Position numbers and translations under genes: made by a program. This document shows, piece after piece, positions 1 to 38,464 of a stretch of DNA of 38,464 bases; position 1 is the stretch's first letter; each line of letters begins with the position of its first letter. The notes under the pieces are model-generated. The model was not told the DNA's origin, did not search any database, and saw nothing but the letters and a program-made list of their open reading frames with translations. Source of the stretch: Actinomycetota bacterium (GTDB taxonomy: Bacteria; Actinomycetota; Actinomycetes; Mycobacteriales; HKI-0501); the NCBI GenBank assembly GCA_030840805.1, contig JAVEDU010000045.1:1-38464 (forward strand), in the 5' to 3' direction.

Positions 1-34
1 GTGGGCCGGCCCCCGGCAACGGGGGTCGGCCCAC
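1..34 (-). terminator. Hairpin terminator after pruA
   Basis: Two 15-base arms (1-15 and 20-34) pair around a GCAA loop, with one G-T wobble. The stem begins 9 bases beyond the pruA stop codon, so it most likely ends the minus-strand proline/transport operon. There is no T tract, which is usual for actinobacterial terminators. Confidence 0.75.
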
Positions 35-43
35 GACGACGTC

Positions 44-1681
<1,638 letters not shown>

Positions 1682-1699
1682 GAGGTGCGTGACTCCTGG

Positions 1700-2659
1700 T
1701 TAGTTGCGGCTGGTGAGGGCACGGAGGAAGAACACGAGGTTGGCCGGACGCTCCGCCAGGCGCCGCATCAGGTAGCCGTACCACTCCTCGCCGAACGGCA
1801 CGTACACCCGCACCCGGTGGCCTTCGGCTGCCAGCCGGCGCTGCTCTCCGGGGCGGATGCCGTACAGCATCTGGAACTCGAACGCGTCGGCCGGGCGAAC
1901 GGAGTCGGCCGCGATGCGCCGGCCGGCCACGATCAGGTCGGGGTCGTGGGTGGCGAGCATGGGATACCCCTCACCCTCCATCAGGATCTCGGCGCAGCGG
2001 ACGTACGCGTCCGTGACCTCGGCGCGGCTCTGGTACGCGACGCTCGCCGGCTCCCGGTACGCCCCCTTGCACAGCCGGACCCGTGATCCGGCGTGGGCCA
2101 GGTCGCGGCAGTCGGCCTCGCTGCGGCGGAGGTACGCCTGGATCACCGCGCCCGTCTGCGGGAAGTCCTCGCGCAGCCGCGCGACGATCCCGAGCGTGGA
2201 GTCCGTGGTGGTGTGGTCCTCCATGTCGACGGTCACCGTGGTCCCCGCGCGGGCGGCGGCCGAGCAGATCGCCTGCGCGTTGTCCAGGGCCACCGCCGCA
2301 CCGTCGGCGGGCAGCGCCTGGCCGAGGGCGGACAGCTTGATCGAGACCTCCGCGGCCGAGGTGAGCCCGGCCGCGGCGAGCGCGTCGAGGAGCCGGACGT
2401 ACTGCGACGCCACGTGCTCCGCCCTGGCCCGGTCGGTGGTGTCCTCGCCGAGATAGTCCAGCGTCACCAGGCAGCCGGTGCCGGAGATCCGGTCGGAGGC
2501 GGTGACGGCGGAGCGGACGTCCTCGCCGGCCACGAAGCGGTCGACGACGGAGCGGGTGAGCGGCGTCGCCTCGATGGCGCGCCGGGCGCGGTGGCTGCCC
2601 GCGGTCTTGAGAATGGCCTGGCGGAGCACGGCGGATGCCTTCCCGGTGGTGGTGGTCAC
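1700..2659 (-). CDS. Proline dehydrogenase (monofunctional)
   Basis: This FAD enzyme oxidises L-proline to P5C and passes electrons to quinone. The 319-residue size fits the short monofunctional bacterial type rather than the PutA fusion. Barrel motifs are present: TVTVDMEDHTTTD (about 141-153), RLCKGAYREP (about 195-204), FQMLYGIRP (about 262-270), and the substrate-pocket helix with YLMRRLAERPAN (about 296-307). An open frame continues far upstream, but GTG at 2659 is chosen because it overlaps the TGA of the upstream hydrolase as GTGA and gives the family's normal N-terminus. Together with pruA it converts proline to glutamate. It is not a long fused protein despite the read-through frame. 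Confidence 0.94.
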   Translation of the reverse strand: MTTTTGKASAVLRQAILKTAGSHRARRAIEATPLTRSVVDRFVAGEDVRSAVTASDRISGTGCLVTLDYLGEDTTDRARAEHVASQYVRLLDALAAAGLTSAAEVSIKLSALGQALPADGAAVALDNAQAICSAAARAGTTVTVDMEDHTTTDSTLGIVARLREDFPQTGAVIQAYLRRSEADCRDLAHAGSRVRLCKGAYREPASVAYQSRAEVTDAYVRCAEILMEGEGYPMLATHDPDLIVAGRRIAADSVRPADAFEFQMLYGIRPGEQRRLAAEGHRVRVYVPFGEEWYGYLMRRLAERPANLVFFLRALTSRN

Positions 2660-3585
2660 TCGGCCGCCGCGCGCGGCGCGGGACGGTCGGTCGGCGCGTA
2701 GAGGCCGGTCTCGGTGATCGGGCCGTAGAGGTCCGGACGGCGGTCCTGGAGGAGGTTCAACCCGAAGAACCCCTCGGTGCGGCTGCCGAGGGTCGTCTCG
2801 TCGAGGTCGGCGGTGTGCACGACCAGCCCCTCCTCGTCCGCCAGCATCGCGACGACCTTCCCGTACGGGTCGACGATCTGGCTGTGGCCCCAGTAGTCGA
2901 CGCCGGCGGTGTACGCGCCCTTCTCGCAGTGGTTGGAGACGACCAGCCACATCTGGTTGAAGAACGCGTTCGCCTGCGCGGCGAGGTCCATCGCGAACCC
3001 GTGGTAGTCGTCGGCCGGGTCGTGTCCCTTCATCGGCCACGCGGTGGACATCAGGCCCAGGGTGGCGCCCTGCAGCGCGAAGACCCGCATCAGCTCCGGG
3101 AACGCGAGGTCGTAGCAGATCAGGCTGGCGGCGCGGGCGAACGGCAGGTCGAACACCGGCGCCGACTGGCCGGCGTTGAAGTACGGGAACTCGAAGGTGT
3201 TGTGCGTCTTGCGGTACACGCCCACGACGCCGTCCGGGCCGATCAGCGCGGTCGAGTTGAGGATCACGTTGCCGTGCCCGGCCCGCTCGGCAAGTCCGAG
3301 CTGGACGTACATGCCGTGCTCCGCCGCCTTCTGCCGGATCACCTCGGTGGCGGGGCCGGGCACCGGCTCGGACTCGCGGAAGTAGTACTGCTTCTGCGCG
3401 GCGGTGCCCTTGTCACCGAGGCCGAACGCGAAGTCCGCGTAGCCCTGGAGCCCGACCTCCGGCAGCACGAGCACGTCGACGCCCTGGGCGGCGGCCTCGT
3501 CGATCATCTCGACGAACTTGGCCAGGTTGCGGTTCTTGTCGTGCTCGATGCGAACGTTCGCGGCCGCGAGGGTCACGGGTGCCAT
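2656..3585 (-). CDS. Carbon-nitrogen hydrolase (nitrilase superfamily)
   Basis: A 309-residue cytoplasmic amidase-type enzyme that cleaves a non-peptide C-N bond. The Glu-Lys-Cys triad is clear: Glu43 in VLPEVGLQGY, Lys126 in YRKTHNTFEFPYF, and Cys157 in LICYDLAFPEL. The length matches single-domain members. The exact substrate cannot be read from sequence; amides, N-carbamoyl compounds and nitriles are all possible within the superfamily. Its place between an amidohydrolase and proline dehydrogenase, in a block with an ABC importer, suggests it trims an imported amide or peptide-like compound, perhaps yielding proline or its nitrogen. The ATG at 3585 is preceded by a GGAGG-type site (seen as CCTCC on the plus strand at 3594-3598). 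It overlaps the downstream prodh start by four bases. Confidence 0.88.
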   Translation of the reverse strand: MAPVTLAAANVRIEHDKNRNLAKFVEMIDEAAAQGVDVLVLPEVGLQGYADFAFGLGDKGTAAQKQYYFRESEPVPGPATEVIRQKAAEHGMYVQLGLAERAGHGNVILNSTALIGPDGVVGVYRKTHNTFEFPYFNAGQSAPVFDLPFARAASLICYDLAFPELMRVFALQGATLGLMSTAWPMKGHDPADDYHGFAMDLAAQANAFFNQMWLVVSNHCEKGAYTAGVDYWGHSQIVDPYGKVVAMLADEEGLVVHTADLDETTLGSRTEGFFGLNLLQDRRPDLYGPITETGLYAPTDRPAPRAAAE

Positions 3586-3624
3586 GCTTTTTCCTCCTGT
3601 ACTCGGAGCGGTGGGACGACTGGG

Positions 3625-4863
3625 TTACACGAGCTCGTGCTTGACGAGCCGGCCACCCTTGAGGACGACGGGGACGGCCGTCGGCTTGGCGAACACGTCG
3701 ATGTCCTCCCAGGGGCGGCCGTCGACGACGATGAGGTCGGCGAGCTTCCCGGCCTCGACGGTGCCGAGCCGGTCGGCCAGACCGAACAGCTCCGCGTTGA
3801 CCCGGGTGGTGGCGATGAGCACGTCCGCGGCGGGCATGACCTCGGCCTTGAGCGACAGCTCCCGGTGCTTGTGCTCGAACATCGGGCCGAGCAGGTCCGA
3901 GCCGCTCGCGATCCGGACGCCCGCGCGGTACGCGTACTCCAGCGAGCGGAGACCCTGCTCGTGGGCCATCCGGATCTTCTCCAGCGGTTCGGGGGCGACC
4001 CCGTGCTCGGAGCCCTGGCGGTGCAGCAGCTCATAGGTGGAGAGCGTCGGGACCAGGTAGGTGCCGACCTCGGCCAGCAGCGCGGCGGTCGCCTCGTCCA
4101 TCAGGTTGCCGTGCTCGATCGACCGCACCCCCGCCTCGACGCAGTTCCGGATCGCCACGGACGAGTAGGCATGCGCCAGCACGTACTTGCCTGCGGCGGC
4201 GGCGGTCTCGACCGCCATCCGGAGCTCCTCGACGCTGTACTGGACCGTGTCCAGCTCGTCGGCCGGTGACATCGCGCCACCGCTGGCCATCACCTTGATC
4301 TGGTCCGCGCCGGTCCGGATGTTCTCCCGGACGCCCTTGCGGATCTCGTCCAGTCCGTCGGCGACGATCGCGTTCATGCCCACCTGGGAGCAGCACTCGA
4401 CCGCCTTGCCGCGCTCGGTGGAGCGTCGCCAGTCGGCGTGGCCGCCGGTCATGGACAGCGGTGCGTTCGACACCAGCAGCCGGGGGCCGAGGATGTCGCC
4501 CTGCTCGACAGCCTGCCGGAAGCCCGCGTCGCACCCGCCGGCGTCGCGCACCGTGGTGTAGCCCTGCATCAGCGTCCGGCGGAGGATCTGGCCCATCTTG
4601 AGCGCGGCGTGGCTCGTCTGGTAGTTCCGGTGCTGCTCCAGGATGTTGACATCGATCGCTCCGATGTGGACGTGCGCGTCCATCAGACCGGGCATGACGG
4701 TCCGGCCGGCACAGTCGATCACCTCGTCGGCGCTCGCGGGCACCGCGCCGCCGGCCGCGATGTCGACGATGATCTCGCCGTCCACCACGACCGTGGCGCC
4801 TTCCAGCGGCTCCGCGCCGGTGGCATCGAACACGGTGGCGTTCGTCAGTGCGATGGTGCTCAA
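3625..4863 (-). CDS. Metal-dependent amidohydrolase, Xaa-Pro-dipeptidase-like
   Basis: A 412-residue amidohydrolase-superfamily barrel with a binuclear metal site. Ligands are visible as His64 and His66 (DAHVHIG), a candidate carboxylated Lys190 (QIKVMASGG), His231 (VLAHAYS), His251 (SIEHGN) and Asp323 (ASGSDL). This arrangement, with IKVMASGG, is typical of the imidazolonepropionase-related group in which several members hydrolyse Xaa-Pro dipeptides. Given proline dehydrogenase and pruA downstream, release of proline from an imported peptide or proline derivative is the best guess, but this is inference. Start choice: TTG at 4863 has GGAGG seven bases upstream and gives the normal N-terminus STIALTNATVFD; the frame is open further upstream but there overlaps livF. 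The operon continues 39 bases downstream into the C-N hydrolase. Confidence 0.86.
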   Translation of the reverse strand: MSTIALTNATVFDATGAEPLEGATVVVDGEIIVDIAAGGAVPASADEVIDCAGRTVMPGLMDAHVHIGAIDVNILEQHRNYQTSHAALKMGQILRRTLMQGYTTVRDAGGCDAGFRQAVEQGDILGPRLLVSNAPLSMTGGHADWRRSTERGKAVECCSQVGMNAIVADGLDEIRKGVRENIRTGADQIKVMASGGAMSPADELDTVQYSVEELRMAVETAAAAGKYVLAHAYSSVAIRNCVEAGVRSIEHGNLMDEATAALLAEVGTYLVPTLSTYELLHRQGSEHGVAPEPLEKIRMAHEQGLRSLEYAYRAGVRIASGSDLLGPMFEHKHRELSLKAEVMPAADVLIATTRVNAELFGLADRLGTVEAGKLADLIVVDGRPWEDIDVFAKPTAVPVVLKGGRLVKHELV

Positions 4864-4877
4864 GGGGAGTCCTCCCG

Positions 4878-5576
4878 TTACGAGTGGTGGACGCCGAACG
4901 CGTCCGCGACGAGTTGGTCGACCTGGGCGCGGTCGGTGGTGTCGACGACGCGGTCGACGGTGCCGACCCGCAGCAGCACGAGCTGGTCGGCGACACTGGC
5001 GGCCCGCGTGACGCTCTGCTCGACGAGGAGCACGCCCATCCCGCGCGAGCACAGCTCGGCGATGTAGGTGTAGATCTCGTCGATCACGACGGGCGCGAGG
5101 CCCAGCGCCGGCTCGTCCAGCAGCAGGTACTTCGGATCGCGGAGCAGTGCCCGGCCGAGGGCCACCATCTGCTGCTGTCCACCGGAGAGGAGCGACACCT
5201 TCTGGTGGGTGCGGTCCCGCAGCACCGGGAACAGGTCGAGCACCTCGCCGACCCGGGCCCGTTCCGCGCGGTTCGCCCCTACGACGAGGTTCTCCTGCAC
5301 GGTGAGCTGCGAGAGCAGACCGCGTCCCTCGTGGACGATCGCGATGCCGTGGTCGTTGACCCGCCGGTGCGTCGGCTTCGCCGAGATGTCACGGCCGTCG
5401 ACCCGTACCGCTCCCTCGGTACGCACCGCGCCGAGAATCGCCCGCAGCGTGGTGGTCTTGCCGGCACCGTTCGTGCCGACCAGGGCGACGCTCTTGCCGG
5501 GGGCGACCTCCAGGTCCACCCCGAAGAGGGCCTGGGTACGCCCGTACCAGCCCTTCACCGAATCAAGCGTCAGCAC
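4878..5576 (-). CDS. livF: LivF-type ABC transporter ATP-binding protein (system 1)
   Basis: A 232-residue ATPase of a branched-chain-amino-acid/amide-type (HAAT family) importer. Walker A is GTNGAGKTT near residues 34-42, the Q-loop region is VHEGRGLLSQLTVQEN, the signature is LSGGQQQ, and Walker B is YLLLDEPALGLAP. The GTG at 5576 is chosen because GGGAGG sits seven bases upstream and the protein then starts VLTLDSVKGWYG, as LivF proteins do; an earlier start would add 14 unlikely residues. It overlaps the end of livG by 14 bases. It works as a partner of LivG, with LivH/LivM and the lipoprotein LivK. Substrate unknown; the operon suggests a proline-containing peptide, amide or amino acid. 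Confidence 0.93.
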   Translation of the reverse strand: MLTLDSVKGWYGRTQALFGVDLEVAPGKSVALVGTNGAGKTTTLRAILGAVRTEGAVRVDGRDISAKPTHRRVNDHGIAIVHEGRGLLSQLTVQENLVVGANRAERARVGEVLDLFPVLRDRTHQKVSLLSGGQQQMVALGRALLRDPKYLLLDEPALGLAPVVIDEIYTYIAELCSRGMGVLLVEQSVTRAASVADQLVLLRVGTVDRVVDTTDRAQVDQLVADAFGVHHS

Positions 5577-6351
5577 CGGCGGCCCTCCCGAAGTACGCGA
5601 GCTGCACCTGGCGGTCACCGAAGACCTCGGCCGGCGTGCCGTCCCGGAGGAAGGCGCCGGAGTCGAGGGCGATGACGTAGGAGCAGAGGGTCTTGACCAG
5701 ATCGACGTCGTGCTCGACGACGACCATGGTCGAGGGGTGATTGCGATGGATCCTCGTGAGGACCGAGGCGAGCTCCTGCCGGCCCTCCTGGTCGAGACCG
5801 GCGGCCGGCTCGTCCAGCAGGATCACCGACGGCGAGGACACCAGGACGCGGGCGACCTCGACCAGGCGGCGGCTCGCGAAGGGCAGCTCGTCCACCCGGC
5901 GGTGCGACTGCCCGGCGAGGCCCAGCAGGTCGAGCACCTCGGCGGCGGCCGCCGTGTCCCGCCGGTGGGCCCGCCGCTGCGACGGCAGTCCGAAGAACTG
6001 GGCGAGCGCGGACGGCTGCGGCAGCCGCTCGGTCCCGATGAGCACGTTGGTCAGCACGGACTCGCGCTCCAGCAGCCGCACGGTCTGGAAGCCGCGGACC
6101 ACGCCCGCCAGCGCGCGGCGGCGCGCCCCGAGCGCGGTGAGGTCACGGTCGCCGACGTGCACGGAACCCTCCGCGATCGGCGTGAACCCGCTGATCGCGT
6201 TGAGCAGGGTCGTCTTGCCCGCGCCGTTCGGCCCGATCAGGCCGATGATCTCGCCCGGAGGCAGGTTCACCGTGACATCGCGGAGCGCGCGGAACGCGCC
6301 GTAGCGGACGGTGAGCCCCTCGGTCCGGACGGCCGGGGCGGCGGTGGTCAT
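5563..6351 (-). CDS. livG: LivG-type ABC transporter ATP-binding protein (system 1)
   Basis: A 262-residue ATPase partner of LivF. Walker A is IGPNGAGKTT near residues 39-48, VRGFQTVRLLERESVLTNV is the typical LivG Q-loop region, Walker B is VILLDEPAAGLD, and the H-loop is VVVEHDVDLV. The signature region reads DELPFASRRLVEVAR in place of the usual LSxG motif, so the site that closes over the partner's ATP is atypical while LivF keeps LSGGQ. The C-terminal extension (PAEVFGDRQVQLAYFG) is normal for LivG. The ATG overlaps the livM stop by four bases (ATGA), showing tight coupling. Confidence 0.93.
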   Translation of the reverse strand: MTTAAPAVRTEGLTVRYGAFRALRDVTVNLPPGEIIGLIGPNGAGKTTLLNAISGFTPIAEGSVHVGDRDLTALGARRRALAGVVRGFQTVRLLERESVLTNVLIGTERLPQPSALAQFFGLPSQRRAHRRDTAAAAEVLDLLGLAGQSHRRVDELPFASRRLVEVARVLVSSPSVILLDEPAAGLDQEGRQELASVLTRIHRNHPSTMVVVEHDVDLVKTLCSYVIALDSGAFLRDGTPAEVFGDRQVQLAYFGRAAGADA

Positions 6352-7379
6352 GCCGTTTCCTCCTGTCCGTCGCGCGCGCGTCTGACCCGTCGCCCGATTC
6401 CTCGGCCGAGCCCGACGATCCCGTCGGGGACGACCAGCGCCACGATTGCCAGCAGGGCACCGCCGACGATCGGGTAGAGGTTCGGCTGGCCGGCGAGCGT
6501 GAAGAGCTCCGGCACCAGGACGATGTACGCGGCGCCGAGCCAGGCCCCGAGCACGCTGCCCGCTCCGCCGATCACCACGGCGACGAACAGGTACACCGAG
6601 GCGAACAGGTCGAAGTCCGGCGGCGCGATGAACCCGGTGATCGCGGCGTACAGCCAGCCCGCCACCCCCGCGTACACGGCGCTGAGCAGGAAGGCCGTGA
6701 TCTTGGTGCGGGCCACCGCCACGCCGACCGACTCGGCGGCGAGCTCGGTGTCCCGGACCGCGAGCATCCGGCGACCGAGCTGGGTGCGGCCCAGGTGCGC
6801 GGCGAGCACGGTCGCGATCACCGCGGGGACCAGCGCGATCAGGTAGGCGTCCACCGGCTCGCTGGAGTCCAGCAGCCCGATCACGATCGGGTCGACCGAG
6901 GCGCCCTGGGTACCGCCGGTGAGATCGGTGGTGTTCCGGATCACCCAGGCCAGCAGCTCGCCGAACGCGAGCGTCACCAGCGCCAGGCGCAGGCCCGACA
7001 GCCGCAGCGTGGGCACCGCCACGACGAGCGCGGCGACCACCGCCACCACGACCACCGCGGCGAGCTGGACGGCCGGCCCGTAGCCGTACGACGAGACGGT
7101 GTAGGTGGTGTACGCGCCGACGCCCATGAACGAGGCGTGGGCCAGCGAGAGCTGCCCGGTGCGCCCGTACAGGATGTCGAGCCCCAGCGTCGCGATCGCG
7201 AACGCGACCACCTGCGCCGCGAGGAACACCCAGTAGCTGTCGAACAGCAGCGGCGGGACGGCCGCGATCACCGCGAAGACGGTCAGCCGGGTCAGCTTCC
7301 GCCCGAGGCCCGGGCCGCGCGTCGCCGCGCCTGCGCCGGCGCCGGTACCGGTCCGCGACCGGGTGGTGGTGCTCGTCAT
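6348..7379 (-). CDS. livM: LivM-type ABC transporter permease (system 1)
   Basis: A 343-residue inner-membrane permease with about eight to ten hydrophobic segments and the family pattern LGLDILYGRTGQLSLAHASFMGVGAYTTY (seen in pieces between about residues 60 and 90), plus the loop LGRRMLAVRDTELAAESVGV before the last helices. A Ser/Thr/Arg/Gly-rich 30-residue N-terminal tail precedes the first helix. ATG at 7379 is chosen because it overlaps the livH TGA as ATGA; a longer open frame upstream covers livH and is not real. It pairs with LivH to form the channel. No defect seen. Confidence 0.92.
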   Translation of the reverse strand: MTSTTTRSRTGTGAGAGAATRGPGLGRKLTRLTVFAVIAAVPPLLFDSYWVFLAAQVVAFAIATLGLDILYGRTGQLSLAHASFMGVGAYTTYTVSSYGYGPAVQLAAVVVVAVVAALVVAVPTLRLSGLRLALVTLAFGELLAWVIRNTTDLTGGTQGASVDPIVIGLLDSSEPVDAYLIALVPAVIATVLAAHLGRTQLGRRMLAVRDTELAAESVGVAVARTKITAFLLSAVYAGVAGWLYAAITGFIAPPDFDLFASVYLFVAVVIGGAGSVLGAWLGAAYIVLVPELFTLAGQPNLYPIVGGALLAIVALVVPDGIVGLGRGIGRRVRRARDGQEETA

Positions 7380-8245
7380 GCCCGCACCTCGTTCCGCTCG
7401 TTGACGAACCGCTTCGGCACCAGGGCCAGGACGACGATGATCAGCAGGAACACCGCGGGTGTCCCGGCACTGGAGCCGAGGAGGAAGACGGCGAGCGCCT
7501 CGTAGACGCCGAGCCCCACGGCGACCGACAGCGGCAGCCAGAAGCGGTCGAGGCCGCCGATCATCCCGGCGATGAAGGCCTTGATCAGCACGGGCGTCAT
7601 GTAGAACGCGTCGACCGAGAGCCGGCTCGCGACCAGGACGGCCACGATCGCGGCGATCACCCCGGCCGCCGCCCACGTCGCCGTCCGCAGCGCCCGCACG
7701 TTCACCCCGGCGGCCTGCGCGATGCCCGCGTCCTCCGCACTCGCCCGCAGCGAGGTGCCGAGGCTGGTGCGGTTCAGCAGCAGGTACGCCCCGAGGATGA
7801 TCGCCGCGGTGAGGACCACGACGACGCCGTCGTTGACGCTCACCACCACACCGCCGAGCTCGGTGCGGGTGTCCGCCCCGAGAGAGGTGAAGGTGTGCGC
7901 GTTGGCGTCGATCAGCTGCTGCATGACCGCCGTGATCAACAGGAAGATGCCGAGGGTCACGACCAGGTCGAGCCCGGGGCGCCCCTCCGGGATCCGCCGG
8001 ATCGCGGCGTAGTCGATCGCGCTGTTCACGATCACGGCGAACAGCGTGCCGAGGATCAGCGCGACCGGCACGGGCAGCCCGTGCTCGGAGTAGAGGAACC
8101 ATGCGCTGAAGGCCGCGATCATGCCGACCTGGCCGTACGCGAAGTTGATGCTCTTGCTGACCTGGAAGACGATCAGTACGCCCAGCAGGAACAGCGCGTA
8201 GAGGCTGCCGGTGGTGATGCCGCCGACGAGGATCGGCCCGAGGAC
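7376..8245 (-). CDS. livH: LivH-type ABC transporter permease (system 1), start codon unclear
   Basis: A LivH-family permease with its usual LivM, LivG and LivF neighbours. The first in-frame ATG, GTG or TTG is at 8122, which would remove the first helix. Yet the frame upstream still encodes typical LivH sequence: GPILVGGITTGSLYALFLL followed by VFQVSKSINFAYGQVGM. Codons from 8123 to at least 8245 contain no standard start. An AGGAG sequence lies at about 8256-8260, with a GTG at 8247-8245 that is out of frame by one base. So either a rare start such as GTC (8245) or ATC is used, or one base is wrong or mutated near 8230-8250. The start at 8245 is a placeholder giving about 289 residues, the normal family length. 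The 3' end overlaps livM by four bases. Confidence 0.8.
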   Translation of the reverse strand, partial: VLGPILVGGITTGSLYALFLLGVLIVFQVSKSINFAYGQVGMIAAFSAWFLYSEHGLPVPVALILGTLFAVIVNSAIDYAAIRRIPEGRPGLDLVVTLGIFLLITAVMQQLIDANAHTFTSLGADTRTELGGVVVSVNDGVVVVLTAAIILGAYLLLNRTSLGTSLRASAEDAGIAQAAGVNVRALRTATWAAAGVIAAIVAVLVASRLSVDAFYMTPVLIKAFIAGMIGGLDRFWLPLSVAVGLGVYEALAVFLLGSSAGTPAVFLLIIVVLALVPKRFVNERNEVRA

Positions 8246-8272
8246 ACCCCCGTGGACTCCTGGTTTCGTGGC

Positions 8273-8309
8273 CCGGTGGTGGGGCGGGCCGGGCCCGCCC
8301 CACCACCGG
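8273..8309. terminator. 16-bp perfect hairpin between livK and livH
   Basis: Arms 8273-8288 and 8294-8309 are perfectly complementary around a five-base loop; all are G or C except for a few A/T pairs. It lies just after the livK stop (8315) and before livH. It may partly end transcription or protect the livK messenger from 3' decay, so that binding protein is made in excess over permease. There is no T tract. Confidence 0.7.
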
Positions 8310-8314
8310 AGAGG

Positions 8315-9523
8315 TCACTTCTGGAGGGACTGCGTCTCCTCGACGACGACGAGCTCGTCGCCCTTGATCTGGCCGATGCCGACCGCGTCGACGCCGGCGC
8401 GGTCGTTCTTGCCCCAGGTCACCGGCGGGACGATTCCGGTCTCGAAGTTCTCGAACGACTCGAGCGCCTCGACGACACAGCCCCGCGAGAGGCCCTCGGC
8501 CCGCTTCAGCGCCTCGGCGGTGAGCTGCGCCTGCACCCAGCCGAGCTGGTTGAACTTGCTCGGCGCCTTGCCGGTCTGCGCCGTGAAGTCGGTGATGAAC
8601 TTCTTCACCTGCGCGTTGTCGCTCTTCAGCGACGAGGTCTCGAGCGCGACCAGCATGTTCTGCGAGAGCGCGCCGAACTCCTTGATGTACGTGTCGTCGC
8701 TCATCCCGGCCCACGCGCCCGTCTTCGGCGTGTACCCGATCCGGTCCATCGCCTGGAGCAGGCCGCCGGTGTCGGCGTTGGTGAGGATCAGGAAGACGTA
8801 CTCGGCGTCGAACTTCTTCAGCTGCGTGGCGATCGGCGTGAAGTCGGTCGTGCCCGGCGTCTCGGGGACGTAGAGCAGCTCGCCCTTGTCCTTGAGCGCC
8901 TTCTCCATGCCGAGCTTCGCGTTGTCACCGACGTTGCCGGCGACCCCGACGAGCGCGATCTTCTTCGGCGAGTCCTGCTCCAGCACGTAGTTCGTCAGGA
9001 TCTCGAACTCCTGGATGTAGTCCACCGTCGCCATGAAGACGTACGGGTTCTTGTCGCCGCCGAGCTGGTCACTGGGGGCGTACGGCGCGATGGCCGGCAC
9101 CTTCTTGCGGTTGAGGTACGGCACGGCGCCGAGGAAGTTCGGGGTGCCCTCGCCACCGGAGACGACGAGGATCTCCTCCTTCTCGACCAGCTGGCGCATC
9201 TGCTTCTGCGCGGTCGAGGGGTCGTACGCGTCGTCGAGGACGATCGGCTTGATCTTGCGGCCCTGCACGCCACCCTCGGCGTTCAGCTTCGCGTAGAAGG
9301 CCTCCTGGCCCTCCTTGGTGCCGATGCCACCGGCCGCGCCGGAGCCCGACAGCGGCATCGTCGTGCCGACCCGGATCTCGCTGTCCGTGACACCCGGGCC
9401 GGTCTCCTTCGGGTCGCACCCGATCGCCGACGAGCCGGAGCCGCCCGCGACCCCACCGCACCCGGAGGCCAGCAGGCTGAGGCCCGCCAGTACCGCGCCG
9501 ATCTGCACCTTCTTCAACCGCAT
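8315..9523 (-). CDS. Branched-chain amino acid/amide-type ABC substrate-binding lipoprotein (system 1)
   Basis: A 402-residue periplasmic-binding-fold protein (type I, LivK/Leu-Ile-Val family). A lipoprotein signal is clear: MRLKK, a hydrophobic stretch, then LLASGCGG with the lipidated Cys at 22, followed by a Gly/Ser linker. The mature part begins with SEIRVGTTMPLSGSGAAGG, the typical ligand-pocket start of the family. It captures the substrate outside the membrane for LivHMGF. The start at 9523 has GGGAG about seven bases upstream; the frame is open to 9670 but those 49 residues do not look like a signal. It is followed by a strong hairpin. The substrate cannot be told from sequence; the operon suggests a proline-related amide or peptide. 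Confidence 0.92.
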   Translation of the reverse strand: MRLKKVQIGAVLAGLSLLASGCGGVAGGSGSSAIGCDPKETGPGVTDSEIRVGTTMPLSGSGAAGGIGTKEGQEAFYAKLNAEGGVQGRKIKPIVLDDAYDPSTAQKQMRQLVEKEEILVVSGGEGTPNFLGAVPYLNRKKVPAIAPYAPSDQLGGDKNPYVFMATVDYIQEFEILTNYVLEQDSPKKIALVGVAGNVGDNAKLGMEKALKDKGELLYVPETPGTTDFTPIATQLKKFDAEYVFLILTNADTGGLLQAMDRIGYTPKTGAWAGMSDDTYIKEFGALSQNMLVALETSSLKSDNAQVKKFITDFTAQTGKAPSKFNQLGWVQAQLTAEALKRAEGLSRGCVVEALESFENFETGIVPPVTWGKNDRAGVDAVGIGQIKGDELVVVEETQSLQK

Positions 9524-9578
9524 GACTTCTCCCTCTTGGTAGATCCCGATCGTGCGAACACCTGTGTCGTGCGGGCCG

Positions 9579-10031
9579 TCAACCGCTGTCTCTGGCCAGG
9601 ACCCGCGACGCGATTCCGATCGCTGCCGCGGCCGCGGACTGAGCACTGTGGACTGTGATGCCGCCGGCATCCGCGCACATCAGCTGGTGCTCTCCGGCCG
9701 CGGCGGCGAACTGCCGGGCTCCGCCGGGTACCGCCGTCTGTGCCCAGGAGAGGACGTCGTCGTCCACGGCGGGAGTCCAGTGCAGACCGACCGTGTAGCC
9801 CGATCCGACCGGGAGGATCCCCACGTGCAGGTCCCAGAAGGACCGGCCGGCGAAGCCGAGCGCGGTCCACTCCCAGCTCGCCCCCGCGGCACGGAGCGCG
9901 GCCGCGGCCGGGGCGTCGTCCCCGGCCAGCTCCGGCCCCCAGACGGGGCGGACGTCGGCGCGACCGGTGAGAGCGGACGCGAGGCTGTCGTGGACGGCAC
10001 GCAGGGCGCGCTGGGCTCCGCTGTCTGCCAC
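9579..10031 (-). CDS. Unknown 150-aa protein, first gene of the liv/proline block
   Basis: I do not recognise this family. The protein is soluble, without signal peptide or membrane helix. It is Ala/Gly-rich with a Trp-rich centre (ASWEWTALGFAGRSFWDLHV) and a probable beta-rich middle (VGILPVGSGYTVGLHWTP). It starts with GTG at 10031, preceded by GGGGAGG four bases away, and ends 55 bases before the livK start, so it is probably the first gene of that operon. It is divergent from tetR, with two palindromic operators between them. Because it is first in line, it may be a co-regulated accessory protein of the amide/proline pathway. No function is assigned. Confidence 0.72.
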   Translation of the reverse strand: MADSGAQRALRAVHDSLASALTGRADVRPVWGPELAGDDAPAAAALRAAGASWEWTALGFAGRSFWDLHVGILPVGSGYTVGLHWTPAVDDDVLSWAQTAVPGGARQFAAAAGEHQLMCADAGGITVHSAQSAAAAAIGIASRVLARDSG

Positions 10032-10059
10032 TCTTCCTCCCCACGCCGTCGGGCCGATT

Positions 10060-10079
10060 TACCGACCGATCAGTCGGTA
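10060..10079. promoter_or_regulatory. Probable TetR operator 1
   Basis: The 20-base palindrome TACCGACCGATCAGTCGGTA has a single mismatched pair. It lies in the 149-bp divergent gap between the 150-aa gene and tetR, 29 bases upstream of the former. TetR-family repressors usually bind such 16-20-bp palindromes next to their own gene. Confidence 0.7.
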
Positions 10080-10097
10080 CGTCGTGCGGGACGCTAC

Positions 10098-10117
10098 CCG
10101 ACCGACCGGTCGGTCGG
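10098..10117. promoter_or_regulatory. Probable TetR operator 2
   Basis: The perfect 20-base palindrome CCGACCGACCGGTCGGTCGG shares its half-site ACCGACC/GGTCGGT with operator 1. The centres of the two sites are 38 bases apart. It sits 63 bases upstream of the tetR start, so it likely mediates autorepression as well as control of the divergent block. Confidence 0.72.
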
Positions 10118-10180
10118 TAGGGTGGAAACAGAAACGTCATCTCCTTCTTCGCAGAGCCGGGGCACGAAAGGGACGAAGCC

Positions 10181-10783
10181 ATGCCAACCAGGGGCGGGGA
10201 CACCCGGGCACGGATCCTCACGGCGAGTGCGGAGCTGTTCGCCCGCCAGGGCTACCACGGCACCGGCCTGTCCGAGCTGCTCGAGGCGGTGGGGCTCGGG
10301 AAGGGCGGCCTCTACCACCACATCACCAGCAAGGAGCAGTTGCTGCTGGAGATCATGCTGGGCCCGATCGACCGGGTTCTCGCGAGCAGCGACCGCATCC
10401 TCGCCGGCGACGCGGACGCGACCACGAAGCTGCGCGCACTCGGGACCGACCTCGGCGGGGCCATGGCCGCGGATCTCGCCGCGTGGACCGTCTTCCTCCG
10501 CGAGTACAGCGCCCTCGGCCAGACCGGGAAGACGCAGGTGCTCCAGCGGCGCCAGGACTACCTCGACCGTTGGCGGCGCGTCCTGACGGACGGGGCGGCC
10601 GTGGGCGAGTTCCGGGAGCTCGACCTCGCCTTCGTCGAGTCGGTCCTGGGCCTGTTCATCTACACGTTCGTCTGGGACCGGGACTCGTCACCGCCCGAGG
10701 CGCTGACGGACTCCATCATGGGAGTGCTGATGCACGGGGTGTGCGCGCCGACCCGGCGGCGCGGCGGCGCGAAGCGGGCCTAG
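10181..10783 (+). CDS. TetR/AcrR-family transcriptional regulator
   Basis: A 200-residue one-component regulator. The N-terminal DNA-binding domain has the TetR signature: RILTASAELFARQGYHGTG, then the helix-turn-helix LSELLEAVGLGKGGLYHHI and TSKEQLL (about residues 10-53). The C-terminal domain, which would bind a ligand, is divergent as usual, with the helical run AWTVFLREYSALGQ and LGLFIYTFVW. The gene is divergent from the 150-aa gene and livKHMGF, with two palindromes between, so it most likely represses that operon and itself. It is convergent with dmfA2; the two share a terminator. The inducer could be the transported compound. Confidence 0.93.
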   Translation: MPTRGGDTRARILTASAELFARQGYHGTGLSELLEAVGLGKGGLYHHITSKEQLLLEIMLGPIDRVLASSDRILAGDADATTKLRALGTDLGGAMAADLAAWTVFLREYSALGQTGKTQVLQRRQDYLDRWRRVLTDGAAVGEFRELDLAFVESVLGLFIYTFVWDRDSSPPEALTDSIMGVLMHGVCAPTRRRGGAKRA

Positions 10784-10789
10784 GACACG

Positions 10790-10818
10790 GCGGCCGGGGA
10801 GGGCGTCTCCCCGGCCGC
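10790..10818. terminator. Bidirectional terminator between tetR and dmfA2
   Basis: Twelve-base perfectly paired arms GCGGCCGGGGAG and CTCCCCGGCCGC enclose a five-base loop. It starts 7 bases after the tetR stop and ends 10 bases before the dmfA2 stop on the other strand, so it serves both convergent genes. Confidence 0.82.
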
Positions 10819-10827
10819 GGCGCCTCC

Positions 10828-13119
10828 CTACTGCGGGAGCGGTGCGTCCGAGGCGAACCGTCGCAGCACGTTCTCGGTGATCCGCGAGACGTTGTTGTCG
10901 TACTCGTGGTGCGACAGGCTGCCGCACCACGCGATCGAGCCGGTGGAGAAGACGCCTCCGTCGTTGGGCGTCGTGAAGTACACGAGGTCCGCGCGTACGT
11001 TCGGCTGCTCGTCACCGCCGTGCGCGGGCATCGTCGTCCCGAAGTTCTCCCGCACCTCGAGCATCACGTTGGTGTGCCCCTCCGAGGACGCCAGCAGGTA
11101 CGCGTGCGCGGGCGAGCCCAGCCCCGGTTCGTACCAGTCCAGCTCGAGCCCCGCGGCCCCGTCCCCGCAGAGCCCGAAGTTGCCGATGAGCTCGTCGTCC
11201 CCGACTCCCTCGAAGACCCAGGAACCGCCGGGGGCGAAGCTGTCCGGCTTGCGGCGGTAGTAACTCGACGTGTCCTGGCCCTGCGCGATGAAGCCGACGC
11301 CGACGATCTTCTGCGGCGCCCGCCCCCGGTTCCGCCAGAGGCCGCCCATCTCGCCGGTGAAGCCCAGGTAGTACTCCCCCGGCGCGGCGGTCCACATCTG
11401 CGTTCCGCCGTGCCGCCGGATCTCGATCATGTTGGGGTTCTCGGGGTGGTACCCGGTGACCCAGTAGAAGCCGTTGCCGCCCATGTACATGAAGCGCCCG
11501 CCGTCGGCGAGGTACGCCTCGATCGCGTCGAGCATCGCCCCGGTCGTGTACTCGGGGTGGGACCCGGTCACCACGGCCTTGTAGCGGGACAACAGCTCGA
11601 CGCCCTCGTCGTGCAGGTCCCGGTCGGTGATGACGTCGACCTCGAAGCCCTTCTCGGCGAACCAGTCGACCAGGTGCAGGTCCGCGTTGAACTGCCAGAC
11701 GTTGCCGAAGGCGTGCCGGTACTTCGGGCGGACGGTCAGGAGCGGCCGCTGCCACGACGAGTAGCAGACCCCGGTGCCGTCGGTGTGGTGGTCGTAGAGG
11801 GAGTTCCCGAGCTCGCGGTGGATGTGCTTGTGCAGGTCCTGCGGGCCGAGCACGACGGTCCGCCCGATCGCGAGCTGGATCAGCTCGGCATCCACGCCCA
11901 TGTGGTCGTTCGCGTAGGCGAGATAGCTGTTGGTCGGAGCCAGGAAGGCGATGCGCGCGGTCGCCGTCCCCTTCGGCGGCACGACGTAGAAGGGCACGTA
12001 GTCCTCGTGCTCCCCCGAACGGAGGCGCGCCGCGTACACCCCGCTGCGCAGCCCGGCGGGGACGGTCAGCGTGAAGTCGACCTCCCAGCGCGCATCGTCG
12101 AGGTCGTCGTCGTGGAAGTGGATCGCGCCGTACTGGTCGGGGGCGTGCGTGTAGACGTGCTCCGCGCCCGTCCAGGTGGACCCGGTCACCGCCCGGACCG
12201 GGGCGTTCACCGTCACGCCGTGCAGCCCGTGGCCGGAGCTGTCGGTGACCGCGGTGAACGGACGGACCCCGTCGGGGGTGATCTGGTCCGCGAAGTCCCA
12301 CGCGCCGAGGACGTCGGCCGCCTCCCGCACCGGTGCCCGGAGCTGGTCGCGATCCAGCACCCGGCCGGACAGCCGGGGCCGCTCCAGCTTGCCGTTGTAG
12401 TGACCGTCCACGATGGCCCGGTCACCCTCTTGGCGGCTCGTCCAGCCCGCCATGACCAGCGGCGCGGACGTCCGGCCCGGGACGACGCCGGCCCGGTGCT
12501 CGGTCGTCGTCACCCGGCCCGCGAACGTGTCCTGCCGCGAGATCGGCGCGTTCGCCGCGTGGACCACGGCCTCCTGGTGCAGGCGCACGGTGCCCGTGCC
12601 GGCGTCGAACGACGCGGCCACGAGGTACCAGCAGCGCTCGACCAGCGGCTCGCCGGAGCTGACCAGCTCGACGCCGCCGCTGCCGTCGCCGAGCTGGAGC
12701 GCGAGGCAGCCCGCCTCGTCGAGGATGAGGCCGTAGCCGGCCTGCTCCGCCTCGGACCACTTCGTGACGATCCCCTGTGGACCCTTCGCCGGGGTGGTCG
12801 GCCAGACCAGCGCCTGGACGGTGAAGCTGCCGGTCGGCGTCAGCTCCGGCCGGTCACCGACGATCGCGTACGACCCGGGGTAGGTCTGCTGCGCGCGTCC
12901 GGCGTACGTCCCGTTGACCGCGGTGTCGACGACCTCTTCCTTGAAGCCGGGCCCGCGCAGGTCGAGGTCGCCGTGGACCAGCTTGACGATGTCGGCCCGG
13001 TAGGACCCGAGCTCCTCCGCGCAACTGACGTAGAAGTCGAGGGTCTCACCGGGTCGGGCGTTGGGACGGTCGCAGTACCCGAGGATCCGCATGGGCCCGC
13101 TCACCAGGTTGTTCTGCAT
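10828..13119 (-). CDS. dmfA2: N,N-dimethylformamidase large (catalytic) subunit
   Basis: The family hydrolyses N,N-dimethylformamide to dimethylamine and formate at a mononuclear iron. The 763-residue length matches known large subunits (about 762). Residues about 95-250 form a LamG/concanavalin-like insert (GSFTVQALVWPTTP onward); the C-terminal half from about 385 is the catalytic DMFA2 domain. In the Paracoccus enzyme, as I recall it, iron is held by Tyr399, Tyr440 and Glu521. Equivalents here are Tyr399 in NSYLAY, Tyr442 in NSLYDHH and Glu523 in GSHPEY, with His521 next to it and Glu659 (LELDW) further on. The site therefore looks intact. ATG at 13119 has AAGGAG nine bases upstream. The small-subunit gene lies 14 bases upstream. 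The true substrate may differ from dimethylformamide, given the sugar-type neighbours. Confidence 0.93.
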   Translation of the reverse strand: MQNNLVSGPMRILGYCDRPNARPGETLDFYVSCAEELGSYRADIVKLVHGDLDLRGPGFKEEVVDTAVNGTYAGRAQQTYPGSYAIVGDRPELTPTGSFTVQALVWPTTPAKGPQGIVTKWSEAEQAGYGLILDEAGCLALQLGDGSGGVELVSSGEPLVERCWYLVAASFDAGTGTVRLHQEAVVHAANAPISRQDTFAGRVTTTEHRAGVVPGRTSAPLVMAGWTSRQEGDRAIVDGHYNGKLERPRLSGRVLDRDQLRAPVREAADVLGAWDFADQITPDGVRPFTAVTDSSGHGLHGVTVNAPVRAVTGSTWTGAEHVYTHAPDQYGAIHFHDDDLDDARWEVDFTLTVPAGLRSGVYAARLRSGEHEDYVPFYVVPPKGTATARIAFLAPTNSYLAYANDHMGVDAELIQLAIGRTVVLGPQDLHKHIHRELGNSLYDHHTDGTGVCYSSWQRPLLTVRPKYRHAFGNVWQFNADLHLVDWFAEKGFEVDVITDRDLHDEGVELLSRYKAVVTGSHPEYTTGAMLDAIEAYLADGGRFMYMGGNGFYWVTGYHPENPNMIEIRRHGGTQMWTAAPGEYYLGFTGEMGGLWRNRGRAPQKIVGVGFIAQGQDTSSYYRRKPDSFAPGGSWVFEGVGDDELIGNFGLCGDGAAGLELDWYEPGLGSPAHAYLLASSEGHTNVMLEVRENFGTTMPAHGGDEQPNVRADLVYFTTPNDGGVFSTGSIAWCGSLSHHEYDNNVSRITENVLRRFASDAPLPQ

Positions 13120-13133
13120 GCTGTGCTGCTCCT

Positions 13134-13526
13134 TCAGTTCCCGGTCTCGGCCACGATGCGCGCGATCCCGGGGTCGCCGAGGTCGCGCAGTCGCGCGAGG
13201 AAGATCGCGTGCTGCGCCTCCGCCTGGGAGGTGAACCGCTGGTCGGTGACGGTCAACGGCGCGGCCTTCCCGCCCGGGTGCAGCGCGAGGTACCACTCCT
13301 GGTACGGCTTCGTCTCCACGAGGACGTACCGCGGCTTGCCCGGAACGGGGTTCCGGCGCAGGTACCGCAGGAGGATCTCCAGCTCGGGGCTGTGCCCGGC
13401 CCCGAACGGGTTCTCCCGGTGCTCCGCGATCGTCTCGGGCGTGATGGTCGGCCGGACCTGCTGGGTGAAGATGAGCCGGTCGACCTCCCGGCCCGCGTGC
13501 GTCACCTTCTCCATCGCCTCGCTCAC
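13134..13526 (-). CDS. dmfA1: N,N-dimethylformamidase small subunit
   Basis: A 130-residue partner of the large subunit; known small subunits are about 132 residues. It is recognised by its position just before dmfA2, its size, and typical sequence such as RYVLVETKPYQEWYLALHP, LTVTDQRFTSQAEAQ and HAIFLARLRDLG. It is needed for the alpha/beta assembly and has no catalytic residues of its own in the known enzyme. GTG at 13526 has GGAGG seven bases upstream and overlaps the livM TGA as GTGA, so translation is coupled to the transporter. This coupling is a strong hint that the importer brings in the amidase substrate. Confidence 0.9.
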   Translation of the reverse strand: MSEAMEKVTHAGREVDRLIFTQQVRPTITPETIAEHRENPFGAGHSPELEILLRYLRRNPVPGKPRYVLVETKPYQEWYLALHPGGKAAPLTVTDQRFTSQAEAQHAIFLARLRDLGDPGIARIVAETGN

Positions 13527-14578
13527 CGGGCTACCTCCGCTTCCTCGTCGTCGTCCTCGTCCTCGTCGTCCGGCAGGAACCGGTCGGCGGCCCGTTTCAG
13601 GAAGCGCCCGAGCGGCGGCGCGATGCCCTCCGGCGCGGCGATGACCACCACGGCGAGCAGGGCGCCCAGCACCAGGGCATGCCAGCCGGCGGAGATGTCC
13701 TTGAGGATGAAGCCGTCCAGGAAGACCAGCAGCACCGCGCCGACGATCGGGCCCCAGAACGTCCCCCAGCCACCGAGGACGATCATCATGATCAGGTTCG
13801 TCAGCAGCGTGAAGCTCAGCGACGCGGGCGTCGTGGACTGCTGGTAGTGCGCCATGAACGCACCCGCGACACCGGTGAAGAACGCGCTGTACGCGAACAG
13901 CAGCAGCCGGAACCGGAACGGGTCGATGCCGCGGCTCACCGCGTACACCTCGGAGTCCCGCAGCGCCGTGAACGCGGTGCCGACGGGCGAGTACATGATC
14001 CGCCACACCGCGTACGTCGTCAGGACGAACAGCGCGAGGCCGAGGTAGTACGTCGACAGCAACGGGTTCGACGTGAACCCGAAGCCGGGCGACTTCAGCC
14101 CGTAGAAGCCACCGAAGATCTCCGGTCCGGTGCCCAGGTAGTTCTGCAGCAGCATCACGAACCCGAGCGTCAGCAGGGCCACGTACACGCCCCGCAGTCG
14201 CAGGATCGCGAGCCCGATCACCAGCGCGATCGCCGCGGCGGCGAGCCCGCCCACCCAGATCGCCAGGAACGGGCTGAGTCCCAGGTGGATGGCAATGAGG
14301 CTGCTCGCGTACCCGCCGACCGCGTACATCACGAGCTGGCCGAGCGAGAAGATGCCGGAGACCCCCAGGACCAGGTTCCAGCACTGCGCCACCATCGCGT
14401 AGACCAGCACGGTCACCAGCAGCGTGACGACGAACCGCTGCCCGGTCTGCACCAGCAGCCACGGGACCAGGGTCGCCGCGGCGAGCGCCAGCCCGACCGC
14501 GCCCACGTTCAGGCGGCGCCACGGCCCCGCGCCCGGGGTCACCTCGCGTTCGCGCACGCCCTGCGTCACGGCGCTCAC
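13523..14578 (-). CDS. livM: LivM-type ABC transporter permease (system 2)
   Basis: A 351-residue membrane permease. Family motifs include AQCWNLVLGVSGIFSLGQL followed by MYAVGGYASSL, and later AFTALRDSEVYAVSRGIDPF before the final helices. About eight to ten hydrophobic segments are seen. The C-terminus ends in an unusually acidic cytoplasmic tail (DDEDEDDDEEAEVAR), which is not part of the family core. GTG at 14578 overlaps the livH stop as GTGA and is chosen over an upstream in-frame start that would overlap livH further. Downstream it overlaps dmfA1 by four bases. It forms the channel with LivH. Confidence 0.92.
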   Translation of the reverse strand: MSAVTQGVREREVTPGAGPWRRLNVGAVGLALAAATLVPWLLVQTGQRFVVTLLVTVLVYAMVAQCWNLVLGVSGIFSLGQLVMYAVGGYASSLIAIHLGLSPFLAIWVGGLAAAAIALVIGLAILRLRGVYVALLTLGFVMLLQNYLGTGPEIFGGFYGLKSPGFGFTSNPLLSTYYLGLALFVLTTYAVWRIMYSPVGTAFTALRDSEVYAVSRGIDPFRFRLLLFAYSAFFTGVAGAFMAHYQQSTTPASLSFTLLTNLIMMIVLGGWGTFWGPIVGAVLLVFLDGFILKDISAGWHALVLGALLAVVVIAAPEGIAPPLGRFLKRAADRFLPDDEDEDDDEEAEVAR

Positions 14579-15453
14579 AGCCGCTGCAGTTCCGGCGTGC
14601 CGAACAGGCCCTGCGGGCGCACCAGCAGCACCGCGATGATGAAGAGGAACAGCGCCGGCAGTGACCACGCCACTCCCGCGAATGCCTGCACGAATGCCTC
14701 CAGGAGACCGATGACGTAGGCGGCGACGATCGTGCCCTTGACGCTGCCCAGACCGCCGAAGATCGTGACGATGAGGGCCTTCAGCATCGGGACGAAGCCG
14801 GCTGTCGGGGACAGGGCGAGGATCGAGGTGAGCATCGCGCCGGCCAGGCCGGACAGCGACGCGCTCACGCCCATGACGATGAGGAACACGAGCGCGACGG
14901 GGATTCCGACGAGCCGTGAGGCGTCCATCTGCTGGGAGACCGCGCGGATCGCGAGACCGAACCGCGAGGTCTTGAGGAACAGGTGCAGCAGCACCAGGAG
15001 CACGACCGCGACCGCACAGACGAGGATCGCCTGGTAGCGGAACACGACGTCGTTGACGACGAAGGCTCCCTCGATCGCCGCCGGCATCGCGCGCACCTCG
15101 GGGCCGTACGCGAGCAGCAACGCGCTCTCCAGCACCAGCGAGACGGCGACCGTCGCGATCCAGGAGGCGTTGTCCCAGCCCGGTTTGCCGAGCATCGGCA
15201 GGACCACCACCGCGTACAGCACGAGGCCGAGCGCCGCGGAGGCGAGCATCGCCCCCGCGAACGCGAACACCGCGCTGAAGCCCAGCGACACCATCAGCGT
15301 GTACGCGACATACCCGCCGGCGACGTAGATCGCGCCGTGGGCGAGGTTGAGCAGGTTCAGGGAGCCCCAGATCAGGGTCAGGCCCACGGCCATGAGGCCG
15401 TAGACCGAACCGAAGACCAGGCCGCCCCAGACGGCTTGCAGAAGTTGTCCCAT
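14575..15453 (-). CDS. livH: LivH-type ABC transporter permease (system 2)
   Basis: A 292-residue permease of full family length, with the canonical start GLVFGSVYGLMAVGLTLIWG and NLLNLAHGAIYVAGGYVAY, and the loop motif RAVSQQMDASRLVGIPV. Later it has the GSVKGTIVAAYVIGL and LLVRPQGLFGTPELQRL ending typical of LivH. Unlike the system 1 gene it has a clear ATG at 15453. It is 12 bases downstream of livF and overlaps livM by four bases. Confidence 0.94.
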   Translation of the reverse strand: MGQLLQAVWGGLVFGSVYGLMAVGLTLIWGSLNLLNLAHGAIYVAGGYVAYTLMVSLGFSAVFAFAGAMLASAALGLVLYAVVVLPMLGKPGWDNASWIATVAVSLVLESALLLAYGPEVRAMPAAIEGAFVVNDVVFRYQAILVCAVAVVLLVLLHLFLKTSRFGLAIRAVSQQMDASRLVGIPVALVFLIVMGVSASLSGLAGAMLTSILALSPTAGFVPMLKALIVTIFGGLGSVKGTIVAAYVIGLLEAFVQAFAGVAWSLPALFLFIIAVLLVRPQGLFGTPELQRL

Positions 15454-15465
15454 GTTTCCCTCACT

Positions 15466-16173
15466 TCACCCGAGGTAGGTCGACAGCAGGGCCTCGTCGC
15501 CGAGGAGCTCGGCGGCGTTGCCCTCGCGACGGAACTCGCCGGTCTCCATCAGGTAGACCCGGTCGGCCATGCCCTCGACATGGTTGGCGCTCTCGTCGAC
15601 CAGCAGGAGCGAGAGCCCGTCCCGCGTGATGGCCTTGATCGCGGCGTACACGTCCTCGATGACCTGCGGAGCCAGCCCCAGCGACGGCTCGTCCACGATC
15701 AGCAGCCGGACGTCCCCCATCAGCCCCCGCCCGATCGCGAGCATGCGGCGCTCTCCCCCGGAGAGGCTGCGCGCGAGCTGGCCGCCGCGCTCCTGCAACC
15801 TCGGGAACAGGGCGTACACCCGGTCGAGGCCGTCCTTGCGGACCTTCCAGGCACCGCGCCGGTACGCCCCCATGAGGAGGTTGTCCCGGACCGTCATCAT
15901 CGGGAACACGAGGTCGCCCTGTGGAATGTGGACGATCCCCGCCGCGACGATCTCCTCGGGCTTGCGGCCCACCAGCTCCTCGCCCTCGAACTGCACGCTG
16001 CCGCCGGAGGGCCGTACGAGCCCGGAGATCACCCGCAGGAGGGTGGTCTTCCCATGTCCGTTGGGGCCGAGCAGCACGACGCTCTCGCCGGCGTCGACGT
16101 GCATCGAGACACCGTGGAGGACCTGGGCCGCGCCGTACCCGGCGCTGACGTCAGAGACCCGCAGCATCGGCAT
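15466..16173 (-). CDS. livF: LivF-type ABC transporter ATP-binding protein (system 2)
   Basis: A 235-residue ATPase. Walker A is LGPNGHGKTT near residue 36, IPQGDLVFPMMTVRDNL is the Q-loop region, the signature is LSGGERR, and Walker B is LLIVDEPSLGLAP. The H-loop position reads LLLVDESANHVEG, so the usual Glu-Gln/His region is slightly altered (DES rather than EQN), but a later His follows. ATG at 16173 is used; a second ATG at 16167 would also fit. It overlaps the end of livG by 23 bases. It pairs with LivG of the same operon. Confidence 0.91.
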   Translation of the reverse strand: MPMLRVSDVSAGYGAAQVLHGVSMHVDAGESVVLLGPNGHGKTTLLRVISGLVRPSGGSVQFEGEELVGRKPEEIVAAGIVHIPQGDLVFPMMTVRDNLLMGAYRRGAWKVRKDGLDRVYALFPRLQERGGQLARSLSGGERRMLAIGRGLMGDVRLLIVDEPSLGLAPQVIEDVYAAIKAITRDGLSLLLVDESANHVEGMADRVYLMETGEFRREGNAAELLGDEALLSTYLG

Positions 16174-16918
16174 CCTCCTTTGTGGACCAGCTCTTGCCGA
16201 GGTAGACCTCCGCGACCCGCGGATCGCTCAGGACCTCGGCCGGACGACCCTCGACGATCGGCTGTCCGTGGTGCAGGACGAGCATCCGGTCGGCCAGCGC
16301 CTGCACGGCCTTCATGATGTGTTCGATCATCACGACGGTGACGCCGGTGCCGTTGATCTTGCGCACGAGCTCGATGAGCTCGTCCCGCTCCTCCCGGTTG
16401 AGCCCCGCGAACGGCTCGTCGAGCAGCAGGACGCTCGCCCCGGTGGCGAGCGCGCTCGCGAACATCAGCCGCTTCAGGTCGATCACGGGCAGCTGCTTCG
16501 CGAGGAGCTCCTGCTTGGAGTACAGGTCGCAGACCTCCAGCGCCTCCAGCGCCGCGTCGATCGACTCCTGCGGGTACCGCAGCCGGAACCGGGTGCCCCG
16601 CTCGCGGCCGAAGGTGCTGCCCACGAGGACGTTCGTGAACACCGACTGGGAGGAGAACGACACCGACGTCTGGAACAGCCGCGCCAGGCCCAGCTGGCAG
16701 ATGCGGTTCGGGGCCATCCGCTGGATCTCGACATCCTCCAGCGTGATCGTTCCCGACGTCGCCGGGGCGAGGCCCGAGATCGTGTCGAACAGTGTCGTCT
16801 TGCCGGCGCCGTTGGGCCCGACGATCGCGAACACCTCGCCGCGCTCGACGGAGAACGTGACCCCGTCGAGCGCGGCGAGACCGCCGTAGGTCTTCGTGAC
16901 CTCGTTGCAGCGCAGCAC
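16151..16918 (-). CDS. livG: LivG-type ABC transporter ATP-binding protein (system 2)
   Basis: A 255-residue ATPase. Walker A is VGPNGAGKTTLFD, Walker B is VLLLDEPFAGLN, and the H-loop is VVMIEHIMKAV. The signature region is KQLPVIDLKRLMFASALAT, lacking an LSGGQ-like motif, as in the system 1 LivG. The loop LARLFQTSVSFSSQSVFTNV carries the Q-loop Gln. The C-terminus (PRVAEVYLGKSWS) is normal. GTG at 16918 starts only two bases after the stop of the binding-protein gene, and the longer open frame upstream is a shadow of that gene. Confidence 0.91.
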   Translation of the reverse strand: MLRCNEVTKTYGGLAALDGVTFSVERGEVFAIVGPNGAGKTTLFDTISGLAPATSGTITLEDVEIQRMAPNRICQLGLARLFQTSVSFSSQSVFTNVLVGSTFGRERGTRFRLRYPQESIDAALEALEVCDLYSKQELLAKQLPVIDLKRLMFASALATGASVLLLDEPFAGLNREERDELIELVRKINGTGVTVVMIEHIMKAVQALADRMLVLHHGQPIVEGRPAEVLSDPRVAEVYLGKSWSTKEDADAAGL

Positions 16919-16920
16919 GG

Positions 16921-18264
16921 TCAGGCCTTCTTCATCCACGGCGGCAGGACGAACTTCCCGTTCGTGTACGGCTCCGGGTAGATGACCGTGTGACCGTCGT
17001 CCTTCACCTGGGCGATGATCTGCGGCTGACCGAGCGACGCGTCGGGCTGCTCCACCGGGTAGGCCGCGTTGATGTGGTCCTTCAGGTACAGGACGCCCGT
17101 CACGCCGCGGACCGGCGTCTGCTCGACGACCTTCGCGACGCGCCGGTAGTCCTTCGGGTCCCCGGACAGGGCCGCGCAGTGCGCCCACACCTTGACCTCG
17201 TCGTACACGCCGCCCGCGTAGGACCAGCCGGGCTCGGTCTTGTAGAGCTTGCGGTACCGGTCGCGGAAGCTGTTGCCGATGTCGTCGACCTGGAGCCCCA
17301 GCACGGTCGACCAGATGATGCCGTTTCCGGCCGCCCCCGCGAGCTTCTTGAACTCCGGGTCGGACGGGGCGTAGTGCTGGTAGATCAGGGCCGGGATCGG
17401 CGCGGCGGCCCACTGCTTGGCGAGCGCCGCGTTGTCCGGCGGGAAGAAGTCGGACGTGAAGAAGACGCTGGGGGCGTCGCGGCGGACCTTCGACAGGACG
17501 GGTCCCCAGTCGGTGACCTGCCCGGTGGGGATGGTGTCGTGCGAGACGATCTCCCAGCCGAGCTCGGTGGCCTTCTGCCGGAACCGCTTGGCGATCTCCG
17601 TCCCGCCGGGGTCGGCGCCGGCCGCGATCGCGACGGTCTTGCCGTTGGACGGCGTCCACTCACCGCTCTCGGCGAGACGGTCGAAGAACAGGCCGACGCC
17701 CTGGCCGTACGCGTTCTCCGCCGGGTCGCACTGGAAGATGCTCCAGTACTTCTCCGGGTCCTTCTTGTAGATCGTGCGCCAGTCCTCGCGCGTGGTGGCG
17801 TGGAAGTAGAGGATCCCCGCCTCGGCCACCACGTCGAGGTCCGGGCCCATCGCGTTCACCGCGGGAGCGATGATCACGTCGGGCTTCTCGGTGTCGACGA
17901 TCCGGCTGAAGACCTGGCGGACGTTGGTGGGGTCGTTCCAGTCGCCCTGGTCGACCTCGACGTACTTCAGCTTCCGGCCGAGGACGCCACCGTTGGCGTT
18001 GATCTCGTCGATCGCCATGAGGGCGCCGTTCTTCGACTCGCGGCCCCACGACGCGCCGGTGCCGGTCATCGGCGCCGCCAGGACGACCCGGAGGTCCGCG
18101 CCGCCGCCGCCCGCGGCCGCGCCACCGCCACCCGCGGCCGTGCCGCGACCGGCGCCGAACCCGCCCGCCGCGCCCAGTACGAGCCCACCCACACCGGTCG
18201 CCGTCGCCGCCCGGACGAAGTCCCGCCGCGTCGTCTTCCGCGGCTTCTGTCCCTCATCTGCCAT
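16921..18264 (-). CDS. ABC transporter substrate-binding protein with Tat signal (system 2)
   Basis: A 447-residue periplasmic-binding-fold protein of the amide/urea/branched-chain group (PF13433/PF13458-like). The N-terminus has a twin-arginine signal, TTRRDFVRAA near residues 11-20, then a hydrophobic Gly/Ala segment and a Gly/Ala-rich linker to about residue 57; no lipobox Cys follows. The mature part reads LRVVLAAPMTGTGASWGRE and has long conserved pieces such as DVIIAPAVNAMGPDLDVVAE. Tat export suggests folding or cofactor loading before export, unlike the lipoprotein of system 1. ATG at 18264 has AAGGA about eight bases upstream. It lies in the operon with dmfA1A2, so its ligand may be the amidase substrate. 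Confidence 0.9.
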   Translation of the reverse strand: MADEGQKPRKTTRRDFVRAATATGVGGLVLGAAGGFGAGRGTAAGGGGAAAGGGGADLRVVLAAPMTGTGASWGRESKNGALMAIDEINANGGVLGRKLKYVEVDQGDWNDPTNVRQVFSRIVDTEKPDVIIAPAVNAMGPDLDVVAEAGILYFHATTREDWRTIYKKDPEKYWSIFQCDPAENAYGQGVGLFFDRLAESGEWTPSNGKTVAIAAGADPGGTEIAKRFRQKATELGWEIVSHDTIPTGQVTDWGPVLSKVRRDAPSVFFTSDFFPPDNAALAKQWAAAPIPALIYQHYAPSDPEFKKLAGAAGNGIIWSTVLGLQVDDIGNSFRDRYRKLYKTEPGWSYAGGVYDEVKVWAHCAALSGDPKDYRRVAKVVEQTPVRGVTGVLYLKDHINAAYPVEQPDASLGQPQIIAQVKDDGHTVIYPEPYTNGKFVLPPWMKKA

Positions 18265-18311
18265 TGCTGGAGTCCTTCCCACTCGTGTACCGATCGGATC
18301 CGGCGTGCTGT

Positions 18312-19610
18312 TCATGCGCGGCCGGTGAGTTCGCGAACCCGGGCCCGCGTGTCCTCGTACGGCTGCCCGTCACGGTCGACGAGGTTGTTCGCGCGGTCGA
18401 AGAGGCCCACGACCCGGGGCTCGGTCTCGACGTCGGAGACGACGGCGACGAACGCGCGGGTGGTGAAGGCCTGGGGCCGGAAGGCGTACACCGCGGTGTC
18501 GCCCACCCTGATGTCCACCGGCTCGGCGGGCACGAGCGTGCCGCCGTAGTAGTCGGTCGCGTTGGCCGTCCGGCCGAAGAACGAGCCCACGTCGACCGGC
18601 ACCCTCGTGTCGAGGATCGCGCCGGGGTCACGGCCCACGAACGCGTGCGGTTCCCACGGGCGGGTGCGGAACCGGCTGTCGTCTCCGACCGCCGCCGGCG
18701 TGTCGCAGGCGTAGAACCCGCCGCCGACCACGTACGCCCGGTTCTCGAAGAGGTGCGAGACCTCGCTGACGTAGACCATCGCGGGCCGCTCGGGGGCGGT
18801 GTCGTCGTACAGGTGCGTGGGCGTCGTGCCGGTCAGGCCGTGGCCCGGCTCGGCCACGGTGCCGCCGAGGCGGGCCACCATCTCGAAGCCGCGGGTGGAC
18901 CCCGCTCCCGGGGTGTTGACCTGGTCGATCCGGAAGCCGAGCTCGGTGAGCCGGTCGCGGGCCCGGAGCACGGTCTGGAAGTTCGGCGCCGGCTCCAGCT
19001 GACGCGTCGCGGGGTCGAACAGCGTGCCGGGGAACGTCACCACGCCGGCGATCCGGACGCCCGGCAGCTGCGCGATCTCCTTCGCCGCCGCGTCGAGGTC
19101 GGCCAGCCAGAAGCCGCCCTCCTCGTTCGGGTAGATGAGGTCGCCGTCCGCCCGGACCCGGAGCATGACGCCCTGCACCATGCCGAGCGCCACCGCGGCG
19201 TCGGAGACCTGGCGTGCCTTGTCGACGGAGAAGATCGTCATGACCTCGGGGCGGGTCGACAGCACCGCCGGCAGGTCGTGCCGCGGGATCTGGACCAGGT
19301 GCCCCACGTGGCCCACCGGCAGGTCGAAGCGCCGCAGCGCCTGGACGCACTGCACGTCGACCGCGACCGTGCTGTCCAGCCCCTGCGCGAGCGCGGCATG
19401 GGTGATCAGCGGGTTGCGGTTGTAGTGCTTGGTCATCAGGTACGTGCGGATGCCGACCCGCTTGGCCTCCGCGGCCATCACGCGGGCGTTCGCGCGCACG
19501 GTGTCGAGGTCGAGGACGTAGGTGTTCGCCGGGATGGCGCCGGACTGCTGCAGCGCGGCCGCGGCGCGGATCAGCGCCGGGTTCCGGCGGGCGGTCACAT
19601 CGAGGAACAC
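18312..19610 (-). CDS. YhfX-family PLP-dependent protein (alanine-racemase-like fold)
   Basis: A 432-residue homologue of E. coli YhfX, a member of the alanine racemase N-terminal barrel family whose reaction is not established. It starts like YhfX (RRNPALIRAAAAL) and the PLP lysine is Lys61 in YLMTKHYNRNP. Other shared blocks are GHVGHLVQIPRHD, VFTPGTL-like VVTFPGTLFDP, AEPGHGLTGTTP, and YVSEVSHLFENRAYVVGGG. The family may act on an amino acid or amino sugar as a racemase or aldolase. It lies 48 bases upstream of the binding-protein gene and 34 bases downstream of the SIS gene, same strand, so it is probably one operon with the dimethylformamidase genes. Confidence 0.85.
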   Translation of the reverse strand: MFLDVTARRNPALIRAAAALQQSGAIPANTYVLDLDTVRANARVMAAEAKRVGIRTYLMTKHYNRNPLITHAALAQGLDSTVAVDVQCVQALRRFDLPVGHVGHLVQIPRHDLPAVLSTRPEVMTIFSVDKARQVSDAAVALGMVQGVMLRVRADGDLIYPNEEGGFWLADLDAAAKEIAQLPGVRIAGVVTFPGTLFDPATRQLEPAPNFQTVLRARDRLTELGFRIDQVNTPGAGSTRGFEMVARLGGTVAEPGHGLTGTTPTHLYDDTAPERPAMVYVSEVSHLFENRAYVVGGGFYACDTPAAVGDDSRFRTRPWEPHAFVGRDPGAILDTRVPVDVGSFFGRTANATDYYGGTLVPAEPVDIRVGDTAVYAFRPQAFTTRAFVAVVSDVETEPRVVGLFDRANNLVDRDGQPYEDTRARVRELTGRA

Positions 19611-19644
19611 GGGGCGCCTCCTTCGGTCTGGTCGGGCTCGGGAC

Positions 19645-20547
19645 TCACGCGAACGCCCGCAGGGCGGACCCGGAGAGCACGACGGAGCGGGACAGGTTGT
19701 GCGGGCGGTCCGGGTCGAGGCCGCGGGCCTCGGCGGCCGCGACGGCCGTGCGCTGGGCGAGCACGAGGCACGCCAGCGGGTCCAGCGGCGAGGAGACCAC
19801 CGTCGCGCCGGTCGCCCGGACCTCGGCCGCGAGGGCGGGGTCGAGCGGCCCCATGGACCACACCGCGCTCGTCGGCGAGGTCACGCTGATCGGGCCGTGG
19901 CGGTACTCCATCGCGGGGTACGCCTCGGTCCAGGCCTGCGCGGCCTCGCGCAGCTTGAGCGCGGCCTCGTGCGCGAGGCCGACGGTCCAGCCGCGCCCCA
20001 CGAAGGTCCACTGGGTGATCGCGGCGGGATCGACCGGCAGCGCGGCGGACACCGCCCGCTCGGCGTCCACGATGGACTGCTCGACACCGCCGTCACCGGC
20101 GTGAGCGCGCAGCAGCGTCAGCGCCGTGGTGGCGAACCGCGTCTGGACGACGGACTGCTCGTCCGCGAAGGCAAGCTCGACGACGGCGTCCGCGCGCTCG
20201 CCGACGGGGCCGGCGGGCACCGCGGTGAGGGCGACGGAGCGCGACGCCGGCGCGTCCGCGAGGACGTGGGCGACCTCGGTCGTCGTGCCGGACCGCGAGA
20301 TCGCGACGAGCACGTCGTAGTCGCGTCCCCGCGGAAGTTCCGAGGCGGCGAAGGCGTCGGTCAGGCCGAGACCGGCCTCCTCGCGCAGCGCGGCCCAGGC
20401 CTGGGCCATGTACAGGGACGTGCCGCAGCCGACCACGCACACGCGCTCACCGGGCCGCGGCAGGAGGCCGGCCACCTCGCGGGCGAGGTCGGAAGCCCGG
20501 CGCCACATCTCGGGCTGACTCAGGATTTCTGCTGTCGTGTTGCTCAT
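19645..20547 (-). CDS. SIS-domain sugar isomerase/deaminase/deglycase
   Basis: A 300-residue protein with two SIS domains, like the isomerase half of GlmS, AgaS (amino-sugar-6-P ketose/aldose isomerase) and FrlB (fructosamine-6-P deglycase). Phosphosugar-binding motifs are VVGCGTSLYMAQAW near residue 38 and AISRSGTTTEVAHVL near 81; the second domain has FVGRGWTVGLAHEAALKLRE and AYPAMEYRHGPISV. It probably releases ammonia or an amine from an aminated sugar phosphate. It lacks the glutaminase half, so it is not glucosamine synthase. ATG at 20547 heads the minus-strand operon. Divergent pfkB lies 271 bases away. Which sugar is used cannot be told from sequence. Confidence 0.87.
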   Translation of the reverse strand: MSNTTAEILSQPEMWRRASDLAREVAGLLPRPGERVCVVGCGTSLYMAQAWAALREEAGLGLTDAFAASELPRGRDYDVLVAISRSGTTTEVAHVLADAPASRSVALTAVPAGPVGERADAVVELAFADEQSVVQTRFATTALTLLRAHAGDGGVEQSIVDAERAVSAALPVDPAAITQWTFVGRGWTVGLAHEAALKLREAAQAWTEAYPAMEYRHGPISVTSPTSAVWSMGPLDPALAAEVRATGATVVSSPLDPLACLVLAQRTAVAAAEARGLDPDRPHNLSRSVVLSGSALRAFA

Positions 20548-20818
20548 TGGCGGATGTCTACCGGCGTATTCGAGCATGGTCAAGCAATTCTTACGTTCGT
20601 TTTTGCTCGATCTGGTGTTTCCCCTGGTCAGCGGCATCACGACGATCCGGCTCGGTCGGGCCGTCCGGTCCGATGGGGCGTCTTTCGGACGGCTTGGTGC
20701 ACGATCCTGCTCGTTCTGCCCGCCTGTCCGCATTCTTGTGCATGATCGAGCACTGTGTTTTGATCGCGCTGACCGCGAACAGACGCCGCTGCCACCAGCG
20801 GCACGGGGAGGCCGACCT
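20548..20818. promoter_or_regulatory. Divergent promoter region with repeated GATCGAGCA-type sites
   Basis: This 271-bp gap is AT-rich compared with its neighbours and serves the SIS operon and the pfkB operon. GTGCACGATC (20697-20706) and GTGCATGATC (20738-20747) are near-identical direct repeats 41 bases apart. TGCTCGATC (20604-20612) is the exact inverted copy of GATCGAGCA (20744-20752). Such spaced repeats suit a DeoR-type repressor that loops DNA, and a DeoR gene is two genes away. The sites were found by eye and promoter elements were not assigned. Confidence 0.55.
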
Positions 20819-21781
20819 GTGAGCACCCGGGAGTTCGACCTGATCGTCATCGGGGACGCGAACCCGGACCTGATCCTGAGCGGCGGTGAGCTGGAGCCCG
20901 CGTTCGGGCAGCGTGAACGGCTCGTGGGGTCGTCCGCGCTGGTCCTCGGTGGTTCGGGGGCGATCACGGCGTGCGGCGCCGCGCGCCTGGGCCTGCGGAC
21001 CGCGATGGTGGCGTGCGTGGGCGACGACGTCCTGGGCGACTTCATGCTGGCCGAGCTCGCGGCGGCCGGCGTGGACGTCCAGGGCGTGCGGGTGCTGCCC
21101 GGGATACCGACCGGGATCAGCGTGGCGCTCGCGCGGCCCGACGATCGCGCGGTGCTCACCGCCCGCGGGGCGATGGGGGCGTTCGACCCCGCCCACCTCC
21201 CGGCAGAGCTGCTGACGCGCACGCGGCACGTCCACATCGCGTCACCGTTCCTCCAGCCCGGCCTCCGCGACGGGCTCGCCCTGCTGGTGGCCCGGGCGCA
21301 CGAGGCCGGTACGACCGTCTCGCTCGACACCGGCTGGGACCCGGAGGATCGCTGGACACAGGTGCTGGCCGCCCTCGCCACCGTCGATGTGCTGCTGCCG
21401 AATGCCCAGGAGGTCCTCCGGTTGGCGTCCGCAGTGGACGGTCGTCTCCACCCGGACGATCTCGACGCCGCCGACGCCGCGACGGCGCTCGCCGCCGGCG
21501 GACCACTGGTCGTCGCGAAGCTCGGCGAGGACGGAGCGCTCGCCGTACGCGACGGAGCAGTGATCAGGGTCGCCGCTCCCCGTGTCGACCCGGTCGACAC
21601 GGTCGGCGCCGGGGACTCCTTCGACGCGGGGTTCCTGACCGGCTGGCTGGAGGGTCTCGACCTGGCGGATGCCCTGACGCTGGGCTGCGCGTGTGGCGCG
21701 CTGTCGACCCGGCGGCCCGGCGGCACCGCGGGTCAGCCGACCCGCGCGGAAGCCGACGCGATGGCGAGTGTCGTCCGGTGA
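20819..21781 (+). CDS. PfkB-family carbohydrate kinase
   Basis: A 320-residue ribokinase-type kinase that phosphorylates a sugar or related hydroxyl compound. It starts DLIVIGDANPDLIL, has the glycine switch GGSGAITACGAARLG near residue 41, and ends with the catalytic and anion-hole motif DTVGAGDSFDAGFLTGWL, Asp being the base. GTG at 20819 has GGGGAGG seven bases upstream. It is the first gene of the plus-strand operon and divergent from the SIS gene. PfkB plus SIS pairs occur in fructoselysine (FrlD/FrlB) and amino-sugar pathways, which supports a role on an aminated sugar here; this is inference. Confidence 0.9.
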   Translation: MSTREFDLIVIGDANPDLILSGGELEPAFGQRERLVGSSALVLGGSGAITACGAARLGLRTAMVACVGDDVLGDFMLAELAAAGVDVQGVRVLPGIPTGISVALARPDDRAVLTARGAMGAFDPAHLPAELLTRTRHVHIASPFLQPGLRDGLALLVARAHEAGTTVSLDTGWDPEDRWTQVLAALATVDVLLPNAQEVLRLASAVDGRLHPDDLDAADAATALAAGGPLVVAKLGEDGALAVRDGAVIRVAAPRVDPVDTVGAGDSFDAGFLTGWLEGLDLADALTLGCACGALSTRRPGGTAGQPTRAEADAMASVVR

Positions 21782-21840
21782 CCGTCGACCACCGGCCCGG
21801 CGGCCCCGGCGACGGCCTCCCACCGCATAGCATCCGACCC

Positions 21841-22599
21841 GTGCGCAAGGCGGACCGCTTCGGGCGGATCCTGGAGCTGCTCTCGCAGGGGGGCAGCGTC
21901 GCCGTGAGCGACCTCTCCGCGGAGCTGGGCGTCAGCGAGGCCACGATCCGCCGGGATCTCCGCGCGCTCGACGAGCAACGCCTGCTGGAGCGCGCGCACG
22001 GCGGCGCCGTCTCGCAGGGCACCGCCTACGAACTGCCGGTGCGGTACCGGGCCGGCCATGCCCGGGTCGAGAAGCAGCGGATCGCCCGGGCCGCAGTCGA
22101 GCGGGTGGGTGACGGTGACGTCGTCGCGCTCACCGGCGGGACGACGACGACCGAGGTCGGCCGCCAGCTGGCGCGCCTCTCGGGCCTCTCCGTGGTCACC
22201 AATGCCCTGAACATCGCCGCGGAGCTGGCGGTGCGCCCGAACCTGAAGCTCATCGTCACCGGCGGAGTGGCGCGCGGTGCCTCCTACGAGCTCGTCGGCC
22301 CGCTCGCCGAGTCCACTCTGCACAGCATCAACATCGACGTGGCGTTCGTCGGGGTGGACGGCATCGACAGGGACGCCGGGCTGACCACCCAGAACGAGAC
22401 CGAGGCGGCGACCAACCGCGTCCTCATCGAGCGCAGCCGCCGCGTCATCGTCGTCGCCGACGCCTCGAAGCTCGGCCGCGTCGTCTTCGCGTCCATCTGC
22501 CCCGTGTCCGCGGTGACCGAGTTGGTGACCCAGGCGGATGCCGATCCCGTCCAGGTCGACAAGCTCCGCGCGGCGGGGCTCACCGTGACCCTCGTCTGA
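21841..22599 (+). CDS. DeoR-family transcriptional regulator
   Basis: A 252-residue repressor of sugar catabolism. The N-terminal helix-turn-helix is seen in RILELLSQGGSVAVSDLSAE and LGVSEATIRRDLRALDEQ (about residues 8-45), and the C-terminal sugar-phosphate-sensing domain in VALTGGTTTTEVGRQLA, VTNALNIAAEL, FVGVDGIDRDAGLTT and VVADASKLGRV. GTG at 21841 gives the normal family N-terminus. An in-frame GTG at 21778 overlaps the pfkB stop as GTGA and would add 21 residues, so coupled initiation there is possible. It probably responds to a phosphorylated sugar made by the neighbouring kinases and controls the divergent promoters at 20548-20818. Confidence 0.92.
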   Translation: MRKADRFGRILELLSQGGSVAVSDLSAELGVSEATIRRDLRALDEQRLLERAHGGAVSQGTAYELPVRYRAGHARVEKQRIARAAVERVGDGDVVALTGGTTTTEVGRQLARLSGLSVVTNALNIAAELAVRPNLKLIVTGGVARGASYELVGPLAESTLHSINIDVAFVGVDGIDRDAGLTTQNETEAATNRVLIERSRRVIVVADASKLGRVVFASICPVSAVTELVTQADADPVQVDKLRAAGLTVTLV

Positions 22600-22617
22600 C
22601 CTCCGCGACACCCGCCC

Positions 22618-22638
22618 GCCCGGTCGGCACGGCCGGGC
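22618..22638 (+). terminator. Hairpin after the DeoR gene
   Basis: Nine-base arms (22618-22626, 22630-22638), one pair being G-T, close on a three-base loop 18 bases after the DeoR stop codon. The stem is GC-only and has no T tract. It could attenuate read-through into the kinase/aldolase pair rather than stop it fully. Confidence 0.5.
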
Positions 22639-22686
22639 GCGGTATCCCCTCGGCCCATGACTGCTCCGGCAGGTAGGAGGCGCACG

Positions 22687-22728
22687 ATGCGTTCGACCGC
22701 GACCACGCACTGTGGACGGCGCTCGTGA
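22687..22728 (+). CDS. 13-codon leader peptide coupled to the sugar kinase
   Basis: A short frame encodes MRSTATTHCGRRS. It has the best ribosome site in the area, AGGAGG at 22675-22680, six bases before its ATG. Its TGA stop (22726-22728) overlaps the GTG start (22725-22727) of the kinase, which has no good site of its own. Ribosomes ending the leader could thus restart on the kinase. The peptide has two Thr pairs, a Cys and two Arg but no long run of one residue, so classical amino-acid attenuation is not evident. Real translation is likely from the site strength, but untested. Confidence 0.5.
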   Translation: MRSTATTHCGRRS

Positions 22729-23639
22729 TCCTCTGCGTCACGCTCAACGCGGCGCTCGACGTCACGTACAGCGTGGACGAGGTCCGGTGGCACGCCGGTA
22801 ACCGGGTGGCCGCGGTGGCGCAGCGGGCGGGCGGCAAGGGCGTCAACGTCGCCCGGGTGCTGCACACGCTCGGCGAGGACGTACTCGTCACCGGACTCGT
22901 CGGCGGCGACACCGGAGCGCAGATCCGGGCGGACGTACAGGCGGCGGGGCTCGCCGAGGCGTTCCAGGACGTCACCGGGGAGTCGCGCCGGACGGTGGCC
23001 GTCGTGGACGCCGCCGCGGGGGACGCCACCGGGTTCTGGGAACCCGGTCCGCCCGTCGCCCCGGACGACTGGGCGCGCTTCCTCGACCGGTACGACGGGC
23101 TGCTGACCGGGGCCCGGGCAGTCGTCCTCACCGGCAGCCTCCCACCGGGGCTGTCCCCCGAGGTCTACGCCGACCTGGTGCACCGCGCCCGCAAGGCGGG
23201 CGTCCCGGTCGTACTGGATGCCGATGCGGAAGCGCTGGCGGTGGGCGTCTCGGCCGAACCGGACATCGTGAAGCCCAATGTGGACGAGCTTCGCCGCGCC
23301 ACCGGGTTCACCGATCGCCTCCCGGGTGCCGAGGCGCTGCGCGCACAGGGAGCCCGCGCCGTCGTCGTGTCGGCAGGCCCGGACGGGCTTATCGCGTCCA
23401 CACCGGACGGTCGCTGGGCCGCCCGGCCGCAGGACCGCGTGTCCGGTAACCCCACCGGTGCGGGCGACGCGAGTGTCGCGGCGCTCGTCCGGGGGCTCGT
23501 GGCCGACACGAGCTGGCCGGAGCGCCTCGCCGACGCCGTCGCCCTTTCCGCCTCGGCGGTGCTGCGACCGCTCGCCGGCGACGTCGACCTCGCCGCCTAC
23601 CGCCGATTCCGCGACACCGTGTCAATCGAGGAGATCTAG
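22725..23639 (+). CDS. 1-phosphofructokinase/tagatose-6-phosphate-kinase-type enzyme
   Basis: A 304-residue member of the FruK/LacC branch of the PfkB family, phosphorylating a ketose phosphate to the bisphosphate. The start ILCVTLNAALDVTYSVDE and the RAGGKGVNVARVLHTLG motif (about residues 34-50) are typical, as are VLTGSLPPGLSP, the KPNVDEL block and the ending GNPTGAGDASVAALVRG with the catalytic Asp. GTG at 22725 lies inside the leader-peptide stop codon. The aldolase gene begins right after its stop. Together they would make and cleave a ketose bisphosphate such as tagatose 1,6-bisphosphate or fructose 1,6-bisphosphate. Confidence 0.88.
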   Translation: MILCVTLNAALDVTYSVDEVRWHAGNRVAAVAQRAGGKGVNVARVLHTLGEDVLVTGLVGGDTGAQIRADVQAAGLAEAFQDVTGESRRTVAVVDAAAGDATGFWEPGPPVAPDDWARFLDRYDGLLTGARAVVLTGSLPPGLSPEVYADLVHRARKAGVPVVLDADAEALAVGVSAEPDIVKPNVDELRRATGFTDRLPGAEALRAQGARAVVVSAGPDGLIASTPDGRWAARPQDRVSGNPTGAGDASVAALVRGLVADTSWPERLADAVALSASAVLRPLAGDVDLAAYRRFRDTVSIEEI

Positions 23640-24494
23640 ATGCCGCTGGTCACCACCGGAGAGATCGTCAAGGGGGCGCAGGCGGCGGGCACCGGGGTCG
23701 GCGCCTTCAACGTCATCACGCTCGAGCACGCCGAGGCGATCGTCGCGGCGGCCGAACGGGTGGGCCTGCCCGTGATCCTCCAGGTGAGCGAGAACGCGGT
23801 GAAGTTCCACCTCGGCCGGCTCCGGCCCATCGCGATGGCCGCGGCGGAGGTGGCCGCCGCGGCGGGCGTCCCGGTGTCCCTGCACCTCGACCATGTCGAG
23901 GACGACGACCTGCTGCGCCAGGCCGTCGACGCGGGTTTCAGCTCGGCCATGTACGACGCGTCGAAGCTGTCCTATCGGGACAACGTTGCCGCCACCCGGG
24001 CGGCGGCCCGGTGGGCCCACGATCACGGCCTGTGGCTCGAGGCCGAGCTCGGCGAGGTCGGCGGTAAGGACGGTGCCCATGCGCCCGGGGTACGCACCGA
24101 TCCCGTCGAGGCCGCGGCCTATGTGGAGGCGACCGGGGTCGACGCGCTGGCGGTCGCGGTGGGCAGCTCGCACGCCATGACGACGAGGACGGCGAGCCTG
24201 GACCTGGACCTCATCTCCCGGCTCCGGGACGCCGTGCCCGTGCCGCTCGTGCTGCACGGCTCCTCGGGGGTGCCCGATCCCGAGCTGCGGGCCGGCGTGC
24301 GGCACGGAATGGTCAAGGTGAACATCGGGACCGCCCTCAACGTCGCGTTCAGCGCCGCGGTGCGGGAGGTACTCGGCGGCCCGCAGCCCCCCGTCGACCC
24401 GCGGAAGTACCTCCGGCCGGCCCGCGCGGCGATGACCGAGAGCGTGGCCCACCTCCTCACGGTGCTGACCGGAGAACACCCGGCTCACGCGTGA
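23640..24494 (+). CDS. Class II ketose-bisphosphate aldolase (GatY/KbaY-like)
   Basis: A 284-residue zinc aldolase that splits a ketose 1,6-bisphosphate into dihydroxyacetone phosphate and glyceraldehyde 3-phosphate. It begins like the family (VGAFNVITLEHAEAIVAAAE). The active-site Asp-His pair is LHLDHVED (Asp84, His85); further zinc and substrate ligands are expected at His178 in VGSSHAM and His206 in VLHGSSGVPD, with GMVKVNIGTALN near the end. The length is typical of GatY/KbaY and shorter than FbaA. ATG at 23640 follows the kinase stop directly, with GAGGAG about six bases upstream. It closes the sugar branch of the locus. Whether fructose or tagatose bisphosphate is the substrate cannot be told. 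Confidence 0.9.
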   Translation: MPLVTTGEIVKGAQAAGTGVGAFNVITLEHAEAIVAAAERVGLPVILQVSENAVKFHLGRLRPIAMAAAEVAAAAGVPVSLHLDHVEDDDLLRQAVDAGFSSAMYDASKLSYRDNVAATRAAARWAHDHGLWLEAELGEVGGKDGAHAPGVRTDPVEAAAYVEATGVDALAVAVGSSHAMTTRTASLDLDLISRLRDAVPVPLVLHGSSGVPDPELRAGVRHGMVKVNIGTALNVAFSAAVREVLGGPQPPVDPRKYLRPARAAMTESVAHLLTVLTGEHPAHA

Positions 24495-24521
24495 GCCGTT
24501 CCGCGGCACCACGGGCAACCC

Positions 24522-24548
24522 GGGCGTTCCGGCACGCCGGCAACGCCC
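24522..24548. terminator. Bidirectional terminator between aldolase and folE
   Basis: GGGCGTT at 24522-24528 pairs with AACGCCC at 24542-24548, and an inner CCGGC/GCCGG stem extends it apart from one bulged base. It lies between the convergent aldolase and folE stops. Confidence 0.72.
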
Positions 24549-24563
24549 AGGGTGTCCGGCGTT

Positions 24564-25217
24564 CTACTGCATGCCGGCGAGGGTGAAGAACTCCGCCCGG
24601 GCCGCCGGGTCCTGGCGCAGCAGGCCGAGCAGGGTGGAGGTGACGGTGGACGACCCGACGGCCTGCGCGCCGCGCAGCGTCATGCAGGTGTGCTCGGCGT
24701 GGATGAGGACCCCGACCCCCCTGGGGGCCAGCTCCTCGGTGAGCCAGTGCGCGATCTGCCGGGTGAGCCGCTCCTGCACCTGGGGCCGCCGGGCGAAGTG
24801 CTCGACGAGCCGCGCCAGCTTCGACAACCCGAGGAGGCGCCGGCTCGGGAGGTAGCCGACGGTGGCGGTACCGGTGAAGGGCAGCAGGTGATGCTCACAG
24901 ACGCTGACCACGGGGATGCGGCGGGCGATGACCAGCTCGTCGTAGTCCGCGTCGTTGGCGAACGTCGTCGCGGTGAACGGGCGCGCGGTGAACAGCTCCG
25001 CGTACGCGCGGGCCATCCGGGCCGGGGTGTCGGCCATGCCGTCGCGGGTCAGGTCGACCCCGAGCTCGGTGAGGAAGTCCCGGGCGGCCGTCACCACCCG
25101 GCCGGGGTCCTTCGCCGCCTGGACGGCGCTGAGCGACCGCCCCGCCGTTCCGGCCGATGGCGCCCCGGCGGTGCGGAGCTCGGTGATCGCGCACTCGGTG
25201 GCGCCCGGCCCCGTCAT
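24564..25217 (-). CDS. folE: GTP cyclohydrolase I
   Basis: A 217-residue enzyme that opens GTP to dihydroneopterin triphosphate, the first step of folate and pterin synthesis. Zinc ligands are Cys107 and His110 in VCEHHLLPF and Cys178 in HTCMTLRGAQ. TPARMARAYAELF, LLGLSKLARLVEHFARRPQ and QERLTRQIA are family blocks. The N-terminal 35 residues are a divergent tail. ATG at 25217 overlaps the stop of the DUF2231 gene as ATGA; the longer open frame is a shadow. It lies outside a usual folate operon, linked to a membrane protein and a cysteine-rich regulator, so it may be a second, condition-specific copy. Confidence 0.95.
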   Translation of the reverse strand: MTGPGATECAITELRTAGAPSAGTAGRSLSAVQAAKDPGRVVTAARDFLTELGVDLTRDGMADTPARMARAYAELFTARPFTATTFANDADYDELVIARRIPVVSVCEHHLLPFTGTATVGYLPSRRLLGLSKLARLVEHFARRPQVQERLTRQIAHWLTEELAPRGVGVLIHAEHTCMTLRGAQAVGSSTVTSTLLGLLRQDPAARAEFFTLAGMQ

Positions 25218-25834
25218 GAGCGCGCGTGGCTTTCGGCGGACCTGCCGTCGGCGGCGCCGTGGGCGGTGTGCCCGTCCGGATACACGTCCGCCTCGCTGCG
25301 GTGCCACACGGGGTGATCGCCCGCCGTCTCGACGTTGAAGCCGTAGTCGTACACCAGCGAGCCACCGAGGCTCGCGCCGATCGTCACCAGCACTGCGGCG
25401 ACCACCGACAGCACCGTGACACCGACCGGCGCCGACTCCTCGTGTGCCGCGGCCGTGAGCCGCCACCCCAGGTCGACCAGCACCAGGACGGTCACCGTGA
25501 TCATCACGAGGGCGTGCGCGTTGATGGTGCGTCGAGCCTGGGTGCCGGGTTCGGAGGATCTCCACCAGTCGATCGCGCCGGTCAGCGCCGCGAGCACCGA
25601 CACCGCGGCCCCACCGAGCAGCACCCACGTGCCCGCCCGGTAGAGCTCCGTGGCCAACTGCTCGTGCGAGCGGTAGAGCAGCAGCGAGAGGACGTCGAAG
25701 ACGGCGGTGAACAGGTAGGCCGTGACCGGCACATCGGTCAGCGGTGGGTGCAGCGGTTTGCCGGCCAATCCGCGCAGTCCCTTGTTCTTGCGACCTGCCA
25801 TGGACAGTGGTGGACCGAAGGTGAAGTGCCGCAC
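25214..25834 (-). CDS. DUF2231-type membrane protein
   Basis: A 206-residue inner-membrane protein with about four hydrophobic segments: PVTAYLFTAVFDVLSLLLY, TWVLLGGAAVSVLAALTGA, NAHALVMITVTVLVLVDLGW, and VLSVVAAVLVTIGASLGGSL. The start KPLHPPLTDVPV is characteristic of DUF2231 proteins, some of which are linked to heme or redox proteins; function is unknown. A DYGFNVETAGDHPVW motif follows the last helix. GTG at 25834 has GGGGAGG six bases upstream. It overlaps folE by four bases and is divergent from the HTH regulator. Confidence 0.8.
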   Translation of the reverse strand: MRHFTFGPPLSMAGRKNKGLRGLAGKPLHPPLTDVPVTAYLFTAVFDVLSLLLYRSHEQLATELYRAGTWVLLGGAAVSVLAALTGAIDWWRSSEPGTQARRTINAHALVMITVTVLVLVDLGWRLTAAAHEESAPVGVTVLSVVAAVLVTIGASLGGSLVYDYGFNVETAGDHPVWHRSEADVYPDGHTAHGAADGRSAESHARS

Positions 25835-25855
25835 GGGGTGCCTCCCCTAGCCAGC

Positions 25856-25872
25856 GAATAAGATCAGTATTC
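25856..25872. promoter_or_regulatory. Possible operator in the divergent regulator gap
   Basis: GAATA (25856-25860) and TATTC (25868-25872) form an inverted repeat around seven bases, in a short AT-rich patch of otherwise GC-rich DNA. It lies between the DUF2231/folE start and the regulator start (59-bp gap), so it could hold both promoters and the regulator's own site. Confidence 0.45.
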
Positions 25873-25892
25873 ATTTGTTCTAGACCGGTGAG

Positions 25893-26612
25893 ATGCGGCG
25901 GTCAAGAGCTACCGTGACCCTCGTGGACAACGGACGATGGGCCACGCTCGAGGCGCTGGCCGAACCTCACCGCCGCGCGGTCTTCGCCTTCGCCGCGGCG
26001 CAGGACCATGCCGTCACCCGCAATGACGTCGCCGTCGCCGTCGGCATGACCAGGCCGCTCGCCGCCCACCATCTCGACCGGCTGGTCGACGCCGGACTGC
26101 TGGTCGTCACGTACGCGCGGCCACCCGGCCGCGGCGGGCCGGGCGCCGGCCGGCCGGCCAAGCGCTATTCCCCCGCCCGCACCGAAACCGCCGTCAGCGT
26201 GCCGCCGCGGCGGTACGACCTGGCCGCGCGCATCTTCGCCCGTGCTCTCACCGCGGGTCCCGACCCGACCGGGGCCGTGGCCACGATCGCCGCCGACGAG
26301 GGCCGCGCCGAGGGCCGAGCGCACGCCTCGGACCGTCCCCTCGGCATCGCCGCCACCCTCGAACTGGCGACCCGGCTCCTGGACGAGCTCGGCTACACCC
26401 CGGAACGGACCCGGCGGTGCATCCGACTCCGCAACTGCCCGTTCCACCGCGTCCTCGACGTCGCCCCGGAACTGATGTGCGGCGCCAACCACGCCTTCCT
26501 TACCGGACTCCTCGCCGGCGTGGGGGGCTCCCCGCGCGTGACCGCGACCCTGGACCCGCAGCCCGGCCCGGAGTGCTGCGTTCGGCTGCACACCGGCCGA
26601 CCCGATCGCTGA
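25893..26612 (+). CDS. HTH regulator with Cys-rich C-terminus (SufR-like)
   Basis: A 239-residue winged-helix regulator. The DNA-binding part is AVTRNDVAVAVGMTRPLAAH with HLDRLVDAGLLVV (about residues 40-72), followed by a Gly/Pro-rich wing with GRPAKRYSPA. The C-terminal domain has Cys176, Cys182, Cys196 and the pair Cys228/Cys229 (CIRLRNCPFH, ELMCGANH, PECCVRL). SufR-type repressors bind an Fe-S cluster through Cys residues at related spacing, so redox or iron sensing is likely, though the spacing is not identical. ATG at 25893 is the longest start; GTG at 25914 or 25923 could also be used. It is divergent from the folE pair and probably controls it. Confidence 0.78.
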   Translation: MRRSRATVTLVDNGRWATLEALAEPHRRAVFAFAAAQDHAVTRNDVAVAVGMTRPLAAHHLDRLVDAGLLVVTYARPPGRGGPGAGRPAKRYSPARTETAVSVPPRRYDLAARIFARALTAGPDPTGAVATIAADEGRAEGRAHASDRPLGIAATLELATRLLDELGYTPERTRRCIRLRNCPFHRVLDVAPELMCGANHAFLTGLLAGVGGSPRVTATLDPQPGPECCVRLHTGRPDR

Positions 26613-26655
26613 GACCGGTATCAGGCCGCCGAGTCACCCACACGTACAGCGTTTC

Positions 26656-26679
26656 GAGCCACGGACCATGCCGTGGCTC
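26656..26679. repeat. Inverted repeat related to the CCACGAACCATGCCACG motif
   Basis: GAGCCACGG and CCGTGGCTC are perfect nine-base arms around ACCATG. The left part matches the 20-bp repeat found at 29689 and 29873 (GCCACG then ACCATGCC). It lies between the regulator and an IS fragment and could be a terminator for the regulator, an old recombination site, or both. Confidence 0.5.
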
Positions 26680-26739
26680 GGTGTGATGCCCATGCCAGGC
26701 CGAGCTCTCGGTGGGACACCGCCTTCGTCGGCTCGGTGG

Positions 26740-26990
26740 TGGTGACCACGGCAGCCAATACACCTCCTGGGCGTTCGGCCACCGGCTCCGCACCGCCGGA
26801 CTGCTCGGGTCGATGGGACGGGTCGCCTCCTCGGTGGACGACACGATGATGGAGTCCTTCTGGTCCACCCTGCAGCGCGAGCTACTCGACCGGCAGACCT
26901 GGGCCGGCAGGGACGGGCTCGCCGCGGCGATCTTCGAGTGGATCGAGGCCTGGTACAACCCCCGGCGCCGCCACACCAGCCTTGTCCGGA
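26740..26990 (+). pseudogene. IS3-family transposase OrfB, C-terminal fragment
   Basis: The frame encodes DHGSQYTSWAFGHRLRTAGL, then DDTMMESFWSTLQREL and IEAWYNPRRRHTSL. These are the end of the rve/DDE integrase-like domain of IS3-family OrfB, with the last catalytic acidic residue in MESFW. The first two acidic residues of the triad and the whole N-terminal half are missing, and the sequence diverges after RRRHTSL. About 250 bases remain, so it is a remnant. No inverted repeats or target duplications were found around it. Confidence 0.82.
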
Positions 26991-27197
26991 GAACCGGGGC
27001 AGGCTCCCTTGTCGGCCGCTGAGCAGCGGCACCGTGCGAAAGATCCCACTCCACGTTGGGCGGGGAGACGCTGGAGCTGGCGGGCACCTGAGCGTGAACC
27101 CGGCCGCATCGCGCGCGGCGTTCCCCCAGCCGGCCGAACCGATCCGCCGAGCGCCGCGGAACCCGCCGCGTTGCTGAACGCGCCGTCGCGGTGGCTA

Positions 27198-28694
27198 CTA
27201 CCGGTAGACGTCGAAGGTCACGCCGGTGGCGGCATGCGCCTCCTCAAAGGCGATGCGGACCCACGTATACGTGGACTCCTCGTACGGCCGACACACTCCT
27301 AGGAAAGCCGTGCCTCCGCTGAGCACGGCGACCGCCTTCCTCGACGACTCGATGAACAGCCCGGACCCCGAGTCGCCAGACCGTCCGCAGTTGTTCACGA
27401 CGATGCCCTGGTCGAACCGCTTCACCCGGCCGCACCGCGTGCCGGGGAACCAACCGGGGTGACCCTGCTCCCGGGTCGCGGAGCCGGTGTGGCACGCCAC
27501 GGTCCCGACGGTGACCTCACGCGCACCGACAGTGCCCGTGATGGCGATGTTCCTCGTCCCGGGTGTGCATCGCACAGGGGAGTAGTCCCGGCAGTGGTAG
27601 AAGACGAGGTTGCGGGAGAGGCCGCGAAGCCAGTGGTTCCCGGCGGCGGGTGTGTACCGCAGGAGCGCGAAGTCGATCGGGTACCGGTCGTGCCGTAGGT
27701 TCCCGACCTCGATCGCCACGGGGACGCCGTTGTGGTAGACGCGGTCGACGCCGACATGCCTGCTGCCGGTCACGCAGTGGCCCGCCGTGATGATGTAGCT
27801 GTGGCCGTTGCTGCCGCGGACGTTGAACCCCACCGTGCATGGACCGAACCGCCCCTCGCGCGTGTCGCTGCGGGTCACGTCGAGCCGGTAGCCGCCGCGC
27901 ATGGGCGGACCGCCGCACAGCTCGAAGTACCTCCGTCCGCGGTCCCGCTCCTCCCGGCACGAGTTGAGGTCCGTGCGGGCCACGGACGGTCCCGGCACGG
28001 CGGAGGTTCGGGCCGCGGTCAGCCATTGCGCCCTGCGCTCGATCTCGGCAGGCGAACGCAGGCCCGTCACCAGCGTCCCGGGCGTGGCGCGCACACTTCG
28101 CGGCACGGTGAAGGACGCCGGTCGTATCCGGTCCCCAGGGCCCCACGCCACGACCGCGTTGCGCTGGACGTCGGCAACGAACGATACGACGTGACGGTCG
28201 TTGATGGCCGCCAGTGCCGCCTGGGCACGCTCCAGGTCACGCAGACTCCACCGCGCTGCCTGGAACCGCACCGGGATCCGGACCGGTCCGAGCGCGCGCA
28301 GAGCCGCGCCGGCGTCGTGGACGTCGACCAGCCGGATGACCATCTCGCCACGCGGCTGGTCCAGCCAGATGCCGGCGTAGCTGGCGGGCAACGCGGTGGC
28401 GACGCGGTCGCCGTTGACCTCGAAGGCGTGCTGCGCGTCGAGGCGGGCAAGCGCCTCGGACTCGGAGATGCCGAACTCCGACCGGAGGTAAGCGACCGAG
28501 CCGGGTACCTCCTCGACAGACAGCCGTGCAGGTTCCGTGCCGCCTGCGGCAGAGGACTGCACTGGCGACGCCGCGGTTGACAGCGCCAGAGCGGAGCCCG
28601 TCGCCAGTGCCGCCAACGCCGCGCCGATGCGGCGCCGTGGTCCGATGCCGTGCGTCCGCGGCGCTCCTCGCCCCCCAGAACGTGACAGGTACAT
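27198..28694 (-). CDS. Secreted trypsin-like (S1) serine protease with long N-terminal region
   Basis: A 498-residue exported protease. A long signal with RRRIGAALAALATG and LALSTAASPVQSSA (about residues 20-50) suggests Sec or Tat export. Residues about 55-240 form a non-protease region that may be a pro-domain or inhibitor, as in alpha-lytic/streptogrisin relatives. The catalytic domain holds His306 (ITAGHCVTG), Asp341 (PIDFALLRY) and Ser442 (GRSGDSGSGLF); Cys pairs around 246-421 would form disulfides. ATG at 28694 has GGAGG about seven bases upstream. It is the only intact gene in a region of fragments, so it may have arrived with, or survived, the mobile DNA. Confidence 0.9.
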   Translation of the reverse strand: MYLSRSGGRGAPRTHGIGPRRRIGAALAALATGSALALSTAASPVQSSAAGGTEPARLSVEEVPGSVAYLRSEFGISESEALARLDAQHAFEVNGDRVATALPASYAGIWLDQPRGEMVIRLVDVHDAGAALRALGPVRIPVRFQAARWSLRDLERAQAALAAINDRHVVSFVADVQRNAVVAWGPGDRIRPASFTVPRSVRATPGTLVTGLRSPAEIERRAQWLTAARTSAVPGPSVARTDLNSCREERDRGRRYFELCGGPPMRGGYRLDVTRSDTREGRFGPCTVGFNVRGSNGHSYIITAGHCVTGSRHVGVDRVYHNGVPVAIEVGNLRHDRYPIDFALLRYTPAAGNHWLRGLSRNLVFYHCRDYSPVRCTPGTRNIAITGTVGAREVTVGTVACHTGSATREQGHPGWFPGTRCGRVKRFDQGIVVNNCGRSGDSGSGLFIESSRKAVAVLSGGTAFLGVCRPYEESTYTWVRIAFEEAHAATGVTFDVYR

Positions 28695-29325
28695 CGTCGT
28701 ACTCCCTCCGCTGCCCCGAGACCTGGACCGGGAGCGGCCTCCTCCCCAGGGAGCGGCCGTCGCAGATGTTGCGTGCGCAAGAACTACCGGGGACTGTGCG
28801 ACGCCGGATCCGTGGACACATCCCCCGCTCCGGGTATCGCGGCGGTGACGAGACGCGCAGGCCACGCCAGGAGGGCCTGCCGTAGTCGTCGAGTCCGATC
28901 CGGCATGTGAGGCCTCTCGGCGTTCGGATCCAGGGGTGGCCGTCGCGGCACCCCCACGAGTGCGAGGCCGGTCGGACGGGTCAGACGCCGCGGCGGGCAG
29001 ATCGTGGCCGCGCCGTGGAACGGTTCGTGGAACGAACTGTGGTCCCCCGGTGTCCGCGTGTGCCGCCTGAGTACGACCGGATGCGCATTGAGCGGCGTGA
29101 ACACCCAGGAGCGCGGTGGGCCTGCCGGTCTCCGGAGGCGGTTGGTCACGTTGTGAGCGTCGTGTCTTGCCGAGTAGACCGCTAAGTGGAACAAGGCGCG
29201 CCTGCGGCGCGCAACGGCGCGCGGTCAGCCGTCCGGCGGAGAACCGCCCCTCGGGCAAAGACGGCCCCGGGCGGTAAGCCACCGACCGCCGACGGAACCG
29301 CGCGCGCCGGGCGTTTCGCCGAGAC
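28695..29325. other. Long non-coding stretch upstream of the protease
   Basis: These 630 bases hold no convincing gene; the open frames are low in coding quality and overlap on both strands. The part next to 28694 should carry the protease promoter. A degenerate copy of the 20-bp repeat lies at 29016-29035 on the minus strand (TTCCACGAACCGTTCCACGG). Confidence 0.6.
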
Positions 29326-29421
29326 TCATGCGAGAAAGACCACCGCGATAGTCACGGCGGCACCAACGATTCCGGAGAACAACCCCACCTTCAGCTCGTG
29401 CTGACGTCGGCGCTGCTCCAT
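29326..29421 (-). CDS. Possible 31-residue single-helix membrane peptide
   Basis: The frame reads MEQRRRQHELKVG then a hydrophobic helix (LFSGIVGAAVTIAVVFLA) and stops. A positive N-terminus followed by one 18-residue helix is the layout of small membrane proteins. There is no clear ribosome site, and it overlaps the 3' part of the integrase-fragment frame, so it may be chance or the tail of a lost gene. Unrecognised. Confidence 0.25.
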   Translation of the reverse strand: MEQRRRQHELKVGLFSGIVGAAVTIAVVFLA

Positions 29422-29678
29422 CCAGAACGAACGTCGAGGGCCCGGCGCAGCACGAGGTTGCGCCAGGTCGGCCGGAGCGGGTCGAGGGTCTTGACGAAGT
29501 GGTGTGCGATCGGGCGCAGGTCTGGACGTTCGGAATCTGTGTTGGCCACTACGCCCCGGCCCGCGTCAGGGTCTACGCCCGCGTAGACCCTGACGCGGAA
29601 CGTCCCGCTCGGCAGTTGCTCGATGCTTCCTCTGGACCGCTGCCGTCGGCCCTGGCCGGGTGGCCGGGGATCACGCAC
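29391..29678 (-). pseudogene. Phage-type integrase, N-terminal fragment
   Basis: Codons about 15-35 read RSRGSIEQLPSGTFRVRVYA followed by GVDP, the usual opening of actinobacterial tyrosine recombinases, whose N-terminal arm-binding domain starts RGSIEELPSG-RVRVYAGxDP. After VDP the sequence leaves the family (DAGRGVVANTDSERPDLRPI), and there is no core-binding or catalytic domain, so about nine tenths are missing. The break falls on a 38-bp palindrome. It reads away from the tRNA fragment 55 bases to its right, as expected for an element's integrase next to its attachment site. Confidence 0.68.
29561..29598. repeat. 38-bp palindrome (18-bp perfect arms, 2-bp spacer)
   Basis: The arm CCGCGTCAGGGTCTACGC (29561-29578) is exactly mirrored at 29581-29598 with CC between. 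It lies inside the integrase fragment exactly where similarity to integrases ends, so it may mark an inverted-duplication breakpoint or be a protein-binding site. It could also form a hairpin in RNA. Confidence 0.85.
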
Positions 29679-29688
29679 CGCGGTTTCA

Positions 29689-29708
29689 TGCCACGAACCA
29701 TGCCACGG
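29689..29708. repeat. 20-bp direct repeat, copy 1
   Basis: The sequence TGCCACGAACCATGCCACGG itself contains GCCACG twice, 12 bases apart. A second identical copy lies at 29873-29892. The two flank the tRNA 3' fragment at 29733-29776. Confidence 0.88.
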
Positions 29709-29732
29709 ACGAGATCACGAAGAGGTCTGTGC

Positions 29733-29776
29733 TGGTGGGCCCCGTGGGACTCGAACCCACAACCCGCGGTTGAAGG
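29733..29776 (-). other. tRNA 3'-half fragment (Lys-CTT-like), candidate attachment site
   Basis: On the minus strand the fragment ends GTGGGTTCGAGTCCCAC, GGGGCCC, A, CCA: a perfect T-arm, the 3' strand of an acceptor stem, a discriminator base and an encoded CCA. Upstream are CTTCAACCGCGGGTTG, matching the anticodon loop and 3' anticodon stem of actinobacterial tRNA-Lys(CTT). The loop is degenerate (C at position 33), and no D-arm or 5' acceptor strand follows, so it is not a working tRNA. Such 3' halves are typical att sites left by elements that integrate into tRNA genes. Confidence 0.78.
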
Positions 29777-29872
29777 GGAGCTGGAATGAGACGGCATGGG
29801 GCTCTACCTGGGACTACACCGGCCAGCTGTCCGTCTCTACCTGCTCCAGCGGCACCGGCCAGCAGCAGTTCG

Positions 29873-29892
29873 TGCCACGAACCATGCCACGG
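29873..29892. repeat. 20-bp direct repeat, copy 2
   Basis: Identical to copy 1 at 29689-29708, with starts 184 bases apart. It may be an integrase arm site or a duplicated border of a lost element. Confidence 0.88.
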
Positions 29893-30089
29893 GCCCCGCT
29901 CTTACCTCCTGCGCAGGGATGCCGTTGCCGCCCCGGCACGCCCCCAGTTCCATAAACCCCCCGAATGCGATGCCGGCTAGCCCGCCTAGCAGGGAGACGT
30001 ACGGAGCTGCCGACGATGAGTTTCCGAAGACCGCCTCGCCGGTTACCGCGAACATAGCGACGACCAGGACGTTGCCCGCCTCCGTGCGG

Positions 30090-30395
30090 TAGCAGGAATC
30101 GCGACCCGGACTCGGTGAGCTCCTTGAGGCTGCGACCCCCGATTCGGGGAGCAGCGCAGCGGTGACGAGGGCGCCGGTCAGGCAGACTGCGGCGGCGATG
30201 CCGCTGGTGCGGCCCAGTCCGATCACCGGATGCAGGGACGTCAGCGCGTAGGTGCCGATGAAGGCGCCGAGCCTGCCCGCCGCCGCGCCGAACCGCAACA
30301 GGAACCGCAGCGTCGTGCTGGTGGTGCCGGGGATGAGCCAGAGACCGGCGAAGGCGGCCGCCATGACGATGGACCCGCCGGTCTGCACGAACCGC
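30090..30395 (-). pseudogene. Membrane transporter C-terminal fragment (MFS-like), frameshifted
   Basis: The minus strand encodes IVMAAAFAGLWLIPG, RFGAAAGRLGAFIGTYAL, GRTSGIAAAVCLTGALVTAA and LLPESG, resembling the last two helices of MFS transporters, with the AAxGKLGAFIG-type loop. The expected ending GRSLKELTES follows in a different frame near 30110-30140, so at least one frameshift is present. No N-terminal part exists. The frame then runs into further hydrophobic sequence that I do not recognise. Confidence 0.55.
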
Positions 30396-30556
30396 CGTCG
30401 TCGTAGTACCGCAGGAACAGCTCCTCCAGCGACGGCGGGCGGCTGAGCAGCGTCCGCACCCCGGCCCGGGCCAGCGCGGCGAGCAGGTCCGCCGTGGCCT
30501 CGGGATGCACCCGGCAGCGCACGCGGTACCCGCCGTTCGCCGGCAGCCGGGGTAGG
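30396..30556 (-). pseudogene. ABC exporter ATPase, C-terminal fragment
   Basis: The frame reads RLPANGGYRVRCRVHPEATA, DLLAALARAGVRTLLSRPPS and LEELFLRYYDD. The last part is the characteristic end of DrrA/ABC-2 type exporter ATPases (SxPPSLEELFLRxY). No Walker motifs remain. It is joined on the 5' side to another fragment and on the 3' side to the transporter fragment without spacing, so this is a rearranged relic. Confidence 0.65.
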
Positions 30557-30665
30557 TCCTCCGGCCGCCGGGCGGCGTACCGCCCGTGAGGTAGTAGCGC
30601 AGCCGGCCCGCATACATGTTCGAGCCGTACGACGCGTACCCGACGCGGCCGGGACCGGTGCGCAC
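30545..30665 (-). pseudogene. N-terminal fragment of a YGSNM-type (gamma-glutamylcyclotransferase-like) protein
   Basis: GTG at 30665 follows the methyltransferase stop by one base, and the frame encodes RVGYASYGSNMYAGRLRYYL, TGGTPPGG and RRTYPGC. YGSNM near the start and a GGxPPGxxRxYPGC block are typical of an actinobacterial family with the gamma-glutamylcyclotransferase fold. It breaks off after about 40 codons at the junction with the ABC ATPase fragment. It was probably once the last gene of the methyltransferase operon. Confidence 0.55.
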
Positions 30666-30666
30666 C

Positions 30667-31299
30667 TCAGATCCTGGTGAGCGCCGCCAGCCAGGCCTTC
30701 GCGTGGAACGGCGGGACGGTGAGGTCCAGTTCCGCCGGCTCCACCGAGTCCACCCGCCAGCCGGCGGCGAAGCTCTGCCCGATCTCGTCCTGGGTGATCC
30801 GGCGGGGGCCCCAGTCCCCTGGCTCCAGCTCGCTGAAACAGAGCATGAAGTAGCGGCCACCGGGCCGGAGCACCGACCGGAGGCTCTCGACGTACGGCAC
30901 GCGGTCCGCGTCACCGAGCACGTGGAACATCGCGCTGTCGAGCACCGTGTCGTACCGGCCATCGAGCGACGGCAGGTCGAGGACGTCCGCGACGATGAAC
31001 CGCGCGGCCAGGCCGCGTTCCCGTGCCTTGGCGCGCGCCCGTTCGATGGCGACCGGCGCCGCGTCGACCCCGGTCGCGCCGAGCCCGAGCGCGGCGGCCA
31101 TGAGCGCATGCTCACCGGTGCCGCAGCCCGCGTCGAGCACCTCGCCCCGGACCTCACCGGATTCCGCGACCGTCCGGAGCGCCGGCTGCGGTCGGCCGAT
31201 GTCCCACGGGGGCGTCACGGTGTAGAGGGCGTCGAAGTCCTCCGGCCGTCGCGGCCGCACCACGCCGGGCATACCGTCCATGGCTCCCTTGTCGGTCAT
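30667..31299 (-). CDS. Class I SAM-dependent methyltransferase
   Basis: A 210-residue Rossmann methyltransferase. The SAM-binding motif I is VLDAGCGTGEHALMAA near residue 55, with acidic motif II VDAAPVAIERARAKA, motif III FIVADVLDLPSLDGRYDTVL, and SVLRPGGRYFMLCFSE. The N-terminal PPWDIGRPQPAL matches a small-molecule methyltransferase subgroup (thiopurine/TehB-like shape). The substrate is unknown. ATG at 31299; an inner ATG lies at residue 7. The YGSNM fragment directly follows. Confidence 0.92.
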   Translation of the reverse strand: MTDKGAMDGMPGVVRPRRPEDFDALYTVTPPWDIGRPQPALRTVAESGEVRGEVLDAGCGTGEHALMAAALGLGATGVDAAPVAIERARAKARERGLAARFIVADVLDLPSLDGRYDTVLDSAMFHVLGDADRVPYVESLRSVLRPGGRYFMLCFSELEPGDWGPRRITQDEIGQSFAAGWRVDSVEPAELDLTVPPFHAKAWLAALTRI

Positions 31300-31356
31300 A
31301 GCCGCAGGGTGGCACGGACGGCCGCCCGGCGCAGCCAGCCGATCCGGCGCTGGTCC

Positions 31357-32352
31357 CTAGTGCTGCCTGCGAGGCTGTGTCCGGCTACGCCCGAGCGTGA
31401 GGAACAGGCCACCCAGGACGAGCAACAAGGCACTCAGGCCGAGCAGTTCGCCGGACCACGGGCTGATCCCGGTGACGGGAAGCTCGGGTGACCTCGATGC
31501 GGAGTTCGGCGTACCGGATCCGGGGCCGTCCCCGCCGGGACCGGTCGACCCCGTGGTGGGGGGCTGGGTGGTGGGGGGCGGCGTGGCGGGGGTGGTGGCG
31601 CAGCCCGGTGTGGTGAAGGTGTCGTCGTCGAGCGAGACCTGACCGTTGCGTGCGAGCGCGCGCCCCTCGATCACCGCACCCGTGGTCACGGTGATCGACG
31701 TCAACGCCATGATCGTCCCCTTGAAGGAGGACGTCGTTCCCAGTGTCGCCGAGCTGCCGACCTGCCAGAAGACGCGGCAGGCCTGGGCACCGTTGATCAG
31801 CTGGACATCGCTGGCCGAGGCGGTGATCAGGGTGGACGCGACCTGGAAGATGAAGACCGCGTTCGGGTCGTCCTGGGCGTCCAGGGTCAGGGTGCCGCTC
31901 ACGGCCAGGGGCCCGGTGGACTTGTAGGCGCCCGTGGTCAGCGTCCGCCCGACCAGATCTCCGGCGACGCGCGCCGTCGGAGCGCGACGGGCGGCGTTGT
32001 CATAGGCGATTCTCAGGTCGGACTGTGCCTTTGCGGCGTGCGCGTCACCGGCGTGCGTGGCGCCGCCGACCGTACCGGGCGAAAACCCCGGGGTGGTGGT
32101 GCCGGGGCTGACCCCGAGATCTCCGCTCAGCGTGCTCGGCCCGATGTTGGTGACGGTCTGCCCTCCCAGCACGGAGTAGGTCCGCGCCGTGCCGAGTCCC
32201 ACCGGCGCCTCGGCGGCGTAGGCGGCGGGCTGAGCCGACGTCACGGCCACCACCAGCAGCGCGCCGGTCAGCGCCGCGAGCCCGACACTCGCGATCCACC
32301 GCTGCGGGTTCGGGCCGTGGAAAGGTCTGGAACGAACGCGATTGCCAGTCAT
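31357..32352 (-). CDS. DUF3494 ice-binding-type protein with LPxTG wall anchor
   Basis: A 331-residue surface protein. A signal peptide covers about residues 1-47 (RWIASVGLAALTGALLVVAV then AYAAEAPVGLGTA). The DUF3494 beta-helix follows: YSVLGGQTVTNIGPSTLSGD, GVSPGT, ATHAGDAHAAKAQSDL, DLVGRTLTTGAYKSTGPLAV, and VFIFQVASTLITAS. Proteins of this family bind ice or act as adhesins. A Thr/Pro/Gly linker leads to the sortase signal LPVTG, a hydrophobic helix and a basic tail (RSRTQPRRQH), so it should be fixed to the cell wall. ATG at 32352 has GGAGG seven bases upstream. The 5' leader is structured (see the leader entry). Ice activity cannot be proven from sequence. Confidence 0.9.
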   Translation of the reverse strand: MTGNRVRSRPFHGPNPQRWIASVGLAALTGALLVVAVTSAQPAAYAAEAPVGLGTARTYSVLGGQTVTNIGPSTLSGDLGVSPGTTTPGFSPGTVGGATHAGDAHAAKAQSDLRIAYDNAARRAPTARVAGDLVGRTLTTGAYKSTGPLAVSGTLTLDAQDDPNAVFIFQVASTLITASASDVQLINGAQACRVFWQVGSSATLGTTSSFKGTIMALTSITVTTGAVIEGRALARNGQVSLDDDTFTTPGCATTPATPPPTTQPPTTGSTGPGGDGPGSGTPNSASRSPELPVTGISPWSGELLGLSALLLVLGGLFLTLGRSRTQPRRQH

Positions 32353-32359
32353 CCTGTTG

Positions 32360-32407
32360 CCTCCGTCAATTGAATCCCGCCCTTGGGGCGGGATTCGCCA
32401 CCGGAGG
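32360..32407 (-). promoter_or_regulatory. Structured leader that can hide the ribosome site of the DUF3494 gene
   Basis: In the minus-strand RNA, CCUCCG (32407-32402) can pair with CGGAGG (32365-32360), which contains the ribosome binding site. Between them is a perfect 11-bp hairpin (32372-32382 with 32386-32396, loop of three). A six-base-pair lock on the ribosome site beside a strong stem is the shape of a thermosensor or other translational switch. It could also be a terminator remnant. I recognise no known riboswitch class. Confidence 0.5.
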
Positions 32408-32628
32408 TCCAACGTGATCATTTTTCGTGTCCGGGCACATGTTCAGGGGGAGCGGAGCTGCTGTGGCGCCACGCCGGAACGGAAACGCAACATCACGCCG
32501 TGTATACGATCACTTACTGAGTGTAATCTTCTCGGCCCGTAAACACCAGCGGGGCGGCAAATCTCCGGCGACACTCGGCGGAATACATGCCGCCGTGCCC
32601 GTCCGGGATGCCCGGTCGTCGCGCGCTG

Positions 32629-35139
32629 TCAGGCGCCGGTGGTCGCCGGGTGCCGCTTGTTCGCCCGCTTCGCCTCGTACATCGCCGCGTCCGCCGTCGA
32701 CAGGAGCGCACTCGTGTCGTCGCCGGCGGCGGACATCGCGATGCCGATGCTGGCGCCGATCTGGACGGTCGCATCTCCGATCAGCATGGGCGCCCTGAGC
32801 GTGGTCTCGATCCGGTCGGCGAGGGCTCGGGCGCCGGTCTCGTCGGTGAGACCGGGGCAGATGATGACGAACTCGTCTCCCGCGAGCCGGGCGGTGACGT
32901 CGTGGGGACGCACCACCGCGGTGAGCCGCGACGCGGCCTTCGCCAGGACGGCGTCGCCGGTCTGGTGGCCGTACTGGTCATTGACCGCCTTGAACCCGTC
33001 CAGGTCGATGAACAGCACCGCGACGGGCTCTCCCGCCTGCTGGGTGGCATCGAGGGCGTCGAGCGCCGCGACCCGGTTCGGCAGGCCGGTGAGCTGGTCG
33101 TACAGGGCCAGGTGCGCGAGCCGGTCGCCCGCCTCCCGCCGCTCGGTGACGTCCGCGACGTAGGTGAGCACCCGCTGGCGACCGTCGTACTCCATTGCGG
33201 TCGACGTCGTGGACACCCACACCGGGGTGCCGTCGGCCCGGCGGAGACGTCTCTCCAGCAGGACGACCTCCTCGTCTCCACCGGTGATCCGGTCCAGGGC
33301 GAACCCGGAGGCCACGGGGTCGTCGGAATGCGTCAGCATCTGGGCGCGTACGCCGACCAGATCGGCGACGTCGTACCCGAGGATGTCGGCGAAAGCCCCG
33401 TTGGCGGCGACGATCCGCCCGTCGTGGTCGCGCACCATGATGCCGACCGGCGCGGCGTCGAACATGCGCTGGAGCTGCTCCTCACTGTCGGCGAGCGCCT
33501 CCCGGGCCCGTTCAGAGTCGGTGATGTCGACCGCCGTGCCGATGATGTGCTGCTCCCCGTCGCCCGTGGTGACCAGTCCGACCGAGATCAGGGCCGTCAC
33601 GGGGTGGCCCGCGGTGTGGCGGTACACCCGCCGCCCGGTGTAGTGGGTGATCTCGCCGGCCCGCATCCGGCGCAGGGCGGTGGTGAACTCGGTGCCGTCC
33701 TGGGAGCGGACGAGGAGGTCGCCCGCCGCCGTGCCGACCAGGTCCTCGGGGGTACGGCCGAGCATCGTGGCGAACACGTCGTTGACGTGGATCACGGTGC
33801 CGTCGAGCGCCACCTCGGACTGGCCCACCGGCGACCGGTGGTACAGCGAGCGGAACCGCTCTTCGCTGCGCTCGACGGCGAGTCGGGCGTCGATGCTGGC
33901 GGTGTGTGTCCGTGCATTGTGGATGGCGACGGCCGCGAGGCCGGACAGCAGATCGAGGGTCTCCTCGTCCTCGGTGGTGAACGCCGCGGGACGGTCGGAG
34001 TAGACCTTGAGCACGCCGATGATGACGCCGTCGTGCCGCAGCGGAACCATGACCGTCGACCGCAGGCCCACCGCGAGACACACCGCCGCGTCGATGTTCG
34101 GGTCGGCCTCGACGTCATCGATCCGGGCGCTGATCCCGGTCGTGGCACAGCGGCCGGAGGCGCTGTCGCGTATGGACAGTCGCAGCCCGACATGGTCGCG
34201 GGCGGTGCCGTCGCCGGCCGCGTACACCATCTCGTCGCCTTCCCGCAGCTCCACGACCGCCGCGTCGGCGCGGGTCAGAGCGCGGACCTGGGCGGTGATC
34301 AGCTCCATCGCGTGCTGCTCGTCCAGCGTCGCGAAGGCGATGGCGTGCTGAACCTCGAGCAGGGCGGTGGTCCGGGCACGCCCCGCGCTCAGCCGCGCGC
34401 CGACGTGGGCGAGCCGGTCGCCGAGCTCCCGCAGTTCCACAGGCGCGCCGGGGTCCAGGAGGTCCGGTCGCGCTCCGGCGCCGAGTCCGTCGATGGACTC
34501 CATCAACGAGTGCAGCGGCTTGCCGATGGCCGCGCGCGTGCCGCGCAATCCTCGCCGGGAAACGGCAAGGCCCGCGACGACCGACGCCAGCGCGACAGCG
34601 ATGCCGAGGCCGAGCAACACGCCCTCGGATTCTTCCTGCACCCGCATGTTGCGAGACAGTTCCACGCTCGCGGCCGCGTGGGCGTCGCGAATGTCGCCGG
34701 CGAGCCGGTCACCCTCGCGGAAGAACGCGGCGTCGGGCTTCCCCCCGCGGGGCAGCAGGGCCACCGCGGCCCACTGGTCCTGCCACGCGTCGGTAGCGAC
34801 GAGCAGTTCCCGCGTGCGTGGCGAGTCGAACGACTCGATCGGTACCCTCGCCCGCTGTACCTGGTGCACGGCGGCGGTGTAGGCGTCGAGGAACTGGCCA
34901 TCGCCGGTGGCCAGCAATCCGCGGAGCGCGGTCTCCTGCACGGTGAGCCCCGCACCCAGGTCTTGCGTCGCGTTGCTGACCTCGATGGCACGGTGCAGCC
35001 GGGGGTGCAGCACGCCGAACGCCACGACGAAGATCGCGACGCACACCAGGCCGAGCGCGGTGGTGACCACCGCGGTACGGCGCCACACCGTCCACAGTGC
35101 GCTCGCGATGCTCGGATTCCGACGAAACCCCACGATCAT
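32629..35139 (-). CDS. Membrane sensor diguanylate cyclase (GAF-PAS-PAS-GGDEF)
   Basis: An 836-residue membrane sensor that would make cyclic di-GMP. Helix one is VVTTALGLVCVAIFVVAFGV (about 24-43), an extracellular four-helix sensor follows, and helix two is GVLLGLGIAVALASVVAGLA (about 173-192). Then come a linker, a GAF domain (about 255-405), and two PAS domains starting FRSLYHRSPVGQSEVALDG and LQRMFDAAPVGIMVRDHDG. The cyclase begins DQLTGLPNRVAALD. The active loop reads AGDEF (about residue 755) rather than GGDEF; some AGDEF enzymes are active. The inhibitory site RPHD lies five residues before it. There is no EAL domain. ATG at 35139 is close to its AAGGG site; GTG at 35133 is better spaced. 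The DUF3494 gene follows 276 bases downstream. Confidence 0.93.
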   Translation of the reverse strand: MIVGFRRNPSIASALWTVWRRTAVVTTALGLVCVAIFVVAFGVLHPRLHRAIEVSNATQDLGAGLTVQETALRGLLATGDGQFLDAYTAAVHQVQRARVPIESFDSPRTRELLVATDAWQDQWAAVALLPRGGKPDAAFFREGDRLAGDIRDAHAAASVELSRNMRVQEESEGVLLGLGIAVALASVVAGLAVSRRGLRGTRAAIGKPLHSLMESIDGLGAGARPDLLDPGAPVELRELGDRLAHVGARLSAGRARTTALLEVQHAIAFATLDEQHAMELITAQVRALTRADAAVVELREGDEMVYAAGDGTARDHVGLRLSIRDSASGRCATTGISARIDDVEADPNIDAAVCLAVGLRSTVMVPLRHDGVIIGVLKVYSDRPAAFTTEDEETLDLLSGLAAVAIHNARTHTASIDARLAVERSEERFRSLYHRSPVGQSEVALDGTVIHVNDVFATMLGRTPEDLVGTAAGDLLVRSQDGTEFTTALRRMRAGEITHYTGRRVYRHTAGHPVTALISVGLVTTGDGEQHIIGTAVDITDSERAREALADSEEQLQRMFDAAPVGIMVRDHDGRIVAANGAFADILGYDVADLVGVRAQMLTHSDDPVASGFALDRITGGDEEVVLLERRLRRADGTPVWVSTTSTAMEYDGRQRVLTYVADVTERREAGDRLAHLALYDQLTGLPNRVAALDALDATQQAGEPVAVLFIDLDGFKAVNDQYGHQTGDAVLAKAASRLTAVVRPHDVTARLAGDEFVIICPGLTDETGARALADRIETTLRAPMLIGDATVQIGASIGIAMSAAGDDTSALLSTADAAMYEAKRANKRHPATTGA

Positions 35140-35277
35140 TTCCCTTCGTTGTCGCGGCTCTCATCGGCCGGACGGAGACCGATATGAGCTGGACAGCGGA
35201 TAGTCGGCGAGATCACGGTTCTGGCACAGGCATCAAATCTCGGGGCCTGTTCCACCCCTGTACCGGCGTCACCGCCG

Positions 35278-35469
35278 AGAAAGGACCTGCGGGTCGGCGA
35301 CGGCAAGGTCCTCGACACGGACCGCCTGCGCCTGTGCGAGGTGCCGGTGGACGAGGTCCGGTCCATCCTGGACGGTCGCACCGTGGAGGGCGCCGTCTGG
35401 CGCCGGGTTACCCTCCGGTTTGGGATCCCAATCTGTCCGTGGCGGCCGCTCTCCCCCAGACCCCGGTGA
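35278..35469 (+). pseudogene. Orphan coding-like segment without a start
   Basis: The plus frame encodes KDLRVGDGKVLDTDRLRLCE, VPVDEVRSILDGRTVEGAVW and RRVTLRF, and stops at 35467. Its residue use looks like real protein, but there is no ATG, GTG or TTG between the previous stop (35185) and this block. The family is not recognised. The rest of the 35140-35600 gap shows no other gene; the long frames there are shadows. Confidence 0.3.
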
Positions 35470-35599
35470 CCGCGGTGTGCCCGCCCCGCGCGGGCACCGG
35501 GGCACCAACAGGCCGACGAAGGCTGTCGGTGCCCACGCGCGTGTTCCGGGTGCCCCGTGGCACCACCGGCGTGAGCACCGGAGGCGGGTCGTGATCTGC

Positions 35600-35802
35600 G
35601 ACCTCGGTTCGTCCAGACTCGCGGCAAAGCACAGGATGGCGAGCAGGAGTTCATGGCGCGATAGGTCCGGGGAGAGCCACTCCCACCGTGAGTCCGTCCG
35701 CGCCACGACATTGCCTCGGTCGTCGAGCAGCGTCACGTCCCTTCCGCGCCGCACCAGCGCGTAGGCGCGGCCTCCGACCTCGAGGCTTGCGACAAATGCC
35801 GA
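35600..35802 (-). pseudogene. In-frame continuation after a TGA, unknown protein piece
   Basis: After the TGA that ends the 104-residue ORF, the same frame continues with plausible protein: AFVASLEVGGRAYALVRRGR, DVTLLDDRGNVVARTDSRWE and LSRHELLLAILCFAASLDE. The only usual start inside it is GTG at 35754. It could be a separate short gene from that GTG, or the second half of one protein split by a nonsense mutation. Beyond about 35600 the frame loses protein character. No family is recognised. Confidence 0.35.
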
Positions 35803-36117
35803 TCACTCCCAATTCGAAAAGTGGTCCGCCAGGACTGCGCTGCGCTCGTCCCCGTGCAACTCCTCGTAGGCCAGGACCTCGCCCTTGAAGCAGAATCGGC
35901 CAGCAGAGAGAGCAACCTCCTCCTCCGGGGAGAGGAAGTCCTCACACCAGTCTGTGAGCAGATCGAGGCGCAATCGCCTCCTCTCCTCCGACCACCGCTC
36001 AATTCGCCAGCCGCGCCGCTGCTTGCAGTCCCAATGTTGGTCATCGACAACCAGGAACCCCACGAGGGACCCGTCGCGCGTCACCCGTCCAACCCGGACA
36101 CTGTCGGCGTCACCCAT
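35803..36117 (-). CDS. Unknown 104-residue acidic protein
   Basis: A small soluble protein, rich in Trp, Asp and Glu (QHWDCKQRRGWRIERWSEER, LLTDWCEDFLSPEEEVALSA). It has no signal or membrane helix. I do not recognise it. Small acidic proteins downstream of an RHS toxin end are often immunity proteins, and the RHS remnant lies on the same strand upstream (36769-37640), so that role is possible. Base composition is less GC-rich than the metabolic half of the window, hinting at transfer. Confidence 0.5.
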   Translation of the reverse strand: MGDADSVRVGRVTRDGSLVGFLVVDDQHWDCKQRRGWRIERWSEERRRLRLDLLTDWCEDFLSPEEEVALSAGRFCFKGEVLAYEELHGDERSAVLADHFSNWE

Positions 36118-36174
36118 CTAGAACCTTCGCCTGTGGTTGATGTGAAAGTTGAAGTAGTCGTGCCTTCCTGGAGC

Positions 36175-36228
36175 TGAATCGCTCCGGCCCGTCCACAACC
36201 CGAGTCTCGGACTCACCGGAGCGATTCA
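36175..36228. repeat. Nested palindrome (13-bp arms with inner hairpin)
   Basis: The arms TGAATCGCTCCGG (36175-36187) and CCGGAGCGATTCA (36216-36228) are perfect inverted copies. Between them GAGTC and GACTC (36202-36206, 36210-36214) form a second small stem. It lies in a 190-bp gap between two unknown genes. It could be a terminator, a folded single-strand recombination site, or the end of a non-autonomous mobile element. Confidence 0.7.
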
Positions 36229-36310
36229 CCGAGCAGATCCTGACCAAGGCCAACCGTCAAAGGACCTCAGACGCGCCACTACAGATTGGGTTCCCGGACT
36301 AGCCTCCTCC

Positions 36311-36736
36311 TTAGCCCGGGTCAGCTTCTCCACCGCCCTGCGTCTCGAGGGTTTCGACAGCCTCCTTCGAGACGGCCAGCAGCACCTGGCCAGGAGCCGC
36401 ATCACACGCCAGGATGGTGAATTCCGAGTTTATGATGATCGATTCAACCAAACTCGTTGAACGGCGCTCCCGAATCACAAGGTCGCCCAGGAAGATCGGT
36501 CGGCGTTGCAACGAACGAATACGCTGTGGAATCCACTCGAAACCGTTGGCGCCTCGCCGGATCAGTCCGTGGCGCCATCTACCTGCGAGCCCCCTCGTTG
36601 AAACGAGACGGATTGCCGCATCAAATAAGGGCTCGGGCGCCTGAGCGGGCCGTCGACCTCGGAGGTATGCGACCAGCAGGGCGCAGACGGTCGCCGATAC
36701 CGCGGTCGTGACAATGGAGACGACGTGGTCACGCAT
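36311..36736 (-). CDS. DUF2550-like small membrane-anchored protein
   Basis: A 141-residue protein with one N-terminal helix (VVSIVTTAVSATVCALLVAYL) and a cytoplasmic domain: GRWRHGLIRRGANGFEWIPQ, IRSLQRRPIFLGDLVIRERR and ILACDAAPGQVLLAVSKEAV. The layout (helix, RRG-WR-G pattern, then an LxLxxxALxGF-like end) resembles actinobacterial DUF2550 proteins of unknown function, but the match is weak. It starts 33 bases after the RHS-end stop on the same strand, the usual place of an immunity gene, so membrane-linked immunity is an alternative. Confidence 0.55.
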   Translation of the reverse strand: MRDHVVSIVTTAVSATVCALLVAYLRGRRPAQAPEPLFDAAIRLVSTRGLAGRWRHGLIRRGANGFEWIPQRIRSLQRRPIFLGDLVIRERRSTSLVESIIINSEFTILACDAAPGQVLLAVSKEAVETLETQGGGEADPG

Positions 36737-36768
36737 GCCGGTTCATCCACGATCCGAGGATCGATCAA

Positions 36769-37640
36769 TCACAAAGACCTCCAGAGCTTACGTGCGGCGT
36801 AGAACGTAGAAGGCTGGAACCGCTGCTTGGCCGCAGAGTACTTGCGCCAAGCGCGCCCTCCCCTGCCGACCCGAGCATGGCGCGCCGCAGGGTAGGCATG
36901 ACGCGGAGCCCACCGCCGCGTGCCATTGCGCGCGAGACGTGAGGCACCCCACTTGACGCCCCTGGCGATACCATAGTTTCGACCGCCGCCGACGGCACCA
37001 TCAAAGGCTCCCCGCGCAATGTGCTTCCACGCGGACTGGCGGCGGTGGTTGACGTACCAGTTTGCGCCGCCTAGGGCGCCTCCGGCGATCGCACCCGCGG
37101 CAATCGCACAACCAATTCCAGCGGAGCGGACACAGACGGCACCTACCACGACACCCACCGCCACGCCGCGGACCCACTTGTTATTCAGTGCACGCTTCGC
37201 CCACTTCTTCCAACCGAATCGGCCGTCGAGGTCGGTGCAGTTGATCGGATCGGCGCTGCAGTATTCGTAGGCGTTGGCGTTGCCGCGGCGATGGGGTCGG
37301 TGGACAGGAACCGTCCGGTGGTGGGGTTGTAGAGGCGGACGCCCATGAGGGTGAGCCCGCCGGGGGTGTCGGCGGCGCGTTGCTTGGCGCCGAGCCAGCC
37401 GTAGCGGCGCTGCCCGACGGTGGCGGTGTCGCGGGGGGTGCCGTATTCGTCGGTGGTGCCGTTGCTGCTGGTGAGGGTGCCGTCGGTGCCGGTGGTGGCG
37501 ATGACGTCACCGTGCAGGTTGGCGACCTGGAACCTGTTGCCGGTGGCGCTGTGGTGGATGGCCGACAGGTCACCGCCGATGCCGCCGATGTTGCGGGTCC
37601 ACCCGGTGCCTTCGTCGGTCCATCGGGACTGCCCAGGGTT
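36769..37640 (-). pseudogene. RHS-family gene, C-terminal end, frameshifted and 5'-truncated
   Basis: The 5' part encodes RHS core sequence: DEGTGWTRNIGGIGGDLSAI, GNRFQVANLHGDVIATTGTD, RRYGWLGAKQRAADTPGGLT and LMGVRLYNPTTGRFLSTDPI. The expected continuation GNANAYEYCSADPINCTDLD, GRFGWKKWAKRALNNKW lies in the next frame, so one base has been lost near 37287-37292. The variable C-terminal part (from about 37230) has a Gly/Ala-rich hydrophobic stretch (GVVVGAVCVRSAGIGCAIAA) and a basic end (HARVGRGGRAWRKYSAAKQR), with no toxin family I can name. An IS element cuts the gene at about 37640, removing most of it. Confidence 0.85.
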
Positions 37641-37691
37641 CGGTTGACTCCTTGCCTGTGAGGCTGCGGCCTCGCTGGAAGGATCAGCACC

Positions 37692-37982
37692 GTGCCCACG
37701 CCCTACCCCAAGGAGTTCCGCCGCGATGTGATCGCGGTCGCCCGTCAGGGTGACCAGTCGATCGCCCAGGTCGCCCGGAGCTTCGGGGTCTGGGAGTCCT
37801 GTCTGGCCCGCTGGTTGCCGATCGCCGACCGCCGGGACGGCCTCGCCGCCGGCCCGCCCGCCGCCGGTGAGGACTCGGCCGAGCTGCGGGAGTTGCGGAA
37901 GCGGACCAGGCAGCTGGAGCAGGAGAACGAGATCCTGCGCCGGGCGGCGGCCTACTTTGCCCGCGATGTGCTCCCAAGATGA
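37692..37982 (+). CDS. IS3-family transposase OrfA
   Basis: A 96-residue DNA-binding protein of an IS3 element. It begins MPTPYPKEFRRDVIAVARQG, has the helix-turn-helix QSIAQVARSFGVWESCLARW, and ends in a leucine-zipper-like coiled coil, ELRELRKRTRQLEQENEILR, RAAAYFARDVLPR, as is standard. The start is ATG-like GTG at 37692. Its stop overlaps the usual OrfB start region. Confidence 0.92.
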   Translation: MPTPYPKEFRRDVIAVARQGDQSIAQVARSFGVWESCLARWLPIADRRDGLAAGPPAAGEDSAELRELRKRTRQLEQENEILRRAAAYFARDVLPR

Positions 37983-38464
37983 TGTACCCGCTGGCCGGTC
38001 GACCTCGCCGCCGAACAGATCCCTGTCGCGGTGACCTGCCGGGTGCCCGGCCTCTCCGAGCAGGCGTTCTACCAGCGGAAAGCCGACCCGGTCAGCCGGC
38101 GCGACGGGGACGACGCGCAGCCGATCGACGCCGCGGTCGACATCCACCACGACGACCCCGAGTTCGGCTACCGGTTCATCACCGACGAGCTGCCCGGGCA
38201 CGGCATCACCGCCAGCCGCAACCGGGTCAACCGGCTCTGCACCCAGCAGCGGCTGTGGTCGGTGCACTCCCGTAAGCGGGGCACCGGCCGCAGGCCCGGA
38301 CCGCCGGTCCACGACGACCTCGTCCGCCGCGACTTCACCGCCGCGGCGCCCAACGAGTTGTGGCTGACCGACATCACCGAGCACCCCACCGCCGAGGGCA
38401 AGCTCTACCTCTGCGCAGTCACCGGCGCCTGCTCCAAACGGATCGTCGGCTACCCGATCGACGC
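37979..38464 (+). pseudogene. IS3-family transposase OrfB, partial, probable frameshift near its start
   Basis: The normal OrfB opening MMYPL is at 37979, but the rest of the family sequence (DLAAEQIPVAVTCRVPGLSE, QAFYQRKADPV, PEFGYRFITDEL, NELWLTDITEHPTAEGKLYL) continues in another frame after about codon 6, the same frame as OrfA. One base appears missing or extra near 37990-38000. The first catalytic Asp is in WLTDIT. The frame runs off the right edge at 38464. It may be inactive, or the base may be an assembly error. Confidence 0.8.

Follow-up and report, generated by a model that had tools for sequence, protein, structure and literature searches.

The window (the whole stretch of DNA analyzed, 38,464 nucleotides) contains a minus-strand operon in the order SIS-YhfX-SBP-LivGFHM-DmfA1-DmfA2, and the genes PfkB-DeoR-LacC-GatY lie divergent from it on the plus strand. 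The features of this locus are as follows:

10828-13119, minus strand: DmfA2, large (iron) subunit, 763 aa (PF20254; 6lvb_A)
13134-13526, minus strand: DmfA1, small subunit (6lvb_B), overlapping LivM by 4 nt
13523-14578, minus strand: LivM-type permease, 351 aa (PF02653)
14575-15453, minus strand: LivH-type permease (PF02653; LivH tree)
15466-16173, minus strand: LivF-type ATPase (PF00005; best NCBIfam match LivF, under cut-off)
16151-16924, minus strand: LivG-type ATPase, start codon uncertain (PF00005, BCA_ABC_TP_C)
16921-18315, minus strand: substrate-binding protein (SBP), Peripla_BP_6 type (Pfam; 3h5l, E 5.6e-60)
18312-19610, minus strand: YhfX-family PLP enzyme, alanine-racemase fold (PF21279, PF01168; 4kbx, E 2e-81)
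19645-20547, minus strand: SIS sugar-phosphate isomerase/deaminase, first gene of the operon (PF01380; solved relatives)
20548-20818, no strand: divergent promoter region with four TGCTYGA half-sites (20570, 20580, 20604, 20746)
20819-21781, plus strand: PfkB (ribokinase-family) sugar kinase (Pfam; ribokinase-like solved structures)
21778-22599, plus strand: DeoR-family repressor (Pfam DeoRC and HTH_DeoR; NCBIfam)
22725-23639, plus strand: LacC/FruK-type sugar-phosphate kinase (Pfam PfkB; TIGR03168 above cut-off)
23640-24494, plus strand: GatY/KbaY-type class II ketose-bisphosphate aldolase (PF01116, E 5.5e-86; 1gvf; TIGR00167)

The initial annotation had described a consecutive one-strand operon with gaps of at most 48 bases; all the genes it named are in frame and in the order given, and the widest intergenic gap is 34 nt. 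The distances (negative for overlaps) are +34 for SIS-YhfX, -4 for YhfX-SBP, -4 for SBP-LivG (subject to the LivG start), -23 for LivG-LivF, +12 for LivF-LivH, -4 for LivH-LivM, -4 for LivM-DmfA1 and +14 for DmfA1-DmfA2. The divergent PfkB, DeoR, FruK/LacC-type kinase and GatY-type aldolase that it had reported were each confirmed by Pfam on the plus strand, with distances of -4 for PfkB-DeoR, +125 for DeoR-LacC and 0 for LacC-GatY. Codon-position GC passed 7 of the 13 genes under a strict filter and 12 of the 13 under a looser one, PfkB being masked by an overlong SIS frame; the Pfam match of SIS was scored on a longer open frame containing the gene. As judged from matches to solved structures, the folds of the locus proteins are settled. 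The GC content of the operon resembles that of the rest of the window, and no terminator-like sites were found on the minus strand from SIS to DmfA2. A weak promoter-like match inside the SBP gene (17897-17870, minus strand; 1 against 0.4 expected by chance) is the sole candidate for a promoter belonging to the Dmf genes, and the sigma-70-type scan, whose result is at chance level, was set aside as evidence. A neighboring operon (44-9523) encodes a second Liv importer together with a C-N hydrolase, an amidohydrolase, a proline dehydrogenase and an aldehyde dehydrogenase.

DmfA2 carries the DMFA2_C domain (PF20254, E 1.5e-96, 324.5 bits against a cut-off of 27, scored on the longer frame) and matches the solved large subunit 6lvb_A at E 1.9e-209. 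Six residues of the Paracoccus dimethylformamidase bind iron or proved essential (PMC7686228). All six are kept in DmfA2, including the 2-Tyr-1-Glu site, with Y402, Y442, H521, E523, N549 and E659 corresponding to Y399, Y440, H519, E521, N547 and E657 of 6lvb. Across an alignment of 53 proteins, the window protein included, four of these six columns are invariant, while N547 and E657 are each found in 52, the exception being a D at the first and an X at the second. DmfA1 has no Pfam match; among solved structures it resembles the small subunit 6lvb_B (E 1.1e-7), was aligned with 11 relatives and is encoded directly upstream of DmfA2, 14 nt away. NCBIfam assigned no family to DmfA1, DmfA2 or YhfX. 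The window enzyme thus shares with Paracoccus DmfA1A2 the two subunits, the domain and identical iron-ligand and catalytic residues, but the Paracoccus gate residue Phe693 is replaced by Thr (T695), in a column that is variable across the family. With this gate lost, DMF or another C1 solvent becomes a less likely natural substrate, and no methylamine or formate genes were recognized among the 30 window frames scanned.

The DmfA2 of P. aminophilus, whose dimethylformamidase operon is plasmid-borne (PMC4543880), is 46% identical to the window protein. On that plasmid, pAMI2, the order is LuxR-DmfA1-DmfA2 with no annotated importer across 9 kb, whereas in the window the Liv importer, SIS and YhfX share the operon. 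The closest DmfA2, from Brasilonema (59%), gives no clue from context because its neighbors (an AMP-binding enzyme, a DeoC/LacD aldolase, DHQS and sensor kinases) are unrelated. Among the solved relatives of DmfA2 are the acylases 8huy, an N-acetyl-(R)-beta-phenylalanine acylase, and 8i5a. According to a review (PMC11573777), the acetamiprid amidase AceAB of Pigmentiphaga is a two-subunit relative of dimethylformamidase that cleaves a C-N bond and is inactive on DMF; its description there states no link to Liv or sugar genes, both of which are present in the window.

By Pfam, the importer comprises a Peripla_BP_6 binding protein, two BPD_transp_2 permeases (LivM, LivH) and two ABC_tran ATPases. 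Against the NCBIfam Liv models, the SBP scored 57 bits (cut-off 477) and LivF 204 bits (cut-off 441), both far too low for a family assignment. The earlier proposal that DmfA1A2 is served by its own importer was borne out by operons of the same order elsewhere: SBP-G-F-H-M-A1-A2 recurs in three genomes of one other family of the class (f38; L054, L056, L206), on Rhizobiales plasmids (L193, L208, L209) and, by annotation, on Aminobacter pMDW2. In the f38 genomes and the Rhizobiales plasmids, LivM and DmfA1 form one fused protein. Ten frames were read through DmfA1; six (the f38 and plasmid loci) fuse it to LivM, and four, including the window, encode DmfA1 alone. In its C-terminal part the fusion resembles the solved small subunit 6lvb_B (E 5e-12), a K/R-rich linker was observed in four fusions, and the window LivM ends in an acidic tail. 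A plasmid search using the fusion as query returned 26 records, each matched over at least 80% of the fusion, where the query and the E limit of 1e-30 favor full-length matches and most records are near-copies; the loci L254 and L255 came from this search and stand outside the 55 DmfA2 loci discussed below.

These fused operons (A. tumefaciens pAt, Rhizobium pMK-2, Aminobacter pMDW2 and f38) have the gene order of the window and a related importer type. They differ from it in carrying LivM::DmfA1, where the window genes are separate with a 4-nt overlap, and in showing no SIS, YhfX or PfkB match in the stretches examined. The fusion operons are not named in the literature searched, and a narrow word search of the open-access literature found no ABC importer permease linked to such a metabolic hydrolase subunit. 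Among the findings of this analysis, the LivM::DmfA1 fusion has the greatest novelty.

The kinship of the window genes sets them apart from the fused operons. The window SBP is 36% identical to its own-genome paralogue L241, an importer set without DmfA, 29-34% to Dmf-linked SBPs and 21% to the SBP of the neighboring Liv operon; by identity, L241 is closer than any Dmf-linked set for all five importer components. All trees were built by a quick method and are not truly rooted. In them, LivF and LivG pair with L241 (support 85 and 83), the SBP and L241 share an open fork, and LivM takes no settled position. Importers of the fused operons form their own clade, which excludes most of the window importer parts, and the window DmfA2 falls in a different clade from the DmfA2 of the fused operons (partial sequences L018, L022 and L023 were dropped beforehand). 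Since the fused-operon importers form their own clade and the window importer is nearest to its own-genome paralogue, the importer-amidase pairing probably arose more than once, and the window Liv-Dmf unit is probably an independent assembly. One ancestral Liv-Dmf unit for the window and the fused operons was suggested by the LivH tree alone, which groups the window with a Dmf-linked set (support 90, not starred); the SBP, LivG, LivF, LivM and DmfA2 trees gave it no support, and it was withdrawn. Because the kinship of the window importer and DmfA2 differs from that of the fused clade, it is by analogy that we infer a docking of the amidase on the importer.

The sugar genes of the locus are of a more familiar kind. 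SIS has GlmS-like proteins and glucosamine-6-P deaminase as solved relatives, and its relatives are present in 113 of 394 genomes of the class. That this class is Actinomycetes is suggested by one same-class locus, which matched Nonomuraea and Kitasatospora records at 75-77%, whereas a second probe of this type gave no match. Among 40 SIS loci, hand-picked for spread over families and scored for partners anywhere in the stretch read, we observed GatY in 31, DeoR in 31, a ROK-family match in 29, LacC in 22, a NagA-like protein in 13 and PfkB in 5. SIS, LacC, GatY and DeoR are therefore members of a common gene set of hexosamine type, SIS-ROK/PfkB-LacC-GatY-DeoR(-NagA), which resembles the aga N-acetylgalactosamine pathway. 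The same-class members have SIS relatives 34-63% identical to that of the window (mostly at least 48%), GatY 53-66%, and LacC and DeoR, the genes frequently being clustered together; in the window, PfkB replaces ROK, NagA is missing and SIS heads the amidase-importer operon. GatY matches the solved AgaY 1gvf (E 1.1e-48). The specific models were not reached, with 28 bits against a cut-off of 529 for AgaS (TIGR02815), 165 against 410 for tagatose-6-P kinase (TIGR01231, lacC), 214 against 444 for tagatose-bisphosphate aldolase (TIGR01858) and 194.8 against 260 for the AgaR repressor (NF040755). The LacC-type kinase scored above the cut-off of the broader hexose kinase model TIGR03168, and the GatY-type protein above that of the ketose-bisphosphate aldolase model TIGR00167. 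No NagA/AgaA deacetylase was found among the Pfam matches from 10828 to 24494; an Amidohydro_1 protein at 3625-4863 belongs to a separate operon.

YhfX shows both a YhfX-like_C domain and an alanine-racemase-type N domain (Ala_racemase_N). Its family is shared with the E. coli-type yhf cluster (YhfT, PTE, YhfS, YhfX; 4kbx), but no YhfT, PTE or YhfS domain appears among the Pfam matches of the operon. Elsewhere, YhfX has a second context, with an ABC importer, a ROK regulator, an M20 hydrolase or SIS.

The linkage between the amidase and the sugar genes, set as a test by the initial annotation, is not conserved in the loci sampled. YhfX occurs in none of the 55 DmfA2 loci and SIS in one (27% identical, about 9 kb away), counts that apply to the stretch examined, several loci being cut by contig ends, and that include near-copies (e.g. 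L193/L208/L209, L195/L197, L052/L053/L055). Reciprocally, DmfA2 was found in 0 of the 40 SIS loci and 0 of 27 YhfX loci. The whole combination is absent from every other genome sampled, in samples of fewer than 400 genomes each, where the six weakest loci of one search (L044-L049) were read as short stretches and L044 was later read as L206. A conserved SIS-YhfX-Liv-Dmf-PfkB-GatY super-operon was rejected after searches from DmfA2, YhfX and SIS did not find it. The coupling to amino-sugar metabolism that had been proposed has local support, in the SIS-headed operon and in the box-carrying promoter region that this operon has in common with PfkB-DeoR-LacC-GatY, and does not extend to a conserved linkage.

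A tandem TCGAGCA-N3-TCAAGCA box is located at 20570-20586 in the SIS/PfkB divergent region, and is presumably the DeoR operator. The tandem was also observed in 4 of 16 other intergenic regions between SIS and DeoR genes, where the motif had been chosen after inspecting the same sequences in which it was counted. The box upstream of SIS is common to the window and one same-class genus, in loci of family f22; outside this family it was found in 0 of 11 intergenic regions. The window region has four half-sites against a shuffle mean of 0.08, and the perfect tandem occurs once in the 4.46 Mb draft, at the window site.

Considering these observations, we favor, with moderate confidence, a reading in which an operon coupling amide import to amide hydrolysis lies within a catabolic locus for hexosamine or ketose phosphates. 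The Liv-type ABC importer (SBP at 16921-18315 and LivGFHM) would bring in a small, probably polar amide, which the mononuclear-iron amidase DmfA1A2 would hydrolyze at the inner membrane face. In the sugar pathway, PfkB would phosphorylate a hexose or hexosamine, SIS would isomerize or deaminate the product, LacC would phosphorylate it again and GatY would split it. Transcription would start upstream of SIS, in the region common to PfkB-DeoR-LacC-GatY and presumably under DeoR, so that amide uptake would be switched on together with the sugar pathway. We likewise infer DeoR binding to the tandem box, joint induction, the substrate and the role of YhfX.

A chance juxtaposition is possible but rather doubtful: an amide-scavenging operon may have been inserted downstream of SIS-YhfX and be transcribed by read-through without a metabolic link, the amide giving nitrogen or one-carbon units. 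Dmf genes are present on many plasmids adjoining very different importers, the nearest kin differ between importer and DmfA2, and at the limits used DmfA2 was absent from all other sampled genomes of this order. The contig is in any case an amide-use region, since the operon at 44-9523 holds a Liv importer with a C-N hydrolase and an amidohydrolase. However, the 4-nt overlap at the YhfX-SBP junction, the window-like GC and the promoter box in common point to an integrated operon.

Two single-pathway readings are unlikely. In one, Liv would import an N-acylated or N-alkylated sugar amine, DmfA1A2 would remove the acyl group in the role of NagA/AgaA, PfkB would phosphorylate the product and SIS would deaminate it before LacC and GatY act. 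The SIS gene at the head of the operon, the NagA-like deacetylase of 13 of the 40 sugar-set relatives with none in the window set, the acylases of the dimethylformamidase family (8huy) and, in Agrobacterium vitis, a DmfA1A2 that follows a sugar-type ABC importer and a LacI regulator are consistent with it. Nevertheless, the five SIS clusters of PfkB type (L162, L164, L167, L176, L177) gave no match to NagA or to DmfA. The pathway thus has no obvious gap that DmfA would need to fill, and the role of DmfA as a NagA replacement is weakened. The near absence of SIS and YhfX from the 55 DmfA2 loci also speaks against it, and we know of no Liv-type binding protein that carries sugars.

The other, similarly improbable, would have DmfA1A2 free an amino acid, perhaps of the D- or beta-type, from its N-acyl form and YhfX convert it, with SIS serving a separate sugar set. 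Such a role would suit the 8huy/8i5a relatives, the amino acid cargo of the Liv family and the occurrence of YhfX beside M20 hydrolases and substrate importers. DmfA1A2 is also located with a dipeptide-type importer near a DSD1-family PLP enzyme in A. larrymoorei and near an aminotransferase in Variovorax. Against this, the literature search gave no YhfX function among the matches listed, and SIS shares the stretch in 8 of 27 YhfX loci (about 8 kb away in two), which points YhfX back to sugars. Least probable of all is a Liv-Dmf transporter-enzyme machine in which DmfA1 would be both the subunit shaping the amidase entrance and a docking or fused domain of LivM, so that the importer would pass its substrate directly to the iron center, bypassing the cytosol. 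Assembled anew in the window and wired into the hexosamine/ketose regulon, this machine would hydrolyze a sugar-derived amide. The importer trees, in which the window importer shows no clear kinship to the fused ones, made this reading less likely.

As a whole, the locus combines familiar components in a new way, in that an importer-amidase unit has probably been drawn into a sugar regulon. Dimethylformamidases have been studied for their breakdown of pollutants. The recurring importer-amidase pairing indicates that some of their natural substrates are imported amides and offers a route to them through the binding proteins of such pairs. If the LivM::DmfA1 fusion means a direct hand-off, it would offer an example, open to testing, of catabolism coupled to an ABC importer. 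The pair in the window is a further version, and its regulation suggests that the substrates derive from sugars.

The gene set and order proposed in the initial annotation were borne out. On the minus strand, SIS is followed by YhfX, a substrate-binding protein (SBP), LivG, LivF, LivH, LivM, DmfA1 and DmfA2. The tight spacing was likewise recovered: gaps reach 34 nt at most, and 4-nt overlaps occur at four junctions, the one between SBP and LivG hinging on an uncertain start. The divergent PfkB, DeoR, LacC/FruK-type kinase and GatY-type aldolase genes were also present, with 271 nt separating SIS from PfkB.

Main features of the locus
20547-19645, minus strand: SIS, head of the operon
19610-18312, minus strand: YhfX, second gene, directly after SIS
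18315-16921, minus strand: substrate-binding protein, between YhfX and LivG
13526-13134, minus strand: DmfA1, between LivM and DmfA2
13119-10828, minus strand: DmfA2, end of the gene series
20819-21781, plus strand: PfkB, divergent from SIS, with DeoR, kinase and aldolase after it

A second, separate minus-strand operon (44-9523) encodes a Liv importer of its own (a binding protein with permeases and ATPases of the Liv type) alongside an Amidohydro_1 hydrolase, a carbon-nitrogen hydrolase, a proline dehydrogenase and an aldehyde dehydrogenase; it looks like a system for uptake and degradation of a proline-containing amide. Elsewhere in the window, an ice-binding-like protein (31357-32421) adjoins a PAS/GAF/GGDEF diguanylate cyclase (32629-35139).

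DmfA2 was identified in 23 of 394 genomes of the class sample (E <= 1e-40), where no other member of the window's order carried it, and in 5 of 396 genomes of the phylum sample (E <= 1e-80), the window's own being counted in both. The order SBP-LivG-LivF-LivH-LivM-DmfA1-DmfA2 is repeated in three genomes of family f38, one of which (L206) has DmfA2 truncated at a contig end, and on Agrobacterium and Rhizobium plasmids (L193, L208, L209), in agreement with the earlier proposal that DmfA1A2 has its own importer. Among 55 DmfA2 loci, a Liv set lies immediately beside DmfA2 in seven (L020, L054, L056, L193, L206, L208, L209); another (L011) has one about 5 kb away, and L199 shows a lone LivM-like stretch immediately downstream. 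Other DmfA-adjacent importers or channels are of the Rbs, Dpp, a further solute-binding ABC, AmiS/UreI and MFS types, and some of the 55 loci had no recognisable importer or channel. DmfA-family amidases are often accompanied by an importer of varying type, and on genomic grounds the pairing of importer and amidase is solid.

The window DmfA2 matches the large subunit of the Paracoccus dimethylformamidase over its full length (6lvb, E 1.9e-209) and, more weakly, N-acetyl-(R)-beta-phenylalanine acylase (8huy, E 9.1e-138). According to passages of PMC7686228, Y399, Y440 and E521 are the iron ligands of the Paracoccus enzyme, mutants of H519, N547 and E657 are inactive, and F693 constricts the pocket. 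Across 53 aligned DmfA2 proteins, including the window's, the Y399, Y440, E521 and H519 columns are invariant, while N547 and E657 are each kept in 52 (one D and one X, respectively). Because the iron ligands and catalytic residues are kept, the window amidase should be active; its substrate choice is left open by the variable F693 column, which holds F in 13 of the 53 proteins and Thr in the window. AceAB, a two-subunit DmfA relative, cleaves acetamiprid and not DMF, as stated in part of a review (PMC11573777), so the family name is no guide to substrate.

A single open frame holds LivM and DmfA1 in all six loci with the repeated order (three f38, L193, L208, L209), and DmfA1 is a separate frame in the window, L008 (Brasilonema), L057 and L183. 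With the A. tumefaciens fusion as query, 26 plasmid records were retrieved (E <= 1e-30), each covering at least 80% of it, including Aminobacter (59.5%) and Ensifer (56.5%); since Agrobacterium and Rhizobium account for the remaining 24, all near-copies, independent fusion lineages are few. The C-terminal part of the fusion matches the solved DmfA small subunit (E 5e-12). Four fusions (L193, L208, L054, L056) have a K/R-rich linker past the last membrane segment, in a comparison made without L206, where the anchor word was not found. By the positive-inside rule, K/R-rich segments lie on the cytoplasmic side, and the linker would therefore be cytoplasmic. The fused form hints at a mechanism, in which tethering of DmfA1 to the permease would place the amidase active-site entrance at the importer's cytoplasmic mouth. 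In a narrow literature search, with subscription journals mostly outside its scope, we found no paper joining "dimethylformamidase" and "livm" and no description of a fused permease and amidase.

Plasmid pMDW2 of Aminobacter sp. MDW-2 (L254, 5274-18444) carries a Liv importer with a LivM::DmfA1-type fusion, after which come a pair of DmfA2 genes and genes for propionyl-CoA synthetase and a haloacid dehalogenase; the substrates may be amides of propionate-type acids. A histone-deacetylase-like gene (acetylpolyamine amidohydrolase type) lies 3' of the fused operon in L054 (11618-14381) and L056 (7983-9086), and L054 also carries an Amidohydro_3 gene downstream, pointing to additional amide hydrolysis. 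In Halalkalicoccus jeotgali plasmid 2 (L182, 8413-8955), a DmfA1-like gene beside DmfA2 is labelled "inner-membrane translocator", a name probably taken over from LivM::DmfA1 fusions. Passages of PMC10308929 list "inner membrane translocator" and N,N-dimethylformamidase together in FArhodopsin clusters, and because both annotations occur there, DmfA1 may be hidden in these clusters too.

The expectation that the whole set stays together across genomes did not hold: YhfX was found in 0 of the 55 DmfA2 loci, near-copies included, and SIS in one, as a weak match about 9 kb off (L021). YhfX and DmfA2 were absent from all 40 SIS loci. A shared metabolic pathway for the amidase and sugar genes is offered as a hypothesis. 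At E <= 1e-25, 113 of 394 class genomes have a SIS relative, and the 40 loci, scored for presence anywhere within the stretch examined, contained GatY (31), DeoR (31), ROK-family kinases or regulators (29), LacC (22), NagA-like deacetylase (13) and PfkB (5). ROK and NagA were undetected in all five PfkB-type loci, three of which have GatY; the window's sugar set is of the PfkB kind. SIS, LacC, GatY and DeoR fail the curated NCBIfam cut-offs for equivalogs of AgaS, LacC, tagatose-bisphosphate aldolase and AgaR; "works like aga" stands, whereas membership of the aga pathway does not.

YhfX was present in 20 of 394 class genomes, the window's own counted (E <= 1e-30), and 27 loci displayed two contexts: one E. 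coli-like, with YhfT (14) and YhfS (16), the other with sugar-type ABC importers, ROK regulators, M20 hydrolases (5) and SIS. PTE spans both (20 loci). A second copy in the window's own genome (L090, contig C107, 3263-8169) lies in a compact ROK regulator-YhfX-amino acid permease-SIS operon, and an Embleya locus (L186) has these four gene types in a different order. Since SIS accompanies YhfX in 8 of the 27 loci (in two of them about 8 kb away), YhfX clustered with SIS and an importer is a recurring minority theme, which the window fits, with DmfA1A2 in place of the M20 of some other loci. No functional YhfX paper was among the literature matches listed.

Frequent words of 17 SIS-adjacent intergenic regions include TGCTCGAA and ATGCTTGA. 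The motif TGCTYGA, chosen from these same sequences, occurs four times in the window region, where the shuffle mean is 0.08 and none of 300 shuffles attains four. The 16 other regions together have nine, against a shuffle mean of 0.76 and a maximum of 5 over 1000 shuffles. The five other site-bearing regions all come from one genus of family f22, and the remaining 11 had no site. A tandem with 10 nt spacing is arranged identically in the window and four f22 loci, and its flanks agree (TTTCGAGCACAATCAAGCATTC in L141, L148 and L143; ATTCGAGCATGGTCAAGCAATTC in the window). In the window the tandem lies 22 nt ahead of the SIS start, and the 4.46 Mb draft contains no second perfect copy; at up to one mismatch, there are 9 tandem matches versus 6 for a control pattern. 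We read the tandem as a putative operator of the window's DeoR type that would govern both directions, and a local regulatory tie between the amidase operon and the sugar set is plausible.

In the LivG, LivF, LivH and LivM trees, the fused-operon importers form one clade with full support, as they do in the SBP tree except for Ensifer L255. An importer paralogue in the window's own genome (L241; no DmfA, order SBP-H-M-G-F) exceeds every Dmf-linked set in identity to the window importer for all five components (SBP 35, LivG 37, LivF 51, LivH 39, LivM 38%, versus 29-34, 30-34, 38-44, 32-35 and 26-32% for the fused sets); for LivG, an unrelated set (L244) reaches 39%. The window's LivF and LivG pair with L241 (support 85 and 83), the SBP tree leaves the two in an open fork, the window's LivM placement is unsettled, and LivH alone joins the window to the fused-operon importers (90, not starred). 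Because the window, L241 and the fused operons form one group apart from the other Liv sets compared in the SBP (91), LivG (90) and LivF (94) trees, they likely belong to a wider importer subfamily. L241 itself (contig C15, 4867-13068) neighbours an acyl-CoA-dehydrogenase-like flavoprotein, a flavin reductase and GTP cyclohydrolase II, and its cargo may offer a clue to what the window's importer takes up.

The window DmfA2 clusters with those of Brasilonema, Halalkalicoccus and Aminobacter pcAMD1 (starred, 97), apart from the fused clade (100), and the Herbaspirillum locus (L020) has the order H-M-G-F-DmfA2. Most simply read, these sequences suggest that the pairing of a Liv importer with DmfA1A2 came about independently in the window's line, the fused clade and Herbaspirillum. 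The fused form would therefore be no more than an analogy for the window, where LivM and DmfA1 are two proteins from overlapping genes and DmfA1 may dock on LivM. Such recurrent pairing of importer and amidase speaks for a functional bond.
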